NCBI RefSeq assembly: GCF_002074055.1
Contig: NZ_CP014619.1
Coordinates: 3,133,002-3,197,001 of the forward strand
Source of the DNA: Frondihabitans sp. 762G35
GTDB lineage: Bacteria > Actinomycetota > Actinomycetes > Actinomycetales > Microbacteriaceae
Reading direction: 5' to 3'
DNA length: 64,000 nt
The position numbers and the translations under genes were made by a program. Shown one piece after another: positions 1 to 64,000 of this stretch. Numbering within the stretch: position 1 is the first letter of the stretch; every line of letters begins with the position of its first letter. Below the pieces are notes generated by a model. That model made no database searches and was not told the DNA's origin. It saw only the letters and a program-made list of their open reading frames with translations.

Positions 1-26
1 AGGTGGCGAGGAGGGTCACGGCGTCG

Positions 27-704
27 CTACTTCTGCAGGGCGGCGACGCGCTCGGCCAGGTACTCGACGCCCATGCGGGGGCTGGAGAGCACCTCGAGTC
101 CGGTGCGCTCCGCGAGGACGCCGGCGAGGCGCGACATGGAGGCCTGAGCGAGGACGATGATGTCGACCGACTCGGCGAGGGAGACGGCCTGCTCCGTGAC
201 GAGCGCGTCGTGCTTCTCCCGGTCGCCGCCCATGAGCACGTCGAACGCTCCGGCGGCGAGACGCTGCTCGACCTCCACGTCGCGCTCGAGCTCGCGGGCC
301 TTGAGCAGGATGAGGTCGGAGGTCGGTCCGAGCGTCGTCGGCACGGTGGCCAGGACGCCGATCCGCTTCCCGCCGAGCGCGGCCCGGCGGGCCATCTCCT
401 CGTCGACCTTGACGACCGGGGTGTCGACGGCCTGTGCGGCGACGTCGAGGGCCGGCCCGAGGGACGAGCAGGCGGAGAAGATGATGTCGGCTCCGGCGGC
501 CTCGGCGGCCTGGGCCAGGTGGACCATGCGGTCCTCGCTCGACTTCGAGATGCCCTGCTCGCGCACCACCGTGGCGAGCACGTCGGAGTCGACGAAGTGC
601 ATGACCTCGGCGTCGGGGATGAGTTCGCCGATGAGGTCGTTGATGACCGGTTCGACCGAGACGAAGACGAAGCTGGTGTGCAGGACGGCGATCTTCTGGG
701 CCAT
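27..704 (-). CDS. Asp/Glu/hydantoin racemase-family protein
   Basis: A 225-residue protein of the aspartate/glutamate racemase superfamily, the cytosolic enzymes that use two cysteines to racemise or isomerise small acids. Seen: an N-terminal VLHTSFV strand, FSACSSLGPA around residues 77-86 carrying the first catalytic-type cysteine, and a GVLATVPTTLGPT segment. The usual second cysteine near the C-terminus is not obvious: the equivalent region reads VLAQASMSRLA, so the chemistry may differ. ATG at 704 has a GGGAGAG ribosome site. It follows the hydroxyacid dehydrogenase on the same strand with its own dyad operator, suggesting joint use in a carbohydrate-acid catabolic pathway (inference). 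The 26 bases beyond its stop may begin another minus-strand gene but are too short to call. Confidence 0.85.
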   Translation of the reverse strand: MAQKIAVLHTSFVFVSVEPVINDLIGELIPDAEVMHFVDSDVLATVVREQGISKSSEDRMVHLAQAAEAAGADIIFSACSSLGPALDVAAQAVDTPVVKVDEEMARRAALGGKRIGVLATVPTTLGPTSDLILLKARELERDVEVEQRLAAGAFDVLMGGDREKHDALVTEQAVSLAESVDIIVLAQASMSRLAGVLAERTGLEVLSSPRMGVEYLAERVAALQK

Positions 705-735
705 GGTTACTCTCCCTTGAGGTATGACAACAGAC

Positions 736-749
736 GTAAGATGTCTTAT
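736..749. promoter_or_regulatory. Dyad operator, TAAGA-TG-TCTTA
   Basis: A perfect 5-bp inverted repeat (TAAGA 737-741, TCTTA 744-748) with a 2-bp spacer lies 32-45 bp upstream of the racemase start. Its near twin stands at the same distance upstream of the dehydrogenase. Short palindromes of this type are typical GntR/FCD binding sites, so the adjacent GntR protein is the probable ligand (inference). Confidence 0.6.
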
Positions 750-805
750 GATTGATCACGGAATCGACCGTGTCAAGGGTCAATCCTTCGAGATCTCGAA
801 CGTTC

Positions 806-1759
806 TCAGATCGAGGCGTGCGCACCCGTCGCCTCGGGCACCGGCTCGTTCCGGAGAGCGGGGGCGACGACGCGGACCACCGCGGAGTCGTCCGCCGCAC
901 CGAGCCCCTGTGCCTGGGCCAGGAGGAAGAGCTGCTCGGCCGCCATCGCGACCGGCGTGGCGAGGGCTGCGGAACGGGAGGCCTCGCCGACGATCCCGAG
1001 GTCCTTCACGAAGATGTCCAGGCGGCTGAGGACCTCGGCGCCGTCCTCGTCGTAGGCCTCGAGCATCCGGGGGCCGCGGTTCGAGAGCATGAAGGAGCCC
1101 GCGGCTCCTGCCCCCAGGGCCTCGAGCGTCGCGCTCCGGTCGAGCCCGAGCGCGTCGGCGAGCGCGAGCGCCTCCGCCGCCGCGGCGATGTGGACTCCGC
1201 AGAGGAGCTGGTTCACGGTCTTGAGAGCCTGCCCGTCACCGGGGGCGTCGCCGACGACGATGAGCGTCGAGGCGAGGTGCGAGAGGACGGGGTCGACGGC
1301 GGCGCGCGCCCCCGGCCGACCGCCGACCACGACGAGCAGGTCGCCCGCCCCCGCGCGGGCCGGCCCGCCGGAGAGCGGAGCGTCGACGAGCTCGAGCCCG
1401 CGCTCCAGGAGTCGGGCCGCCGTCGCGGGGATGGCCTTCACGCCCACGGTGCTGGTGAGGATGACGACGGCGCCGTCGGCCAAGGCGTCGGCGACCCCGG
1501 CCTCCCCGAAGAGCGCCTCGACGAGCTGCGCCTCGGTCCGGACGGCGATGAGGAGCACGTCGGCCCCGGCCGCGGCCTCCCGGGCGGTTCCGGCGACGGA
1601 GACGCCCCGGTCGGCCGCCAGCCGGCGTCGGGACTCGTTGAGGTCGAAGGCGTGGACGGCGAAGATCTCGGCCAGGCGCGTCGCCATCGGGAGACCCATC
1701 GCCCCCAGCCCCAGGACGGCGACGACGGGACGGGCGGAGGTGTCGGGGTTCGAGGGCAT
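806..1759 (-). CDS. 3-hydroxyisobutyrate/L-threonate dehydrogenase-family NAD(P) oxidoreductase
   Basis: A 317-residue beta-hydroxyacid dehydrogenase that oxidises a 3-hydroxy acid with NAD(P). Seen: Rossmann motif VLGLGAMGLPMA near residue 12, the substrate-loop DAPLSGGPARAGAG, and the catalytic-lysine region LKTVNQLLCG (family K in the motif KxxNN, here KTVNQ). The ATG at 1759 is chosen over an upstream in-frame ATG at 1801 because AGAAGGA sits just before it and the upstream codon lies inside the operator dyad. Together with the racemase and the GntR gene it resembles the LtnD/OtnI-type tetronate or glycerate catabolic sets, but neither kinase nor aldolase is visible here, so the substrate is unknown. 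Confidence 0.85.
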   Translation of the reverse strand: MPSNPDTSARPVVAVLGLGAMGLPMATRLAEIFAVHAFDLNESRRRLAADRGVSVAGTAREAAAGADVLLIAVRTEAQLVEALFGEAGVADALADGAVVILTSTVGVKAIPATAARLLERGLELVDAPLSGGPARAGAGDLLVVVGGRPGARAAVDPVLSHLASTLIVVGDAPGDGQALKTVNQLLCGVHIAAAAEALALADALGLDRSATLEALGAGAAGSFMLSNRGPRMLEAYDEDGAEVLSRLDIFVKDLGIVGEASRSAALATPVAMAAEQLFLLAQAQGLGAADDSAVVRVVAPALRNEPVPEATGAHASI

Positions 1760-1792
1760 GGATCCTTCTCGGGTGGTCGACGCTGACAGGAA

Positions 1793-1806
1793 GTAAGACA
1801 TCCTAC
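1793..1806. promoter_or_regulatory. Dyad operator, TAAGA-CA-TCCTA
   Basis: A one-mismatch copy of the site at 736-749, with the same 2-bp spacer, 34-47 bp upstream of the dehydrogenase start and 73 bp upstream of the divergent GntR gene. The position would let one bound regulator control the dehydrogenase and possibly itself. Confidence 0.55.
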
Positions 1807-1878
1807 CTCTGGCCGACCGACCCCCGGCTAGCCCTAGAATCCAGGAACGAAGTCGACACCGTCGTGTGAGGAGGGGCC

Positions 1879-2580
1879 GTGGCCCGACAGTCCCTGGTCG
1901 CGATGGTCTCCGACGACCTCCTCTCGCGGATCACCTCCGGCGAGTTCCCGCCCGAGTCGACCCTCCCCGGCGAGCAGGATCTCGTGGCGCAGCACGACGT
2001 GAGCCGCGTCACCGTCCGCGAGGCCGTCAAGACGCTCGAGGCGCTCGGTGTCGCGCGAGTCGAGCGCGGCCGCGGCACCTTCGTCAACCCGATCAGCCGC
2101 TGGACCTCGCTCGAGGCCGTCCTCCGGGCCACGTCCAACGGGCAGAACGACGCGGCGACCGCCGTGCAGCTCATCGAGCTCCGCAGGATGCTCGAGGTCG
2201 GAGCGACGGCCCTCGCGGCGCCGCGCATCACCGACGCCGAGCTCGCCGTCCTCGCCGGGCACGTCGAGACGATGCGCCGGACGCACGCGATCAACGACGT
2301 CGAGCGCTTCGTCGAGGCCGACCTCGGCTTCCACGACGTCATCCTGCACGCCTCCGGGAACGTCTTCGTCTCCGTCCTCCTGGAGCCGCTCTCGCGCATC
2401 CTGGCCACCGGTCGAGCCCAGACCTCGCGGGTCCCGGAGATCCAGGCCCACGCCATCGAGCACCACGCGCGGATCCTGACCGCCCTCGAGACCCGCGACC
2501 CCGAGCGCTCCAGCACCGCGATGGAGGACCACATCACGCAGACGCTCGAGGACCTCCGGGCCTACGTCCTCGGCGGCTGA
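1879..2580 (+). CDS. GntR family (FadR/FCD subfamily) transcriptional regulator
   Basis: A 233-residue regulator: an N-terminal winged helix (residues about 1-75, with the GntR signature LPGEQDLVAQHDVSRVTVREA) and a C-terminal FCD ligand domain whose metal-site residues are plausible (D at FVEADLGFHDVI, then H near IEHHARI). Such proteins are usually repressors released by a small organic acid. GTG start with a strong GAGGAGGGG site at 1868-1876. It is divergent from the racemase/dehydrogenase pair, whose promoters both carry the TAAGA dyad, so it is the likely local regulator. It also lies only 4 bp upstream of mobA and could be co-transcribed with it. Confidence 0.9.
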   Translation: MARQSLVAMVSDDLLSRITSGEFPPESTLPGEQDLVAQHDVSRVTVREAVKTLEALGVARVERGRGTFVNPISRWTSLEAVLRATSNGQNDAATAVQLIELRRMLEVGATALAAPRITDAELAVLAGHVETMRRTHAINDVERFVEADLGFHDVILHASGNVFVSVLLEPLSRILATGRAQTSRVPEIQAHAIEHHARILTALETRDPERSSTAMEDHITQTLEDLRAYVLGG

Positions 2581-2584
2581 GACG

Positions 2585-3241
2585 GTGGCGCACGACACGG
2601 TGGTGCACGACGCGGTGTCGGACGTGGTCGTGACGCACGACGCCGTCCTCCTCGCCGGCGGCCGGGCCACGCGTCTCGGCGGCATCGACAAGACCGCGCT
2701 GCGGGTGGGCGGGGAGACGCTGCTCGACCGGGCCGTCCGCGCCGCGACCGCCGCTCGCCGCCTCGTGATCGTGGGCCTCGACGACGACGCGGCCGCGCCT
2801 CCTGCGGCCCTGCGAGCGCGCGAGGAGCCCCGGTGGTCGGGCCCCGCGTCGGCCGTCGCGGCCGGACTCCGCGCCCTCGACGCCCCGGCCGCATGGACCC
2901 TCGTGCTCGCCTGCGACGTCCCCCGATCCCCGGAGGCCGTGTCGCTTCTGCTGGCCGCGGCGACGGCGGCCGTCGACGGGGGCGAGGCGCGCGACGGGCT
3001 CGTCGCCGTCGACGACGAGGGTCATCGCCAACCGCTCCTCGCCCTCTACCGATCGGCGCCGCTCCGGGCCTCGCTCGCGGAGCACGCCGCCGCGGGCACC
3101 CTCGAGAACCTCTCGATGCGCAGGATGCTCGCCCCGCTCGACCTCGTCGACACACCGCTCCCCACCGATCTGACGGCCGACGTCGACACGCCCGACGACG
3201 CCGCCCGCCTCGGCGCGTCCGGCCCGCCGCTGATTGACTGA
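2585..3241 (+). CDS. mobA: Molybdenum cofactor guanylyltransferase-like NTP transferase (MobA)
   Basis: A 218-residue nucleotidyltransferase expected to convert Mo-molybdopterin plus GTP into the guanine dinucleotide form of the cofactor. Seen: the NTP-binding loop LLAGGRATRLGGIDKTAL (family LAGGxSxRMGxDK) near residues 22-39, and a DVPRSPE metal-binding Asp. The start is uncertain: GTG 2585 gives a His/Val-rich leader before the core, and several GTG codons follow up to about 2630. First gene of the Mo operon; its stop is 4 bp from the next ATG. Its presence fits a bis-MGD enzyme encoded downstream. Confidence 0.85.
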   Translation: MAHDTVVHDAVSDVVVTHDAVLLAGGRATRLGGIDKTALRVGGETLLDRAVRAATAARRLVIVGLDDDAAAPPAALRAREEPRWSGPASAVAAGLRALDAPAAWTLVLACDVPRSPEAVSLLLAAATAAVDGGEARDGLVAVDDEGHRQPLLALYRSAPLRASLAEHAAAGTLENLSMRRMLAPLDLVDTPLPTDLTADVDTPDDAARLGASGPPLID

Positions 3242-3245
3242 CGTC

Positions 3246-3548
3246 ATGAGCACCGACAACGCGCAGCTGCAGCGGTGGGCCGACGAACTCGCCGCCGCCT
3301 ACGACTTCCCCGAGGGCTTCGAGCTCGACGTCGACGCCGTCCTCGACCTCGCCCGCGACGCGGCGCACGGGGTCGCGAGGCCGGCGGCGCCTCTGACGAC
3401 GTTCCTCGCCGGCTACGCCGCGGGGCTGCGGGGCGGGTCGGCGGCGGACGTCCGCGAGGCGATCGGCCGGGCCACGGGCATCCTGCAGTCGCGAGACTCC
3501 GCGCCCGACGAGACGGCCGACGGGGCCGACGACAGCACGCGGGCGTGA
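3246..3548 (+). CDS. DUF6457 domain protein
   Basis: A 100-residue acidic protein (from ATG 3246; a TTG at 3234 would add four residues but overlaps the mobA stop). Contains a QRWADELAAAYDF start and an LTTFLAGYAAGLRGG helix typical of DUF6457, a small actinobacterial domain often encoded beside or fused to MobA-like proteins. Function unknown; genomic context points to Mo cofactor handling. No cysteines and no membrane segment. Its TGA overlaps the GTG of moeA in a GTGA junction, so the two are translationally coupled. Confidence 0.75.
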   Translation: MSTDNAQLQRWADELAAAYDFPEGFELDVDAVLDLARDAAHGVARPAAPLTTFLAGYAAGLRGGSAADVREAIGRATGILQSRDSAPDETADGADDSTRA

Positions 3549-4723
3549 CGCTCTCCGGCGGCTCCTGGCTCGACGCGCGCGCCGAGACGCACCGGCAGGC
3601 GCTCCTCCGGGCGACCCCGACCGTGATGCGCCCCCTCGTCGAAGCGGCGGGAGCCACCCTGACCCTCGACCTCCTCGCGCCGGGCGACGTGCCCGGCCAC
3701 GATGGGTCCGCGATGGACGGCTGGGCCACGGCCGGCGCGCCCCCGTGGCTTCTCGGCGAGCCGCTCGTCGCGGGCGACGTCCCCGCCACCGCGGCCCTGG
3801 CGGACGGCCACGCCCGCCCCGTCACGACCGGTGCCCCCGTGCCGCCCGGGACGGACGCCGTGCTCCGCTCCGAGGACGGCCTGGTCGAGCCCGGCGACGA
3901 CGGCGCGCCGCTCCTCCATCGCTCCGCCGAGTCGACCCGCCGGCACATCCGGCCCGCCGGGGAGGAGGTGCGCGCGGGCGACCTGCTCTTCGCGCGCGGC
4001 GTCGTGCTGACGCCGCCCCGGGCCGCGCTCGCCGCGGCGTCCGGCGTGGACGAGGTCCCCGTGGCGAGGCCGCCCCGGGCGGCGCTCGTGGTGCTCGGCG
4101 ACGAGATCGTGCGGGTCGGGGTGCCCCGGGCCGGGCGGGTCCGCGACGTCTTCTCGGGGTCGGTCCCGGGCATCCTGCGGTCTGCCGGAGTCGCGGACAT
4201 CGAGTCGGCGCACGCGGGCGACGACCCCGAGGCCACGCGACGTGCCCTCGACGTCGACGCCGACCTCGTCGTGTCGACCGGCGGCACCGGCCACAGCAGC
4301 GCCGACCACGTGCGCTCGGCCCTCGACGCGCTGGGGGCGGAGATCCTCGTCGAGCGGATCTCGATGCGACCGGGGCGGCCCCTCCTCCTCGCCCGCGTCG
4401 GCGATCGCCTCCACCTCTGCCTGCCCGGCAATCCGATGGCCGCGATGGTCGGCCTCGTGCTGGTCGGGCTGCCCCTGATCGACGGACTGCTGGGTCGCCC
4501 GCTGCGCCTGCCCGAGGTCGTCCGTCTCGCGGAGGACCTCCGTAACGACAGCCCGCAGGTCGTGGTGCTGGCCTACCGGTCGACCCCCGACGGCGCCGTG
4601 GCCGCCCGAAGGCAGACCGCCGCGATGCTCCGCGGCCTGGCCGACGCGGACGGCCTGCTGGTCGTGCCCCCGGGCGGCGCGCTCCGGGGCTCCGATGCGC
4701 CCGCTCTCGATCTTCCGTGGTAG
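3545..4723 (+). CDS. moeA: Molybdopterin molybdenumtransferase (MoeA)
   Basis: A 392-residue MoeA, the enzyme that inserts molybdate into adenylylated molybdopterin. Domains in order: N-terminal MoeA region with the conserved DGSAMDGWA, then [14 protein letters not shown], then a MogA-like domain with [13 protein letters not shown] and [10 protein letters not shown], and a short C-terminal beta domain. Length is close to the family norm. GTG start overlaps the DUF6457 stop by 4 bp; fdhD follows after 10 bp. The canonical STGDEL segment appears as VLGDEI, a conservative variant. Confidence 0.9.
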
Positions 4724-4733
4724 GCCTGACCAT

Positions 4734-5603
4734 ATGAATCGAATCACGGCGCGGAAGCGCGTCACCCGGGTGACCGTCGGGACGAGTCGATCGGTGCGCG
4801 ACGACATCCTCGCCGTCGAGGAGCCGCTCGAGATCCGCGTCGGCGGTACCGCCCTGGCCATCACGATGCGCACGCCCGGCAGCGACTTCGACCTCGCCGC
4901 CGGCTTCCTCGTCTCCGAGGGCGTCATCGCGCGCGGCGACGACTTCGCCACCGCCCGATACTGCGCGGGCGCCACGGTCGAGGGCCTCAACACCTACAAC
5001 GTCCTCGACGTGACACTCGCCCCCGGCGTGCCCGCGCCCGATCCGAGCCTGGAGCGCGCGTTCTACACGACCAGCTCCTGCGGCCTCTGCGGCAAGGCGA
5101 GCATCGACGCCGTGCGCACGAAGTCGCAGCACGCCGTCCTCCACGACGACCTCGTCCTCGACCCGGCACTCCTGGCGACCTTCCCCGATCGGCTGCGCGA
5201 GGCGCAGGACGTCTTCGAGAAGACCGGCGGGCTCCACGCCGCCGCCCTCTTCGACGGGCGCACCGGCCGGATGCTCGTGCTCCGCGAGGACGTCGGCCGC
5301 CACAACGCGGTCGACAAGGTCATCGGCTGGGCCGTGAAGGAGAACCTCCTGCCCCTGTCGGGCATGGTGCTCATGGTCTCCGGTCGCGCCAGCTTCGAGC
5401 TGACGCAGAAGGCGTCGATGGCCGGGATCCCCGTGCTCTCCGCCGTCTCCGCCCCGTCCTCGCTCGCCGTCGACCTCGCCACCGAGCTGGGGATCACCAT
5501 CGTCGGCTTCCTCCGCGGCCAGAGCATGGTCGTCTACTCCCGTCCTGACCGTATCCAGGAGCCCGTCGAGGCTCCCCTTCCCGAGATCGTGAGCGCACTG
5601 TGA
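4734..5603 (+). CDS. fdhD: Formate dehydrogenase accessory sulfurtransferase FdhD
   Basis: A 289-residue FdhD, which passes sulfur from a cysteine desulfurase to the Mo-bisMGD cofactor and is needed for formate dehydrogenase activity. Seen: [10 protein letters not shown] with the catalytic CxxC (C116, C119), the GRHNAVDK cofactor-binding motif and [12 protein letters not shown] near the C-terminus. ATG 4734 is the start; an in-frame extension upstream overlaps moeA and lacks conservation. Its TGA overlaps the GTG of the oxidoreductase gene, so chaperone and client are translated in tandem. Confidence 0.95.
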
Positions 5604-7906
5604 CCGAAAAGCCCCCCGTCGACGACGTGACCGATGCCGACATCACCGTCGGCGAACCGCGCTCCTGGGCCGCTGGCGTCCCCGGCGTCCTGCACTCCAT
5701 GGAGCCGGCGATCAAGCAGCTCGGCCTCGCGCGCACCGTGAAGCTGATGACGTCGCTCAACCAGAAGGACGGCTTCGACTGCATGAGCTGCGCCTGGCCC
5801 GACCCGAACCACCGCAAGGTCGCGGAGTTCTGCGAGAACGGTGCCAAGGCCGTCACCTGGGAGGCGAACCCCGTGCTCGTCCCGCGCACGTTCTGGTCGC
5901 AGCACTCGATCGACGACCTGCTCGACAAGACGGAGTACTGGCTCGGGATGCAGGGTCGCATCACGGAGCCCGTCTACAAGCCCGCGGGAGCCGACCACTA
6001 CGAGCCCGTCACGTGGGACCGCGCCTTCGAGATCATCGCCGCGAAGCTGAACTCCCTCGAGTCGCCCGACGAGGCCTCGTTCTACACCTCGGGCCGGACC
6101 TCCAACGAGGCCGCCTTCCTCTACCAGCTGTTCGTGCGCGCCTTCGGCACCAACAACCTGCCGGACTGCTCGAACATGTGCCACGAGTCGACCGGAACCG
6201 CGATGAGCGAGGTCGTCGGGATCGGCAAGTCGACGATCGCGTACGACGACTTCGAGCAGGCCGACCTCATCATCGTGATGGGCCAGAACCCGGGTACCAA
6301 CCACCCGCGCATGCTGACCGCTCTCGAAGACGCGAAGAACAACGGGGCGAAGATCGTCGCGGTCAATCCGCTTCCCGAGGCGGGTCTGCGTCGCTACAAG
6401 AACCCGCAGCTCGTCAAGGGCATCATCGGCCGCGGCACCGAGATCGCCGACCAGTTCCTCCAGATCCGGCTCGGCGGCGACATGGCCCTGCTGCAGGCCG
6501 TCTCGAAGCGGGTCCTCGCCGCCGAGGCCGCCGCTCCGGGCACCGTCCTCGACCACGCCTTCCTCGAGGAGTACACGCTGGGCCTCGCCGAGCTGACCGC
6601 GCACCTCGCCGAGGTCGACGAAGACGAGGTGCTCCTCGCCACCGGCCTCACCACGGCGGAGATCGACGAGCTGGCCGATCGCTACATCCACTCCGAGCGC
6701 GTCATCATCACCTGGGCGATGGGCATCACGCAGCACAAGAAGTCCGTCGAGACCATCAAGGAGATCCTCAACCTGCTGCTGCTCCGCGGCAACATCGGCA
6801 AGCCTGGCGCCGGCGCCTCGCCGATCCGCGGCCACAGCAACGTGCAGGGCGACCGCACCATGGGCATCTGGGAGAAGATGTCCGACACGTTCCTCGACGC
6901 GCTCGAGAAGGAGTTCTCCTTCGAGCCGCCGCGCGAGCACGGCGTCGACGCCCTCAAGGGCATCAAGGCGATGCAGACCGGCGACATCAAGTTCTGGATG
7001 GGCATGGGCGGCAACCTCGTCGCCGCCATCTCCGACACCCAGGCCGCCGAGAAGGCGTTCCGCGGGACCGAGATGACCGTGCAGGTCTCGACGAAGCTGA
7101 ACCGCTCGCACGCGGTCGTGGGCACGGAAGCCCTGATCCTGCCGACCATGGGCCGGACCGAGATCGACATCCAGGAGGCCGGACCCCAGTTCGTCAGCGT
7201 GGAAGATACGGTCTGCTCGGTGCACGGCAGCCACGGCCAGGTGCCTCCCGTCGCCCCGGGCCTCCTCTCCGAGGTCGCCATCATCTCGCGGCTCGCCCGG
7301 GCCACCCTCGGCGACCGCGTGCCCATCGATTGGAAGTCGATGGAGGACGACTACAGCGTCATCCGGAAGCACATCAGCCGCGTCGTCCCGGGCTTCGACG
7401 ACTACGACCGCCGCGCCGCCTCGAAGGAGGGCTTCGTGCTGCCCAACGGGCCGCGGGACTCCCGGACCTTCACCACGAAGACCGGCAAGGCGATGCTGAC
7501 CGTCAACGAGCTGGAGCACGTGGAGCGACCCGAGGGCACCCTGCTCCTGCAGACCATGCGCTCGCACGACCAGTACAACACCACGATCTACAGCCTCAAC
7601 GACCGCTACCGCGGCATCAAGAAGGGGCGCGAGGTCGTCTTCGTGAACCCCCTCGACCTCGAGGAGCTGGGGATCGAGGACGGCCAGCACGTCGACATCG
7701 AGACCGTCTGGCACGACGGCGCGGAGCGGGCCCTCCGCGGCTACCGTGTCGTGGCGTACCCGAGCGCGCGCGGCTGCGCGGCGGCGTACTTCCCCGAGGC
7801 GAACGTCCTGGTCCCGCTCGACAGCGCCGCCGACCACAGCAACACGCCCGTGTCGAAGGCGATCCCCGTGCGGCTCACCCCGGTCAAGGTGGCGGTCGGC
7901 GTCTGA
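5600..7906 (+). CDS. FdhF/YdeP-type molybdopterin oxidoreductase alpha subunit
   Basis: A 768-residue single-chain molybdoenzyme of the FdhF/YdeP formate-dehydrogenase-like family. Seen: an N-terminal CxxC (C61, C64; DCMSCAWP) with a later Cys that may hold an FeS cluster, NMCHESTG placing C194 where formate dehydrogenases carry the Mo-ligating Cys or Sec, [11 protein letters not shown], and a C-terminal molydopterin-dinucleotide-binding domain ([17 protein letters not shown]). There is no signal peptide, so it is probably cytosolic. No beta or gamma electron-transfer subunit is adjacent, so the partner is unknown. Substrate formate is inferred from the fdhD pairing; YdeP homologues have other proposed roles such as acid resistance. 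Confidence 0.85.
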
Positions 7907-8000
7907 CCCCGGGGCGGTGGCGGTCCGGTCGCGCCGGGTCGCCGCCGCCCTGCGGCGTCGCCGCCGCTCCTGCCGGGTCGCCGCCGCCTACGATCGTCAG

Positions 8001-8696
8001 GTGCCGACTCCTCTCCGCCGCTCCCCGGGCGCCCGCGTCGGCCTCTCGATCGCGATCGCGACCGGTCTCTACGGGGTCTCGTTCGGAGCCCTCTCCGTGG
8101 CGTCCGGCCTGACCGTCTGGCAGACCTGCGTCCTCAGCCTCGTCCTCTTCTCCGGCGGCTCGCAGTTCGCGTTCATCGGCGTCGTCGGCGGCGGCGGTGC
8201 CGCGTCGGCGGCGGCAGGAGCAGCGGCGCTCCTGGGCGTCCGGAACGCCGTCTACGGGATGCAGCTGAACGCTCTGCTCCACCCCCGCGGCTGGCGGCGC
8301 TTCGCCATGGCGCAGGTCACGATCGACGAGTCGTTCGCGACGAGCACCGGCCAGATCGACGACACCGAACGGCGCCGCGGCTTCTGGGTCGCCGGGCTCG
8401 GGGTCTTCGTCCTCTGGAACCTCTTCACCCTCGCGGGAGCCCTCGCCGGAGACGCCCTCGGCGACCCCAAGCGCTTCGGGCTCGACGGGGCGGCCGTCGC
8501 CGCCTTCCTGGCGCTGCTCTGGCCGCGGCTCCGGACCCGCGACGCCGGAGCCGTCGCCGTCGCCTGCGCGCTCGTCACCGCCGTCGCGATCCCGGCCTTG
8601 CCCCCGGGCCTCCCCATCCTCACCGCCGCCGTCGTCGCCGCTCTCGTCGGCTGGTTCGCACGACCGCGACTCGAGACGACGCAGGAGCCGACGTGA
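8001..8696 (+). CDS. azlC: AzlC family branched-chain amino acid exporter, large subunit
   Basis: A 231-residue polytopic membrane protein with the AzlC pattern: GLYGVSFGALSVASGL, then LVLFSGGSQFAFIGVV and a MQLNALL segment, with about seven predicted hydrophobic helices. AzlC works with AzlD to export branched-chain amino acids. GTG 8001 is chosen because the longer in-frame reading enters a GC-biased stretch inside the preceding gene. Its stop overlaps azlD by 4 bp (GTGA), the usual arrangement. Confidence 0.85.
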   Translation: MPTPLRRSPGARVGLSIAIATGLYGVSFGALSVASGLTVWQTCVLSLVLFSGGSQFAFIGVVGGGGAASAAAGAAALLGVRNAVYGMQLNALLHPRGWRRFAMAQVTIDESFATSTGQIDDTERRRGFWVAGLGVFVLWNLFTLAGALAGDALGDPKRFGLDGAAVAAFLALLWPRLRTRDAGAVAVACALVTAVAIPALPPGLPILTAAVVAALVGWFARPRLETTQEPT

Positions 8697-9004
8697 CCAC
8701 CTGGATCTGGATCGCCGTCGCCTGCGTGGTCGCCTACGTCACGAAGCTCCTGGGCTACCTCGTCCCGAAGAAGTGGCTGGCGGACAAGCGGGTCGCGCGC
8801 GTCGCGGCCACGCTGACCATCGGGCTCCTGGCGTCGCTCACCGTCACGAACACCCTCGCGACCGGGCAGCACCTCGTGCTCGACGCGCGGCTCGGGGCCC
8901 TCCTCGCGGCGCTGGTGGCCCTGCTCCTGCGAGCCCCCTTCCTCGTCGTTGTCGTCGTCGGAGCCGCTGCGGCCGCCGGACTCCGCCTTCTCGGGCTGCC
9001 GTGA
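8693..9004 (+). CDS. azlD: AzlD family branched-chain amino acid exporter, small subunit
   Basis: A 103-residue hydrophobic protein with about four membrane helices and the AzlD-like VTKLLGYLVPKKW stretch after helix one. Overlaps azlC by 4 bp and is probably translated with it. Together the two subunits should form the exporter in the cytoplasmic membrane. No regulator of the Lrp type is adjacent. Confidence 0.85.
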   Translation: MTTWIWIAVACVVAYVTKLLGYLVPKKWLADKRVARVAATLTIGLLASLTVTNTLATGQHLVLDARLGALLAALVALLLRAPFLVVVVVGAAAAAGLRLLGLP

Positions 9005-9053
9005 CCGGCCCGTCGTCCCGGCCGACGCTCCACGGCTGTCTACGATCGGCAGG

Positions 9054-9803
9054 ATGAGGAAGCCCGCCCCCGCCTCCGTGACCGACCTCGGCGACGGGGT
9101 GTTCTTCGTCCGTGCCTCCGCCGTCAACTGGCTCGTGCTCGTCGACGGCGACTCCCTCACGCTCGTCGACACCGGCTATCCGGGCGACGCGGACGCCCTC
9201 GACGGGTCGCTGGCCGAGATCACCCGGCGGACCGGGGCCGGACACCTCGAGGCCGTGCTCGTCACACACGCCCACAGCGACCACATCGGATCGCTCGGGC
9301 GGCTCCACGCCGGGAGCGGCGGTCGGCTCGACGTCTTCGCGAGCGCCGAGGAGGTGCCGCACGTGAGGCGCGAGGTGCTGCACCAGGTGTCGGTGAAGGA
9401 CCTCGTTCGACACGCCTACGACCCGCGCGTGCTGCGCTGGGCCCTGCACGCCACCGGGCCGGAGCGGGGCCTCGACGACGTCGCTTTCGGACCCGTGAAA
9501 CCCCTCGTCACGGGCTCGGCCCTCGACGTCCCCGGCCGGCCCGTGGCGCTGCTCGCGCCGGGACACACGCCCGGCCACACCGTCTACCACCTGCCGCAGC
9601 ACGGGCTGCTCGTCACGGGCGACGCGCTGGTCAGCGGCCACGCCACCGTCCGCCGCACCGGACCGCAGACGCTCCCCGGCTTCTTCAACCACGACGAGGA
9701 GCGGACGCGGGAGACCGCCGATCGGCTCGCCCTGTTCGACGCGGACCGCTTCGCACCCGGCCACGGGCCGGTGGCGGCCCTGCCGCACCGGGTGCTGGGG
9801 TAG
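9054..9803 (+). CDS. MBL-fold metallo-hydrolase
   Basis: A 249-residue metallo-beta-lactamase-fold hydrolase. Seen: THAHSDH (residues 71-77, the two-metal HxHxDH motif), PGHTPGH as the third metal site, TGDALVSGH and a C-terminal APGHGPV. No signal peptide, so cytosolic; the substrate could be a thioester, lactone or other hydrolysable compound. ATG 9054 is preceded by GGCAGG. The upstream in-frame extension lies inside azlD and was not used. It is a stand-alone gene 49 bp after azlD. Confidence 0.85.
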   Translation: MRKPAPASVTDLGDGVFFVRASAVNWLVLVDGDSLTLVDTGYPGDADALDGSLAEITRRTGAGHLEAVLVTHAHSDHIGSLGRLHAGSGGRLDVFASAEEVPHVRREVLHQVSVKDLVRHAYDPRVLRWALHATGPERGLDDVAFGPVKPLVTGSALDVPGRPVALLAPGHTPGHTVYHLPQHGLLVTGDALVSGHATVRRTGPQTLPGFFNHDEERTRETADRLALFDADRFAPGHGPVAALPHRVLG

Positions 9804-9890
9804 GCCCGGGGTCGGCGCGTCGCGGCCGGGCCCGCCGCAGCTCTCCCAGCGGGCTTTCGGTAGGCTCGAAGCCCAGACGGAGGGACATCC

Positions 9891-10985
9891 ATGGTCGACA
9901 CCCTGAGAAAAGCCGGCCCGATCGTCGTCCCGATCCTGGCGCTCGTCGCCCTCGTGGCGACGTACCACCGCACGCTGCCCTTCGCGGTCGTGATCCTCGT
10001 CGGCGTGATCCTGATCGCGGCGGTGCTGGCGGCGGTCCACCACGCCGAGGTCGTGGCGCACAAAGTCGGCGAGCCGCTCGGCTCCATCGTTCTCGCGGTC
10101 GCGGTCACCGTGATCGAGGTGGGGCTGATCATCACGCTGATGATCGGCGGCGGCGACCACGGCACCGAGACGCTGGCCCGCGACACCGCCTTCGCCGCGG
10201 TGATGATCACCTGCAACGGGATCGTCGGGCTGTCGCTCCTGCTCGGCTCCCTGCGCCACGGCCTGCCCCGCTTCAACTCGGAGGGGACCGGAGCCGCCCT
10301 CGGCGTCGTCGCCACCCTCGCCGGCCTCACGCTCGTGCTGCCCACGTTCACGGTCGGCGCCTCCGGCGGGCGCTTCACGGGCATCCAGCTCGCCTTCATC
10401 GCCGTCGTCGCCCTCGCCCTCTACGTCGCCTTCATCTCGACGCAGACCGGGCGCCACCGCGACTTCTTCCTGCCCGTCGAGGTGCCGGGCAAGCCCGCCG
10501 ACGAGGATCACCACGCCGACCCGCCGAGCACGCGCGCGACCGTGATCAGCCTCGTCCTGCTGGCCGTCTCGCTGCTCTCCGTGGTCGGACTCGGCCACGC
10601 CGTGTCACCCGCCATCGAGGGCGGGCTCGCCGCGGCCGGAATCCCGAGCACGTTCGTCGGCGTCGTGATCGCCTTCATCGTGCTGCTGCCCGAGGGCATC
10701 GCCGCCTCGCGCGCCGCCCTCAAGAACCGCCTGCAGACGAGTATCAACCTCGGCTACGGCTCCGCCATCGCCAGCATCGGCCTCACCGTGCCGGCCATCG
10801 CCGTCGCGAGCATCTGGCTGGAGGGCCCGCTCGTGCTGGGGCTCGGGCCGGTGCAGATCGTCCTGCTCGTGCTGACCATGATCGTGAGCACGCTCACGAT
10901 CGCCCCCGGCCGGTCGACGCGGCTGCAGGGGATCATCCACCTCATCATCCTGGCGTCGTTCGTCTTCCTCGCGATCAGCCCGTAG
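9891..10985 (+). CDS. chaA: Calcium/cation:proton antiporter ChaA-like
   Basis: A 364-residue inner-membrane cation exchanger of the CaCA superfamily. The two inverted CaCA repeats are visible: GEPLGSIVLAVAVTVIEVGLI around residues 64-84 and FIVLLPEGIAASRAAL around 262-277, each supplying the conserved acidic residue (E) of the transport site. About eleven hydrophobic segments; a charged His/Asp loop (DEDHHAD) near residue 205 separates the halves. ATG with GGAGGGACATCC upstream (GGAGGG Shine-Dalgarno). Expected to extrude Ca2+ or Na+/K+ in exchange for protons. Confidence 0.9.
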   Translation: MVDTLRKAGPIVVPILALVALVATYHRTLPFAVVILVGVILIAAVLAAVHHAEVVAHKVGEPLGSIVLAVAVTVIEVGLIITLMIGGGDHGTETLARDTAFAAVMITCNGIVGLSLLLGSLRHGLPRFNSEGTGAALGVVATLAGLTLVLPTFTVGASGGRFTGIQLAFIAVVALALYVAFISTQTGRHRDFFLPVEVPGKPADEDHHADPPSTRATVISLVLLAVSLLSVVGLGHAVSPAIEGGLAAAGIPSTFVGVVIAFIVLLPEGIAASRAALKNRLQTSINLGYGSAIASIGLTVPAIAVASIWLEGPLVLGLGPVQIVLLVLTMIVSTLTIAPGRSTRLQGIIHLIILASFVFLAISP

Positions 10986-11009
10986 AGCCGCTCGCTTCGT
11001 TCCGCCGCG

Positions 11010-11345
11010 TCAGACCAGCAGGAGCACCACCACGGCGTTCACGACGACGGTCGCCCAGAACGCGAGCTGGAACGACCTCTTGCGCGTCTTGTGCCGGAAC
11101 ACCTGCTGCGCGACGACACCTCCCGGCCAGCCGCCGAGGAGGCCGACCACCAGGAGATTCCGCTCCGAGACGCGCCAGCGACCGGCCCGGGCGGCGGACT
11201 TGTCGACCGCGTACACGACGGCGAGCAGCACGCTCAGTGCCACGTGGATCCAGAGCATCCCGGCCGGGAACGCACGCACGGCGTCGCGCCACACGAACAG
11301 GGCCGCGTAGACGGGGACGGACAGCAGGGGGACGACGGAGCGCAT
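11010..11345 (-). CDS. DUF1294 membrane protein
   Basis: A 111-residue membrane protein with the DUF1294 hallmarks YAVDKSAA, RNLLVVGLLGGWPGG and FRHKTRKRSF, and roughly four hydrophobic helices. Function unknown; in other bacteria DUF1294 is sometimes fused to a cold-shock domain, which is absent here. Converges on chaA with a 24-bp gap and diverges from the ketopantoate-reductase-like gene. Confidence 0.85.
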   Translation of the reverse strand: MRSVVPLLSVPVYAALFVWRDAVRAFPAGMLWIHVALSVLLAVVYAVDKSAARAGRWRVSERNLLVVGLLGGWPGGVVAQQVFRHKTRKRSFQLAFWATVVVNAVVVLLLV

Positions 11346-11395
11346 CCGGCAACGGTAGCGGGGCGCGTCCGGCGCGGGGGTGCCACGCTGGAGGT

Positions 11396-12415
11396 ATGAG
11401 ATACGTGATCGTGGGAGCCGGGGCCGTCGGGGGAACGCTCGGGGGGAGGCTCGCTCAGTACGGGCATCCTGCGGTGCTGATCGCCCGGGGCGAGCACGGG
11501 GCGGCGATCACCGCGGACGGGCTGCGGCTGCGGTCGCCGGACGAGGACGTGCGGATCCGCGTGCCCGTCGCAGCGACGCCGGATGAGGTCGAGTTGAGGG
11601 ACGACGACGTCCTCGTCTTCGCCACGAAGACGCAGCAGGTCGAGGCGGCCGTGCGGGAATGGGTGGACCGGCCGGTGAGGGACGCGGGCGGATCCGTCGT
11701 GGGGACGGCCGGCGAGCTGTTGCCCGCCCTGACGGCGCTCAACGGCGTGGAGAGCGAGCGGATCGCGCTGCGGGCGTTCGCGCGGGTGTTCGGCGTGTGC
11801 GTGTGGCTACCCGGTGTGCACCTGACGGCCGGGGAGGTGGCCGTCCGGATCGGGCCGTCGAGTGGGACGTTCATCATGGGGCGGTTCGGCGGGCCGGCGG
11901 ACGGCGCGTCGGATGCCGCCTTCCTGGAGCAGGTGGCGGCGGACTGGCGGGCGGCGACGTTCCGGGTGTTCGTCGTCGACGACGTGATGGCGTGGAAGCA
12001 CCGGAAGCTGCTCGCCAACCTCGGGAACGCCGTCCAGGCGCTCATCGGGTCGGAGCGGAGCGGCGCCTCGCGGCGCCTCCGGGAGGAAGCGGCCTCCGTC
12101 TACGCCGCCGCCGGCATCGAGGTGCCGAGCGACGAGGCGGAGGAGGCGTGGCGGGGGAACGCGTTCGACATCCGCGACGTCCCCGGCCTCGAGGGGGAGC
12201 TCGGCGGGTCGTCCTGGCAGTCGCTCGCGCGGGGCGGATCCATCGAGACGGACTTCCTCAACGGCGAGATCGTACTGCTCGCGCGGTCGCTGGGGATGCG
12301 GGCGCCGCTCAACGCGGTGGTGCAGGGGCTGGCGCGGCGCGCCGGGGCGGCGCGGGCGGGTGCGGGGTCGATGTCGGCGGCGGAGCTCGACGCCGCGCTG
12401 GCGGCGGGCCGCTAG
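11396..12415 (+). CDS. Ketopantoate reductase (PanE/ApbA)-family protein
   Basis: A 339-residue NADPH-dependent reductase-like protein: Rossmann GAGAVGGTLGGRLAQ at residues 7-21, a central VFATKTQQVE, and a C-terminal helical domain with the catalytic-lysine region MAWKHRKLLANLGNAVQAL and SSWQSLARGGSIETDFLNGEIV. PanE makes pantoate for pantothenate/CoA, but many actinobacterial paralogues are not in pantothenate synthesis and no pan gene is nearby. ATG 11396 has GGAGGT directly upstream. Followed by 371 bp of hairpin repeats. Confidence 0.85.
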   Translation: MRYVIVGAGAVGGTLGGRLAQYGHPAVLIARGEHGAAITADGLRLRSPDEDVRIRVPVAATPDEVELRDDDVLVFATKTQQVEAAVREWVDRPVRDAGGSVVGTAGELLPALTALNGVESERIALRAFARVFGVCVWLPGVHLTAGEVAVRIGPSSGTFIMGRFGGPADGASDAAFLEQVAADWRAATFRVFVVDDVMAWKHRKLLANLGNAVQALIGSERSGASRRLREEAASVYAAAGIEVPSDEAEEAWRGNAFDIRDVPGLEGELGGSSWQSLARGGSIETDFLNGEIVLLARSLGMRAPLNAVVQGLARRAGAARAGAGSMSAAELDAALAAGR

Positions 12416-12544
12416 CGCCGCTGCGCCCTGCCGCCGGCGCGGACCCCTCCCGCGGCTCGCCGCCTGAACCCGGCCGCTGGCGCGGCCCGTCCCGCTGGCG
12501 GCGTCCCGCCGCTGGCGCGGCCTGCCGCGCTTCCGCGCGGGCAA

Positions 12545-12615
12545 CTCAGGGTGGGCGCGGCCCCTGCGGGGCCCGCACCCTGCCGCGCCGCGCGGACGCG
12601 TCCGCCCAGCCTGAG
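12545..12615. repeat. Family A hairpin repeat, copy 1
   Basis: Inverted repeat with arms CTCAGGGTGGGCG (12545-12557) and CGCCCAGCCTGAG (12603-12615), one mismatch, around a 45-bp GC-rich centre. It is the first unit of a tandem duplication with a 130-bp period. The gap 12416-12786 between the convergent reductase and DUF2236 genes holds this repeat, its duplicate and GC-rich low-complexity DNA, and no credible gene. Confidence 0.85.
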
Positions 12616-12674
12616 ATGCCGACCCGCGGCTCCTGCCCCACCGGCCGCCACGCGGGCCAACGCCGTGCGGGCAA

Positions 12675-12745
12675 CTCAGGCTGGGCGCGGCCCCCGCGGG
12701 GCCCGCACCCCGCGACGCCGCGCGGACGCGTCCGCCCAGCCTGAG
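12675..12745. repeat. Family A hairpin repeat, copy 2
   Basis: Near-identical duplicate of copy 1, with perfect 13-bp arms CTCAGGCTGGGCG (12675-12687) and CGCCCAGCCTGAG (12733-12745). The flanks also match copy 1, including the downstream stretch CCGACCCGC ... CACCGGCCG, so the duplicated unit is about 120 bp. Confidence 0.85.
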
Positions 12746-12786
12746 ATGCCGACCCGCAGCTCCTGCCCCACCGGCCGCAGTCGCAC

Positions 12787-13578
12787 TCAGCTGTCGTGCG
12801 GCGTTCCCGCCAGGGCCCGCAACCGCCGGAGGTAGTAGCGCTTCGGCGCGGTGCGCAGCCGCACCGGCAGCCTCGGGTACACGAAAGCGACGATCGACCA
12901 CAGCCGATCGAATCGTCGCTGCCGGGCGGCGTTCCACGTCATCCCGTACATCTCCCGCACACGCGGCGGAAGGAAGCCCGCCGTCACGAACCGGTTCAGT
13001 GGCATGAGCGCCCGCACCCAGCGCGGGGCGGCCTCCGCTCTCCAGAGCGCATCCGCCTGGCCGCGGATCGTCTCGTCGACCCGCAGCGCCGCCACGGAGT
13101 CGCGCCAGTAGGCGGCGAACGCCGCGCGGTCCGGTGGCCACGCCCCCGGCGGCAGGTCGAGCTCCGTGCCGAGGGCCGCGTACCGGACGTACAGGTCGTC
13201 CGCGACGGCCTCGGGCGGGTTGCCCAGCGTGCGCGCGTAGACGCGGGTCCCGGTGTCGTAGAGGGTCGCCGCAACCCACAGCTGGAGGTCGGGGTCGCGC
13301 GCGTCGTAGGCCGGTGCGTAGCCGGAGGCCTCGGCGTGGACGGGGGCGTGCATCCTGCTCACGTAGCGAGCCGCGACGGCGCGATCGTCGGGCGTCCCGG
13401 CGGTCACCGCGTAGACGTAGGTCAGGGTGCCGTGGAGGCGGGCGAGTGGATTGCGAACGAAGTCGCTGTGCCTCGCGACTCCGTAACCGACCTCGGGACG
13501 GGCGAGCTGCAGGAGGATCGCGCAGCCGGCTCCGGCGAGGAGGACGGCCTCGAACGCGGGATCGACGGGGCGGGGCAT
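12787..13578 (-). CDS. DUF2236 / MpaB-type oxygenase-like protein
   Basis: A 263-residue DUF2236 protein (latex-clearing/MpaB oxygenase-like, a family whose studied members bind heme b). Seen: the family pattern LLQLARPEVGYGVARHSDF with its conserved His, the turn LHGTLTYVYAVTAG, HAPVHAEASGYAP, WVAATLYDT and the DDLYVRYAALG segment. No signal peptide. Substrate unknown. The gene is bounded on both sides by family A hairpins and converges with the reductase gene; it diverges from the AbiEi-like gene. Confidence 0.85.
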   Translation of the reverse strand: MPRPVDPAFEAVLLAGAGCAILLQLARPEVGYGVARHSDFVRNPLARLHGTLTYVYAVTAGTPDDRAVAARYVSRMHAPVHAEASGYAPAYDARDPDLQLWVAATLYDTGTRVYARTLGNPPEAVADDLYVRYAALGTELDLPPGAWPPDRAAFAAYWRDSVAALRVDETIRGQADALWRAEAAPRWVRALMPLNRFVTAGFLPPRVREMYGMTWNAARQRRFDRLWSIVAFVYPRLPVRLRTAPKRYYLRRLRALAGTPHDS

Positions 13579-13665
13579 GCTCGGAGCGTACCCGGCGGCG
13601 CGCGGGCCGCGGTGCCGGGCGGCCGGCAGGATCCGCGCGATCTCCGGCCGGGCGCCCCGGGCGGC

Positions 13666-13741
13666 AACTCAGGCTGGAACGGGCCCGCGGTCGCGGCGTT
13701 CCCGCAGCGAGCACGCCCGGAGGCGTCGTCCAGCCTGAGTT
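13666..13741. repeat. Family A hairpin repeat, copy 3
   Basis: Perfect 13-bp inverted repeat, AACTCAGGCTGGA (13666-13678) and TCCAGCCTGAGTT (13729-13741), around a 50-bp centre. It lies in the divergent gap between the DUF2236 gene and the AbiEi-like gene, 116 bp upstream of the latter, so it cannot be acting only as a terminator here. Confidence 0.85.
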
Positions 13742-13856
13742 CTCGGCAGAAGCATCCGTCGCCACCTCTCCCCCACAGCACGGACTCGGCCCGGCGTTCT
13801 CCCCAGACGCCCACACGCGACCCCGGCGGAGCTCACCACGACACCACGCTGTCCGC

Positions 13857-16277
13857 ATGCACTCTCTCGTCGATCTCGTGTCCCAGCTCGGCTCCGGCTT
13901 CCTCCACAAGCGCGACCTGGCGGCGGCCGGCGCCAGCGATCGCGAGCTGACGCGCGCCGTGCGAGACGGTCGCCTGCGCCGCCCGCGGCGGGGCTGGTAC
14001 ACGACGCTTCCCGCGTCCGATCCGCGGTTCGTAGCGGTGCGCGTCGGCGGGCGCCTCACCGGCGTCTCCGCGCTCGCCCAGCTCGGGGCGTGGCTCCGCG
14101 AGAGGGAACCGCCGATCGTCGTGTCCGTGGCGCCCAATGCGTCCAGGCTCCGACGCGTCGGCGGCGTGCGCGTGGTGTGGGACACCCGGGAGATCGTCCG
14201 ACGCGGCACGGCCTGGTCCGTCGATCCGTGGGACGCCCTTCGGGAGGCCCTGCTGCAGGTCCCCTTCGAAGACGCGGTCGCGCTCGTCGACTGGGCGCTT
14301 CACGAGAACCACCTGCGCTTCGACGATCTCGGCGATCTCTGCCGGGGGCTACCGGGAGACATCGCGCTGATCGAGTCCTGGGTGGATCCGTCGTGCGAGA
14401 GCTACCTCGAGAGCATCACTCGCACACGGCTGAGGCTCGCGGGCCACCACGTGAGCAGCCAGCACCCGCTGCCGAACGGCCAGCGGGTCGACCTCCTGGT
14501 CGACGACGTCGTGGGGCTGGAGACGGACGGACGGGCGTTCCACGGGGCATCGTTCGAGGCGGACCGCCTCAAAGACCTGTCCATCGCGATCGACGGTCGC
14601 ACACCCCTGCGGGTGAGCTACCGGATGGTGGAGCAGAGCTGGGGCAGGATCCTCGAGGCCGTGCAGGCAGCCGTCGTGCAGCATCGACGGGGCGGTCTCG
14701 TCTGCGCCGAGAATTCAGGCCGGGCGCGGGTGCGGCCCGGCAACAAGACCCGGGCGTGGCGGCTCGCCGCGGCGGGACGGCGCCGCCGGCCTGAGTTGCC
14801 GACGGCGGCAGCGGGAGCAGGAGGGGGAGCGGCAGCGGGAGGGGCAGGAGCGGCAGCGAGAGCGGGAGGGGAGCAGCAGCGGGAGGGGGAGCCGGAGCGG
14901 CAGCGAGAGGGGCGGGGGCAGGAGCAGCGGCACGCACACACCACGCGCACCGGCGCGCAGCGCGGCTGGCGCCGTTCCCGCGCCTCGCTACGATCGTGGG
15001 GTGACCTCAGCCCCCGCGCACGCCTCGTGGCTCGTCCGCCTCGTCTTCGTCACCCTCCTCGTGGGAGTCGGCGCGGGCATCGCGGGCATGGCCGCCAGCT
15101 TCGCCCTGCACGGCATCGAGCACCTGGTCTACGGATTCGGCGAGGGGACCTTCCTCGACGACCTGCCGACGCCGTCGAGCGGCCTCAAGGTGCTCGCCCT
15201 CGCGAGCGCGGGCGTCGTCGGCGGCATCGGCTGGTGGGCTCTCCGCCGCTGGGGCCGCCCGGTCGTCCCGGTCGAGCAAGCGGTCGAGGGGCGCAGGATG
15301 CCCGTCCTCGTCACCCTCGGAAACGTCGCGCTCCAGATCGTCATCGTGGGCCTGGGCGCCTCGATCGGCCGGGAGGTGGCGCCGCGCGAGCTGGCCGCGC
15401 TGGTCGCTCAGTGGATAACCCGCAAGACCGGTGTCACGGCCCGCGAGACGCGGATCCTCGTGGCGTGCGGTGCGGGAGCAGGACTCGCGGCCGTCTACGA
15501 CGTCCCCCTGGCCGGTGCCGTCTTCGCCGTCGAGATCCTTCTCGCCGAGCTGAGCATCGCCACGATCATCCCGGCGCTGGCGACGTCCGCGATCGCCGCC
15601 CTCGTCGCCCGCCTCGTCACCTCCGCCGCGCCGCTGTACTCCGTGCCGCCGCTCGAGCTCAGCCCGTCGCTGATCGTCTGGTCGGTCCTCGTCGGTCCGG
15701 TGATCGGGTTCGCCGCTCTCGCGTTCGTCGTCCTGATCAAGTGGGCGGGAGCCCGTCGCCCCAAGAACTGGCTGATCCTCGTCGTCATGCCCGTCCTCTT
15801 CACGCTGGTCGGTGTCATCTCGATCTGGCTCCCCGACGTCCTCGGCAACGGTCGCGCGCTGGGTCAGCTGAGTTTCGCCGCGACGGCCTCGCTGGGTTTC
15901 ATCGCGCTCACGGTCGTGGCCAAGCTGTTCACGACGACAGTCACGATCGGCGCGGGCGCGGCCGGCGGCACGCTCCAGCCGGCTCTCGCCCTGGGAGCCG
16001 GGATCGGCGCGGTCCTGGGCGGCCTGTGGCTCGTCGTCTGGCCCGGATCGGGCATCGCCGCCTTCGCGTTCGTCGCGGCCGCGGCTTTCCTCTCGGCCTC
16101 GATGAAGGCCCCGCTGACGGCCCTGGTCCTCGTGGTCGAGTTCACCGGACAGGGCCTCACGCTCCTCGTCCCCACCCTCCTCGCCATCGGCGGTTCGGTG
16201 GCGGTCAGCTACATGGTCGACCGGCGGAGACGTCTGATCGCGGTCGACTGACCGGGCCCCTCCCGGAGACCCAATAG
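13857..16277 (+). CDS. AbiEi-type winged helix plus endonuclease-fold protein; native stop lost, reading frame runs through
   Basis: The recognisable protein is about 280 residues (13857 to about 14697). Residues 1-55 form an AbiEi-like winged helix (FLHKRDLAAAGASDREL, RRPRRGWYTT). Residues about 180-275 look like a DUF559/Vsr-type nuclease fold (SYLESITRTRLRLAG, then RVDLLVDDVVGLETDG with acidic PD-(D/E)xK-type residues). Such solitary genes are abundant in actinobacteria; their role is unproven, and the antitoxin label rests on the N-terminal domain only. No stop follows the domain: the frame continues through family A copy 4, a purine tract and over 1.2 kb of the ClC gene in another frame, stopping at 16277. 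Expression of the full 806-residue form is doubtful. Confidence 0.6.
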   Translation: MHSLVDLVSQLGSGFLHKRDLAAAGASDRELTRAVRDGRLRRPRRGWYTTLPASDPRFVAVRVGGRLTGVSALAQLGAWLREREPPIVVSVAPNASRLRRVGGVRVVWDTREIVRRGTAWSVDPWDALREALLQVPFEDAVALVDWALHENHLRFDDLGDLCRGLPGDIALIESWVDPSCESYLESITRTRLRLAGHHVSSQHPLPNGQRVDLLVDDVVGLETDGRAFHGASFEADRLKDLSIAIDGRTPLRVSYRMVEQSWGRILEAVQAAVVQHRRGGLVCAENSGRARVRPGNKTRAWRLAAAGRRRRPELPTAAAGAGGGAAAGGAGAAARAGGEQQREGEPERQREGRGQEQRHAHTTRTGAQRGWRRSRASLRSWGDLSPRARLVARPPRLRHPPRGSRRGHRGHGRQLRPARHRAPGLRIRRGDLPRRPADAVERPQGARPRERGRRRRHRLVGSPPLGPPGRPGRASGRGAQDARPRHPRKRRAPDRHRGPGRLDRPGGGAARAGRAGRSVDNPQDRCHGPRDADPRGVRCGSRTRGRLRRPPGRCRLRRRDPSRRAEHRHDHPGAGDVRDRRPRRPPRHLRRAAVLRAAARAQPVADRLVGPRRSGDRVRRSRVRRPDQVGGSPSPQELADPRRHARPLHAGRCHLDLAPRRPRQRSRAGSAEFRRDGLAGFHRAHGRGQAVHDDSHDRRGRGRRHAPAGSRPGSRDRRGPGRPVARRLARIGHRRLRVRRGRGFPLGLDEGPADGPGPRGRVHRTGPHAPRPHPPRHRRFGGGQLHGRPAETSDRGRLTGPLPETQ
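14712..14797. repeat. Family A hairpin repeat, copy 4, at the 3' end of the AbiEi-like gene
   Basis: Arms AATTCAGGCCGG (14712-14723) and CCGGCCTGAGTT (14786-14797), one mismatch, with the outer GCCGAC flank shared with other copies. It begins about 15 bp after the last conserved codon of the AbiEi/nuclease-like gene, in the open reading frame. Confidence 0.8.
14811..14936 (+). repeat. Purine-rich low-complexity tract
   Basis: About 125 bp that is almost wholly G and A with scattered C, made of imperfect GGGAGGGGCAGGAGCGGCAGC-like units (14811-14936). It lies between family A copy 4 and the ClC gene and codes nothing recognisable. The strand asymmetry is extreme compared with surrounding DNA. 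Confidence 0.75.
15001..16251 (+). CDS. ClC family chloride channel/transporter-like protein
   Basis: A 416-residue polytopic protein of the ClC superfamily. Seen: GASIGREVAPRE around residues 119-130, the counterpart of GREGP with the gating-type glutamate kept, then GAGAGLAAVYDVPLAGAVFAVE (the helix with the GxFxxE motif), and ITVGAGAAGGTLQPALALGA. The GSGIP selectivity motif of classic chloride channels is replaced, so the ion may not be chloride. GTG 15001 is close to the promoter region; the upstream frame is the run-through of the previous gene. A CBS domain is absent. Confidence 0.85.
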   Translation: MTSAPAHASWLVRLVFVTLLVGVGAGIAGMAASFALHGIEHLVYGFGEGTFLDDLPTPSSGLKVLALASAGVVGGIGWWALRRWGRPVVPVEQAVEGRRMPVLVTLGNVALQIVIVGLGASIGREVAPRELAALVAQWITRKTGVTARETRILVACGAGAGLAAVYDVPLAGAVFAVEILLAELSIATIIPALATSAIAALVARLVTSAAPLYSVPPLELSPSLIVWSVLVGPVIGFAALAFVVLIKWAGARRPKNWLILVVMPVLFTLVGVISIWLPDVLGNGRALGQLSFAATASLGFIALTVVAKLFTTTVTIGAGAAGGTLQPALALGAGIGAVLGGLWLVVWPGSGIAAFAFVAAAAFLSASMKAPLTALVLVVEFTGQGLTLLVPTLLAIGGSVAVSYMVDRRRRLIAVD

Positions 16278-16325
16278 TCTGGAGCCGGAAGCATTTCGCG
16301 CATCCTGCATCTGGAGGCCCCACCC

Positions 16326-16754
16326 ATGAGCTCGTCCGTCAGCCTCAGCCAGTCCCCCAACCGACTGCTCGGCATCGTCGTCGGCATCGTCCTGCTGCTC
16401 GTCGGCCTCCTCGGCTTCTTCGTCGCCACGCCCTATCCCTTCGCCACTCCGCAGGGCGGTGTCGTGATCGGCCTGTTCGCCTCGAACGGGCTGCTGGCGT
16501 CGATCCACGTCGTCCTGGGTGCCGTGCTGCTCATCTGCGCCCTTTCGGCGGCCCTCGCCGCGAAGCTCGCGAACCTCCTCGTCGGCGTGATCACGCTCGT
16601 CCTGGGCGCGTTCGGCCTCTTCTTCGATCACACCGCGGCGAACATCTTCGCGCTCAACGGCGGCGACAACCTGCTGCACTTCATCGTGGCGGTGCTCCTG
16701 CTCATGGTCGGGTACGCCACCGACAAGCTCATCAAGCCGCGCGTCAAGCAGTAG
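16326..16754 (+). CDS. DUF4383 membrane protein
   Basis: A 142-residue protein with four predicted membrane helices and the DUF4383 features NRLLGIVVGIVLLLVG at the N-terminus and DNLLHFIVAVLLLMVGY near the C-terminus. Function unknown; the family is common in actinobacteria and often stress-associated. ATG 16326 follows a 74-bp gap after the ClC gene. A lone gene in this window. Confidence 0.85.
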   Translation: MSSSVSLSQSPNRLLGIVVGIVLLLVGLLGFFVATPYPFATPQGGVVIGLFASNGLLASIHVVLGAVLLICALSAALAAKLANLLVGVITLVLGAFGLFFDHTAANIFALNGGDNLLHFIVAVLLLMVGYATDKLIKPRVKQ

Positions 16755-16846
16755 CCCCGGGCATCCTGCGGTCTCGAGAGACGGGCAGGAGCCTCGTTCC
16801 CACCGTTCTCCCGGCGACACCCCTGGTCACGGCCACTCCGGAAAGC

Positions 16847-16865
16847 TAGAGTTAGGGTCACCTAA
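16847..16865. promoter_or_regulatory. Candidate DtxR/IdeR iron box
   Basis: The 19 bp read TAGAGTTAGGGTCACCTAA and match the DtxR consensus TTAGGTTAGSCTAACCTAA at 14 of 19 positions by my alignment; the inner TTAGG-GTCA... CCTAA part is symmetric. It ends 23 bp upstream of the heme oxygenase start, where a bound iron repressor would block transcription. DtxR control of heme oxygenase is established in Corynebacterium. Confidence 0.6.
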
Positions 16866-16888
16866 CCAGCCGGCCGCGAGAGGGCAGC

Positions 16889-17545
16889 ATGACCGTAGCG
16901 ATCCCGTTCTCGGAGGTCCTCCGCGAGCGCACCGGTGCGATCCGGACCATCGCCGGGCCGAGCGCCTCGGAGCGATTCATGACCGACCTGATGACCGGTC
17001 GCCGCTCCCGGAGCGACTACGTCGGCCTCGTCGCGCAGAACCACTTCGTCTACCGGGCGCTTGAGAAGGCGGCCGAGGCTCGAGGCGACGACCCGGTCGC
17101 GCGCGCGTTCATCTCGCCGGCGCCGACGCGGTTGCCCGCGATCCGCGAAGACCTGAGGTTCCTGATCGGAGACGACTGGGAGGAGCGCATCCGGCCGCTC
17201 CCCACGACCGAACGCTACGTGCGCAGGATCGAGGCGGTCGCCGCCACCTCGACCGGCGGCTTCGTCGCCCACCACTACACCCGCTATCTCGGCGATCTCG
17301 CGGGCTGCCAGATCATCCGCACCCTGATGCAGCGGCAGTTCGGATTCGAGACGAACGGCGTCGGCTTCTACCTGTTCGCCGGTATCGCGCGGCCGCGCGA
17401 GTTCCGCTCGACGTACCGGGCGCAGCTCGACGCGGCGGGCTGGTCCGAGGAGGAGCGCGAGGCCGTCATCGCCGAGGTCGCCGTGGCGTACGGCCTGACG
17501 GAGGAGCTCTTCGACGACCTGGCGTCGTCCCGTCAGGCCGCGTGA
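16889..17545 (+). CDS. Heme oxygenase (biliverdin-producing type)
   Basis: A 218-residue HmuO/HO-family protein that should cleave heme to biliverdin, CO and iron for iron acquisition. Seen: FSEVLRERT at the N-terminus, FMTDLMTGRRSRSDY, AHHYTRYLGDLAGCQIIRTLMQRQFG (the distal helix with the conserved GDLxGxQ pattern) and FYLFAGI. Oddly, the proximal heme-ligand histidine expected in the first helix (T...H..AE...FM in HmuO) is not present: that segment reads TGAIRTIAGPSASERFM, three residues longer and without histidine. An iron box precedes the gene. It may bind heme differently or be a degenerate paralogue. Confidence 0.85.
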   Translation: MTVAIPFSEVLRERTGAIRTIAGPSASERFMTDLMTGRRSRSDYVGLVAQNHFVYRALEKAAEARGDDPVARAFISPAPTRLPAIREDLRFLIGDDWEERIRPLPTTERYVRRIEAVAATSTGGFVAHHYTRYLGDLAGCQIIRTLMQRQFGFETNGVGFYLFAGIARPREFRSTYRAQLDAAGWSEEEREAVIAEVAVAYGLTEELFDDLASSRQAA

Positions 17546-17606
17546 CGCGCATCCAGCGACAAGAGGCGCGGGACCACCCTGCCCCGCCCCACGGGAGCAC
17601 GACCGC

Positions 17607-18911
17607 CTAGCCCGCGACGCTCCCCGCCTGGATCGCGGGCACCCGCGTGGCCTGCGACATGAAGCGCCGCACGTCGAGGTCGACGATGATGTCGCTGGGT
17701 CGCAGCGGCCGCGACAGGTAGAGCCCCTCGAGCGAGGTGATCCGGCTCAGCGCGACGTACGTCTGCCCGGCACTGAACACCCGCGACCCGAGGTCGACGA
17801 TCGCGCTGTCGTAGGTCTTGCCCTGCGACTTGTGGATCGTCACGGCCCAGGCCAGCCGCAGCGGGAACTGCTGGAACTCGGCGACGATGTCTTTCTTCAG
17901 CTCTTTGGTCGTCTGCGAGTAGGAGTACTTGAACTTCTCCCACACGGCCGGCTGCACCTCGACCTCCTCGCCGTCGAGTTCGACGAACACCGTGTCGCGG
18001 ATCTTCGTGACGACGCCGACGCTGCCGTTGACCCAGCGCTGATCGGAGTCGTTGCGGAGGAACATCACCTGCGCCCCCGGCTTGAGTTCGAGCGCCTCGT
18101 CGGCCGGGAAGGCCCGGCCGGTGAAGTCGCCCGTCACCTCGGCCTTGGCCGTCTTGACGCTGCCCGGCAGCCGCTCCAGCTGGAGCTTGTTGATGCGGTT
18201 GACCGTGTCGTTGCGGGTCGCGAGCGTGATGGTGCCGTCCTCCGGCACGGGACGGGCTCCCGCGGCGTTGAGGGCTCCGGCGATCTCGGCCGTGACGCGG
18301 CCGTGCCGGACGGCGTTGAGCATCTCCTTGAAGCCGGAGTCGCTCTGCCGGTGGATGAAGGCGAGCTCCAGGATGCGGAGCGTCGCCTCCTCCCACACGT
18401 GCGCGTCGAAGAACCACATCGACCGGTAGTGGTCGGTGAAGTAGGCCCGCTCGTCGCCGTCGCCCGGGACCGGCGCCAACTGGTAGGGGTCGCCGAAGAG
18501 CACGACCTGCACGCCGCCGAACGCCTCGTTCTTGCGCTGGCGGGCCTGCCGGAGCGACCGGTCGATGGCATCGAGCAGGTCGGCATTGACCATCGACACC
18601 TCGTCGATCACGAGCGTGTCGATGGTGTTGAGGAGTTTGCGGAGCTCGGCGTTCTGCTCGATGTCGTGGTCGGCGATGAGGCCGATGGGCAGCCGGAACA
18701 GCGAGTGGATCGTCTGCCCACCGACGTTGAGCGCGGCGACGCCCGTGGGGGCGCAGATGACGACCTGCTTGGAGGTGTTCCAGGACAGGTGGTTGAGCAG
18801 GGTCGACTTGCCGGTGCCCGCGCGACCCGTGACGAAGATGTGCTCGCGGGTGTTCTCGATCGCGTCGTAGACGGCCGCCTGCTCTGCCGACAGCGTGGGG
18901 ATCGAACTCAC
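17607..18911 (-). CDS. PIF1-like DNA helicase / AAA ATPase
   Basis: A 434-residue SF1B helicase. Seen: Walker A GRAGTGKST near residue 30, motif Ia CAPTGVAALNVGG, Walker B-like LVIDEVSMV, Q-type motif FGDPYQLAPVPGD, a HRQSD element, and the C-terminal SKSQGKTYD... VALSRITSLEGL typical of PIF1/RecD-type C-terminal helicase domains. The GTG at 18911 with a GAGAGGGG site is preferred over the TTG at 18917 because of spacing. Likely cytosolic, acting on replication or repair intermediates. Monocistronic; convergent with heme oxygenase. Confidence 0.85.
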   Translation of the reverse strand: MSSIPTLSAEQAAVYDAIENTREHIFVTGRAGTGKSTLLNHLSWNTSKQVVICAPTGVAALNVGGQTIHSLFRLPIGLIADHDIEQNAELRKLLNTIDTLVIDEVSMVNADLLDAIDRSLRQARQRKNEAFGGVQVVLFGDPYQLAPVPGDGDERAYFTDHYRSMWFFDAHVWEEATLRILELAFIHRQSDSGFKEMLNAVRHGRVTAEIAGALNAAGARPVPEDGTITLATRNDTVNRINKLQLERLPGSVKTAKAEVTGDFTGRAFPADEALELKPGAQVMFLRNDSDQRWVNGSVGVVTKIRDTVFVELDGEEVEVQPAVWEKFKYSYSQTTKELKKDIVAEFQQFPLRLAWAVTIHKSQGKTYDSAIVDLGSRVFSAGQTYVALSRITSLEGLYLSRPLRPSDIIVDLDVRRFMSQATRVPAIQAGSVAG

Positions 18912-19001
18912 CAGCAAACCCCTCTCGTCGATCGTCCCTCCAATCTACCGGCCCTCGCCGGGGGCGCCGGGCTCTGCACAGGTCGAAGTTAGGATGGGGG
19001 A

Positions 19002-19991
19002 ATGGCCGCGCCGGTGGGGGAGAAGACGCGTGCCGCCCTCATCTGGGGTGGCCTCGCCGCCGCCGTCGCGATCGCCTTCGTGATCGCCGTGGCGGTCCTG
19101 AACGCGACGGTCTACAGTGCGGGCGGCTTCGTGCGCGGCTACGTCGACGCGCTCGACGCAGGCGACACCACGAGCGCCCTGGCGTTCGCGGGGATCCAGC
19201 CGACCGACACCCCGGGCGACGCGCTCCTGACCGTGTCGGAGAAGGGTCTCCTCGGAGACGTCGGGATCGTGTCCGACTCCGCGACCGCGGGGGGATCGCA
19301 CGTCGTGACGACGTCGTTCCGGGATCCTGCGGGCCGCGCCCACCGGACCGACTTCACGGTCCGGCCCGAGGGCCGCTTCGGCGGGCTCTTCACCCGCTGG
19401 ACCTTCGCGACCGCACCGACGGCCTCCCTCGACGTCACCCCGCTCCACGACGCGCGCTTCACCGCGAACGGCGTGCAGATCGCCTCCGAGAACGCGGGTC
19501 TCGCGACGCGCTACTCGGTCCTCGCTCCGGCGGTCGTCTCCCTGTCGCACGACTCCACGTACCTCACGGCGACGCCGCGGACCGTCGTGTCGGCGAGCGT
19601 CGGGGGCGTCGCGACGGCGTCCGTCACCGTCGCACCGCGTTCGACCTTCACCGAGAAGGTGCGCCAGGACGTCTCGAAGTACCTCCGCACCTCCTGCGTC
19701 CCGCAGCGGGTGCTCCTGCCCGCGGGATGCCCGTTCGGGCAGCAGGTCGACGACCGCCTGACCTCCTCCCCCACCTGGACGATGACGACCTTCCCGCCGG
19801 TGCGCCTCACCGCGACCACGACGTCGGGCGTGTGGCGGGTGGCCGAGGCGACCGGTCGGGCGCACCTCCGCGTCGGAGCGCAATCGCTCTACGACGGCCA
19901 CGACTACACGATCGACGAGGACGTCGCGTTCACCGTCGGCTACGTGGTCTCCATCGGGGCGGACAACGGGCTCACCATCCGACCCGAGTAG
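19002..19991 (+). CDS. Conserved hypothetical membrane-anchored extracytoplasmic protein
   Basis: A 329-residue protein I cannot assign. One N-terminal hydrophobic helix (residues about 10-33, AALIWGGLAAAVAIAFVIAVAV) acts as a signal anchor; the rest is a Thr/Ser/Val-rich beta-like exported domain with two cysteines in LRTSCVPQRVLLPAGCPFG around residue 230-245, which could form a disulfide. It starts just downstream of the divergent PIF1-like gene. Homologues in related actinobacteria are expected but cannot be checked here. Confidence 0.75.
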   Translation: MAAPVGEKTRAALIWGGLAAAVAIAFVIAVAVLNATVYSAGGFVRGYVDALDAGDTTSALAFAGIQPTDTPGDALLTVSEKGLLGDVGIVSDSATAGGSHVVTTSFRDPAGRAHRTDFTVRPEGRFGGLFTRWTFATAPTASLDVTPLHDARFTANGVQIASENAGLATRYSVLAPAVVSLSHDSTYLTATPRTVVSASVGGVATASVTVAPRSTFTEKVRQDVSKYLRTSCVPQRVLLPAGCPFGQQVDDRLTSSPTWTMTTFPPVRLTATTTSGVWRVAEATGRAHLRVGAQSLYDGHDYTIDEDVAFTVGYVVSIGADNGLTIRPE

Positions 19992-20073
19992 CCGGGCATC
20001 CTGCCATGTGACATTTCGGCGACATGCCGCGGGGCCCTTCTGCCGAACGGGACCGTTCGCTAGGGTCGGGGGC

Positions 20074-21012
20074 ATGGGGAGCACCGACGAAGAACCGATC
20101 GTCCACATCGAGAACTTCCGGATGGACTTCGGTCGAACGACCGTCATCCGCGATCTCTCCTTCGACATCCGGGCGGGCGAGACCTTTGGGTTCCTCGGCT
20201 CGAACGGGTCGGGGAAGACCACGACCATCCGCGCGCTGCTCGGCATCTACCAGCCGACCGCGGGCATCCTGCACATCGACGGCCGGCCATTCTCGCCCGA
20301 GCAGGGCAGCCGCCTCGGCTACCTGCCGGAGGAGCGCGGCCTCTACAAGAAGGAGTCGGTCATCGACGTGATGACCTACTTCGGCCGCCTCAAAGGCCTC
20401 GGCAAGCAGGATGCCCTGGCCTGGTCCCACCGCTACCTCGAGCGTGTCCAGCTCGACGACAAGGCAGGCACGCGCCTCGACAAGCTCTCGGGCGGGCAGC
20501 AGCAGAAGGTCCAGCTCGGCGTGACGATCATGAACGAGCCGGAGCTCCTCATCCTCGACGAGCCCACCAAGGGCTTCGACCCCGTCAACCGCCGCCTGCT
20601 GATGGACATCATCGGCGAGCAGAAGCGGAACGGGGCGACGGTGCTCATGGTGACGCACCAGATGGAGGAGGTGGAGCGGCTCTGCGACCGCGTCGTCCTG
20701 CTCAAGAACGGCGAGGCCGAGGCCTACGGCACCATCCCCGAGGTCCAGGACCAGTTCGGCGGCACCACCATCCGCCTCAAGTACTCCGGCGAGATCCCGG
20801 CCTCGGCGCACTACGACGTGAGCCTCCGGGAGCGGAACTACGCCGAGCTCACCGTGACCGACACGGTCGACGAGGCCCGGATCCTGCGCGACCTCGTCGA
20901 CGCCGGCGTGCAGGTGCGCGGCTTCGAGACGAGCAAACTCAGCCTGGACGACATCTTCCTCCGGGTCTACGGCGACGAGAACGCGGCGGAACTCGCCGGG
21001 GCGGGGGTCTGA
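20074..21012 (+). CDS. ABC transporter ATP-binding protein (NatA-like)
   Basis: A 312-residue ATPase with Walker A GSNGSGKTT around residue 47, signature LSGGQQQ, Walker B LLILDEPTKG and switch MVTHQ. The C-terminal extension after residue 225 is the accessory domain seen in NatA/CcmA-like exporters (DUF4162-like). ATG 20074 follows TAGGGTCGGGGGC; longer readings start in non-conserved DNA. Paired with the permease that begins 2 bp later, likely for export of sodium or a drug-like substrate. Confidence 0.9.
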   Translation: MGSTDEEPIVHIENFRMDFGRTTVIRDLSFDIRAGETFGFLGSNGSGKTTTIRALLGIYQPTAGILHIDGRPFSPEQGSRLGYLPEERGLYKKESVIDVMTYFGRLKGLGKQDALAWSHRYLERVQLDDKAGTRLDKLSGGQQQKVQLGVTIMNEPELLILDEPTKGFDPVNRRLLMDIIGEQKRNGATVLMVTHQMEEVERLCDRVVLLKNGEAEAYGTIPEVQDQFGGTTIRLKYSGEIPASAHYDVSLRERNYAELTVTDTVDEARILRDLVDAGVQVRGFETSKLSLDDIFLRVYGDENAAELAGAGV

Positions 21013-21013
21013 C

Positions 21014-22258
21014 ATGGCACGGCACAACCTGGGCACGGTGGTCTCCTTCGAGGTGACGCGCACCCTGACGAAGCGGCGATTCTGGATCGCGACCCTCATC
21101 GTCCCGGTGATCATCGGCATCGTCGTCGCCCTCGTCGCCGGGTCGAGCTCCTCGACCGACAACATCGTCAGCTCGCAGAAGAACGCCCGCTTCACGTTCT
21201 CGTACACGGACGCCAGCGGCGTGATCGACCCCGCCGTCGTCTCGGCCGTGGGCGGGACGAAGGCGGCCGACGCCGACGCCGCGATCGCCGCCGTGAAGAA
21301 GGGGACGCTCGACGCCTTCTTCGCCTACCCCGCGGATCCCGCCAAGCAGGCCACGAAGGTCTACGGCGTCGACAAGGGGATCTTCGACAACGGGAAGTAC
21401 TCCTCGGTCGCCACGCAGATCCTCACTGCGAGCGCGGAGGCGAAGGTCGGCGACGCGCGCCTGACGACGCTCGTGAAGGGCGACGCGCCCGTCGACGCGG
21501 TCGCGTACGGAGCGGGAGGCCGCGTGTCGGGTGGGATCGGGAGCGTCATCCCGCCGCTGCTGTTCCTCGCGATCTTCTACGTCGTCATCCTGATGCTGGG
21601 CAACCAGATGCTCACCTCGACGCTGGAGGAGAAGGAGAACCGGGTCACGGAGATGATCCTCACCACCCTCAACCCCACGACGCTCATCCTCGGCAAGGTG
21701 ATCTCGCTCTTCATCGTCGGCCTCGTGCAGATGATCGTCTTCGCGCTGCCCGTCGTGATCGGCTACCTGTTCTTCCGCAGCTCGCTCAACCTGCCGGCCC
21801 TCGACCTGGCCAACCTGCAGATCGACCCGTTCCAGATGGCCGTCGGAGCACTCCTGCTCATCGGCGGATTCACCCTCTTCACCGGCACCCTCGTCGCCGT
21901 CGGGGCGATCATGCCGACCGCCAAAGAGGCCGGCCAGATCTTCGGCGTCATGATGGCGCTCATCTTCATCCCGTTCTACACGGTGACCCTCATCGTCTCC
22001 GACCCGGGCTCGCTGATCGTGCAGGTCTTCACCTGGTTCCCCTACTCGGCGCCGGTCACCGCCATGCTGCGGAACGGCTTCGGCTCGCTGTCGGCGCCCG
22101 AGGCGATCGGGGTGATCGTGGAGCAGTTCGTGCTCGGGATCATCGTGCTGCAGATCGCCGTCCGGCTGTTCCGCTACGGGTCGATCGAGTACTCCAAGAA
22201 GGTGTCGCTGCGGACGATCCTGCCGTCGCGGCGCGTGGCCGAGGCGCCCGTCCGCTGA
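21014..22258 (+). CDS. ABC-2 type transporter permease (NatB-like)
   Basis: A 414-residue permease: one N-terminal helix (residues about 20-45), a long extracytoplasmic segment (residues 50-180), then five hydrophobic helices with the family motif TLEEKENRVTEMILT preceding the first of them. This matches the ABC-2/NatB layout. Starts 2 bp after the ATPase stop; the pair forms an operon. Substrate not deducible; NatAB of Bacillus exports sodium. Confidence 0.9.
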   Translation: MARHNLGTVVSFEVTRTLTKRRFWIATLIVPVIIGIVVALVAGSSSSTDNIVSSQKNARFTFSYTDASGVIDPAVVSAVGGTKAADADAAIAAVKKGTLDAFFAYPADPAKQATKVYGVDKGIFDNGKYSSVATQILTASAEAKVGDARLTTLVKGDAPVDAVAYGAGGRVSGGIGSVIPPLLFLAIFYVVILMLGNQMLTSTLEEKENRVTEMILTTLNPTTLILGKVISLFIVGLVQMIVFALPVVIGYLFFRSSLNLPALDLANLQIDPFQMAVGALLLIGGFTLFTGTLVAVGAIMPTAKEAGQIFGVMMALIFIPFYTVTLIVSDPGSLIVQVFTWFPYSAPVTAMLRNGFGSLSAPEAIGVIVEQFVLGIIVLQIAVRLFRYGSIEYSKKVSLRTILPSRRVAEAPVR

Positions 22259-22302
22259 GGGGCTGCCCGGTCCCGGCGGCCTCCGCGGCTACACTCGCGC
22301 GG

Positions 22303-22746
22303 GTGGAACCCCTCGACCTCGACGACCCGGCCGCCCTCCTCGGCACATGGCGCCTCGAGCGACAGATCCTCGACGATCGCGCCGACGGCGAGGCCCGCAG
22401 GATGCTCGTCGACGGCCACGCCCGCTTCGTCGCGTACGTCCCCGGGCTCATCGAGTGGCGCGAGGAGGGCGTGCTGCACCACCCGGCCGGTGACCTCCCG
22501 GTCTCCGCGACCCGGTTCCTCCGCCGCGAGGGCTCCCTGTGGCACGTGGAGTTCGCCGACGGGCGACCCTTCCACGACTGGGTGCCGGGCACCGAGGTCG
22601 TGCACGGGTGCGAGCCGGACGTCTACGTCGGGCTCGTGTCGGCCGCGGACGACTCGGGCTGGGGAATGCGCTGGGCGGCCACGGGGCCGGCGAAGAGCGC
22701 CGTCATCGTGAGCCGGTACCGGCGGGGCGGTCCGGCTGCCGGCTAG
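22303..22746 (+). CDS. DUF6314 domain protein
   Basis: A 147-residue soluble protein with the DUF6314 pattern LLGTWRLERQILDDRADGEARRM, RFVAYVPGLIEWREEGVL, FLRREGSLWHVEFADGRPFHDW and HGCEPDVYVGLV. Function unknown. GTG 22303. Its 3' end is followed by family A copy 5 and then the convergent saccharopine-dehydrogenase-like gene. Confidence 0.8.
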   Translation: MEPLDLDDPAALLGTWRLERQILDDRADGEARRMLVDGHARFVAYVPGLIEWREEGVLHHPAGDLPVSATRFLRREGSLWHVEFADGRPFHDWVPGTEVVHGCEPDVYVGLVSAADDSGWGMRWAATGPAKSAVIVSRYRRGGPAAG

Positions 22747-22790
22747 GGCGCTGAGCGGCGGGCGGGACGCCCGCCCGCGCCGGCCGCGCC

Positions 22791-22885
22791 CGCCGTCGGC
22801 AATGCAGGCTGGGCGGAGCCCTGCCCGCCGCGGCGCCGGGCCGCGCCGCATGCGCGGCGCTCCCCAGCCTGCATTGCCGACGGCG
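22791..22885. repeat. Family A hairpin repeat, copy 5 (perfect 23-bp arms)
   Basis: The best-preserved member: arms 22791-22813 and 22863-22885 are a perfect 23-bp inverted repeat (CGCCGTCGGCAATGCAGGCT...), with a 49-bp centre that itself contains GCGCCGCATGCGCGGCGC. It fills the gap between two convergent genes, a natural place for a bidirectional terminator. Confidence 0.9.
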
Positions 22886-22899
22886 CCGACACAGCGCCG

Positions 22900-24126
22900 C
22901 TAGAGCGCCTTCTCCTCCATGCCCCACGGCGAGCCGTACCCCGCGGGGGCGGCTCCGCCGAGCAGCGACAGGAACGGTCCGGCGGGGAACGCCTCCGGCC
23001 CCAGAACACCCTTGCCCGACCACACCCCGGTGGCGAGCAGCTCCAGCGCGATGACGGGGTTGATCGCGGTCTGCCAGACGACGGCCTGCGACTCGTACTC
23101 GGCCATCGTCTGCTCGTTGTCGACCACGTGGTAGAGGTACGTGGAGCGCGGCTGACCGTCCTTGCCCTTCCCGGTGACCCAGACGCCGGCGCAGGTCTTC
23201 CCGCTCATGCGGTCGCCCAGGGTGGCGGGGTCGGGCAGCGCGGCGGCGACCACGTCGCGGGGGGAGACCTGCTGCCCCTTCACGTTGATCGGCACGGTGC
23301 TGTCGAGGCCGAGCATGTGGAGCGTCTTCAGCACCTCGATGAACTCGTTGCCCAGGCCGTACTTGAAGGTGACGCGCTTGGCGGAGGTCCACCGCGGCAT
23401 GAGGAGGACCTCCTCGTGCTCGACGTTGACGCACTCGACCGGGCCGATGCCCTCGGGGAAGTCGAACACCTCGGGCTCGGAGAACGGCGCGGTGGTGTAC
23501 CAGCCGCGGTCCTTCTCGTAGACGACGGGCGGGTTGAGGCACTCCTCGATGGTCGTCCAGATGGAGAAGGACGGTGCGAAGTCGTAGCCCTCGACGACGA
23601 GGTTGGCGCCGTCGCGGACGCCGAGCTCGTCGATCTCGCTGAACAGCTCGTCCTCCGCGTAGCGGGCGAACACGTCGGAGAGACCGGGCTCGACTCCGAT
23701 GCCGACGAGCGCCAGCGCTCCGGCCTCCTCCCACGCGGAGGCGGCGGCGAACTGCTCGTCGCCCAGCTTGACGCCGGTCTCCTCGTGGGGGGCGGTGGGG
23801 TGCGGTTTCGACAGGCTCATCGCCATGTCGAGGTAGGTGGCACCGGCCGCGAACGCGCCGTCGAAGATCGGCATCACGAATCGCGGGTCGACGGCGTTGA
23901 GCACGTGGGTGACCTCGTGCTCCCGGATGAGGGCGGCCACGGATTCCGCCGAGGACGCGTCGACCTGGGCCGCGACGAGCCGCGGGTCGCCCACTGCCGC
24001 GACGAGCGCGGTCGGCCTCGCCGGGTCGTAGTCGGCGACGACGAGGGCGTCGAAGAAGTCGCGTCGGACAGCGATGCGCACGGCGGCGGAGCCGACGCCG
24101 CCGGCGCCGATGATGAGGATCCTCAT
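22900..24126 (-). CDS. Saccharopine dehydrogenase-family protein
   Basis: A 408-residue NAD(P)-dependent oxidoreductase of the saccharopine/carboxynorspermidine dehydrogenase family. Seen: Rossmann GAGGVGSAAVRI at residues 7-18, HVLNAVDPRFVMPIFDG, and GIGVEPGLSDVFARY in the middle (the typical conserved GxxPGL segment), then a C-terminal domain. Exact substrate is unknown; lysine-related or polyamine intermediates are possible. It lies 8 bp downstream of the APC permease gene, with which it forms an operon, so the permease substrate and the enzyme substrate are probably related. Confidence 0.85.
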   Translation of the reverse strand: MRILIIGAGGVGSAAVRIAVRRDFFDALVVADYDPARPTALVAAVGDPRLVAAQVDASSAESVAALIREHEVTHVLNAVDPRFVMPIFDGAFAAGATYLDMAMSLSKPHPTAPHEETGVKLGDEQFAAASAWEEAGALALVGIGVEPGLSDVFARYAEDELFSEIDELGVRDGANLVVEGYDFAPSFSIWTTIEECLNPPVVYEKDRGWYTTAPFSEPEVFDFPEGIGPVECVNVEHEEVLLMPRWTSAKRVTFKYGLGNEFIEVLKTLHMLGLDSTVPINVKGQQVSPRDVVAAALPDPATLGDRMSGKTCAGVWVTGKGKDGQPRSTYLYHVVDNEQTMAEYESQAVVWQTAINPVIALELLATGVWSGKGVLGPEAFPAGPFLSLLGGAAPAGYGSPWGMEEKAL

Positions 24127-24133
24127 GGGGTGA

Positions 24134-25900
24134 CTACTTGCTTTCGTCGGGGGTGGTGGGGGTCTCGGTGGTGTCCGCGGCGGGGCCCGTGTGGCGGTCG
24201 CCCCGGACGCGGCGCCCGGTCTTGGTGTTGATCGCGACGGCGCCCGTGGGCAGGTTCGACAGGTCGGGCGAGACCACGGTGGGGAAGTACCCGGAGTCGG
24301 GGAGTCCGAAGTTCGCGACGACGCCCTCGCCCGGTGCGAGCACGTAGTCGGCCCGCTTCACCAGGGTCCGGCCGCGGAAGAAGTCGGGCTTCACGATCCA
24401 CCAGACGACCATGATCACGGCACCGATCAGCAGACCGCCGATCCCGACGACGAACTCCGCGCCGACGCCGAAGATCGTCACGTTGTTGCCCGCATCGTCC
24501 GTGAGCCAGTCCGGAGCCGCGAACTGCACGGCGCCGTAGACGAAGACCGCGAGGAGCATCACGCCGCCGACCAGCGGGAAGATCCCCCGCATGACGAGGT
24601 TGCGGGCCGAGGTGAAGAGCGTCTTGCGGTAGTACCAGACGCACGCGAAGCCGGTGAGGCCGTAGTAGAACGCGATCATGAGGCCGATGGAGCCGATGAG
24701 GGCGTTGAGCAGGTTGACGCTGATCGCCGTGAAGATCAGGAAGAACGCGACGGACACGATCCCCATGCCGATCGTCGACCAGGTCGGGGTGAGGTACTTC
24801 GGGTGGATCCGGGCGAACTTCGCGGGCAGCGCCTTGTAGACGGCCATCGAGAGCGAGGTCCGGGCGGTCGGCAGGATCGTCGTCTGCGTCGAGGCGGACG
24901 CCGACGTGAGGATCGAGAAGCCGAGCAGCGCCATCAGGACGGAGCCGACCGCGCCGCCGCCGAAGAGGGCCGGGCCGATGGCGGAGAACACGTCTCCGGC
25001 GTTGTCCGGGTTCGCCAGACCGATGCCCTTCTCGCCGACGCCGGCGAAGGCGATGGTGGCGACGGCGACCAGGGCGTACGTGACCAGCAGGAGCAGCGTG
25101 GAGATGACCGCGGCGCGGCCGGGGGTCTTCTCCGGGTCCTTGGTCTCCTCGTTGACCGAGACCGCGGTGTCCCAGCCCCAGTAGATAAAGATGGCGGTGA
25201 GCATGGCGGGCGCGATGGTCTTGGCCGGGTCGAGGCCGAAGGGGTTGAACCAGTCCCACGAGGGGATGAGGGAGTACGACTCCGCGTTGCCCGAGTAGAC
25301 CTTCACCAGCGCGAAGACGGCGAAGGCGATGAGGATGACGACCTCGAACGCGAGCAGGAAGTACTGCAGGCGGGCCGAGATCTCGATGCCCCGGTAGCAG
25401 ATCCAGGTCATGATGGCGATCCACGCGACTCCTGCGAGCGTCGTGGCGACCACGTTGGACGACAGCGCCGCGACGGCCGGGAGGCCGAAGCTCCCGACGA
25501 ACGTGAACGAGTAGGACCCGGCGATCTGCGCCAGGTTCGCCATGACGATGACGTCGGCGACGATGATCCCCCAGCCGCCCATCCAGCCGGTGATCGGCCC
25601 GAAGGCCCGGCTCGCCCAGGTGAACGTGGTGCCGCAGTCGGGTTCGGCCTTGTTGAGCTCCTGGTACGCGACGGCGATGAGGTACATCGGGATGAACGCC
25701 AGCAGGATGATGCCGGGGGCGTGGACGCCCGCGAACGAGGCTCCGCCGATGACGATGAAGCCGAGGCTCGCGGCCAGGCTGTAGGCGGGGGCCGTGGAGG
25801 CGACACCCACGACGATGCTCGACACGAGCCCGAGGGAACCCCCCTTCAGTCCCTTGGTGTCGACAGACTGCGTCGTCGGGGTGGGCGTCGTTGCGGTCAT
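24134..25900 (-). CDS. APC family amino acid permease
   Basis: A 588-residue amino acid-polyamine-organocation permease with about 12 hydrophobic helices. Seen: GLVSSIVVGVASTAPAYSLAASLGFI in helix 1, AFIPMYLIAVAYQELNKAEPDCGTTFTWASRAFGP, and WDTAVSVNEETKDPEKTPGRAA in a cytoplasmic loop. The tail after residue 500 is a hydrophilic C-terminus. Substrate is unknown; the adjacent saccharopine-dehydrogenase-like gene suggests a diamine, lysine or related compound. A palindrome GGGTTGTGCAACCC precedes the start by about 40 bp. Confidence 0.85.
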   Translation of the reverse strand: MTATTPTPTTQSVDTKGLKGGSLGLVSSIVVGVASTAPAYSLAASLGFIVIGGASFAGVHAPGIILLAFIPMYLIAVAYQELNKAEPDCGTTFTWASRAFGPITGWMGGWGIIVADVIVMANLAQIAGSYSFTFVGSFGLPAVAALSSNVVATTLAGVAWIAIMTWICYRGIEISARLQYFLLAFEVVILIAFAVFALVKVYSGNAESYSLIPSWDWFNPFGLDPAKTIAPAMLTAIFIYWGWDTAVSVNEETKDPEKTPGRAAVISTLLLLVTYALVAVATIAFAGVGEKGIGLANPDNAGDVFSAIGPALFGGGAVGSVLMALLGFSILTSASASTQTTILPTARTSLSMAVYKALPAKFARIHPKYLTPTWSTIGMGIVSVAFFLIFTAISVNLLNALIGSIGLMIAFYYGLTGFACVWYYRKTLFTSARNLVMRGIFPLVGGVMLLAVFVYGAVQFAAPDWLTDDAGNNVTIFGVGAEFVVGIGGLLIGAVIMVVWWIVKPDFFRGRTLVKRADYVLAPGEGVVANFGLPDSGYFPTVVSPDLSNLPTGAVAINTKTGRRVRGDRHTGPAADTTETPTTPDESK

Positions 25901-25939
25901 CTGGACTCCAGCTCGGTCTGGTGGAACAGCGGGGGATCG

Positions 25940-25953
25940 GGGTTGTGCAACCC
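25940..25953. promoter_or_regulatory. Perfect palindrome upstream of the permease operon
   Basis: GGGTTG-TG-CAACCC, a perfect 6-bp inverted repeat with a 2-bp spacer, 40-53 bp upstream of the permease ATG at 25900. This is a plausible operator; no regulator gene is adjacent to name. It lies in the 169-bp divergent gap before the hypothetical membrane gene at 26070, so it could serve both directions. Confidence 0.5.
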
Positions 25954-26069
25954 AATCGGATGCCGCGAGACGGCGTCAATGCCGTTCCGTCGCGTTATGC
26001 GGATAGTCGTTGCCGCTTCGGCATCTCAGCTCTCTTGATCTCGAGTGGTTTTTCGGATAGATATGTTGC

Positions 26070-27098
26070 ATGACATCCGTGATGGACCGCCGCCTCCGGG
26101 CGTTCGCCGTGGCGTGCCTGTGGCTCCCCGTGCTCGTCTCCGGGGCCGGTGCCTGGGCCGTCGGGCCGGATCTCGGTCCCCGCCTGCCGACGCACTGGCC
26201 GGGTCTCGGAGAGCCCGACGCCGTCGGCGACACGCGGATCCTCATCGCCCAGGCGCTCGGCATGGCGGCGGTCGCGGCCGCCGTCGGAACGGCCGTCGCA
26301 GTGGCGGCGCGCGATCGGCGCACCCTCCGCGCGGGCACCGGCACGGCGGCCGGCCTCGCGGCGCTCGTCGCCCTCACCTGGGTCGTGTCCGCCTGGGCCG
26401 CGCAGGATGCAGGTGGTCCCGACGCCGCCGTGCTCGGCGGCCTCCTCGGCGTGATGCTCGCCGGCCTCCTCTGGGGCCTCGTCCCGATCGCGCTCCTCGG
26501 CCGGGCGGGTGCCCCGGCGGGGACACCGGCCGACGCCGCACCGGCAGCATCGGAAGGCGCCGCGCCAGCAGAGACCGCCGATCGTCTCGCGCCCACCGCG
26601 CCCCTCCCGTGGAGCACCACGGTCGGCTCGCTCCCGCTCCTCGCGGCGGGGGCCGCGGCGGGCGTCGCCGGCCTGGTGCTGCTGGCCATGGAGGCCCGCA
26701 CCGAGCCGGGGGCAGAAGGCCCGGGCTGGTGGACCCCGGGGCTCCTGCTGGTCGGCGCCCTCGCCGTCGTGGCCACCTCACGCGCCCGCGTGGAGGTCGA
26801 TGCCCGCGGACTCCGGGTCCGTTCCGCGGTCTTCCGATTCCTGCTCTTCCGGGTGTCCCGGAGTCGGATCGACACCGCGCGCGCGACGACGATCGAGCCG
26901 ATGCGCTGGGGCGGCTGGGGGTTCCGCTACACCGGCGCCTCCGTCGCGCTCGTGGTGCGCCGCGGGCCGGGGCTCGTGGTCGAGACGCTGCGCGGTCCGT
27001 CGGCGGCGGTGACGATGACGGAGCAGGATGCGCGCGCTGCGGCGGCGGCGCTGGCTCCTGCGCCCACGGAGCGACCCGGGAGGACACTGGGGGAATAG
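26070..27098 (+). CDS. Hypothetical polytopic membrane protein with DUF1648-like start
   Basis: A 342-residue membrane protein. The N-terminal LPTHWPGLGEPD around residues 38-49 resembles the DUF1648 LPxHW motif, followed by alternating hydrophobic helices; a Pro/Ala-rich cytosolic linker (residues about 150-190); then two more helices and a soluble C-terminal domain beginning VEVDARGLRVRS, which looks like a PH-type membrane domain. Function unknown. ATG 26070 with a second ATG at 26082. The leader region before it is unusually AT-rich for this genome and probably holds its promoter. Confidence 0.7.
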   Translation: MTSVMDRRLRAFAVACLWLPVLVSGAGAWAVGPDLGPRLPTHWPGLGEPDAVGDTRILIAQALGMAAVAAAVGTAVAVAARDRRTLRAGTGTAAGLAALVALTWVVSAWAAQDAGGPDAAVLGGLLGVMLAGLLWGLVPIALLGRAGAPAGTPADAAPAASEGAAPAETADRLAPTAPLPWSTTVGSLPLLAAGAAAGVAGLVLLAMEARTEPGAEGPGWWTPGLLLVGALAVVATSRARVEVDARGLRVRSAVFRFLLFRVSRSRIDTARATTIEPMRWGGWGFRYTGASVALVVRRGPGLVVETLRGPSAAVTMTEQDARAAAAALAPAPTERPGRTLGE

Positions 27099-27121
27099 TG
27101 CGCGCGCCGCTGTGTTGGTAG

Positions 27122-27135
27122 TATGCAAACGCATA
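27122..27135. promoter_or_regulatory. Inverted repeat TATGC-AAAC-GCATA
   Basis: A perfect 5-bp dyad with a 4-bp spacer, 15-28 bp upstream of the oxidoreductase start at 27150. An earlier in-frame ATG (27123) falls inside the dyad, which argues that it is not the start. Sites of this kind suit a MarR- or TetR-type repressor, but the protein is not encoded nearby. Confidence 0.5.
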
Positions 27136-27149
27136 GAGATGGGGATTCC

Positions 27150-28247
27150 ATGACCGACCAGCCCGCAGTCCACCCGCCCTTCCCGATCGAGCTCGGCCTC
27201 GACACGTTCGGAGACGTCACCGAGCCGGTGAGCGGGACGCCGCTCGGCGTCGCGCCGCTCACGCACGCGCAGTCGATCCGGAACCTCGTCGACCAGGCCG
27301 TCCTCGCCGACGAGATCGGCCTCGACTTCATCGGCGTCGGCGAGCACCACCGCGTCGACTTCGCCGTCTCGGCCCCGGAGGTCGTGCTCGGCGCGATCGC
27401 CGCGCGCACGGAGAACATCCGGATGGGTTCGGCCGTGACGGTCCTCAGCTCCGACGACCCGGTCCGGGTCTACGAGCGATTCGCGACCGTCGACGCTCTC
27501 GCCAACGGGCGCGCCGAGGTCATCCTCGGCCGCGGCTCGTTCACCGAGTCGTTCCCGCTCTTCGGCCTCGACCTCGGCGACTACGAGGCCCTCTTCGAGG
27601 AGAAGATCGAGCTCTTCGCCGAACTCCTGAAGGACGCCCCCGTCACCTGGAAGGGCACGAAGCGCGGCTCGCTGACCGACCAGTGGGTCTACCCGCGGCC
27701 GGAGTCCGGCTCCCTGAAGACCTGGGTGGGCGTGGGCGGGTCGCCGCAGTCGGTCATCCGCGCGGCGCACTACGGATTCCCGCTCTTCCTCGCCATCATC
27801 GGCGGGCGCCCCGCGCAGTTCGAGCCGTACGCCGACCTGTACCGTCGGGCGCTGGGCGAGTTCGGCAACCCGCTCCAGCCGATCGCGATGCACTCCCCCG
27901 GTTTCGTCGCAGCCACCGACGAGGAGGCCCTGGAGATCCTGTACCCGTATCAGGAGGCGCAGACCAACCAGCTCGGTCGCGAGCGCGGCTGGCCGCCCTA
28001 CTCGCGCGAGCAGTTCCTCGCCAGCGCCGGTCCCGAGGGCGCCCTCTACGCCGGCTCCCCCGAGACGGTGGCCCGGAAGATCGCCCGGAACCTCACCCTG
28101 CTCGGGGCGTCGCGCTTCGACATGCGCTACAGCATGGGTCTCCTGCCCCACGAGCACATGATGAAGAGCATCGGCCTCTATGGGCGCGAGGTCGCCCCGA
28201 TGGTGCGTGAGCTGATGGCGGCCGAGACGGCCCCCGTCACCGTCTGA
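27150..28247 (+). CDS. LLM class flavin-dependent oxidoreductase
   Basis: A 365-residue luciferase-like monooxygenase (bacterial luciferase/F420 superfamily), an eight-stranded barrel using FMN or F420. Seen: LGLDTFGDV start, DFIGVGEHHRVDFAVS, RIRMGSAVTVLSSDDPVRVYE (IRMGSAVTVLS), RAEVILGRGSF, KTWVGVGGSPQSV and AGSPETVARKI. ATG 27150 has GGGG upstream and avoids the dyad-overlapping codon. Substrate not deducible. It ends 11 bp inside the 3' end of the convergent CopD-CtaG gene. Confidence 0.85.
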   Translation: MTDQPAVHPPFPIELGLDTFGDVTEPVSGTPLGVAPLTHAQSIRNLVDQAVLADEIGLDFIGVGEHHRVDFAVSAPEVVLGAIAARTENIRMGSAVTVLSSDDPVRVYERFATVDALANGRAEVILGRGSFTESFPLFGLDLGDYEALFEEKIELFAELLKDAPVTWKGTKRGSLTDQWVYPRPESGSLKTWVGVGGSPQSVIRAAHYGFPLFLAIIGGRPAQFEPYADLYRRALGEFGNPLQPIAMHSPGFVAATDEEALEILYPYQEAQTNQLGRERGWPPYSREQFLASAGPEGALYAGSPETVARKIARNLTLLGASRFDMRYSMGLLPHEHMMKSIGLYGREVAPMVRELMAAETAPVTV

Positions 28248-30159
28248 CGCCGCGGCCCTCGCGGAGGACGCCGCGGCCCTCGCCGAGGCTGCTGGTGCCG
28301 CCCTCGCGCAGCACGCCGACCGCGAGGGCGGCGCAGACGACCAGACCGACCACGCCGAGCACGACCCCGCCGATCTGCTGGTCGACGAGTGGGGGCGGGC
28401 CCCACGTCCGGCCCAGCGCCCCGTACCAGGCGGCGAGTCGCAGGGCCGACGACGTCGCGAGGATGGTCGCCACGATCGCGGTGACCGCCGCGACGAGGCC
28501 CAGGAGGCCGAAGCGGACGCCTGTCCCCGCACGGAGGGGCACCGGGTCGCGACCCACCAGCGACGCCACGAAGAGCCAGCCCACGAGGACGCTCTCGAGC
28601 ACGAACACCGTGTGCCCGGCGTAGCTCTCGACGGCCCAGCGCTGGAGGGGCGTCGAGGTCCAGGCCCAGACGGACAGGGCGACCAGGGCGGCTCCTGCCA
28701 CCGGGTGCGAGAGCAGCGCGGCGAAGCGCGACTGCACGACCAGAAGTGCCCACTCCCGGGCGCCTCGGCTGCCGTCGGTGCGCTTCCCGACGGCGAGCAG
28801 GGCGAGAGTCCACGGAGCCGCCGGCACCAGGAGCAGGGGCACCACGAAGAGGACCAGCGCCAGCACGAGCAGGTGCGTGCTCATCAGGTAGCGCTCGTAG
28901 ACGTCGGGCGCCCCGCTCGTCGCCCAGGCCAGCACGAGGACGCCGAGCACCCAGCTCACGACGCGGCGCGTGGGCCAGGCCTCACCGCGACGCCGCAGGC
29001 GGACGACCCCGACGACGTACACGCTCACGAGGAACGCCGACAGCAGGAGCCACGGCAGATCGACGTTCGCGGTCGAGAGCCACCGGACCGGCGTGAACTC
29101 GGGCGGGAGCTTCGCCGTCGTGAGGACCTCCGCCGGCGTCAGCGCCGCCGTGTCGCTCAGGACCGACTGCGCGACGGGCGTCTCCGTCCGCCCCAGGGCC
29201 GCCGCGACTCCCGACGCGACACCGAGGACGGCGAGCTCGGCGGCCACGAACCACCCGAACGGCGCCCGCTGCGCCTCCAGGCGGTTCTGGACGCGCGCGA
29301 TGAGCACCCGCCGGTGGACGACCCCGAAGAGCCCCAGCAGGAGCAGCGCGACCGACTTCACGACGACGAGGAGTCCGTAGGGCGAGCCGAGCTCCGACCA
29401 CGAGCCGATCCGGATCTGCGCGCTGACCACGCCCGACACCGCCACCGCCGTGAAACAGACGAGCGCGAGGGTCGAGTAGCGCGACAGGACGACGCCGACC
29501 CGACCCCGCTCGAGCGCGGGCCGGAGCAGGACGACGGCCAGCAGACCGCCGAGCCACACGGCAGCGGCCAGGATGTGCACGGCCAGAGCGGTGACGGCCT
29601 GCACGTGCGAACTCGCCCCGGCGGCGTGACCCTGCTGTGCGATCGGCACGAGGGCACCGCCCGCGAGGAGCGTCACCAGGAGGACGAGCGTGACGTTCCG
29701 GACCGCGAAACAGAGCACGGTGACCGCGGCGGCGATGAGCGTCGACACGAGCCAGGCCAGCCCGAGGTCGGTGCCGGTCAGGAAGAACGCCAGCGACTGG
29801 CCGAAGGTGTCGTCGAGCGTGACGCGGACGTTCGCCACGCTGAGGAAGGTGAAGAAGCCGGTCGCGCAGGAGGCGATGGTCCAGAACGCGGCCGCTCCCG
29901 ACGCCAGATCGAGGGCTCGACCCCATTCGGGCCGATCGGGCGCCAGCGCGAACGAAGCGAGCGCGAGGGTCCCGATCGTGAGGGCCGCACCCAGGTCGAC
30001 GAGGAGCGTCGCGATCGGGAGGCCGAAGCGCACGACGGCGCCGGGGTCGGCCAGGGGAAGCGGGGCCGCGGCCCCACCGAGCGCCAGGGCGGCCAGGAGG
30101 CTGAGGAACGCCGCGAGCACGAGGAGCGCCGGTCCGGCGAGGCGCGTGAGTCGGGGCAC
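28237..30159 (-). CDS. CopD-CtaG fusion, copper-resistance/cytochrome oxidase assembly membrane protein
   Basis: A 640-residue integral membrane protein with about 14 helices. The N-terminal half resembles the CopD family (VHILAAAVWLGGLLAVVLL with its conserved His and W, near residue 195), and the C-terminal half the CtaG_caa3-type (APDVYERYLMSTHLLVLALVLFVVPLLL with paired His, SRFAALLSHPVAGAAL, TPLQRWAVESYAGH). The fusion is common in actinobacteria and implies delivery of copper for oxidase or across the membrane. GTG start. The C-terminal tail repeats EGRGV twice. Convergent overlap of 11 bp with the LLM oxidoreductase. Confidence 0.85.
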   Translation of the reverse strand: MPRLTRLAGPALLVLAAFLSLLAALALGGAAAPLPLADPGAVVRFGLPIATLLVDLGAALTIGTLALASFALAPDRPEWGRALDLASGAAAFWTIASCATGFFTFLSVANVRVTLDDTFGQSLAFFLTGTDLGLAWLVSTLIAAAVTVLCFAVRNVTLVLLVTLLAGGALVPIAQQGHAAGASSHVQAVTALAVHILAAAVWLGGLLAVVLLRPALERGRVGVVLSRYSTLALVCFTAVAVSGVVSAQIRIGSWSELGSPYGLLVVVKSVALLLLGLFGVVHRRVLIARVQNRLEAQRAPFGWFVAAELAVLGVASGVAAALGRTETPVAQSVLSDTAALTPAEVLTTAKLPPEFTPVRWLSTANVDLPWLLLSAFLVSVYVVGVVRLRRRGEAWPTRRVVSWVLGVLVLAWATSGAPDVYERYLMSTHLLVLALVLFVVPLLLVPAAPWTLALLAVGKRTDGSRGAREWALLVVQSRFAALLSHPVAGAALVALSVWAWTSTPLQRWAVESYAGHTVFVLESVLVGWLFVASLVGRDPVPLRAGTGVRFGLLGLVAAVTAIVATILATSSALRLAAWYGALGRTWGPPPLVDQQIGGVVLGVVGLVVCAALAVGVLREGGTSSLGEGRGVLREGRGVRR

Positions 30160-30195
30160 TCCGCAAGCCTACGAGACGGTGGTCGCGCGTTAACT

Positions 30196-30235
30196 GAGGG
30201 TGGGGACGGCGACCGGAGTCGTCGTCCCCACCCTC
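30196..30235 (-). terminator. Strong hairpin downstream of HU
   Basis: A perfect 13-bp stem, GAGGGTGGGGACG (30196-30208) with CGTCCCCACCCTC (30223-30235) and a 14-nt loop. It sits 15 bp past the HU stop. On the minus strand it is followed by AGTTAA rather than a long U tract, typical of GC-rich actinobacterial terminators. Also placed to isolate HU from the CopD-CtaG gene. Confidence 0.75.
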
Positions 30236-30249
30236 GAGGAGAAGCTGTA

Positions 30250-30537
30250 CTACTTGACGGCAGCCTTGAGCTTGCTGCCGGCGCTGACCTTGACGCTGTC
30301 GCTGGCGGCGATCTCGAGCGCCTCACCCGTCTGCGGGTTGCGGCCGGTACGAGCGGCGCGGTGCGTCTTCTCGAACGCGATCCAGCCCGGGATGGTCACC
30401 TTGGTGCCGTCGGCGACCGACTTGGAGACGACGGAGAAGAGCGCGTCGACGACGCCGCTGACGGCGGCCTGGCTCTGGCCGGACTCGGAAGCGACAGCTG
30501 CGACGAGCTCGGTGCGGTTCAGTGACTTGTCAGCCAT
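30250..30537 (-). CDS. HU family DNA-binding protein
   Basis: A 95-residue nucleoid protein: KSLNRTELVAAVA N-terminus, the DNA-binding arm IPGWIAFEKTHRAARTGRNPQTGE with the family RTGRNPQTG motif, and a C-terminal VKVSAGSKLKAAVK. Length is standard (HU about 90-100). ATG 30537 has AGGAGGA; the longer reading MLPKNRV... is not conserved-looking. Binds DNA non-specifically. An AAGCA-CA-TGCTT dyad occurs at 30568-30579, 31 bp upstream of the start. Confidence 0.95.
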   Translation of the reverse strand: MADKSLNRTELVAAVASESGQSQAAVSGVVDALFSVVSKSVADGTKVTIPGWIAFEKTHRAARTGRNPQTGEALEIAASDSVKVSAGSKLKAAVK

Positions 30538-30691
30538 AAGTTGTCCTCCTCGGACACGATTTTTTGGAAGCACATGCTTAGTTGGACGCCCGTCGCGTTC
30601 GCGACGTTCGTGCGGTCCGGTGCCCGTCGGGCCGCTCCTGCAGAACCCCGCCTCGCGGCGGTGCGTCTCGGGTGCGACCTCTCAGGCACCG

Positions 30692-30714
30692 CCACGGGGT
30701 CGAAAACCCTGTGG
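30692..30714 (-). terminator. Hairpin downstream of rpsN
   Basis: Stem CCACGGGGT (30692-30700) with ACCCTGTGG (30706-30714), one G-U pair, loop CGAAA. It sits 15 bp beyond the rpsN stop on the minus strand; no U tract. Probable transcript end of the ribosomal cassette. Confidence 0.45.
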
Positions 30715-30728
30715 AACCGCCTCAGAAC

Positions 30729-31034
30729 CTACCAGGAAGACTTCGTGATGCCCGGCAATTCGCCACGGTGAGCCATGTCGCGGAAGCGGACACGGCTGAC
30801 ACCGAACTCGTTGAGGTAACCGCGGGGACGGCCGTCGATCGCGTCGCGACCGCGGACGCGGACCGGCGAGGCGTTGCGGGGGAGCTTCTGGAGGCCGACG
30901 CGGGCGGCCTCGCGGCTCTCGTCGGTCCCGTTCGGGTCGATGAGCGCCTTCTTGAGCTCGAGACGCTTCGCGGCGTAGCGCGCGACGATCTCCTTGCGCT
31001 GGTTGTTCTTGGCAACCATGCTCTTCTTTGCCAT
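30729..31034 (-). CDS. rpsN: 30S ribosomal protein S14, zinc-free type
   Basis: A 101-residue long-form S14 with [40 protein letters not shown] and [17 protein letters not shown]. There are no cysteines, so this is the C-minus (zinc-independent) type. Last gene of the rpmB-rpmG-rpsN cassette, with a 2-bp gap after rpmG. In other actinobacteria such variants are Zur-controlled second copies; here it may also be the only S14, as in some Microbacteriaceae. Rest of the genome needed. Confidence 0.95.
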
Positions 31035-31036
31035 GT

Positions 31037-31204
31037 TTAGCGCTCCTCGCGGAATTCGACGTGCTTGCGGATGATCGGGTCGTACTTCTTGAGCACGAGA
31101 CGGTCGGGGTTGTTACGACGGTTCTTCTTGGTCACGTACGTGAACCCGGTGCCCGCGGTCGAGCGGAGCTTGATGATCGGACGAACGTCCTGGCTCTTCG
31201 CCAT
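31037..31204 (-). CDS. rpmG: 50S ribosomal protein L33, zinc-free type
   Basis: A 55-residue L33 read directly from the sequence: [18 protein letters not shown], then [20 protein letters not shown] and [17 protein letters not shown]. No cysteine, so no zinc site. Start ATG 31204 overlaps the rpmB stop by one base (TAATG), giving coupled translation; the stop is 2 bp before the rpsN ATG. Confidence 0.95.
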
Positions 31205-31440
31205 TAGATTTTCTCCCCACGAGCAAGGATGTCCTTGACGACGCGCTCGATGCCGCGTGCGTCGATGACCTTGATGCCCTTGGCGCTGAGCGTCAGGGTC
31301 ACGTTACGGCGCAGCGAAGGCACGTAGTAGGTCTTCTTCTGGACGTTCGGATCGAAACGACGCTTGGTGCGTCGGTGCGAGTGCGAGATGTTGTGTCCGA
31401 AGCCGGGAACGGCTCCGGTCACCTGGCAGGTTGCTGCCAT
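31204..31440 (-). CDS. rpmB: 50S ribosomal protein L28
   Basis: A 78-residue L28: [29 protein letters not shown] start and a C-terminal [11 protein letters not shown]. One cysteine (C5) in place of the usual CxxC, so it is the zinc-free type. ATG 31440 with GGAGG; an upstream in-frame start adds 16 unlike residues. Upstream, 31441-31702 is a 262-bp gap ending at the zur gene; it contains a GAATC-GTGA-GATTC dyad near 31540-31555 but no Zur-box-like sequence that I can see. Confidence 0.95.
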
Positions 31441-31702
31441 GGTTTTCCTCCGTAGATACCGTAGGAGCGTCGCGTCCGCAGAGGACACTCAGCGCCTACC
31501 CAAGGTCACTTGTCGGCGCGCGTCACCCCTCACGGGAATCGTGAGATTCTCGACGAAGCCAGGGGTTCGGCGCACATGAGCGCAGATAGCACTCAACCAG
31601 CGGTCAAGACTACGCGACGCGCCCGGCTCCGGCAAGTCGCTCCTACGCTGCCCGGACAGCCCACCAGCCGCACGCCCAGCATCCTGCCGTCGGCACCAGC
31701 CG

Positions 31703-32092
31703 TCAGGCTGACGCCGCCGCACACGCGGCACAGGTGCCGAACACGTCGACCACGTGGTGCGCCTCCGTGAAGCCGTTCTCGGCGGCGACGCGCTGAGCCC
31801 ACGACTCCACCGGATCGGCCGAGATCTCGACCGTCGTGCCGCAGGTCCGGCAGATGAGGTGGTGGTGGTGCGTCCCGGGGGTGCAGGCACGGTAGAGGCT
31901 CTCGCCGTCCTGCTGGAGGGTGTCCGCCTCCCCCTCCGATTCGAGCGACGACAGCGCCCGGTACACGGTCGCGAGGCCGATCGACGAGCCGGCGTCGCGC
32001 AGGTGCGAGTGCAGCACCTGCGCGCTGACGAACGCCTCGGACGACGACAGGGCCGTGCGGACCGCCTCCCGCTGCCAGGTGTTGCGCTTCAC
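31703..32092 (-). CDS. zur: Fur family zinc-uptake regulator (Zur)
   Basis: A 129-residue Fur-family repressor: winged helix (TWQREAVRTALSS, GLATVYRALSSLESEGEADTL), the dimerisation domain HHHHLICRTCGTTVEI with HHHH and CRTC, and a C-terminal CAAC pair. Four cysteines form the structural zinc site and the His-rich stretch the regulatory one. Last gene of the zinc transporter operon, overlapping the permease gene by 4 bp, which supports Zur over Fur. It should repress in zinc-replete cells. Confidence 0.9.
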   Translation of the reverse strand: MKRNTWQREAVRTALSSSEAFVSAQVLHSHLRDAGSSIGLATVYRALSSLESEGEADTLQQDGESLYRACTPGTHHHHLICRTCGTTVEISADPVESWAQRVAAENGFTEAHHVVDVFGTCAACAAASA

Positions 32093-33027
32093 GACGAGAC
32101 CTCCGATGCCGACGGCGCCAACCGTACCTCGCGGGCGCGGGCCCGGGCGAGGCCGCGCTTCTCGCGGCGTCCGCCGAGGATCCTGCAGACCAGCCAGATC
32201 GTGAACGAGATCGTTGTGACGTACGGCGAGATCGGCAGGCCGCCACCGAGGGCGAGCAGGATGCCCCCCACGACCGACACGAGGGCGAACGCGCAGCTCA
32301 GGACGGGCACCCAGAGCGGCGACACCGTGAGCCGGAGCGCGGCGGCGGCCGGCGTGACGAGCAGCGACAGCACGAGGAGGGCGCCGACGATCTGTACGCT
32401 CACCGCGACGGAGAGACCCAGGACGAGCATGAAGACGAGGGAGAGCGTCCGCACGGGGATGCCGGCCGCGGCCGCGACGTCCGGGTCGACGCTCGCGAAG
32501 GTCAGTGGACGCCAGACGACGAGCAGCGTCACGATGACGACGAGCGAGATGACGAGGAGGGCCCCGAGCTGCGGGTTGTCGACGGAGACGATCTGTCCGG
32601 TCAGCAGCCCGAACTTGTTGGCGGCGCGCCCCTGGTAGAGGGCGAGCGCCAGGATGCCCAGCCCGAGCCCGAAGGGCATCAGCACGGCGATGATCGAGTT
32701 GCGCTCGCGCGCCCGGTTGCCGAGCAGCCCGATGAGCAGCGCGGCGACGACGCTCCCCACGAGCGACCCCGTGACGACGTTCACTCCGATGAGCAGGGCG
32801 ATCGAGGCTCCGGCGAACGAGAGCTCGCTGATGCCGTGCACGGCGAAGGGGAGGTTGCGCGTGATCACGAACGGCCCGATCAGCCCGCCGACGATGCCGA
32901 GCAGGGCGCCCGCGAAGATCGAGTTGCGCACGAGGACGACGAGCTCGCCGAAGTTCTGGAACGACAGGATGTGCGAGAACACGCTGCCGAGATCGGTCAG
33001 CGAGGTCGCGAGGGCGACGTCGATCAT
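32089..33027 (-). CDS. Zinc ABC transporter permease (ZnuB-like)
   Basis: A 312-residue ABC-3 family permease with about nine hydrophobic helices. Seen: GGLIGPFVITRNLPFAVHGISELSFAGASIALLIG near residue 45-80 (the conserved NxxF.xHGIgElsFaG region) and the coupling segment AAAAGIPVRTLSLVF. Carries zinc across the cytoplasmic membrane together with the ATPase and the binding protein. Overlaps its neighbours by 4 bp on both sides. Confidence 0.9.
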   Translation of the reverse strand: MIDVALATSLTDLGSVFSHILSFQNFGELVVLVRNSIFAGALLGIVGGLIGPFVITRNLPFAVHGISELSFAGASIALLIGVNVVTGSLVGSVVAALLIGLLGNRARERNSIIAVLMPFGLGLGILALALYQGRAANKFGLLTGQIVSVDNPQLGALLVISLVVIVTLLVVWRPLTFASVDPDVAAAAGIPVRTLSLVFMLVLGLSVAVSVQIVGALLVLSLLVTPAAAALRLTVSPLWVPVLSCAFALVSVVGGILLALGGGLPISPYVTTISFTIWLVCRILGGRREKRGLARARAREVRLAPSASEVSS

Positions 33028-33887
33028 CGGATCGGTCCTTCCGGGTCGGGATCGAGGCCGTCGTCGCCGTGGTGGCCGTGCTCGAAGTGGTCGTGCGAGT
33101 GGCCGCTCTCGGTGCTGCCGACGATGACGATCCGGCCGAGGGTCCGGATCACGTCGACCTGGGTGCCGTAGAGCTCGGAGAGGACGTCCGCCTGGAGGAC
33201 CTCGTCGGGGGTCCCGATGGTGAAGCGGCCGCCGGCGATGTAGACCACCCGGTCGACGACGTCGAGGATGGGATTGACGTCGTGGGTGACGAAGAGGACC
33301 GCGGCCCCGAGGCTCCTGCGCTGCCGGTCGATCAGGTCGGTGACACCGCGCTGGTGGCGGAGGTCGAGCGAGATGAGGGGCTCGTCGCAGAGCAGCAACG
33401 ACGGGCCGGAGGCGACGGCCTGGCCGACGCGGGCGCGCTGCTGCTCGCCGCCCGACAGCGACGCGACGGGCGCCTTCGCGATGGCCGACGCACCGACCTC
33501 GGTCACCAGCGAGTCGATCAGCTCGCGCTCCCGGCGGGTCTCAGGGCGCAGTCCGTAGCGGTGGCCGGTCACCCCGAGGGCGATCATGTCGCGCGTGCGG
33601 AGCGGCGTGCCCGACTCCATGAGCCGCTGCTGGGGGATGTAGCCGATGTTGCGGTGACCGCGCCGGATCGGTCGGCCGAGGAACTCGATGGTGCCCGCGG
33701 AGAGCTCCTGCTGGCCGAGGATCGCCTTCAGGAGCGTCGTCTTGCCGACGCCGTTCGGCCCGAGGACGGCGACGAACTCTCCGGCGTGCACGTCGAGGTC
33801 GAGGCCGCTCCAGAGCTCCCGCTCGCCGAAGCGGAGCGCCGCGCCCCGCAGCCGGAGGACGACGTCGGCGTCACCCGCGATCGTCAT
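33024..33887 (-). CDS. Zinc ABC transporter ATP-binding protein (ZnuC-like)
   Basis: A 287-residue ATPase: Walker A GPNGVGKTT around residue 42, signature LSGGEQQ, Walker B LLLCDEPLISLD, switch LFVTHDVNPI. The C-terminus is His/Asp-rich (HSHDHFEHGHHGDDG), a metal-binding-type tail that fits a zinc system. Middle gene of the operon. Confidence 0.9.
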   Translation of the reverse strand: MTIAGDADVVLRLRGAALRFGERELWSGLDLDVHAGEFVAVLGPNGVGKTTLLKAILGQQELSAGTIEFLGRPIRRGHRNIGYIPQQRLMESGTPLRTRDMIALGVTGHRYGLRPETRRERELIDSLVTEVGASAIAKAPVASLSGGEQQRARVGQAVASGPSLLLCDEPLISLDLRHQRGVTDLIDRQRRSLGAAVLFVTHDVNPILDVVDRVVYIAGGRFTIGTPDEVLQADVLSELYGTQVDVIRTLGRIVIVGSTESGHSHDHFEHGHHGDDGLDPDPEGPIR

Positions 33888-34795
33888 CTCTTCGACAGCG
33901 CGGACGACACGGCGTCGATGTTCGCCTGCTGCCAGGAGACGTAGTCGTCACCCTGGGGAAGAGTCTCGGTCACGGGGACCACCGGGACGCCGGCCTTCTT
34001 CGCCGCGGCCTCGACCTGCGTGGTCTCCGGGCTCGAGGCCTGCTCGTTGTAGGCGAGGAGACGGACCGCACGGCCCTTCATCAGCGAGAGGGTGTCGTTG
34101 AGGGCGGCAGGAGGCACGTCCGACCCCTCCTCGACGGCCTTCGAGAACGCGGCCGGCGTTTCGTCGACCAGACCGATGGCGTCGAAGAGGTAGCCGGGCA
34201 CCGGCTCCGTGTAGGCGACCTTCTCGCCCTCGTGGGCCGCCTTGAGGGCGATCGTCTCGTTCTGGAGCTTCGCGAGCGCCGTCTTGAAGGTCTGCGCGTT
34301 CGCGAAGAACGTCGCCGCCTTCGAGGGCTGGATCTTCGCCAGATCGGCCGCGACGGCGTTGGCCACCTTGATCATCGACGGGTAGTCGTAGAAGACGTGC
34401 TCGTTGAAGTCGCCGCCGGTCGGGAAGCCGGAGAGCTTCACGGCGTTGACGACGGTGGCCTTCGACGACGTCGACGCCAGCATCGTGTCGACGTAGTCGT
34501 CGTAGCCGCCGCCGTTCTCGACGACGATCTGCGCCTTCGAGATCGCGAGCTGCGTCCGGGCGTCGGCCTCGAAGCCGTGGGGATCCTGGTTGGGGTCGCT
34601 CAGGATGCTCGTCACCGTGACGGCACCGCCACCGATCGTCGACGCGATGTCGCCGTAGACGTTGGTGGAGGCGACCACGCGGATCGGGCCTCCGGACGAG
34701 GCGCCGGCGCCGGGCGTCGAGGCCGAGCAGCCGGTGAGTGCCAGAGCGGCCAGGACGGGGATCGCGAGGGCCGTGGCGGCGGAGCGGAGCTTCAT
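33884..34795 (-). CDS. Zinc ABC transporter substrate-binding lipoprotein (ZnuA-like)
   Basis: A 303-residue cluster A-I metal-binding protein. Signal peptide with lipobox LTGC (C23) marks a lipoprotein anchored outside the membrane. Seen: IGGGAVTVTSILSDPNQDPHGFEADARTQLAISKAQIVVENGGGYDDYVDTML and later SGFPTGGDFNEHVFYDYPS, providing the His ligands H76-ish, H150-ish and others typical of zinc/manganese binding proteins. First gene of the operon, with a Zur box 52-66 bp upstream of its start. Confidence 0.9.
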   Translation of the reverse strand: MKLRSAATALAIPVLAALALTGCSASTPGAGASSGGPIRVVASTNVYGDIASTIGGGAVTVTSILSDPNQDPHGFEADARTQLAISKAQIVVENGGGYDDYVDTMLASTSSKATVVNAVKLSGFPTGGDFNEHVFYDYPSMIKVANAVAADLAKIQPSKAATFFANAQTFKTALAKLQNETIALKAAHEGEKVAYTEPVPGYLFDAIGLVDETPAAFSKAVEEGSDVPPAALNDTLSLMKGRAVRLLAYNEQASSPETTQVEAAAKKAGVPVVPVTETLPQGDDYVSWQQANIDAVSSALSKR

Positions 34796-34846
34796 GGGGT
34801 GTCCATCTAAGTCGGGTCGTGGAGACGTCTCGACGGTAGCCCTAAA

Positions 34847-34861
34847 CGATAATGATTGTCA
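34847..34861. promoter_or_regulatory. Zur box upstream of the zinc operon
   Basis: On the minus strand the site reads TGACAATCATTATCG and matches the actinobacterial Zur consensus TGAAAATCATTTTCA at 12 of 15 positions (my alignment). It is within the 52-66 bp upstream of the SBP gene, in an AT-rich pocket; the divergent histidine kinase starts at 34965. Confidence 0.75.
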
Positions 34862-34964
34862 AAAGCACGCAGGAGCCCCGGCCCGTGGCACCCCGGTGCC
34901 GCCCGACTCCCCCGCCGGTACCGACCTGGCGGGGCGGGCGAGCGGACGAGGTACCGTCGACACC

Positions 34965-36239
34965 GTGACCGAGCAGCCCGTGGAGAGAGCGCGACCGGCG
35001 CTGTGGGCTCTGCCCGCGGATCCTGCTCTCGCGGACCTCGTCGGAGACGGCCTGCCCCGGCCGCCCGGCGTCGTGCGCCGCTTCTGGATGCGGCACGCCC
35101 GGCTCGCCGACGTGATCATCGCGATCGCGGCGCTGGTCGCCGGCTACGTCGAGTCCATCGACACCGGGGCCGGGCTTCCGGGCGCGGACTGGCTCGTGCA
35201 CGGTTTCTTCGCCGTGCCGGTCGTGGCGGCGGGGATCCTGCTGTGGCGGAGGTCGCGGCCCCTGCTGACGCTCGGCGTCGTCATCGCGTGCGGTGTGGTC
35301 CTGACGCTCGCCGTGGGGACGACCCTCGGGGCGCCGACGGTCGCCGCCATCTACGCCGTGGCCGTCTACCGCAGCGCCATCGCGGCGTGGATCGGCGCGG
35401 CCGTCGCCTACGGGGCGTTCCTGCTCGCGGCGCTCCTCACGGGGCACCACCCGATCGGCGCCCCCGGCCTGCTGATCCTGCTGCTGTTCGCGCTGTTGTT
35501 CGGGATCAACATCGGAGCCAGGCGGCGCTACCTCGACGCCCTCATCCTGCGGGCGCAGCAGCTCGCCCGCGAGCGCGACCAGCAGGCTCAGCTCGCGACC
35601 GCCGCCGAGAGGGCACGGATCGCCCGCGAGATGCACGACGTCGTCGCGCACGGGCTCAGCGTGATGGTGCGGCTCTCCGACGGGGCGAACGCCGTGGCCG
35701 AGCAGGATCCGGACGCCGCACGCCGCGCCGTCTCCCAGATCGGCGAGGTGGGCCGCGACGCCCTGCGCGACATGAGGCGTCTGCTCGGTGTCCTCCGCGA
35801 CGAGGACGCCCCCGCCGAGACCTCGCACCTCACGCCTCAGCCGACCCTCGCGGACCTCGCGCACCTCGTCGAGACGTACCGCTCCGCGGGGCTGCCGGTC
35901 GCGATCCGGACGACCGGCACTCCGCCCGACGACGACGGCGTGCAGCTGCTCGTCTACCGGTCCGTGCAGGAGGCTCTGACCAACGCCCTCCGCTACGCCA
36001 AGGAGCCCGCCCGCGTGCTCGTGCAGCTCGACTTCACGGCCGGTGCGGAGATCGTCGTGACCGACGACGGCTTCCTCCCCGGACCCCAGGCCTCCGTGGG
36101 ATCGGGTCGCGGCCTGATCGGCCTGCGGGAGCGCGCCGCCCTCTACGGTGGGAGCGTCGAGGCCGGGCCCCTCGGGAGCGACGGCTCCGGCTGGCGCCTC
36201 CGCGTGACGCTTCCCCGAACCGCCGAAGGAGAACGATGA
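34965..36239 (+). CDS. Two-component sensor histidine kinase (HisKA_3 type)
   Basis: A 424-residue NarL-partner kinase. Four or five N-terminal helices (residues about 50-190), then a DHp with AERARIAREMHDVVAHGLSVMV (H phosphoacceptor) and a HATPase_c domain: LLVYRSVQEALTNALRYA (N-box) and GSGRGLIGLRERAALYGG (G-box). GTG 34965 is chosen: longer in-frame reading overlaps the promoter region and the Zur box. Overlaps the response regulator by 4 bp. Stimulus unknown. Confidence 0.9.
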   Translation: MTEQPVERARPALWALPADPALADLVGDGLPRPPGVVRRFWMRHARLADVIIAIAALVAGYVESIDTGAGLPGADWLVHGFFAVPVVAAGILLWRRSRPLLTLGVVIACGVVLTLAVGTTLGAPTVAAIYAVAVYRSAIAAWIGAAVAYGAFLLAALLTGHHPIGAPGLLILLLFALLFGINIGARRRYLDALILRAQQLARERDQQAQLATAAERARIAREMHDVVAHGLSVMVRLSDGANAVAEQDPDAARRAVSQIGEVGRDALRDMRRLLGVLRDEDAPAETSHLTPQPTLADLAHLVETYRSAGLPVAIRTTGTPPDDDGVQLLVYRSVQEALTNALRYAKEPARVLVQLDFTAGAEIVVTDDGFLPGPQASVGSGRGLIGLRERAALYGGSVEAGPLGSDGSGWRLRVTLPRTAEGER

Positions 36240-36886
36240 GCGACATCACCCTGCTCCTGGTCGACGACCAGGACCTCATCCGGGCCGGCATGGCCATGGT
36301 CCTGAACGCCACCCCGGGGCTGCGCGTCGTCGGCGAGGCGACGAACGGGGGCGACGCGGTGGCCAGGGCGGCGGAGCTCCGGCCCGAGGTGATCCTGATG
36401 GACGTGCGCATGCCCGGGCTCGACGGCATCGAGGCCACGCGCCTCATCACGCGCGACTCGCCCGAGACGCGCGTCATCATCCTGACCACCTTCGATCTCG
36501 ACGAGTACGCCTTCGGCGGCCTGAACGCAGGAGCCAGCGGCTTCCTCCTCAAGGACGCCCCGCCCGCCGACCTCGTGCAGGCGATCCGCACCGTGGCGGG
36601 CGGCGAGGCCATCGTGTCGCCCCGCATCACGCAGAAGATGCTGGAGCTGTACCGGGGGCGCCTACCCGCGACGGCCGCGGCTCCCGCCGCCGCGACGCCG
36701 CTCTCGGACCGCGAGCAGGAGGTGCTCGTCGCCATGGGCCGCGGCCTCTCGAACACCGAGATCGCGGCGGAGCTGTTCCTGTCGGAGTCGACCGTGAAGA
36801 CGCACGTCGGGCGCGTGCTCGCGAAGCTGGAGCTGCGCGACCGCGTGCAGGCCGTCATCTACGCGTACAAGCACGGCCTGGTGTAG
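36236..36886 (+). CDS. LuxR/NarL family response regulator
   Basis: A 216-residue response regulator: receiver domain (LLLVDDQDLIRAG, phosphoacceptor D in VILMDVRMPGLDGIEATR, K in FLLKDAPPADL) and a C-terminal LuxR helix-turn-helix (LSDREQEVLVAMGRGLSNTEIAAELFLSESTVKTHVGRVL). ATG 36236 overlaps the kinase stop (ATGA). Acts with the kinase as a transcriptional switch; targets unknown. Confidence 0.95.
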   Translation: MSDITLLLVDDQDLIRAGMAMVLNATPGLRVVGEATNGGDAVARAAELRPEVILMDVRMPGLDGIEATRLITRDSPETRVIILTTFDLDEYAFGGLNAGASGFLLKDAPPADLVQAIRTVAGGEAIVSPRITQKMLELYRGRLPATAAAPAAATPLSDREQEVLVAMGRGLSNTEIAAELFLSESTVKTHVGRVLAKLELRDRVQAVIYAYKHGLV

Positions 36887-36933
36887 CCGGCGCTGCGGCT
36901 CCTGCTGGTCGCCGCTCCCGCTCCTCGCTCCCG

Positions 36934-36990
36934 CGAGACTCCACAACACGCCGCTCACTTTCACGAAAAAGCGCCAATCGTGGAGTCTCG
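36934..36990. repeat. Family B hairpin repeat, copy 1
   Basis: Perfect 11-bp inverted repeat CGAGACTCCAC (36934-36944) / GTGGAGTCTCG (36980-36990); the centre AACACGCCGCTCACTTTC... is shared with the copies near 62 kb. Three copies occupy the 310-bp gap 36887-37196 between the response regulator and the convergent E2 gene; nothing else is seen there. Confidence 0.85.
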
Positions 36991-37016
36991 GCCGACTGGC
37001 CAACGCCGGGCTCCAG

Positions 37017-37074
37017 CGAGACTCCACGACACGCCGCGGCCCGGAGAACATGAGCAGCGCGTCGTGGAGTTACG
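37017..37074. repeat. Family B hairpin repeat, copy 2 (variant centre)
   Basis: Arms CGAGACTCCACGAC (37017-37030) and GTCGTGGAGTTACG (37061-37074), two mismatches. The centre is ACACGCCGCGGCCCGG..., a second subtype also seen in copy 3. Confidence 0.8.
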
Positions 37075-37099
37075 GCCGGTGGGAGAACGGGCCGCTCCC

Positions 37100-37159
37100 G
37101 CGAGACTCCACGACACGCCGCGGCCCGGAGAACACGAGCAGCGCGTCGTGGAGTCTCGC
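37100..37159. repeat. Family B hairpin repeat, copy 3
   Basis: Perfect 15-bp arms GCGAGACTCCACGAC (37100-37114) and GTCGTGGAGTCTCGC (37145-37159) around the ACACGCCGCGGCCCGG... subtype centre. It ends 38 bp before the stop of the E2 gene. Confidence 0.85.
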
Positions 37160-37196
37160 GCGCACCGTGCGACCGGCGGCAGCGGCCCGAACCGGC

Positions 37197-38531
37197 TCAG
37201 TCGAGCAGCAGCGCCGGCTCCTCGAGAACGCTCGCGACGTCGGCCACGAAGCGGGACGCGACGTCGCCGTCGACGACGCGGTGGTCGAACGACGCGCCGA
37301 TCGTGGTCACCATGCGGGGGCGCACCTCCCCGTCGACGACCCACGCCTTCGGCTTGATCGTTCCGAGGGCGACGATTCCGACCTCGCCGGGGTTGAGGAT
37401 CGGGGTGCCGGTGTCCATCCCGAAGACGCCGATGTTGGTGATGGTGATGGTGCCGTCGGCCATGTCGGCGGGCTGCGTCTTGCCGTCGCGGGCGGTGAGC
37501 GTGAGGTCTTCCAGGGACTGGGCGAGCTGCAGGAGCGACATCGACTGGGCCTCCTTCACGTTCGGCACGATGAGGCCTCGGGGCGTCGCCGCGGCGATGC
37601 CGAGGTTGACGAAGTGGCGGACGAGGATCTCGTCGTCGGTCCACTCGGAGTTGACGGTGGGGTTCCGCTGCACGGCCCAGATGACGGCCTTCGCCATGAT
37701 CAGGAGCGGCGACACCTTGACCCCGGCGAACTGCGCGGAGTTCTTGAGCCGCTTGACGAACTCCATCGTGCGGGTCGCATCGACGTCGACGAAGAGGCTG
37801 ACGTGCGGGGCGGTGAAGGCGCTCCGGACCATGCCGGTGGCGATCGCCTTGCGGACGCCCTTGACGGGGATGCGCTCGATGCGCTCGTCGCCCCACTCGG
37901 GCGTCTCGATGTTGTGGAAGACGCTCGCCTGGCGGGCGGCGCGGATGACGTCGTCGCGGGTCGTCTCACCCGCGAGGCCGGTCGGCTCGACGGTGGCGAG
38001 GTCGACTCCGAGGTCTTTCGCGAGCTTGCGGATGGGCGGCTTGACCACGATCGGCTGGGCGGAGGCGGCGGGCACACTGGAGGGGCGCTGGCGCTTCTCG
38101 GCGGCGACCCGCTGGACCCGGGCGTCGGCCTCGCCCTTGCTCGGGCGGCGGCGGCGCGTGACCACGTGGCCACCGGTCGTCCCGTAGCCGACCAGGACGG
38201 CTCCGGCGCCGTCGTCGACGGGCGGCTCCTCGAACTCCTCCGACTCGAGGATCTCGTCTGCCGGGGTGCGGGGGATCTCACCGCCGGACACGCGGATGAT
38301 CGGCGCTCCCACGTCGACCGTCTGGCCGGACTGCACGAGCAGCTCGTCGACGGTGCCGGCGAACGGCGAGGGGAGTTCGACGAGCGACTTGGCCGTCTCG
38401 ATCTCGACGAGGACCTGGTTGACCTCGATGGTGTCGCCGGGCGCGACCTTCCACTCCACGATCTCGGCCTCGGTGAGGCCTTCGCCGACGTCGGGGAGGT
38501 GGAACTCGTTGCTGGTGCTGGTGGGCGACAA
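37197..38531 (-). CDS. 2-oxoacid dehydrogenase E2 (dihydrolipoamide acyltransferase)
   Basis: A 444-residue E2 with one lipoyl domain ([12 protein letters not shown]; lipoyl-lysine K48), an E1/E3-binding domain ([21 protein letters not shown], near residue 165) and a catalytic domain ending in [19 protein letters not shown] (HRxxDG motif). TTG 38531 with TACTAGGAGACCCC is the start. It follows E1 beta by 8 bp. Part of a pyruvate or, more likely in this anteiso-fatty-acid lineage, a branched-chain 2-oxoacid complex (inference). No E3 gene is adjacent. Confidence 0.9.
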
Positions 38532-38539
38532 GGGGTCTC

Positions 38540-39565
38540 CTAGTAGGCGAGGGCGCGGTCGACGGCCTCGAGCACGCGGTCGGCGTCGGGCAGGTAGACG
38601 GCCTCGAGCTTGGCGGGCGGGAAGGGGGCGTCGAAGCCGCTGACGCGCAGCACGGGCGCTTCGAGGGAGTAGAACGCCTTCTCGGCGACTGTCGCGGCGA
38701 TCTCGGAGCCGACGCTGACGTTGCCGGGTGCCTCCTGCGCGACGACGAGGCGGCCGGTCTTGCGGACGGACGCGAGGATGGGATCGAAGTCGAGGGGCGA
38801 CAGCGAGCGGAGGTCGACGACCTCGATGCTGATGCCCTCCTCGGCGGCGATCTCGGCGGCCTGCAGGAGCACGCTCACCATCGCGCCGTGCCCCACGACG
38901 GTGACCTCGGTGCCGACGCGCACCACGCGGCTGGCGTGCAGGGGCACGCCGGGGCGGGCGAAGTCGACCGGGCCCTTGGGCCAGTAGCGGCTCTTGGGCT
39001 CGAAGAACATGACGGGATCGTCGGAGGCGATGGCCTCCTGGATCATCCAGTAGGCGTCGTGCGGGGTCGACGGGCTCACGCTGCGGAGCCCGGCGGTGTG
39101 CGCGAAGTACGCCTCGGGGCTCTCCTGGTGGTGCTCGACCGCGCCGATGTGCCCGCCGTAGGGCACCCGGATGACCACGGGCATCCGGAGCGAACCCTCG
39201 TGCCGGTTGGTGAGCTTCGCGAGCTGCGAGGTGATCTGGTCGAAGCCGGGGAAGATGAAGCCGTCGAACTGGATCTCGATCACCGGGCGGTAGCCGCGCA
39301 TGGCGAGGCCGATCGCGGTGCCGACGATGCCGGACTCGGCGAGCGGCGTGTCGAGGACGCGCTTGGCGCCGAACTCCTGCTGCAGGCCCTCGGTGACGCG
39401 GAAGACGCCTCCGAGCGTGCCGATGTCCTCGCCCATGAGCATCACGCGGGGGTCGTCGGCCATGGCCTTGCGGAGGCCGGCGTTGATGGCGCGGCCGAGG
39501 GGCATCGTCTCGACGCCCGTGGTGGCGGGAGCCGCGGCGGGCGCGGTCGTGATCGTGTCGGTCAT
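38540..39565 (-). CDS. 2-oxoacid dehydrogenase E1 beta subunit
   Basis: A 341-residue E1 beta: [62 protein letters not shown] and [14 protein letters not shown], all standard. ATG 39565 overlaps the E1 alpha stop by 4 bp. Works with E1 alpha to decarboxylate a 2-oxoacid using thiamine diphosphate. Confidence 0.95.
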
Positions 39566-40764
39566 TCGCTGTCTCCGAAGGACGACTCGTAGTTGGCGAG
39601 CCACTCCTTCTGCTCGGTGATCCGGGGGTGCTCCTCGGAATAGACGTGATCGAACATGAGGTCGCTGGAGGGACGCTCCAGCGCCAGGGTGCGGCGGCGG
39701 ACGTCGGCCGCGAGGTCGCGGGCCTCGGCCTCGACCTCCGCGAAGAACGCGTCGCCCGCGCCGCGGCTCCGGAGGTAGGCCTCGAAGCGCGTGATCGGGT
39801 CGCGCGCGATCCACGACTGCGTCTCGGCGTCGGTGCGGTACTTCGTCGGGTCGTCGGAGGTGGTGTGAGCTCCGATGCGGTAGGTGAGGGCCTCGATGAA
39901 ACGGGGCCCTCCTCCTGCGCGCGCCGCGTCGAGGTCGCGCCGGGTCACGGCGTACGCGGCGAGCACGTCGTTGCCGTCGATCTGCGTGGACGGGATGCCG
40001 AAGCCCTCGCCGCGCTTGTAGAGCGGCGTGCGGGACTGCGTCGCGACGGGGACCGAGATGGCCCACTGGTTGTTCTGGAGGAAGAACACCTCGGGGGTCT
40101 GGTAGCTGGCCGCGAAGACGAGCGCCTCGCTGACGTCGCCCTGGCTCGTCGCACCGTCGCCGAAGTAGGCGACGACGGCCTGGTCGCGCTCGGGGTCGCC
40201 CGAGGCGTGGTCGCCGTCGAGGGCGATGCCCATGGCGTAGCCGGTGGCGTGGAGCGTCTGCGAGCCGATCACGAGCGTGTAGAGGTGGAAGTTGCCGCGC
40301 TCCGAGGGCTCCCAGCCGCCGTGGGTGGTGCCGCGCAGGAGCCGCACGACGTCGACCGGGTCGATGCCGCGGACGAGACCGACGGCGTGTTCGCGGTACG
40401 ACGGGAAGAGGTGGTCCTGCGGGCGGGCGGCGTGGGCCGACCCGACCTGGGCGCCCTCCTGGCCGTGGCTCGGCACCCAGAGGGCGAGCTGGCCCTGACG
40501 CTGGAGGTTGCCGGCCTCGTCGTCGAAGCGCCGCGTGCGGACCATGTCGCGGTGGAACTGCCGGAGGGTGTCGTCGTCGAGGACCTCGACGACGGGGAGG
40601 AACTCGGCCGTCCGGTCGTTCTCGACGAGCGCTCCGGCGGCGTCGAGGAGCTGGACCGTCGCCTCGGTGGCCGCTCCCCAGGTGGGAGCCTGACCGGCGG
40701 GAGGAGCCTGACCCGCTGGCGGGGCCTGGACGGGGGCGGAGAGCCCCGGTGCGCTTTCAGACAT
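39562..40764 (-). CDS. 2-oxoacid dehydrogenase E1 alpha subunit
   Basis: A 400-residue E1 alpha with the ThDP/Mg motif [14 protein letters not shown] ... NNQW, the substrate-loop [14 protein letters not shown] and [15 protein letters not shown]. An N-terminal linker [13 protein letters not shown] is an Ala/Pro/Gln-rich near-repeat (residues 15-27). First gene of the E1a-E1b-E2 operon, 20 bp after hisC-like gene on the same strand. BCKDH versus PDH is unresolved. Confidence 0.95.
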
Positions 40765-40784
40765 GGGGTCGAGCCTATTACCCC

Positions 40785-41864
40785 TCAGGAGCCGGATTCC
40801 TGGAGGCTTCGGACAACCTCCTGCGCGGCTCCTAGGAGTTTGTCGACAGAAGCGGACTCGCCGATGCTGATCCGGATGCCCTCCGGAGCGAAGGCGCGCA
40901 CGACGATGCCGGCCCGCTCGAAGACCGTCACGGCGCGGGCCGTGTCCTCGCCCGTGGGCAGCCAGATGAAGTTGCCCTGGGCGCGCGGCGGGTTCCAGCC
41001 CTGGTCGACGAGCGCCTGCCAGATCTGGTCGCGGAGCACGGCGATGCGGTGGACGCGCTCCAGCAGCTCGCCCTCGTGCTCGAGGGACGCCAGGGCGGCC
41101 TGCTGCCCCATCGCCGTGACGGAGAGCGGGATCGCGGTGGAGCGGGCGGCATCGAGCACGTAGGCGGGCCCGACGGCGTAGCCGACCCGGAGCCCCGCGA
41201 GGCCGTAGGCCTTCGAGAAGGTCCGCAGGACGACGAGGTTGGGGTGCCTCTCGGTCAGCGACAGCCCGTCGACGGCCGACTCGTCGGTCACGAACTCGGC
41301 GTACGCCTCGTCGAGCACCACGAGCACGGTCTCGGGCACGCGGGCGAGGAACGCCTCGACCTCGGCCGTCGTGACGATCTCGCCGGTCGGGTTGTTCGGC
41401 GAGCAGACCAGGACGATGCGGGTCCGGTCGGTGACCGCATCGGCCATGGCATCGAGGTCGTGCCGGCCGTCGGGCAGGAGCGGAACCTGCACGCTGGTCG
41501 CGCCGGTCACCGTCACGAGACCGGGGTAGGCCTCGAACGAGCGCCAGGCGTAGACGACCTCGTCGCCGACCTGGGCGGCGGCCAGCAGGAGCTGGGACAG
41601 GAGCGACACGGATCCGGCCCCCACGTGCACCTCGTCGACGTCGACCCCGATCCGCGCGGCGAGCGCCTCGCGGAGGGCCGTGGCTCCGGCGTCGGGGTAG
41701 CGGTTAAGGTCGACGGCACCGCGCAGTGCCTCGACGACCGCCGGGAGCGGATCGAAGGGGTTCTCGTTCGACGACAGCTTGAACGCGTCGGCGGCCGCCT
41801 GCCGACCCTGCCGATAGGGCGGGAGGGCGGCGATTTCGGGGCGGAGACGCACGGGAGAGGTCAC
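40785..41864 (-). CDS. HisC-like aminotransferase (histidinol-phosphate/aromatic)
   Basis: A 359-residue fold-type I aminotransferase: [12 protein letters not shown] (HisC signature), the PLP-lysine region [26 protein letters not shown] and VLDEAYAEF. Length matches HisC (about 350-370). Could be histidinol-phosphate or phenylalanine-type transaminase (Pat); no other his genes are nearby, and its neighbour is the 2-oxoacid dehydrogenase, so a role in amino-acid degradation to 2-oxoacids is possible (inference). GTG 41864. Confidence 0.85.
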
Positions 41865-41917
41865 CCGACAAGAGTACGGGCTACCACCCGGGCCGCCGAG
41901 TCGGCATAGTGGTCGCC

Positions 41918-42322
41918 ATGCGCTTCTTCGTCCGGCTCGTCATCAACGCTCTCGCGCTCTGGCTCACGACCTACCTCGTCTCCGGCGTGCACGTGACGGC
42001 GTTCGGGGATCGCACCGTCGTGCCGACGGTCCTCACGTACCTCCTCGTCGCGTTCATCTTCGGTCTCGTGAACGGCATCGTCGGGACCGTCATCAGGATC
42101 GTGGCGTTCCCGCTCTACATCCTGACCCTCGGCCTCATCTCGTTCATCGTCAACGGCCTGCTGCTCGTGGTCGTGGCGGGGGTGTCGGGCATCATCGGCT
42201 TCGGCCTCACCGTCGACAACTTCGGCTGGGGCATCCTGGGGGCCCTCGTCCTCGCGATCCTCGCCTGGCTGATCGGCATCGTCCTGCGGCCCTTCTTCGG
42301 CACCGTCGCCACGCGCCGCTGA
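41918..42322 (+). CDS. Phage holin family (Phage_holin_4_2) membrane protein
   Basis: A 134-residue protein with four hydrophobic helices: [51 protein letters not shown] (the conserved NxxxxxxxK/R.. P segment), [18 protein letters not shown] and a C-terminal [13 protein letters not shown]. These chromosomal holin-like genes are widespread and are not evidence of a prophage. ATG 41918 is preferred to a GTG three codons earlier. Confidence 0.85.
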
Positions 42323-42375
42323 CCACCCCGGCGGCGGAGCCGCCCTCCCGACCCGATGCTGCTGGAAGACGGACC

Positions 42376-42933
42376 ATGGACCTCGACGACGACTCCTCGG
42401 TCTCCGGCGAACCACCGCTCTTCCGGATCGTCTTCGTCTGCACGGGCAACATCTGCCGCTCCCCCATGGCGGCGATCGTCTTCGGCTCGCTCGTCGAGCG
42501 CGCAGGCTACGGCGAGCGCGTCGCCGTCTCGTCGGCCGGCACGGGCGACTGGCACGTCGGCGAGCACGCCGACTCCCGCACGATCGAGGCCCTCGCGAAC
42601 CGCGGCTACGATGGGTCGCGGCACCGGGCGAGGCAGTTCGAAGCCGCGGACTTCGCCCGCCACGACCTCGTGGTGGTCTTCGATCGCGGCCAGGAGCGCA
42701 TTCTGAAGTCGTGGGCGCCCAGCGAGTCCGAGCGCATCAAGGTCCAGCTCCTGCGGAGCTTCGACAGGGGGCGCGAGGTCGACGCGGGTCCGCACGTCGG
42801 CGGAACGGACGTCCCCGATCCCTACTACTCGGATGCCGCCATGTTCGAGACCGTCCTCGACCTGGTCGAACGGGCCTCCACGGCGCTGTTCCGGCAGATC
42901 GAACCAGCACTACGACAGGGATCCCTCCAATGA
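42376..42933 (+). CDS. Low-molecular-weight protein tyrosine phosphatase
   Basis: A 185-residue phosphatase with the catalytic CX5R loop VCTGNICRSPMA (C22, R28) and the acid DPYY (around residue 148). Hydrolyses phosphotyrosine; usually linked to polysaccharide or signalling control. ATG 42376; overlap of 4 bp with purB. Soluble, no signal peptide. Confidence 0.9.
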   Translation: MDLDDDSSVSGEPPLFRIVFVCTGNICRSPMAAIVFGSLVERAGYGERVAVSSAGTGDWHVGEHADSRTIEALANRGYDGSRHRARQFEAADFARHDLVVVFDRGQERILKSWAPSESERIKVQLLRSFDRGREVDAGPHVGGTDVPDPYYSDAAMFETVLDLVERASTALFRQIEPALRQGSLQ

Positions 42934-44315
42934 GCCTTCCGCAGCAGCCCCTGAGCCCCCTCGACGGTCGGTATCTCCCCGCCGTCGCCGACCTCGGCGA
43001 GCACCTCAGCGAGGCGGGGCTCAACCGCGCCCGCGTGCACGTCGAGGTCGAATGGCTGATCGAGCAGACCGACCGCTCGTTCGCCGGATCCCGCCCGCTC
43101 GAAGACGACCAGAAGGCGGCCCTCCGCTGGGTCGTCGCCGACTTCGGCCAGAGCGACATCGACGAACTGGCCGCCCTCGAGGCGACCACCCGCCACGACG
43201 TCAAGGCCGTCGAGTACTACGTCCGTGCGCGCCTGGCCGACCTGGGCCTCGACGCGATCGCCGAGCTCACCCACTTCGCCTGCACGTCGGAGGACATCAA
43301 CAACCTCAGCTACGCGCTCGTGGTGAAGTCGGCCGTCTTCGACGTGTGGCTCCCCCGCTTCGACAGCGTGATCGCCCTCTTCGCCGACCTCGCCCGCGAG
43401 CACGCCGAGACCCCGATGCTGTCGCACACCCACGGCCAGCCCGCCACCCCGACGACCGTCGGCAAGGAGTTCGCGGTCACCGCGCACCGCCTGGGCCGCG
43501 TGCGCGAGCAGATCGTCGGCACCGAGTTCCTCGGCAAGTTCTCCGGTGCCACCGGCACGTTCTCGGCGCACGTCGTCGCGGCCGGGGACCTCGACTGGCC
43601 GGCGATCTCGAGGGCCTTCGTCGAGGGTCTCGGTCTCTCCTGGAACCCGCTGACCACGCAGATCGAATCGCACGACTGGCAGGCCGAGCTGTACTCGCGG
43701 GTCGCCCACGCCAACCGCATCCTGCACAATGTCGCCACCGACATCTGGACCTACATCTCGATGGGCTACATCACGCAGATCCCGCAGGCGGGAGCGACCG
43801 GCTCGTCGACGATGCCGCACAAGATCAACCCGATCCGGTTCGAGAACGCCGAGGCGAACCTCGAGATCTCGTCGGCGCTGTTCTCCTCGCTCGCCGAGAC
43901 CCTGGTGACGAGCAGGATGCAGCGCGACCTGACCGACTCGTCGTCCCAGCGCAACATCGGCGTCGCCTTCGGCCACTCGCTCCTGGCGCTCGACAACATT
44001 CGCCGCGGACTCGGCGAGATCGCCATCAACACGGAGGCGCTCGCCCGCGACCTCGACGGCAACTGGGAGGTCCTCGGCGAGGCCATCCAGACCGTCATCC
44101 GCGCCGAGATCACGGCCGGCCGCTCGTCGATCTCCGACCCGTACGCGATGCTCAAGGAGCTCACGCGCGGCCGCCGGGTCGGGCAGGAGGAGCTGGTCGC
44201 GTTCGTCGACGGGCTCGACATCGGCGACGAGGCCAAGGCCCGCCTCCGCACCCTGACCCCCGGTGACTACACGGGAGTCGCGGCGTCGCTGGTCGGGTAC
44301 CTGCCAGGCGCCTAG
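42930..44315 (+). CDS. purB: Adenylosuccinate lyase
   Basis: A 461-residue PurB, acting twice in purine synthesis (SAICAR and adenylosuccinate cleavage). Seen: LSPLDGRYLPAVADLGEHLSEAG start, HFACTSEDINNLSYAL (the conserved TSxDxxxT-like region), SHTHGQPATPTTVGKE and the signature GSSTMPHKINPIRFENAE. ATG 42930 overlaps the phosphatase stop by 4 bp. Length matches the E. coli-like PurB (456 residues). Confidence 0.95.
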   Translation: MSLPQQPLSPLDGRYLPAVADLGEHLSEAGLNRARVHVEVEWLIEQTDRSFAGSRPLEDDQKAALRWVVADFGQSDIDELAALEATTRHDVKAVEYYVRARLADLGLDAIAELTHFACTSEDINNLSYALVVKSAVFDVWLPRFDSVIALFADLAREHAETPMLSHTHGQPATPTTVGKEFAVTAHRLGRVREQIVGTEFLGKFSGATGTFSAHVVAAGDLDWPAISRAFVEGLGLSWNPLTTQIESHDWQAELYSRVAHANRILHNVATDIWTYISMGYITQIPQAGATGSSTMPHKINPIRFENAEANLEISSALFSSLAETLVTSRMQRDLTDSSSQRNIGVAFGHSLLALDNIRRGLGEIAINTEALARDLDGNWEVLGEAIQTVIRAEITAGRSSISDPYAMLKELTRGRRVGQEELVAFVDGLDIGDEAKARLRTLTPGDYTGVAASLVGYLPGA

Positions 44316-44354
44316 CGGGCGCAGTGGCCGTGCGGGCGCAGGGGCCGTTCGGGC

Positions 44355-44636
44355 TCAGTGGCCGCGCGGCCCCTCGTCGTCGTCCTCGAGGATGCCCTTG
44401 ACCCGGCCGTTCTCGTCGCGGATCTCGTGACGCTCCTCGGCGTTCGGCTTCGCGGCGAGCGTCAGCATGGCCAGGACGACCACGCTCACGATGAAGGCGA
44501 TCAGCAGGAAGATCAGGGCCATACGGATCTCGCGCGTCGCGAGCATCACGATGAGGCCGGTGAACACGCTGAAGACGGCGGCGAGCCCGAGGAGCTCGGC
44601 CGGACGGATGCGCTCGTGTCTGCTGGGTGTCGTCAT
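44355..44636 (-). CDS. Small membrane protein, hypothetical
   Basis: A 93-residue protein with two hydrophobic helices (LLGLAAVFSVFTGLIVMLA, residues 13-31, and ALIFLLIAFIVSVVVLAML, residues 40-58) and an acidic hydrophilic tail (EERHEIRDENGRVKGILEDDDEGPRGH). Unknown function. ATG 44636 overlaps the DUF308 gene stop by 4 bp, so the two are coupled. Confidence 0.8.
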   Translation of the reverse strand: MTTPSRHERIRPAELLGLAAVFSVFTGLIVMLATREIRMALIFLLIAFIVSVVVLAMLTLAAKPNAEERHEIRDENGRVKGILEDDDEGPRGH

Positions 44637-45292
44637 GGCCTGTGCGCTCCGTCGATCGTGGGTTCGCCCGCGGCGGGCCGTTCGTCGGCCGCACCGGTCT
44701 GCCACCGGAGGGAGAGCCCCTGGATGACGAGGAAGACCCCGACGAGGACGCCGTAGGCCCCGAGGAATCCGACGAGGATGGTGGACGACGTCAGCGTGCC
44801 CTGGATCTTCTCGATGCCGCCGAGCTCCTTGGCGTAACCGGAGGGCGTCAGCACGAAGCTCAGCACGAGCACGAGCGTGAGCGCGCCGACGACGATCCAG
44901 TCGCGCGCGAGCGAGCTGCGTCGACGGCGACGCAGCCCCATGACGATCTCGAGCGATCCCGTGAGGACGCCCCACGCGATGACGACGCCGACGAGGGCGG
45001 GGATGCCCCCGCTGCGCAGCGCGATGGCGACGACGCCGAGCACCAGAGACACGACGCCCTGGACGATCGACAGCGACCGCGAACCCGGATCGACGAGGTA
45101 GCGGCCCGAGAAAAAGGTCAGCAGGGCACCCGCGACGATGGCCGCGATCCCGAAGACCTGCAGGCCGATCGACGTCGAGTGGTCGTTGACGAAGGTGATG
45201 ACGAGTCCCATCGCCACCAGCGGCACGGCCCGGAGGAGCGGGACCGGCCAGTAGCGCGCGTCGGCTGCCGCGTCGAGCTGAGGGGCCGTCAC
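44633..45292 (-). CDS. DUF308/HdeD-like membrane protein
   Basis: A 219-residue protein with six hydrophobic helices and the DUF308 arrangement of paired helices (VLTGSLEIVMGLRRRRRSS in the middle). Families of this type resist acid or stress in other bacteria, but this role is unproven here. GTG 45292 with GAAAGAAG upstream. The 97 bp on to the next gene (45303-45399) contain no feature I can name. Confidence 0.75.
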   Translation of the reverse strand: MTAPQLDAAADARYWPVPLLRAVPLVAMGLVITFVNDHSTSIGLQVFGIAAIVAGALLTFFSGRYLVDPGSRSLSIVQGVVSLVLGVVAIALRSGGIPALVGVVIAWGVLTGSLEIVMGLRRRRRSSLARDWIVVGALTLVLVLSFVLTPSGYAKELGGIEKIQGTLTSSTILVGFLGAYGVLVGVFLVIQGLSLRWQTGAADERPAAGEPTIDGAHRP

Positions 45293-45399
45293 AGGACTTC
45301 TTTCGGGCAGGGGAGGGGGACGATCGAGTTTACCTCCGGGCATCCTGGATTCTCGCCCGCCCCGTCTCGACGTGAAGCATCGGTGACGGCAGCGACGCG

Positions 45400-46041
45400 T
45401 CAGTCGCGGCGCAGCCGGACGGCGAATCCGACGAGGAAGCGCGGGACACCGCCCCGCATGCTCGCGACCTGCCGCGCCAGATCGGCGGGACGGATCCGCA
45501 GGATGCCCGCCCTGACGGGCACGAGACCCTCCGCCGCCCGATCCGGCCTCCTCAGCAGCGCCGCCGACGCGTGCTCGTCCGCTCGCGACACCCGGGTGAA
45601 GAGCGTCGTGGTCTCGGACCAGGCCCGCGCGTAACCGCCCCGGACGACCTTCACCCCTTCGATCACGTGCCGAGCGGTGGCATCGGTGCCGCAGACGAGC
45701 CGGTAGTACATGCGACGCTCGGAGGGGCCGGTCCGCGGCAGGAGGTCCGCGAAGCCCGTGACCACGGGGCCGTCGATCCCGTGCCCGAGACCTCGTATGA
45801 GGCCCTCGGCGACGGTCGCCCGGTAGCCGTCGCGCGCATCCGGCAGGGCGTCGAGTCGCAGGAGGAGGCGGTCCAGGTCGAGGAGGGCCGGCGCGTCGTC
45901 GAACGGCGCCAGGGCAGCACCGCGGGCGAGCTCGACGATGTCGTCGCCGCGGACGTCGCCGCGCTCGGGCAGATCGACGGCGGGGGCCCCGAGGATGCGT
46001 GCGACGGGACCGACCATCCGCTCTCGGAATCGCGTGGTCAT
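45400..46041 (-). CDS. Accessory protein resembling the middle domain of GMC-hydrolase fusion proteins
   Basis: A 213-residue soluble protein without a known domain name. Its C-terminal half (RMYYRLVCGTDATARHVIEGVKVVRGG, TTTLFTRVS, AGILRIRPADLARQVASMRGG) resembles, from memory, the accessory segment found in large cholesterol-oxidase-like/alpha-beta-hydrolase fusions. The last of five overlapping genes: its ATG 46041 overlaps the hydrolase stop by 4 bp. Confidence in the gene is good, but in the domain match only moderate. Confidence 0.65.
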   Translation of the reverse strand: MTTRFRERMVGPVARILGAPAVDLPERGDVRGDDIVELARGAALAPFDDAPALLDLDRLLLRLDALPDARDGYRATVAEGLIRGLGHGIDGPVVTGFADLLPRTGPSERRMYYRLVCGTDATARHVIEGVKVVRGGYARAWSETTTLFTRVSRADEHASAALLRRPDRAAEGLVPVRAGILRIRPADLARQVASMRGGVPRFLVGFAVRLRRD

Positions 46042-47054
46042 CGGCAGGCACCGCCTTCCCCGACGGACAGGGACTGCGCTCGCCCGGAGGCGACCGCCGT
46101 CACGAAGTCGACGACGTCGGAGCGCACGGCGTCGCCGACGGGGAAGGACTCGAAGTCGAGGCCGTGGCGCGCGCCGGGGCAGGCGCGGACCGTGATGCTC
46201 GCTCCCGCGGACGCGCCCACGCCGTCCGCCCACCGGGCGACGGCGCTCGGGTCGATGTAGAGGTCGTCGTCGGGGTCGCTCAGCTCGACGAGCGTCGGGA
46301 GCCCCGGTGGCAGTGGACGAGCCGACGCGATCTGGGCCTCGAGGAGCAGGCGCCCGGCGAACACGGGATCCTGGAGCGGCGACGGCGGACTCGGCGGCCC
46401 CGCGACCGGGGCTCGGAGGTCGTGGGTCAGCGCGCGGAGCCGCGAGACGCCGTCGCCACCGGCCGCGGCGCGGGGCGCCAGCGCGGGTGCCTCGAGCGCG
46501 AGCCCGGCGACGGGGCGGTCGAACAGGGCGAGGCGGCGCGGATCCTGCGCGATGCGCGTCGCGACGAGGCCGCCGAACGACCAGCCCGCGAGGATGAGCG
46601 GACGCGAGCCACCCGGTGCCGGCGCCGTCGCGCGGTCCACGCGGGAGGCGAGACGGGCGAGGTCGTCCACGCTCCAGAGATCGATGGCCCCGGCGTCGGT
46701 CAGCCCGTGGGAGGGCAGGTCGAACGAGACGACTCGCACCCCCGCGTCGCGGAGGGCCGAAAAGAGCGCGGGATGGTTGTCGAGCCGGTCGGCGTGGCCG
46801 TGCAGGAAGAGCACGTCGGCGACGGGCTCGTGGCGCGGCTCGACCACGCCGACGCGCACGCGGTGGGCGCCGGCTCCGAGATCGGGGACGGACAGGTCTC
46901 CGGTCAGGAGCCCGTCGACCACGGAGTCGGGCGCGGGCCGGAGGACGACGCCCCGCGCGTCGACGCCGCCCGGCGGGGCGATCGACGGCACGACCGGGAC
47001 GATGACGGCCACCAGGGCGAGCAGCGCCAGCGCGGCGCTCCGTCGGCGGCTCAT
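46038..47054 (-). CDS. Alpha/beta hydrolase (lipase-like), exported
   Basis: A 338-residue serine hydrolase. An N-terminal helix (ALALLALVAVIVPVVPSIA) looks like a signal anchor or signal peptide. Seen: LFLHGHADRLDNHP (oxyanion), the nucleophile GWSFGG, SDPDDDLYIDPSAV (acid) and ARHGLDFESF (catalytic His). Predicted esterase or lipase. ATG 47054 overlaps the GMC gene stop by 4 bp. Confidence 0.85.
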   Translation of the reverse strand: MSRRRSAALALLALVAVIVPVVPSIAPPGGVDARGVVLRPAPDSVVDGLLTGDLSVPDLGAGAHRVRVGVVEPRHEPVADVLFLHGHADRLDNHPALFSALRDAGVRVVSFDLPSHGLTDAGAIDLWSVDDLARLASRVDRATAPAPGGSRPLILAGWSFGGLVATRIAQDPRRLALFDRPVAGLALEAPALAPRAAAGGDGVSRLRALTHDLRAPVAGPPSPPSPLQDPVFAGRLLLEAQIASARPLPPGLPTLVELSDPDDDLYIDPSAVARWADGVGASAGASITVRACPGARHGLDFESFPVGDAVRSDVVDFVTAVASGRAQSLSVGEGGACR

Positions 47055-48811
47055 CGCTCGGCCCTGAGTCGCGCGAGATCGTCCCGGATCAGGTGATCGA
47101 CGTTCCGTTCCGCGAGGGCGGCGATCGTGAGGGACGGATTCGCCCCGGTCGACGTCGGGCAGAGAGCCCCGTCCGTCACGTAGAGACCCGCGTGGACGCG
47201 CCCGTCGCCGGTGAACACCCGCCCGCGGGAGTCGCAGGCGCCCCGCTCCACCGAGTCGGCCGTCACGGCACCGCCGAGCGGGTGGACGGTGACCGGTGTG
47301 TACGAGGGACGGCCGCGCCCGAGGAGAGCGTGGCGCGGGTTGGCGACGAGCCGGGCCTCGGTGTTCTCGCTGAGGAGCGCGACGTCCCGGGCCTGCTCGG
47401 CGAAGATCCGCTGATGCCCCGAACCCCGCCAGGCCACGCGGGGGCGGCCGCGGCGGTCGAGGGTGATCCGCCCCCTCGCCCCGTCGGCACCCATGGCGAG
47501 CCAGACCTGCGAGTGCTCCAGGGCACCGCACCCGGGCGGGCAGCCGTTTCCTCGCAGGTCGCACCACACCTTCTCGTCGCGCTGGAGGGCGAACCGGGCG
47601 CCCAGGATCCGGCGGAGGGCCTCGGCCAGGCCGTAGGGCACCGCGCCGTCCTGGACCAGGTGGCCGCCCTCCGACGTGCGGAGATCGACCATGGCGGTGA
47701 TGGTCGGCCCCGTCTCGAACTCGGGGGCGAAGGCGTCGCGGGCGCCGAGCCCGGTGCGCCGACCGCTCGAGTTGTAGGCGACCGCGAGCGAGTCGCCGTT
47801 GCCCGAGAAGTGGTCGCCCAGCGCCGCGGAGAGGTCGAGACCCCTGTCGCGGCTGCGCAGCAGGATGCCCGTCGTTCCGAGAGAGCCCGCGCCGAGCACG
47901 ACGACGTCGCAGTGGAGTTCGAACCGACGCGGGACGACACGACCGCCCCGGACGACGTGGCGCGTCCCGGTGAGGCACCACCGGCGACCCGGGCGGGACG
48001 ACGGCGTCACGGTCGTCACCTCCGCCCCCGTCACCAGGCGGGCCCCGTCGGCGTGCGCCCGGGGCAGGTAGCTGGCGCGCATCGTCGTCTTGGCGCCGAC
48101 GTTGCAGCCGGTCATGCAGTTGCCGCAGAGGGTGCACCGCGGCTGGACGACACCGTGCTCGTTCGGCCCCTCCGGCCGGGTGAGGTTGATCGCCACGGGC
48201 ACCTTCGTGGTGGTGGTCCCCCGAGCCGCGGCGAGCGCCTCCAACGCCTCCACCTTGGCGAAGCGGGGGCGGTGCTCGGCCGCGCGCCCGTGGACGTCGG
48301 CGGACGTCGCGGCGGGGTCGAAGCCGGAGCCGCGGAGCGAGCCGGGCACCGTGCGGGGGCCGCCCCGGGCATCCTGCTCGTCGACCGAGACCTCGGGACG
48401 CAGGATCTCGCGCACCCGGTCGAACCACGGCGCGAGCGACTCGGAGTCGATGCCGCCGGGCCACCCGGTGGCGAACACCTCGGGGCGCGGTTCGAGCAGC
48501 ACGTTCGCGTAGATGAGGGAGCCGCCGCCGAGGCCGCTCGCCACGAGGCTGTCCATGTCGGCGCCGAGCGAGAGGTCGAACAGGCCCAGGGGGTTCCGCC
48601 TCGTGCGGACAGCGGACCGCACGGACACGAAGTCGGCCGGGAAGTCGCCGGGCACCCACTCCCGGCCGCGCTCGAGGACGACGAGCCCGCCGCGGTCGAC
48701 GTGGGGTGCGAGGCGCGCGGCCGCGACGGCGGCACCGAAGCCGGATCCGACGACGGCCACCTCGCACTCGGTGGGCAGGTCGGTCTCGGCAAGGCGTTCG
48801 GGGGCCGTCAT
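47051..48811 (-). CDS. GMC-type oxidoreductase, cholesterol oxidase-like
   Basis: A 586-residue FAD oxidoreductase: dinucleotide fold EVAVVGSGFGAAVAAARLA at residues 17-35, GLGGGSLIYANVLLEP, a CxxCxxCxxGC motif (RCTLCGNCMTGCNVGAKTT, typical of ChoD-like GMC enzymes), and the C-terminal VHPLGGAVTA ... GLYVTDGALCPTSTGANPSLTIAALAERN. No signal peptide, so it is probably cytosolic. Should oxidise a sterol, terpenoid or alcohol. ATG 48811 overlaps the next GMC gene by 4 bp. Confidence 0.9.
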   Translation of the reverse strand: MTAPERLAETDLPTECEVAVVGSGFGAAVAAARLAPHVDRGGLVVLERGREWVPGDFPADFVSVRSAVRTRRNPLGLFDLSLGADMDSLVASGLGGGSLIYANVLLEPRPEVFATGWPGGIDSESLAPWFDRVREILRPEVSVDEQDARGGPRTVPGSLRGSGFDPAATSADVHGRAAEHRPRFAKVEALEALAAARGTTTTKVPVAINLTRPEGPNEHGVVQPRCTLCGNCMTGCNVGAKTTMRASYLPRAHADGARLVTGAEVTTVTPSSRPGRRWCLTGTRHVVRGGRVVPRRFELHCDVVVLGAGSLGTTGILLRSRDRGLDLSAALGDHFSGNGDSLAVAYNSSGRRTGLGARDAFAPEFETGPTITAMVDLRTSEGGHLVQDGAVPYGLAEALRRILGARFALQRDEKVWCDLRGNGCPPGCGALEHSQVWLAMGADGARGRITLDRRGRPRVAWRGSGHQRIFAEQARDVALLSENTEARLVANPRHALLGRGRPSYTPVTVHPLGGAVTADSVERGACDSRGRVFTGDGRVHAGLYVTDGALCPTSTGANPSLTIAALAERNVDHLIRDDLARLRAER

Positions 48812-50859
48812 CGTTCTCCTCCTCGGGGATCGGCCGGCGCAGGATGCCCGGCGGGGGGTGTCGCGTCGCCGTGTCGGGCCCGACCGGCTCGCGTGCGGTC
48901 CACCCGCACCGCGTCGGCGATGATCTCGCTCGCCGCCCGCTCCGACGCCGCGAAGATCGTCATGAGCGGAAACAGGGCGGGGATGCGGGGGAACGCCGAG
49001 GCGTCGACGACCCTCAGACCGGCCACCCCGCGCACGCGGAACTTCGAGTCGAGGACCGCCATCCGATCGCCGTCGGCCCCCATCCGCGCCGTGCAGCTGG
49101 CGTGGTGTCCCCAGGCGTCGCGGGCGATGACCGCGTCGAGGTCCGCGTCGGAGACGACCTCCGGGCCGGGATACACCTCGCGATCGGTCGCGGCGTCGGC
49201 GAACCGGAGACTCCTGGCCCGCTGATTGATGTCGCGCGCGCGGGCCAAACCCTGCCGGACGGCGGCGAGGTCCCGCTCGCTCGCGGGCCCGCCCCGTCCG
49301 TCGTCGAAGTAGCCGAAGTCGATGGCCGGCGGGACCGTGGGATCGGCGGACACCAGCCGGACGCTCCCGCGCATGCTCGACTGGTAGCCGCGCACGACCG
49401 CCCAGGTGAAGTGGTCGCCGCCCGCGACACCCTGTTCGGCGAAACCGGGGCGATAGCCGGTGAAGCTCGACGGCGATCCGAACAGGAAGATCTCCGGGTG
49501 CTCCGTCCCGCCCGCGACCTTCTCCTTGACGCCGACGAGGATCCCGTTCGACCGGTAGAGCGCGTTCGGGTCCCCCGACCGCCACTGGGCCAGTCCCGGA
49601 TCGCCGGGCGCCCCGTAGGTCTTGCCCTGGAGCACCGCGAACGGCCGGTCGAACTCGGTCACGACCGTCATCTCGTAGCGGTCCTGCAGATTCGACCCGA
49701 CGCCGGGGAGGTCGACGACGGGTTCGACGCCGTGCCGTCGGAGCTGCCCCGCCGGGCCGATGCCGGACAGCATGAGGAGCTGCGGCGTGTTGAACGCACC
49801 CGCCGCCAGAATGATCTCGCGGCGAGCGCGGACGCGCCGACGGAGTCCCTCCCGGTCCGCAGGAGCCACGGGCCGATGCCGCGGGCTCGCGCCGTACGCG
49901 CGCGGCGCCACCAGCACGTCTAGCCCCACGGCCCGCGGTCGGCCGTCGTCGCCCTCGTCGAGGATCACCCGCTCGACCAGGGCGTCCGTCTGGAACGAGA
50001 GCGCCGTGCCGAGGCGCTGAGCCGCCTCCGTGAGGCGCTCCCGGATTCCGTAGCGGCGACCCGCCCTGGTCGACTGGGGCACGAGAGTGACGCCCTCGCG
50101 GAGGGATTCGACGCTCGCCTCGTCGTTGGGGTCGAGGAGGGTGCCCGAGACGCGACCGTGCACGAGGTCGACCGCCGTCGCGGGCGCCGAGAGGCCGCTG
50201 GTCGAGGCCGACGCGGCGACGACCAGGCGCGAGAGCACCGGGTCGGCCGCCAGCAGGGATGCCGGGGAGTCCTCGATCGACAACCACTCCCTCACCCGTC
50301 GCTGGAAGGGCAGCATCGCGAGGGCGTTCCAGGAGGGATCGCCGGTGATTCGGCCGATGGAGTCCCAGTCGTCGCTCTCCGGCGCGAGCATCAGCATCGC
50401 GTGGTGGGCCGTGCAGCCGCCGAGGGTCGAGGCGCGCGGATAGAGGACGCCGTCGCGCTCCCTGACGAAGGCCGAGCCGTGCTTCGAGGCATCGGAGTAG
50501 TGGCGGACGAAGAAGTCCCAGCTCATCTCGGGATCGCTCGACGCGAAGAGGTGGAAGGCCGGGACCTCGTAGACGTCGCGCGACGTCGACGCGGGCCCGG
50601 CCTCCACGACGAGCACGGAGTACCCGGCCTCGGCCAGGCGCACGGCCAGCGGCCCCCCGCCGGCACCCGCCCCGACCACCACGTAGTCGTACTCCGTCTC
50701 GCGCGCGAGGGCGTCCGTGTCGAGGGGTTCGCGTCGGGGGCCGGCCGCGACGGTGCGGGCGATGGGAGTGCGGGTCGCGGCGACCGCCGAGACGGCGGCC
50801 GCGGCTCCTGCGATCCCGGCACCTCCGGCGAGGAACTGGCGACGGGACGGAGCGCTCAC
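48808..50859 (-). CDS. GMC oxidoreductase with Tat signal
   Basis: A 683-residue GMC-family choline/alcohol-dehydrogenase-like protein. A twin-arginine signal SRRQFLAGG (R6, R7) and hydrophobic stretch to residue 30 predict Tat export of a folded FAD protein. FAD motif [20 protein letters not shown] at residue 60-80, [15 protein letters not shown]-terminal [12 protein letters not shown] with the active-site His pair and [17 protein letters not shown] 50859. Overlaps its operon neighbours by 4 bp on both sides. Substrate unknown; the Pro/Gly-rich tail after residue 655 is unusual. Confidence 0.9.
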
Positions 50860-52037
50860 GCCACACCCCCGGTCGTCGGGGCGGCGAGCGGGCGGACGAT
50901 CGTCGGCTCGGTCGAGAGGCACCGGAGCCCGAGGGCGCAGGACGCCGCGGCCGTCGCCCCGAGGACGACCACCGACACGACGACGCCCGGATCGACCACG
51001 ACGACGGCGGCCACCCCCACCGCGAGGAGGACCGCGACGCGGACGACGACGGCCGCTCCGGCGACGCGCCTCAGCAGCAGATCCACGACGATCGGCGCCG
51101 CGATCGCGAGGCAGGCGGCGCAGGATCCGACGACCGGCCCCGCGACGACGGTCACCGCCACCACGGCCCACAGCAGGCCCGCGTGCTCCAGCGCCCGGAC
51201 GGCTCCGGATCGCAGACGCGAGAGCGCGGCGACGGCGACGGCCGCGCACACGGCCGAGGCGCCCACGAGGAGACCGGGCCACGGCGAAGCCGGGGTGAGC
51301 GCGACCGCCACGGCGGGGACGCCGCCGAGCACGATCATGGCGAGCGACGCGACCGAGGCCGTCGTCCGGACGGTCGGCCAGAGGCGGGGCGGGGCCGCCA
51401 CGTCGGTGACGCGGCCCGCGAGGAGGAGGGCGAGTGCGGTGAAGCCGGCGACCGTCGCGACGTCGGCCCCGTCGACCGCGACGCCGGAGTGCGTGAGCGG
51501 GTGGACGAGCAGGGCCGCCGTGACCGGCAGGAGCACCGTGGTCGACACGACGACGACCCGGGAGAAACCGACGCGGCCCGTCCACCACAGCCCGGCGAGC
51601 GCCAGCACGAGGCCCGCCACCGGGGCGACGCCGGCCAGGTGGGCCAGGACGGCCCAGCCGAGACCGAGCCACTGCACGGCGGCGAAGTGAAGAGGTGAGC
51701 CGAACCAGAGCGCGAGGCCGGCGTTCACCACGATGACGCCGATCAGGAGCACGACGAGCCCGCCTCCGAGCGAGGCGAGACTCGCTCCGGTCGAGAGCGC
51801 GAGGGTCGAGGTGACACCGGCCCACCCGGCGAGGAGGCGGGCGCTCGCCGGGCTCGCCGCGGCCGCGAGCATCCTGCCGCGCACGAGCAGGACGGCGGTG
51901 GCGGCGGCGAGCACGGCCGGGAACACCCACCCCGCGATCAGCGGCAGGGCCGCCTGGACGAGCACCACCACGCCGGCGAGCCCGACGAGGGTGGCGAGCG
52001 TGATGACCAGCAAACGCCGGTGCTCGATGGTCGACAC
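50856..52037 (-). CDS. Hypothetical polytopic membrane protein
   Basis: A 393-residue membrane protein with around ten to twelve alternating hydrophobic helices and few conserved polar motifs; I do not recognise the family. It opens the operon (GTG 52037 with GGAGGT), and overlaps the Tat-GMC gene by 4 bp. It may anchor or transport the substrate of the oxidoreductases (inference). A mild repeat pattern of Val/Ala/Leu blocks is visible. Confidence 0.75.
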   Translation of the reverse strand: MSTIEHRRLLVITLATLVGLAGVVVLVQAALPLIAGWVFPAVLAAATAVLLVRGRMLAAAASPASARLLAGWAGVTSTLALSTGASLASLGGGLVVLLIGVIVVNAGLALWFGSPLHFAAVQWLGLGWAVLAHLAGVAPVAGLVLALAGLWWTGRVGFSRVVVVSTTVLLPVTAALLVHPLTHSGVAVDGADVATVAGFTALALLLAGRVTDVAAPPRLWPTVRTTASVASLAMIVLGGVPAVAVALTPASPWPGLLVGASAVCAAVAVAALSRLRSGAVRALEHAGLLWAVVAVTVVAGPVVGSCAACLAIAAPIVVDLLLRRVAGAAVVVRVAVLLAVGVAAVVVVDPGVVVSVVVLGATAAASCALGLRCLSTEPTIVRPLAAPTTGGVA

Positions 52038-52215
52038 GATGGGAACCTCCGCAACTAGAATTTCAGATAGTGAATACCATCGGTGCTGGGAATCAGCCCG
52101 GGTCCTTCCGTTTCGCTTCGCCCTCCCAGCCCGCGCCCGTAGTGTCATGACATCTGCACGGAGCGATCGCTCACCCCCTCGCGACTGAGAAGTCGATCCC
52201 GACTCGGGAGATGAC
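52038..52215. promoter_or_regulatory. Divergent control region (GMC operon / desaturase)
   Basis: 178 bp between the GMC operon start (minus) and the desaturase TTG (plus). It includes an AT-rich patch ACTAGAATTTCAGATAGTGAAT at 52054-52075, unusual here, and a perfect palindrome TGTCATGACA at 52143-52152, 64 bp before the desaturase. These are plausible promoter and operator elements, but neither regulator can be named. Confidence 0.4.
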
Positions 52216-53361
52216 TTGTCAGTCCTCGATGCCCCCACCCTCGTGACCGTCCCCGCGCCGCAGCGCGTCCGCAACAGCGCCGAGCTCCCGGCCGGCTTCC
52301 GCGGCACCACCTCGGGCGCGACCTCGAAGCCCGTCAGCACCTACAACGTGCTCCTCGGGCGGGTCCGCGAGGCGGGTCTCCTCAAGCGTCGCCGCGGCTT
52401 CTACATCGCCATGTTCTCGATCGTGACCGCGTGCCTCGCGGGAGCCATCACCGGGTCGGTCTTCATCGGCGAGAGCTGGTTCCAGCTCCTGATCGCGGCC
52501 GGAATCGGCATCATCTTCACGCAGTACGCCTTCCTCGCCCACGAGACGGCGCACCGCCAGGTCTTCGAGTCCGGGCGCACGAGCGACAACGTCGGTCGCT
52601 TCCTCGCCTCGGGCGTCGTCGGCATGAGCTACGCGTGGTGGACCTCCAAGCACACGAAGCACCACGGCAACCCCAACACGATCGGTCGCGACACCGACAT
52701 CGCGTTCGACACGGTCTCCTTCCTCGAGCAGGACGCGGTCAAACAGCGGGGCCTCATGCGCTGGTTCACGCAGCGTCAGGGCTACGCGTTCTTCCCGATC
52801 CTGCTGCTCGAGGGCGTCAACCTGCACCTCATGTCGTACCGCACGGTCTTCGGCCGCAAGAAGGTCGACAAGCGCTCGGTCGAGATCGCGATGATCACGA
52901 TCCGCTTCGCCGTCTACCTCGGCCTCGTCTTCACGTTCCTGCCGCTCGGGATGGCCTTCGCCTTCGTCGGCGTCCAGCTCGCGATCTTCGGCCTCTACAT
53001 GGGCTCGGCCTTCGCCCCGAACCACATCGGCATGCCGATCATCCCGGAGGACAGCCGCGTCGACTTCCTCTCCAAGCAGGTCCTCACGTCGCGCAACGTC
53101 ACCGGCGGCCCGCTGATGACCATCGCCATGGGCGGCCTCGACTACCAGGTCGAGCACCACCTGTTCCCGAACATGGCCCGACCGAACCTCCGCGCCGCCC
53201 GCCGCATCGTCCGCGAGCACTGCGCCGAGCACCAGGTGCCCTACACCGAGACGACCCTCTGGTCGGCCTTCGGCACCGTCATCGCCTACCTCAACCGCGT
53301 GGGCCTCGCCGCACGACGCCCGTTCGACTGCCCGATGGCCGCGGAGTACCGCCCCCGCTGA
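52216..53361 (+). CDS. Membrane fatty acid (acyl-CoA) desaturase
   Basis: A 381-residue desaturase with the three histidine boxes HETAH (109-113), HTKHH (146-150) and QVEHH (about 311-315) that bind the diiron centre, and four hydrophobic helices. It should introduce double bonds into membrane acyl chains, a typical cold-response role (inference). TTG 52216 is the start (GGGAG upstream); no ATG or GTG occurs nearby. It is divergent from the GMC operon. Confidence 0.9.
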   Translation: MSVLDAPTLVTVPAPQRVRNSAELPAGFRGTTSGATSKPVSTYNVLLGRVREAGLLKRRRGFYIAMFSIVTACLAGAITGSVFIGESWFQLLIAAGIGIIFTQYAFLAHETAHRQVFESGRTSDNVGRFLASGVVGMSYAWWTSKHTKHHGNPNTIGRDTDIAFDTVSFLEQDAVKQRGLMRWFTQRQGYAFFPILLLEGVNLHLMSYRTVFGRKKVDKRSVEIAMITIRFAVYLGLVFTFLPLGMAFAFVGVQLAIFGLYMGSAFAPNHIGMPIIPEDSRVDFLSKQVLTSRNVTGGPLMTIAMGGLDYQVEHHLFPNMARPNLRAARRIVREHCAEHQVPYTETTLWSAFGTVIAYLNRVGLAARRPFDCPMAAEYRPR

Positions 53362-53433
53362 TCCGGGTCCGACCCCTGTCCGCACGGTGCCCTGTCCGCA
53401 CCGTGCCCGGCCGGCGTCGTTAGGCTCGGCGAC

Positions 53434-53823
53434 ATGGGTGCGATCGACGAGATCCGGGTGACGGAAGCGCGCAGGATGCTCGGGCTCGAGCCCGGCGACG
53501 ACCTGCCCGCCCGCGCCGCCGCCTGGGTCTCCGCGGGCGCCTCCTCCCCGAGCCTCGACGCCCTCGCGGCCGACGCGAGCCTGCCCGCCGCCCGGGCCCT
53601 GCGGCTCCTGCGCTCCACCGCCGTCGAGCTCGACCTCACCTTCGACTCGCTGCAGGAAGCCCGGGCCCACTACCTGCGCGCCACGCTGCCCGACCTGGTG
53701 CGGCCCGGCAACACGGCGGCGATCGCCGAGGCCTCGAACTCGCTGACCGATGAGATGACCGGACGGGCGCGTCGCGCCCTGTCGCGGTTCCTCGGTCGGA
53801 GCGAACGGCCGCCCGAGAACTGA
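53434..53823 (+). CDS. Conserved hypothetical soluble protein
   Basis: A 129-residue, Ala-rich helical protein of unknown function (RVTEARRMLGLEPGD, then LDLTFDSLQEARAHYLRATLPDLVRPGN). ATG 53434. No signal, no membrane helix, no cysteine. The genes on both sides belong to different pathways, so context gives no clue. Confidence 0.65.
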   Translation: MGAIDEIRVTEARRMLGLEPGDDLPARAAAWVSAGASSPSLDALAADASLPAARALRLLRSTAVELDLTFDSLQEARAHYLRATLPDLVRPGNTAAIAEASNSLTDEMTGRARRALSRFLGRSERPPEN

Positions 53824-53888
53824 CGCCCGTCGCGCCGGGGCGCCGCTGCTCGATCTCCGCGCGAAACGACCAATCGCTAAACCGGTTG

Positions 53889-53902
53889 CGTGAGCGCTCA
53901 CG
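53889..53902. promoter_or_regulatory. Palindrome CGTGAGCGCTCACG (LacI-type)
   Basis: A perfect 14-bp palindrome, 21-34 bp upstream of the aldo/keto reductase start; a second symmetric element AAACCGGTT occurs at 53878-53886. Both have the central CG typical of LacI-family operators. The regulator is not in the window. Confidence 0.5.
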
Positions 53903-53922
53903 AAGAGGACTAGCGTCGAGGC

Positions 53923-54954
53923 ATGGACTACAGAAACCTCGGAAACTCGGGTGCCGTCGTGTCGGAGCTGACACTGGGCACCATGACCTTCGGCGCAGAA
54001 GCCGACGAAGCCACCTCCCACACCCTCATCGACACCTTCGTCGAGCACGGCGGCACGTTCCTCGACACGGCCGACGTCTACTCGGCCGGAGTCTCGGAGA
54101 CGATCATCGGCCGCTGGCTGAAGGCGCACCCGACCGAAGCGCAGCAGATCGTCCTCGCGACGAAGGGGCGCTTCCCGATGGGCGACGGCCCGAACGACGT
54201 CGGCCTCTCGCGCCGGCACCTCCGCTCGGCCCTCGACGCGTCGCTGACGCGCCTCGGTGTCGACCACATCGACCTCTACCAGATGCACGCGTGGGACGCC
54301 CTCACGCCGATCGACGAGACCCTGCGCTTCCTCGACGACGCCGCGGCCGCCGGCAAGATCGGCTACTACGGCTTCTCGAACTACCTCGGCTGGCAGCTCA
54401 CGAAGGCCGTGCACCGCGCGATCGCGCTCGGCCTCGTCCCGCCGGTCACGCTCCAGCCGCAGTACAGCCTCCTCGTGCGCGACATCGAGCACGAGGTCGT
54501 CCCCGCCTCGCTCGACGCGAACATCGGCCTGCTCCCCTGGTCGCCCCTCGGCGGCGGCTGGCTCACCGGCAAGTACGAGCGCGACGTGGCCCCGACCGGT
54601 GCCTCGCGCCTCGGCGAGAACCCGGAGCGCGGCATGGAGGCATGGGCGGCCCGCAACGCCGACGAGCGCACCTGGCGCATCCTCGACGCCGTGACCGCCG
54701 TGGCCGGAGAGACCGGCGCCACGAAGTCGCAGGTGGCGATCGCGTGGCTCCTGGCCCAGCCCGCCGTCACGAGCGTCATCCTGGGCGCGCGCACGGTCGA
54801 GCAGCTCGTCGACAACATCGGCGCCTCCGGCGTCGACCTCTCCGTCGAGCAGGTGTCGCGCCTCAGCGACGCGAGCGCTCCGACCATCGACGACTACCCC
54901 TACGGCACCGCAGGAGTCGCCCAGCGTCAGCGCAAGATCACCGGCGGCCGCTGA
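53923..54954 (+). CDS. Aldo/keto reductase
   Basis: A 343-residue NADPH-dependent aldo/keto reductase. Seen: LGNSGAVVSELTLGTMTFG, the catalytic D (DTADVYSAG), Y58-type tyrosine in the same segment, GRFPMGDGPNDVGLSR, and SRNVLDH-like DHIDLYQMHAWD; TPL segment LPWSPLGGGWLTGKY. Reduces a carbonyl in the cytosol; the exact substrate is open. Preceded by two LacI-type palindromes; followed by a strong hairpin terminator. Confidence 0.9.
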   Translation: MDYRNLGNSGAVVSELTLGTMTFGAEADEATSHTLIDTFVEHGGTFLDTADVYSAGVSETIIGRWLKAHPTEAQQIVLATKGRFPMGDGPNDVGLSRRHLRSALDASLTRLGVDHIDLYQMHAWDALTPIDETLRFLDDAAAAGKIGYYGFSNYLGWQLTKAVHRAIALGLVPPVTLQPQYSLLVRDIEHEVVPASLDANIGLLPWSPLGGGWLTGKYERDVAPTGASRLGENPERGMEAWAARNADERTWRILDAVTAVAGETGATKSQVAIAWLLAQPAVTSVILGARTVEQLVDNIGASGVDLSVEQVSRLSDASAPTIDDYPYGTAGVAQRQRKITGGR

Positions 54955-54977
54955 GAAGCGCCTCCTCCGACCGACGG

Positions 54978-55004
54978 ACGCCCGGGCCCCCACGGCCCGG
55001 GCGT
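54978..55004 (+). terminator. Rho-independent-type hairpin after the aldo/keto reductase
   Basis: An 11-bp stem ACGCCCGGGCC (54978-54988) with GGCCCGGGCGT (54994-55004), loop of 5, followed by TCTCC. Very GC-rich; 24 bp after the stop codon at 54954. Confidence 0.75.
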
Positions 55005-55057
55005 TCTCCGTCCCCCGGCTGATGCGGGCGCCCAGGCGCGCGTGAATACAATGACGA

Positions 55058-56299
55058 GTGCTGGACAGAGACCCGTCGTCGACCCGCGTCGCGACCCGCG
55101 AACCGGTCCCGTCGCCGTCCCGCCTCCTGACGCTCGCCTCGAGGGTCCCCACCTGGGCGGCCGTCCTCGGCATCTACGCCGCCTCGCGCGTCTTCTCCAC
55201 CGTCCTGCTCTTCATCGTCTACCGGATCGCCGCCTCGCATCCCGGCCAGTACGCCGACGGCTACGTCGACGGGGGCCGCGGCACCGGGTTCTTCGGCTTC
55301 TCGAACGTCTGGGACGGCGCCTACTACACGTCGATCGCGCAGCACGGCTACCCGCACGTCCTGCCCATCAGCGCCTCGGGCGCGGTCGAGCCCAACTCGT
55401 GGGCGTTCCTGCCCTTCTTCCCCTGGACCGTGCGCATCCTGGCCCAGATCACGGGCTGGGACACCGGCGCCGTCGCGGCGGGGGTCGCCACGATCTTCGG
55501 CGCTCTCGCGGCGCTCATGCTCCACCGGTTCCTCCGCCTGCGGGTCGACGCCCTCGGCGCCCTCTGGGGCACCACGTTCTTCTGCTTCGGCGCGATGGCC
55601 TTCGTCCTGCAGGTCGGCTACGCCGAGAGCATGTTCCTCTTCTTCTGCTTCACCGGGATGTGGGCCCTGCTGACCCGGCGGTACGTGCTCCTGGCGTGGT
55701 CGGGCGTCATCGCGTCGTTCACGAAGCCGGGGGCCCTCGCCCTCGCCCTCGCGCTCGCAATCGTCGTCGTCCACCGCCTCTGGACGAAAGACCCCTTCCC
55801 CCGCGCCGAGCGGATCGCGGCCGTCGTCGCCGGGCTCGCGATCGCCGCGGCCGGGTTCACCTGGCCGCTCATCGCCGCGGCCGCCACCGGCGTGCCCGAC
55901 GCCTACCTGAAGACCGAGACGGCGTGGTGGATCTCCTACATCGGCACCGACCACTTCGTGCCGCTGACGCCCTGGTTCCTCTTCGCGATCCGCTACCTCG
56001 GGATCCTCGGAGCCGTCGTCGTCCTGGCCATCGTCGCGCTGTGGTTCTGGGGGATGCGCAAGCCGTCGCTCCGGCGACTCGGCGTCGACATCCGCGCGTT
56101 CCTGACGGCGTACGCGCTCTACCTCTTCGCCGTCTTCCTGCCGCAGCAGAGCCTGCCCCGCCTGTTGATGCCCCTCGCACCCCTCGTCGCCGTCGACAGC
56201 ATCACGCATCGCAAGCACCTCCGGCACCTGGTGCTCGGGTCGGGGATGGCGCTCCAGTTCGTCGCCATCGTCACCCTCTGGCTCACCGGCCCTCCGTAG
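55058..56299 (+). CDS. PIG-V-like mannosyltransferase (polyprenyl-phosphate-dependent GT-C)
   Basis: A 413-residue multi-helix protein resembling PIG-V/actinobacterial mannosyltransferases: FFGFSNVWDGAYYTSIAQHGYPH (the WDxxxY...IA..GY motif of this group), FFPWTVRILA, and a VLQVGYAESMFLFF segment. About ten helices. Probably adds mannose or another sugar to lipid or protein at the outer face of the membrane. GTG 55058. Followed after 137 bp by the GH6 lipoprotein. Confidence 0.8.
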   Translation: MLDRDPSSTRVATREPVPSPSRLLTLASRVPTWAAVLGIYAASRVFSTVLLFIVYRIAASHPGQYADGYVDGGRGTGFFGFSNVWDGAYYTSIAQHGYPHVLPISASGAVEPNSWAFLPFFPWTVRILAQITGWDTGAVAAGVATIFGALAALMLHRFLRLRVDALGALWGTTFFCFGAMAFVLQVGYAESMFLFFCFTGMWALLTRRYVLLAWSGVIASFTKPGALALALALAIVVVHRLWTKDPFPRAERIAAVVAGLAIAAAGFTWPLIAAAATGVPDAYLKTETAWWISYIGTDHFVPLTPWFLFAIRYLGILGAVVVLAIVALWFWGMRKPSLRRLGVDIRAFLTAYALYLFAVFLPQQSLPRLLMPLAPLVAVDSITHRKHLRHLVLGSGMALQFVAIVTLWLTGPP

Positions 56300-56436
56300 C
56301 GGCGGCACCGCCGGAAGCCTCGCCGACGAGCACTCTCGAACGTCGGCGCCGTTGTGTTGGGGCGGCCGCGCGTGATGGACTGGCACTGCGTGCACTGGCG
56401 GACGCCCCACCGTCCCTCCTGCCGATCGGGGTCCGC

Positions 56437-57444
56437 ATGACGCACAGACGACGCCGCAGCGTGCTGCTCGCCGTGGCCATCGTCGCCGCGGTCGGGCTCC
56501 TCGCCGCCTGCACCTCCGAGACTCCGACCCCGAGGCCGTCGAGCGGGTCGACGCTGCGCGACGAGTCGAACCGCGTGCTCTTCGAGGGCGGCCTCTACGT
56601 CCAGCGGGACAGCCTCGCCGCCCGGGCCGCCACCCGCCTCGAGCGCGCGGGCGACGCGACGGCCGCCGGCGCCGCGAGCGCCATCGCGAAGGAGTCCGTC
56701 GCGATCTGGCTGGGTGATCAGTACGACGTCGCGCAGGTGCGACGCGTCGTCCGCGAGAACGTGGCCGCCGCCGAGAAGAAGGGCGTCACCCCCGTCTTCG
56801 TGACGTACGCCATCCCGCACCGCGACTGCGGCGACTACTCGGCCGGCGGCTGGACCGCCGAGCGCTACCCGGCGTGGACGAAGGCGATCGCCGACACCCT
56901 GAAGGGCCACCGCGCCGTCGTCCTCGTCGAGCCCGACTCCCTGGCCATGCTGAGCAACTGTCCAGCCGAGACGGACGTCCGCGTCCCGCTCATCAAGCGG
57001 GCCGTCGAGCAGTTCGCCGCGGCCGGCGTCCCCGCCTACCTCGACGCCGGGAACTCCCACTGGGTACCGCCCGCGACGATGGCGGCGCGCCTCGAGGACG
57101 CCGGGATCGCCTCCGCCCGCGGGTTCTTCACGAACGTCGCCAGCTTCTACCGGGTCGACCAGGAGCGCGCCTACGCCGAGAAGGTCTCGGCCCTCACCGA
57201 CTCCTCGCACTTCGTCATCGACGTCTCGCGGAACGGCCAGGGCTGGAAGGGCACCTGGTGCAACCCCTCCGGCACGGGTCTCGGACAGGATCCCCACGTG
57301 ACCGGTGGCACGGGCGGCCTCGACGCGCTGCTGTGGATCAAGTCGCCCGGCATCAGCGACGGCTCCTGCAACGGCGGGCCCAAGGCCGGGGCCTGGTTCT
57401 CCTCCTACGCGCAGGACCTCGTGCGGCTCCGCGCCCGCGACTGA
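56437..57444 (+). CDS. Glycoside hydrolase family 6 (cellulase-type) lipoprotein
   Basis: A 335-residue GH6 enzyme. A lipobox LLAACTS at residues 20-26 predicts a lipoprotein. The GH6 set is visible: AIPHRDCGDYSAGG (with catalytic-acid Asp region), VVLVEPDSLAMLSNC, PAYLDAGNSHWVP, GFFTNVASFYRVDQE, FVIDVSRNGQGWKG and WCNPSGTGLGQDP. Endo- or exo-beta-1,4-glucanase expected; no CBM is attached. ATG 56437. Four cysteines in the mature part could form two disulfides. Confidence 0.9.
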   Translation: MTHRRRRSVLLAVAIVAAVGLLAACTSETPTPRPSSGSTLRDESNRVLFEGGLYVQRDSLAARAATRLERAGDATAAGAASAIAKESVAIWLGDQYDVAQVRRVVRENVAAAEKKGVTPVFVTYAIPHRDCGDYSAGGWTAERYPAWTKAIADTLKGHRAVVLVEPDSLAMLSNCPAETDVRVPLIKRAVEQFAAAGVPAYLDAGNSHWVPPATMAARLEDAGIASARGFFTNVASFYRVDQERAYAEKVSALTDSSHFVIDVSRNGQGWKGTWCNPSGTGLGQDPHVTGGTGGLDALLWIKSPGISDGSCNGGPKAGAWFSSYAQDLVRLRARD

Positions 57445-57468
57445 CCGGGCTCGGGGCCGGAGCCGTCG

Positions 57469-58956
57469 TCAGGACAGGGGCTCGCGCTCCCGCTCCTGCG
57501 CGACAACGGCCTCCCGGTCGGCGAGGCGACGCAGCCCCGCGAGCGGCTGGGCCATCCGGTGGTTCCGCCGGAGGGCCCCCTCGGTGCGGTCGAGGAAGGC
57601 CCAGTAGCCGGCGGTGTAGGGGCAGGCGTCCGGGCCCAGGCGCTTCTTCGGCGAGAAGACGCACCCCGCGCAGTGGTCGGTCATGCGGTCGATGTAGGCC
57701 CCGCCGGAGGCGTACGGCTTCGTGGCGACGAGACCGCCGTCGGCGTGCTGCGACATGCCCACGACGTTCGCCGGCATCACCCAGGGCGTCCCGTCGACGA
57801 ACATGTCGACGAACCAGGCGTTGAGCGCCACCGGGTCGTAGCCCCGCTGGAGCGCCCAGTTGCCGATCACCATGAGCCGCTGGATGTGATGGGCCCAGCC
57901 GTGCTCGCGGACGCCGTCGATCGCGTGGTGCAGGCAGTTCGCCTCGATGGCGTCGGGCGTGAGCGTGAGGAACGACTCGGGGAGCGGCTCCGTCGCGGCG
58001 AGCGCGTTGTGGCTGACGGTGTAGTCCTCGCCGAGGTGCCAGTAGAGGTGCCACACGTAGTCGCGCCAGCCGGCCACCTGGCGCACGAAGCCCTCGACGC
58101 TCGCGAGCGGTGCGCCCCGACCGTGCTCCGCAGCTACGCGCTCGACGACGCGTAGCGGATCGAGCAGGCCGAGGTTCAGCGGGGCGCTCAGGAGCGAGTG
58201 CGCCATCGTCCAGTCGCCGGTGAGCGTGGCGTCCTCGAACGGGCCGAAGTCGGCCAGGCGACTCTCGACGAAGTCGTCGAGGGCGCGCTCCGCCTCGCTC
58301 TCGGTCGCCGCGAAGCGCCGGGGCCCGTCGGCGCCGACGAGCTGCACCGCGCCCTCGGCCTGCCAGCGGTCGAGATCGTGCCGGACCTCGTCGTCGATGT
58401 CGTCCTCCTCGGGCCACCACGGCTCCGGCAGCCCGAGCGTCACGGCCCCCTTCGGCGGCGACGCCCGGTTGTCGTGGTCGTAGTTCCACCGGCCGCCGAC
58501 GGGCTGGTCGCCCTCCATCAGCAGGCCCGTCCGCTCGCGGGTGGCTCGGTAGAAATCTTCGAGCAGGAGCCGCGACCCCCCGCGCGCGTCCGCCCACTCG
58601 CGGAACTGCTCCTCGCTCGTCACGAAGCCCCGACTCGGCAGGATCCGGCAGCCCACCTCGCGCACGAACCGCCGCGCGGCGTAGGACGGCGGGTCGATCA
58701 CCTCGAGGTCGTCCCGCCCCGTCGATCCCCCCGTCGCCTCGAGCGCCTGCCGGTAGTCGTCGACCCGGTGGTACTCCACGCGGTCGCCGAGCTCGCGGAC
58801 GCGGTGCCGGAGAGCGGACAGCAGGAGGTGCGCCTTGGCGCGGTGGATCGGGCGACCCGCCACCAGCGAGCGGGCCTCGACCACGAGGATCCTGCCGCCG
58901 TCGTCGAAGAGGGACCCGAGCTGACCCGAGAAGAGCCATCTGGTGCGAGCTTCCAT
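57469..58956 (-). CDS. FeS bacterial cryptochrome/photolyase (PhrB-like)
   Basis: A 495-residue cryptochrome/photolyase of the FeS-BCP (prokaryotic 6-4 photolyase) group. The four cluster cysteines C341, C429, C432 and C445 have exactly the spacing of Agrobacterium PhrB (88, 3, 13). FAD/active-site pieces: WAHHIQRLMVIGNWAL and MYANVVG-like MPANVVGMSQ. ATG 58956; the longer frame runs into the intergenic leader. Repairs (6-4) photoproducts by light, using FAD and a lumazine-type antenna (family knowledge). Confidence 0.95.
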   Translation of the reverse strand: MEARTRWLFSGQLGSLFDDGGRILVVEARSLVAGRPIHRAKAHLLLSALRHRVRELGDRVEYHRVDDYRQALEATGGSTGRDDLEVIDPPSYAARRFVREVGCRILPSRGFVTSEEQFREWADARGGSRLLLEDFYRATRERTGLLMEGDQPVGGRWNYDHDNRASPPKGAVTLGLPEPWWPEEDDIDDEVRHDLDRWQAEGAVQLVGADGPRRFAATESEAERALDDFVESRLADFGPFEDATLTGDWTMAHSLLSAPLNLGLLDPLRVVERVAAEHGRGAPLASVEGFVRQVAGWRDYVWHLYWHLGEDYTVSHNALAATEPLPESFLTLTPDAIEANCLHHAIDGVREHGWAHHIQRLMVIGNWALQRGYDPVALNAWFVDMFVDGTPWVMPANVVGMSQHADGGLVATKPYASGGAYIDRMTDHCAGCVFSPKKRLGPDACPYTAGYWAFLDRTEGALRRNHRMAQPLAGLRRLADREAVVAQEREREPLS

Positions 58957-59025
58957 GGGGTGCACGGTACCCGTGGCGGCGGTCCCCCGGCACGCGCGGG
59001 TCGGCGCGGTCGTTAGGCTTGCTCG

Positions 59026-59355
59026 GTGATCGTCGCCGCCATCGTCCTCTTCGTCGTCGCCGCAGCGATCGCGGGCACCGCGGGTGCCGCCGCCGCGGGA
59101 ATCCTGGGGCCGAACCACGTCGCGGGGATCCGGATCCCGGCACTCCTCGCGTCGCCCGAGGCCTGGCGGATCGGCCACCGCCGCGCCCTCTTGCCCCTCG
59201 CCGTGGCCGCCGTGATCGCGGTCGCCGCAGGAATCGTCTGCCTCGTGCGGCCCGACTCGGTGGGGGTGCTCGTCGTGGCGATCCTGCTGATCGTGGCGCT
59301 GATCGCGTTCGCGGTCGTCCGTGCCGGGCGCGCGGCCCTCGACGTCGAGGGCTGA
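59026..59355 (+). CDS. SdpI family membrane protein
   Basis: A 109-residue protein with three hydrophobic helices; GPNHVAGIRIPALLASPEAWRIGHRRA matches the SdpI motif GxRxP.tl.s...W...h. In Bacillus SdpI gives immunity to the Sdp toxin, but family members like this are often general. GTG 59026; 70 bp after the divergent photolyase start at 58956. Function here unproven. Confidence 0.8.
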   Translation: MIVAAIVLFVVAAAIAGTAGAAAAGILGPNHVAGIRIPALLASPEAWRIGHRRALLPLAVAAVIAVAAGIVCLVRPDSVGVLVVAILLIVALIAFAVVRAGRAALDVEG

Positions 59356-59434
59356 GACCGCCGCGCCCCGAGCGCGCCGTCCCGATCACTCAGGGCTGTT
59401 TGCCGAGGGTGACTACTTGTGCAAGAGTACTCCG

Positions 59435-59998
59435 GTGTCTTCCATCCGCCTCTTCCTCCTCGACGCCTTCGAGCGACGCGGCGAGATGCACGGGCACCAG
59501 ATCCGACTGCTCGCCGACGAGGAGCACGTCCACCTCTGGACGGACATCTCCGTCGGCAGCCTCTACGGCGCCATCAAGCGCCTCGCCGCGGAGGGCCTCG
59601 TCGAGGTCGTGCGCTCGGAGCGAGCCGGCAACTTCCCGGAGCGCCACGTCTACGCGATCACCGAGGCGGGACGCCGGGCGCTCCACATCCTGCGTGACGA
59701 CGGCCTCGCCGCCATCACCCTGCGGCCCGACCCCTTCGACCTGGCGCTGACCCGCCTCGACGTCGAACGCCTCGACGAACTCCGGCCTACAGTCGAGGCC
59801 AGACTCGCCCGGCTGCACGGGATGCTCGCCGAGACGATCGACCTGAACCAGAAAGCCCTGCCCTTCCTCTCGGTGGCCGAGACGCACGCCATGCGCCACC
59901 GGGAACACCGCCTCCGCTCCGAGATCTCCTGGCACGAGCAGCTGCTCGCGGATCTCCCCGCGGTGACGGACGACGAGCTCGTCCGCGCCGCCTCCTGA
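59435..59998 (+). CDS. PadR family transcriptional regulator
   Basis: A 187-residue repressor: winged helix LFLLDAFERRGEMHGHQIRLLADEEHVHLW and SLYGAIKRLAAEGLVEVVRSERAGNFPERHVYAIT, then a C-terminal dimerisation helix domain (Vir_act_alpha_C). The longer TTG reading (59417) is possible; GTG 59435 fits the conserved start. A CTTG-TG-CAAG dyad at 59416-59425 lies just upstream. Probable regulator of the DHA2 pump 59 bp downstream. Confidence 0.85.
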   Translation: MSSIRLFLLDAFERRGEMHGHQIRLLADEEHVHLWTDISVGSLYGAIKRLAAEGLVEVVRSERAGNFPERHVYAITEAGRRALHILRDDGLAAITLRPDPFDLALTRLDVERLDELRPTVEARLARLHGMLAETIDLNQKALPFLSVAETHAMRHREHRLRSEISWHEQLLADLPAVTDDELVRAAS

Positions 59999-60056
59999 CC
60001 CCACCCCCTTCCGTCATCACCCCCGCCGCGCCCGCGGTACGAAAGGCCTTGCTCCC

Positions 60057-61829
60057 ATGACAGACGCGACCGCCACGGCCCAGCGCCAGGCACAGCCCAT
60101 CCCGAAGGTCGCCTGGCGATCGCTCATCGTGCTCCTGCTGGGCATGTTCATCGCCCTGCTCGACACCACCATCGTCAACGTGGCGCTGCCCACGATCCGG
60201 ACGTCGCTGAACGCCTCCGAGGCCACCGTCTCCTGGATCATCTCCGGCTACGCGCTCGCGTTCGGCCTCGCCCTCATCCCCGCCGGGCGCATCGGCGACC
60301 GCATCGGGCACAAGTGGGTCTTCTTCACCGGCATCGCGCTGTTCACGGCCGCGTCGTTCGCCTGCGGAATCGCGCAGACCGACACGCAGCTCGTCATCTT
60401 CCGCGTCGTGCAGGGGCTCGCGGGCGGCATCTACGTGCCCGCCGTCACCGCCTTCATCCAGCTGCTGTTCCCGCCGCAGGCGCGCGGCAAGGCGTTCGCC
60501 ATCATGGGCAGCGTCATCGGCGTCTCCTCCGCCCTCGGCCCCATCGTCGGCGGACTCCTGATCCAGGCCTTCGGCGACACGGACGGCTGGCGCACCGTGT
60601 TCTACGTGAACCTTCCGATCGGTCTCGTCGCCCTCGTCGCGGCCGCCATCCTGCTGCCGAAGCGCGACCCGGCGGCGCAGCGTCCGCCGGCGGGCCTCGA
60701 CTGGATCGGCGTCGTCCTCGTCTCCGGCGCCCTGGTGGCCCTTCTCGTCCCGCTCATCCAGGGGCAGGACGAGGGCTGGCCGCTCTGGACGTACCTCACC
60801 ATCGCCGGCGGCGTCGTCCTGCTCGCCGTCTTCGGCGCCTGGGAGGTCTTCTACAGCCGCCGAGGACGCAGCCCGCTCGTTCCGCCGTCGCTGTTCAAGC
60901 ACCCGCAGTTCACCGGCGGCGTGATCCTCGCGCTCGTCTACTTCGCCGCCTTCACCAGCATCTTCTTCACGATCTCCCTCCTCTGGCAGACCGGCCTCGG
61001 CCACAGCGCCCTCGCCTCCGGCGCCGTGACGATCCCGTTCGCGGTCGGCAGCATCCTCGGCTCGTCGCAGAGCAACCGGCTCTCGTCCAGGCTCGGACGC
61101 ACCGTCCTCATCCTCGGCACGGCCCTCGTGGCCATCTCGCTGATCTCGCTGTGGCTGATCTTCCTGCTCGTCAAGGGCGCGGACCTCACCAGCTGGATGC
61201 TGCTCGTCCCCCTCCTCATCGGCGGGATCGGCAACGGGCTCTTCATCGCCCCGAACGCGCAGTTCATCGTCGCCACCGTCGACCGGAAGGACGCGGGCTC
61301 CGGCTCGGCCGTCATCGCCGCCATCCAGCGCATCGGCAGCGCGATCGGCATCGCCGTGATCGGCTCGGTCCTGTTCGGCGCGCTCGTCATCCCCAAGGCC
61401 GGGAAGCCGACCAGCAACACGCCGCAGGCGATCGCCGACGTCAAGCAGGCGTTCGCCGCCGAGTTCGCGACGAACTTCACCACGGCTGCGGCCCACGCGA
61501 TGCTCGTCAGCGCGATCTTCGCGGTGGTGGCGTTCGCTCTCGTGTTCGCGCTGCCGAAGCGCGTCGGGGCTCCCGGGCGCGGGGCCGGGTCCGGGTCGTC
61601 GCCGAACGCTCGGGGTGGAAGCGCGCCGGTCAGCCCGGACGTCACCGGTGCCGGTGGCGGTGCTGGGTCCGAGGCCGCGGCTCCTGCCGGCGGGTCGCAT
61701 GGTGCGCACGCCGCGGATCCTGCGCACCCGGCGGAGCCGGTCCACGCCGGACACGGCTCCCACGCCGCGGAGCCGTCGACGTCGCACGGCGCCCACGCTG
61801 CCGACGTGGAGCCCGACGCGCGCCCGTAG
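60057..61829 (+). CDS. DHA2-type MFS drug transporter with His-rich C-terminal tail
   Basis: A 590-residue 14-helix exporter (EmrB/QacA subfamily). Seen: ALLDTTIVNVALPTI (DHA2 motif D1), GRIGDRIGHKWVFF (motif A), and VLQGLAGGIYVPAV (motif C). Residues from about 545 on are a soluble tail with eight histidines in roughly 45 residues (SHGAHAADPAHPAEPVHAGHGSHAAEPSTSHGAHA), absent from typical DHA2 proteins. Operon with PadR is probable. Expected to export toxic compounds by proton antiport; the tail may bind metal (inference). Confidence 0.85.
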   Translation: MTDATATAQRQAQPIPKVAWRSLIVLLLGMFIALLDTTIVNVALPTIRTSLNASEATVSWIISGYALAFGLALIPAGRIGDRIGHKWVFFTGIALFTAASFACGIAQTDTQLVIFRVVQGLAGGIYVPAVTAFIQLLFPPQARGKAFAIMGSVIGVSSALGPIVGGLLIQAFGDTDGWRTVFYVNLPIGLVALVAAAILLPKRDPAAQRPPAGLDWIGVVLVSGALVALLVPLIQGQDEGWPLWTYLTIAGGVVLLAVFGAWEVFYSRRGRSPLVPPSLFKHPQFTGGVILALVYFAAFTSIFFTISLLWQTGLGHSALASGAVTIPFAVGSILGSSQSNRLSSRLGRTVLILGTALVAISLISLWLIFLLVKGADLTSWMLLVPLLIGGIGNGLFIAPNAQFIVATVDRKDAGSGSAVIAAIQRIGSAIGIAVIGSVLFGALVIPKAGKPTSNTPQAIADVKQAFAAEFATNFTTAAAHAMLVSAIFAVVAFALVFALPKRVGAPGRGAGSGSSPNARGGSAPVSPDVTGAGGGAGSEAAAPAGGSHGAHAADPAHPAEPVHAGHGSHAAEPSTSHGAHAADVEPDARP

Positions 61830-61854
61830 CCCGCGCCGCCCGTCCCGCCCCGCT

Positions 61855-61917
61855 CCGCGAGACTCCACAACACGCCGCTCACCTTCGTGAGAACGCGCCA
61901 ATCGTGGAGTCTCGCGG
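61855..61917. repeat. Family B hairpin repeat, copy 4
   Basis: Perfect 14-bp arms CCGCGAGACTCCAC (61855-61868) and GTGGAGTCTCGCGG (61904-61917), centre AACACGCCGCTCACCTTCGTGA... The 437-bp gap 61830-62266, between the convergent MFS and NlpC/P60 genes, holds four copies and nothing else recognisable. Confidence 0.85.
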
Positions 61918-62008
61918 CATCGGCGCGACCCCCGGGCGACGGCGGGCGCCCGCAGGAGCCGCGGAACCCTCCCGGGCGAGAGTCTCCGGCGGGCCAGATT
62001 CCGCCCCC

Positions 62009-62067
62009 GCGAGACTCCACAACACGCCGCTCACCTTCGCGAAAACGCGCCAATCGTGGAGTTTCAC
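62009..62067. repeat. Family B hairpin repeat, copy 5
   Basis: Arms GCGAGACTCCAC (62009-62020) and GTGGAGTTTCAC (62056-62067), two mismatches; centre as in copy 4. Confidence 0.8.
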
Positions 62068-62091
62068 GCGCCGGGTCGCGACATCGCGCCC

Positions 62092-62150
62092 GCGAGACTC
62101 CACGACACGCCGCTCACCTTCGCGAGAACGCGCCAATCGTGGAGTCTCGC
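62092..62150. repeat. Family B hairpin repeat, copy 6
   Basis: Perfect 12-bp arms GCGAGACTCCAC (62092-62103) and GTGGAGTCTCGC (62139-62150), centre GACACGCCGCTCACCTTCGC... Confidence 0.85.
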
Positions 62151-62174
62151 CCGCGCGGTCGCGACATCGCGCCC

Positions 62175-62231
62175 GCAACACTCCACAACACGCCGCTCAC
62201 CTTCGCGGAAAGACGCCACCCGTGGAGCCGG
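62175..62231. repeat. Family B hairpin repeat, copy 7 (degenerate)
   Basis: Left arm GCAACACTCCAC (62175-62186) and a weak right arm GTGGAGCCGG (62222-62231); the centre AACACGCCGCTCACCTTCGC is well kept. It is the decayed end of the array. Confidence 0.65.
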
Positions 62232-62266
62232 ACGCGTCAGCCGCGCGGCCCGCAGCGGAAGCGCCG

Positions 62267-63523
62267 CTAGTCGCCGAAGCGGACGAAGTGGTGGGGCTGG
62301 TCCCAGATGGGACGCACGCTGATGTGTCCGCCGGGCTTCGGGGCGTCCATGATCATGCCGTTGCCGGCGTAGAAGCCGTCGTGCGCACCGTTGTCGAAGA
62401 TGACGACATCGCCCGGGACGGCTTCGCTCTCGGGGATGCGGGTGCCGAGGGCATCCTGCGAGGGGACGTAGTGCGGCAGCGAGATGCCGAACTGCGCGTA
62501 GACGAACATGATGAAGCCGGAGCAGTCGAACGCCGAGGGGTCGGCGCCACCGTGCACATAGGGAGTGCCGAGGTACTGCAGTGCCACCTGGAACACCTGC
62601 GCCCGATCGAGCGGGCTGTTCGAGAAGAGGGGGTGCGCGAGATAGTCGGCCGCCGTCGGACCGGTGTAGGTCGTGTTCGTCTCGGCGAGGCGGTTGGAGA
62701 TGACCTGCTGCTCGTAGTCGAGCACGGAGGTGGCGCCGTATTCGTCGCGCGAGGCCACGGAGTTGGCGACTCCCGTGGAGACGTCGTATGCCTGGGCGCC
62801 GGCGGTCGTCGTGGTCGGCAGATCGGACCCGGACGCGTAGGCCGCACTGCCCCGCTGCTGCAGAACGGGCAGGACGCTGGTCGCCAGGATCCCGACGACG
62901 ACCGTCGTCACGGCGACGCGCCGGACGGTGTCGACGGCGGTGCGCTTGCGGCGGACCGCAGGAGCCGCGGCCACGACCGCCGAACGACGAGCGACGGCAG
63001 GTCGGCGGCTAGGTGCCACGCCGGCCGCGATGCGGCGACGGGGACCGGACGCCGGAGCGGGCGCCGCGACGAAGGTGGAGCGACGCGTCGGCGCGGCCAC
63101 AGTCTGGGCGGCCACGGTCGGCGCAGCCACGATCGGCATCTGTGCGGTCTGCACACCCGCGCCCACGATCGGCATCGGCGCCGTCTGTACACCGACGAGT
63201 TCGGTCGAGGGAGTCACAGCGACAGAAGCCACGACAGCCGCGGGAGCCACGACGGGCGACACCGGCACGAAAGGCGACACCGGCGCGGCAGCATCCGCCG
63301 ACGACCCGGGGGCGGACAGCGCGGCCGCGGCGGCGGCCTCGCGGGCGGCGCGGGCCGCGCGACGCGGGCTCACGGTGGCGTCGAGCCGGGGTGCCCCGGA
63401 CGACGGCGAGAAAGCAGCGGATCCGCCCGAGACGGCGACCGCGGCACGACGGCCGCGGCGACGGCCTGCGGGGTCACCGGCCCCGGACACGGAGGTGTCG
63501 GGAGTCTGGTCGGGCGAAAGCAT
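62267..63523 (-). CDS. NlpC/P60 (C40) peptidase with long cytosolic Ala/Pro-rich N-terminus
   Basis: A 418-residue cell-wall peptidase. Residues 334 on are the NlpC/P60 domain: catalytic C334 (FDCSGFIMFVYAQFG), H381 (GAHDGFYAGNG) and H400 (GGHISVRP). A single hydrophobic helix (VAVTTVVVGILATSVLPVL, about 207-225) is preceded by roughly 200 residues of low-complexity Ala/Pro/Val with internal repeats (VQTAPMPIVGAGVQTAQMPIVA). Type II membrane topology predicted, so the catalytic part faces the wall. Likely a D,L-endopeptidase. Confidence 0.85.
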   Translation of the reverse strand: MLSPDQTPDTSVSGAGDPAGRRRGRRAAVAVSGGSAAFSPSSGAPRLDATVSPRRAARAAREAAAAAALSAPGSSADAAAPVSPFVPVSPVVAPAAVVASVAVTPSTELVGVQTAPMPIVGAGVQTAQMPIVAAPTVAAQTVAAPTRRSTFVAAPAPASGPRRRIAAGVAPSRRPAVARRSAVVAAAPAVRRKRTAVDTVRRVAVTTVVVGILATSVLPVLQQRGSAAYASGSDLPTTTTAGAQAYDVSTGVANSVASRDEYGATSVLDYEQQVISNRLAETNTTYTGPTAADYLAHPLFSNSPLDRAQVFQVALQYLGTPYVHGGADPSAFDCSGFIMFVYAQFGISLPHYVPSQDALGTRIPESEAVPGDVVIFDNGAHDGFYAGNGMIMDAPKPGGHISVRPIWDQPHHFVRFGD

Positions 63524-63616
63524 CGTCCACCACCATACGGGGTCGACCCCGGCCGAGCCAAGCCTCCCGTCCGCGGGTCGTTGCCCACGGAACCGCTCGA
63601 CCCGCAGATGCGTCGG

Positions 63617-63964
63617 TCAGCGCCCCTGACGCTTCGGGAACGGCTTCGGCTCGCCCTTCACCACGGGGGCGCGACCCTTCCCCTTGGAGGCTTTGGCCTT
63701 GCCTCCTGCGGGCCTCGGGGGCGGCGGGGGCGGCGTCGACGGCTTGGCCAGTTCCGCCCGGGCGTCCTCGAGCGCGCGCTCGCCGGCGCGGGTCAGGCGC
63801 GTCTCGGCGGCACCGCGATCGAACAGGTTCGCGCCGTACTCCGCCTCGACGGCGGCGATCGACGACGTGAGCTTCTGCCGGGAGATGTCGAGCCTCTGCG
63901 CCGCGCGCTGGAAGTGCAGCTCTTCGGCGGCGACCACGAAGTGGTGGAGCTGACTGGTCTTCAC
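63617..63964 (-). CDS. Mini-LysR protein: HTH domain with basic, proline-rich tail
   Basis: A 115-residue protein. Residues 1-62 are a LysR-type winged helix (QLHHFVVAAEELHFQRAAQRLDISRQKLTSSIAAVEAEYGANLFDRG, LTRAG). There is no ligand-binding domain; after residue 75 the protein becomes proline- then lysine-rich (PPPPPPRPAGGKAKASKGKG), a disordered basic tail. This may be a nucleoid-type DNA-binder or a truncated regulator. ATG 63964. The last 36 bp of the window (63965-64000) hold nothing I can name. Confidence 0.8.
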   Translation of the reverse strand: MKTSQLHHFVVAAEELHFQRAAQRLDISRQKLTSSIAAVEAEYGANLFDRGAAETRLTRAGERALEDARAELAKPSTPPPPPPRPAGGKAKASKGKGRAPVVKGEPKPFPKRQGR

Positions 63965-64000
63965 GGGTCCACGCTACCGCCGCGGCTCCTGCGGAGGGAT

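Follow-up and report, generated by a model that had tools for sequence, protein, structure and literature searches.

MITEs are short, non-coding elements with inverted terminal repeats. REPs of the TnpA_REP (RAYT) type are described as palindromes of 20-40 nt, one end of which bears a GTAG or CGTC tag, and effects on supercoiling, termination and mRNA stability have been hypothesised for them (in the parts of PMC3733652 drawn on here). BIMEs are described as regularly spaced REPs (excerpt of PMC2817692), and gyrase has been linked to BIME-2 (excerpt of PMC6379681). In Pseudomonas, the distances between REPs in tandem arrays are fixed, and clusters of REPINs, which are REP doublets, combine tandem copies with unrelated neighbours (PMC3116915, in the sections consulted).

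Here, we analysed a window of 64,000 nucleotides from Frondihabitans sp. 762G35 (contig NZ_CP014619.1, positions 3,133,002 to 3,197,001), in which an earlier note had described a hairpin family, family B, as seven copies in two clusters lying tail to tail between genes. Both clusters are real, one copy being decayed. The first lies between a LuxR family response regulator (36236-36886, + strand; PF00072, PF00196) and a 2-oxoacid dehydrogenase acyltransferase, E2 (37197-38531, - strand; PF00198), both identified by Pfam. It contains, on the + strand, element 1 (36934-36990, AB type, 57 bp, conserved A half first, fold z -3.94), element 2 (37017-37074, AA type, 58 bp, z -3.07) and element 3 (37101-37158, AA type, 58 bp, z -5.71), separated by two in-phase spacers of 26 bp (36991-37016 and 37075-37100). 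The second lies between a major facilitator transporter (60057-61829, + strand; PF07690) and an NlpC/P60 protein (62267-63523, - strand; PF00877), again assigned by Pfam. Here, element 4 (61858-61914, + strand, AB type, 57 bp, z -7.43) is followed by a 95 bp spacer (61915-62009), and then by elements 5 (62010-62066, z -3.24) and 6 (62093-62149, z -6.44), both AB type, 57 bp and on the + strand, with an in-phase 26 bp spacer between them (62067-62092). After a further in-phase spacer of 26 bp (62150-62175) comes the decayed element 7 (62176-62232, + strand), AB type by eye and in phase with element 6, which folds no better than shuffled sequence (z -0.20) and was entered by hand, its arms being below the scan threshold. 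When one mismatch at most was allowed, the arm occurred 12 times in the window against 3.73 expected, a count reached in none of 100 shuffles. No Rfam family matched the window at the gathering threshold.

Family B extends throughout the 3.41 Mb genome, where we counted at least 166 copies in 71 clusters. Exact arm matches numbered 85 forward and 119 reverse, compared to 1 and 0 for the reversed word, and all 204 fell inside the loci that were read. An element scan of 524,649 bases gave 171 elements (3 in the reversed control); dropping six matches that scored 17/22 and adding the decayed window copy gave 166. One of the dropped matches, at 608192, is probably real. The total is a minimum: a covariance-model search scored at least 150 candidates, and any degenerate copies beyond the loci read would escape. 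The unit is 57-58 bp long and consists of two inverted halves; its 10 bp ends (CGAGACTCCA...TGGAGTCTCG) are conserved and its interior is palindromic. As had been noted, the centre begins with ACACGCCGC and falls into two subtypes. The polarity of the A half does not flip at mid-genome. The arms had also been read correctly, but in the AB copies the + strand, from which the pairing was reported, is the weaker one, and G-T pairs carry the pairing further on the other strand.

Family B thus resembles REPs and BIMEs, as far as the cited excerpts describe them, in being made of short, high-copy extragenic palindromes, often in arrays, that are biased towards gene 3' ends in convergent or co-directional gaps. 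It differs from them in its 57-58 bp unit, its conserved 10 bp ends, its turned-over interior and the lack of a GTAG or CGTC tag, as well as in a genus without a detected Y1 transposase and in spacers that are unrelated in sequence, yet fixed in helical phase. The reading that we consider probable is that family B is a lineage-amplified, non-coding family of REP/BIME-like palindromes which serve as hairpin insulators or terminators at gene 3' ends and form protein-registered arrays.

The position of the clusters relative to genes is strongly biased. Thirty-eight of the 71 are convergent, 26 co-directional and 6 divergent, and one overlaps a gene call; a looser gene cut-off gives 35, 25, 5 and 6, respectively. 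Compared to the other gaps of the same loci, convergent gaps are enriched with an odds ratio of 8.1 (p 2e-13). For co-directional clusters, the median distance to the upstream stop is 36.5 bp and that to the downstream start 92.5 bp, with 17 of the 26 clusters closer to the stop. The earlier note had proposed a genome-wide search sorted by gene orientation, and had held that an absence of further copies or an even distribution inside genes would speak against a terminator or mobile-element role; further copies do occur across the genome, without an even spread in genes, so neither role is refuted.

These positions, with G+C-rich stems just past stop codons (six of the seven window folds, z -3.07 to -7.43), are those of intrinsic terminators, and the copies could be primarily intrinsic terminators that act in both directions, lack a T-tract and, having spread by duplication, are kept at convergent gene ends by selection. 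Relatives within the genus lend this some weight. Among gaps 40-400 bp long, those between convergent genes more often contain a stem of 10 bp or longer (7/20 in the relative G002, 10/19 in G003) than those between divergent (1/26 and 2/26) or co-directional genes (10/68 and 8/44). Moreover, in two of the three orthologous gaps compared, every one of the six relatives has an unrelated stem, again 10 bp or longer, between or beside the same gene pair. We nevertheless regard this reading as rather unlikely. No T-tract is present: T makes up 1-14% per position in the 25 downstream bases and A 1-13% upstream, and neither window cluster contains a terminator-like site. In co-directional clusters, the better-folding strand does not follow transcription (15 against 11), the sense strand holding 35 C-A mismatches and 7 G-T pairs, and up to seven stacked copies exceed what a terminator needs. 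For the gene pair of the first cluster, the gap is short in three relatives, and in two of these (G002 and G006) it contains no stem that reaches 8 bp. The terminator role suggested earlier is thus supported by position and by the stems of relatives, but not by the missing T-tract or the stemless short gaps. Dispersal as a sequence family also sets the copies apart from intrinsic terminators, and a helical register between neighbours is not expected from RNA hairpins.

The spacers had been described as irregular, which is true of their sequence but not of their length. Genome-wide, 90 of 95 spacers measure 25-28, 34-39 or 44-47 bp, three narrow bands about 10.3 bp apart; the 95 bp spacer of the second window cluster is among the five outside them. 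Another long spacer, of 107 bp, contains a further degenerate copy by eye. The mean centre-to-centre distances are 82.9, 93.1 and 103.4 bp, corresponding to 8, 9 and 10 turns of 10.35 bp. When each array contributed a single spacer no longer than 70 bp, which 46 of the 48 arrays could supply, we obtained R = 0.82 near 10.3 bp, a value reached by none of 20,000 smoothed resamples (largest, 0.48), the null being maximised over 9 periods and the observed value over a finer grid. A second copy is therefore usually a whole number of helical turns from the first, an arrangement absent from the earlier note and left unexplained by a plain RNA terminator. The excerpts of the literature on REP-like repeats that were searched contain no report of helical register, though the regular spacing of BIMEs is known.

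Could this regularity be a mere by-product of tandem duplication from a few ancestral units? Tandem duplication does extend arrays, because equal-length spacers within an array are 84-96% alike in every one of the six length classes except that of 47 bp (50%). Of the 95 neighbour pairs, 73 are similar copies that may be tandem duplications. Between different arrays, however, equal-length spacers are unrelated (39-46% alike, against 37-41% when shuffled). All 22 pairs of dissimilar or oppositely oriented neighbours, which come from 14 arrays and are therefore not all independent, fall inside the bands, as do three of four spacers in G003 (the fourth measuring 13 bp), despite the different interiors of its elements. 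The dissimilar pairs largely contradict this explanation, to which we give very little credence. Integral turns between dissimilar neighbours, over unrelated sequence, are a physical signature that points to a double-stranded, protein-bound state. The whole-turn spacing thus argues for the protein-registered arrays of our preferred reading, in which a protein bound to the double-stranded element, whether the enzyme that makes the copies or a host protein sitting on the array, would set or select the register.

A more specific version can be offered tentatively, as possible but short of probable. A sequence-specific protein would bind the 10 bp ends and keep neighbouring elements, 8, 9 or 10 turns apart, facing the same side of the helix, forming a nucleoprotein block that would separate converging units or hold supercoils. 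The element would spread because helical phase would be measured at the placing of a new copy, either by this protein or by an enzyme that recognises the same site.

The two inverted halves forming one hairpin, and the mixture of tandem and unrelated neighbours, also recall REPINs as portrayed in the cited sections. Family B could then be a classical REP/REPIN family, moved by a RAYT-kind Y1 (HUH) transposase acting on single-stranded hairpins; its copy number and 3'-end position resemble those of REPs (PMC3733652, in the part consulted), and one strand of the AB element folds better, by a mean of 5.9 kcal/mol with RNA parameters (64 of 69 clusters) and about 1.5 kcal/mol with DNA parameters (115 of 145 elements). 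REPINs are, however, tied to RAYT genes, and Y1_Tnp (PF01797, E <= 0.001) was found in none of seven genus genomes, compared to 5 of 14 control genomes. A standard RAYT is therefore unlikely, the search having covered Y1 transposases in the element's own genome and genus. The ends, moreover, carry neither GTAG nor CGTC, and the unit is not a tagged palindrome of 20-40 nt. The strand bias itself is partly inherited from one ancestral AB element: when positions 1 and 12 are left out, the G-T to C-A count is 26 : 13 (p 0.053). The bias is no firm proof of ongoing single-strand selection, most of it being at positions fixed in the ancestral element. Overall, we judge the classical REP/REPIN explanation improbable.

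Comparison within the genus, Frondihabitans, bears on amplification of the family in this lineage. Two sister species, and perhaps a third, possess elements with the same 10-base ends and 57-58 bp length, whereas their interiors are different and covary (39 cells changed on both sides, compared to 12.9 in shuffles, using 18 of the relatives' 30 elements, namely all those of 57 bp, 17 from G003 and one from G001). A general pattern for the genus matched 17 times in G003 (control 1), 7 times in G005 (control 1) and twice in G001 (control 2), and not in G002, G004 or G006. The G001 count is no better than its control; given the resemblance of its interior to the A half, the better match was retained as a possible element. 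In G005, one match failed the end scan, and two G003 matches with an end score of 15 were omitted from the context, pair and length counts, leaving the 30 elements. The relatives' 26 clusters are distributed as 15 convergent, 7 co-directional, 2 divergent and 2 overlapping a predicted gene. At the three orthologous gaps, where matched flanks show 71-91% DNA identity, family B elements are lacking in all six sister species, although in one of these gaps G003 carries a palindrome of 57 bp whose ends are partly similar (15/20). Synteny over 380 kb of G002 and G003 yielded just the two window loci. The stems of two relatives at the third locus did not recur elsewhere among 205 fetched loci, a small sample for detecting dispersed families.

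The copy number, the ends and length shared with sister species and the family-free orthologous gaps support the proposal of the earlier note that the unit moves or duplicates. The conserved 10 bp ends, present in the window's genome, G003 and G005, make family B comparable to MITEs, which it also resembles in being short and non-coding. It differs in that its whole unit is one palindrome. No target-site duplication was seen; the flanks display a C/G-rich bias only, and the relatives are too diverged for clean junctions.

A family-wide search with C-type arms only, a pattern that missed G005, matched 10 of 398 genomes; the eight from other genera had one match each, and were attributed to chance given that the reversed control matched up to 5 times in single genomes. 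An order-wide search with more general ends found, among 297 genomes, only the genome under study, the sole genus member drawn. Among genome contigs, 19 stretches matched, 6 on two contigs of Frondihabitans sp. Leaf304 and 13 in scattered taxa. The plasmids and phages searched gave no match. A 57 bp match on a viral contig (L176, 5888-5944) lies within predicted ORFs, has a non-palindromic interior by eye and was judged to be chance.

Our preferred reading also implies how family B may have arisen. A 57-58 bp unit would have been copied to about 70 places, probably by an enzyme acting in trans, and copies would survive mainly just past stop codons, above all between convergent genes. There, a strong hairpin would be tolerated, and would probably be useful as a two-way transcription barrier or insulator. 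The findings bear on how REP-like repeats spread without a found REP transposase, and on why they gather at converging gene ends. If the tentative version with a phase-measuring protein is true, then in this repeat family helical register, and not sequence, would govern where copies insert or survive, without a Y1 REP transposase.

The seven hairpins of family B, which the earlier note had placed at 36.9–37.2 kb (cluster 1) and 61.9–62.2 kb (cluster 2), were confirmed in the window sequence; six fold far better than shuffles, and the seventh (62176–62232) is decayed. In the genome of Frondihabitans sp. 762G35 (G000; 3,409,251 bp, a single contig, with the window at 3133002–3197001), the exact arm gave 85 + 119 matches and the reversed word 1 + 0, and all 204 matches fall inside the loci read. 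Scanning 524,649 bases of this genome with a two-arm search, we found 171 elements, compared with 3 when the sequence was reversed; most are 57 bp (n = 144) or 58 bp (n = 21) long. Dropping the weakest six and adding the decayed window copy left at least 166 elements for the genome, grouped in 71 clusters.

According to our own gene caller, 38 of these clusters lie between convergent genes, 26 between co-directional and 6 between divergent ones, the remaining cluster overlapping a gene call (35, 25, 5 and 6, respectively, with a looser gene cut-off). Convergent positions were enriched relative to the other gaps of the same loci, 53 of 413 of which are convergent (odds ratio 8.1, p 2e-13), a comparison that applies within loci and not genome-wide, the loci having been picked for holding elements. 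Each of the six divergent clusters consists of one copy, compared with an average of 2.8 copies in the convergent ones. Convergent positions also account for 15 of the 26 clusters in the relatives.

In each of 165 scored elements, one or both halves are of the well-conserved type A, CGAGACTCCAC-RAC[AT]CGCC[GA]CTCAC.TTCG, agreeing with it at 9 or more of the 12 inner positions. The two centre subtypes reported in the earlier note correspond to the AB type (145 elements, 57 bp in 143), whose half B is variable inside and keeps its terminal arm, and to the AA type (20 elements, 58 bp in 19), made of two A halves. On the strand reading B first, internal mismatches turn into G-T pairs, and this strand folds better by a mean of 5.9 kcal/mol, in 64 of 69 clusters (about 1.5 kcal/mol under DNA parameters). 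Transitions in the outer 12 pairs, counted once per cluster and position, gave 74 G-T versus 21 C-A. When positions 1 and 12 are left out, this asymmetry drops to 26 versus 13 (p 0.053), so that a large part of the strand preference goes back to a single ancestral AB element. In co-directional clusters, polarity shows no link to the direction of transcription (15 vs 11). As for the first element of each cluster, the + orientation of half A is favoured (16 to 7) at 0–0.5 Mb and 3.0–3.41 Mb of the genome and the - orientation in the remainder (26 to 15); a simple replichore flip along the genome was not seen.

Among six sister species, G003 and G005 hold 22 and 6 elements with the same 10 bp ends but different interiors, all 57–58 bp long except one of 60. 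Two weaker matches in G001, one similar to half A and one overlapping a gene call, do not exceed the reversed control in number, and in G002, G004 and G006 none was found in the stretches read or by whole-genome pattern. In 18 relatives' elements of 57 bp, a 22-pair palindrome has 93% of its cells paired and 39 cells changed on both sides, versus 12.9 in shuffles, and every slid control lies far below the true register. The end-and-length pattern matched G000 alone among 297 genomes of the order, a sample in which it is the sole genus member.

The spacers between neighbours, first described as irregular, are in fact regular in length: of 95 in G000, 42 measure 25–28 bp, 36 measure 34–39 bp and 12 measure 44–47 bp, with five off these bands (51, 53, 65, 95 and 107 bp). 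Mean centre-to-centre distances of 82.90, 93.11 and 103.42 bp (standard deviations 0.7–1.0 bp) equal 8, 9 and 10 helical turns of 10.35 bp each. When every array contributed a single spacer (46 of 48 arrays, first spacer of 70 bp or less), phase concentration was 0.82, a value reached by 0 of 20,000 smoothed resamples (largest 0.48). Compared across arrays, equal-length spacers barely exceed shuffles in similarity (39–46% vs 37–41%), whereas within one array their similarity is 84–96% for five of the six length classes; thus, duplication lengthens arrays but leaves the common spacer lengths unexplained. All 22 neighbour pairs with dissimilar or opposite-orientation interiors, drawn from 14 arrays, fall in the bands, and the G003 spacers, between other interiors, measure 37, 27 and 47 bp, with an exception of 13. 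Such a register would be expected of protein-occupied double-stranded DNA and would not be needed by RNA hairpins.

Family B is most likely a REP/BIME-like amplified palindrome. REPs are described mostly between convergent and co-directional genes (PMC3733652), and REPINs as hairpin doublets tied to RAYTs, with tandem REP arrays of fixed distance alongside (PMC3116915). Family B behaves as a REP/BIME but differs in transposase and tag: no Y1 transposase was found in the seven genus genomes, and its ends lack the GTAG tag required by TnpA_REP, which is related to IS200/IS605, whose transposition is strand-specific and occurs on single strands (PMC8266576). A 2025 REP survey with three Actinomycetota holds no words starting with microbacteri, helical or spacing (PMC12306157), and the sole paper found in the literature search to join Frondihabitans with repeat and palindrom concerned cave-church bacteria. 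Copies would move via a trans-acting enzyme, a DNA-binding protein would set neighbours in register, and copies would persist past stop codons, where they may be harmless or useful as a two-way barrier. In E. coli, gyrase cuts at BIME-2, with signals there increasing under transcription inhibition (PMC6379681); a supercoil-related role for family B would be a reasonable parallel and no more.

At three convergent gene pairs, family B was found in none of the 18 sister-species stretches. For the cluster-1 pair, the gap is short in G002, G006 and G001, with no stem of 8 bp or more in the first two and a stem of 9 bp arms in G001, and the genes lie further apart in G003, G004 and G005. For the cluster-2 pair, all six species carry other stems, 10 bp or longer, between or beside the matched flanks, some followed by T-rich sequence; the longest is the perfect 30 bp stem of an inverted repeat of 64 bp in G001 (stretch L114, 397–460). 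The orthologous gap of G003 holds a palindrome of 57 bp bounded by CGAAAGTGCA...TGCACTCTCG (L110 134–190, the same site as L150 7033–7089), equal to family B in length and partly similar in its ends (15 of 20), which is possibly a sister family. At the third pair (1,890,264 in G000, three copies), the best stems in the six species are 18, 18, 15, 10, 11 and 19 bp and appear by eye mutually unrelated.

Other repeats were also seen. A hairpin family with arms of about GGCAAYKCAGG occupies G000 convergent gaps, in the window at 12416–12786 and 22747–22899, and is resembled by G002 hairpins of 64–87 bp whose arms carry TCAGGATG; further sites of these two kinds are L137 2186–2272, 4374–4437 and 15173–15246, and L136 19874–19953. 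A third repeated inverted sequence, about CGGTGGTCCTAGG, lies in G000 convergent gaps (L036 953–1121, L053 2389–2656 and L075 1395–1477). The octamer GCATCCTG / CAGGATGC is over-represented on the + strand of the whole window (17 and 16 times; reversed words 0 and 1).

Finally, we surveyed gaps of 40–400 bp for stems of at least 10 bp in G002 and G003 stretches not selected for hairpins. Stems were present in 7/20 and 10/19 convergent gaps, respectively, in 1/26 and 2/26 divergent gaps, and in 10/68 and 8/44 co-directional gaps; the window gave 3/4, 0/7 and 2/20. These counts therefore indicate that convergent gene ends are often hairpin sites in the genus, many of which are filled by family B in the species of G000.
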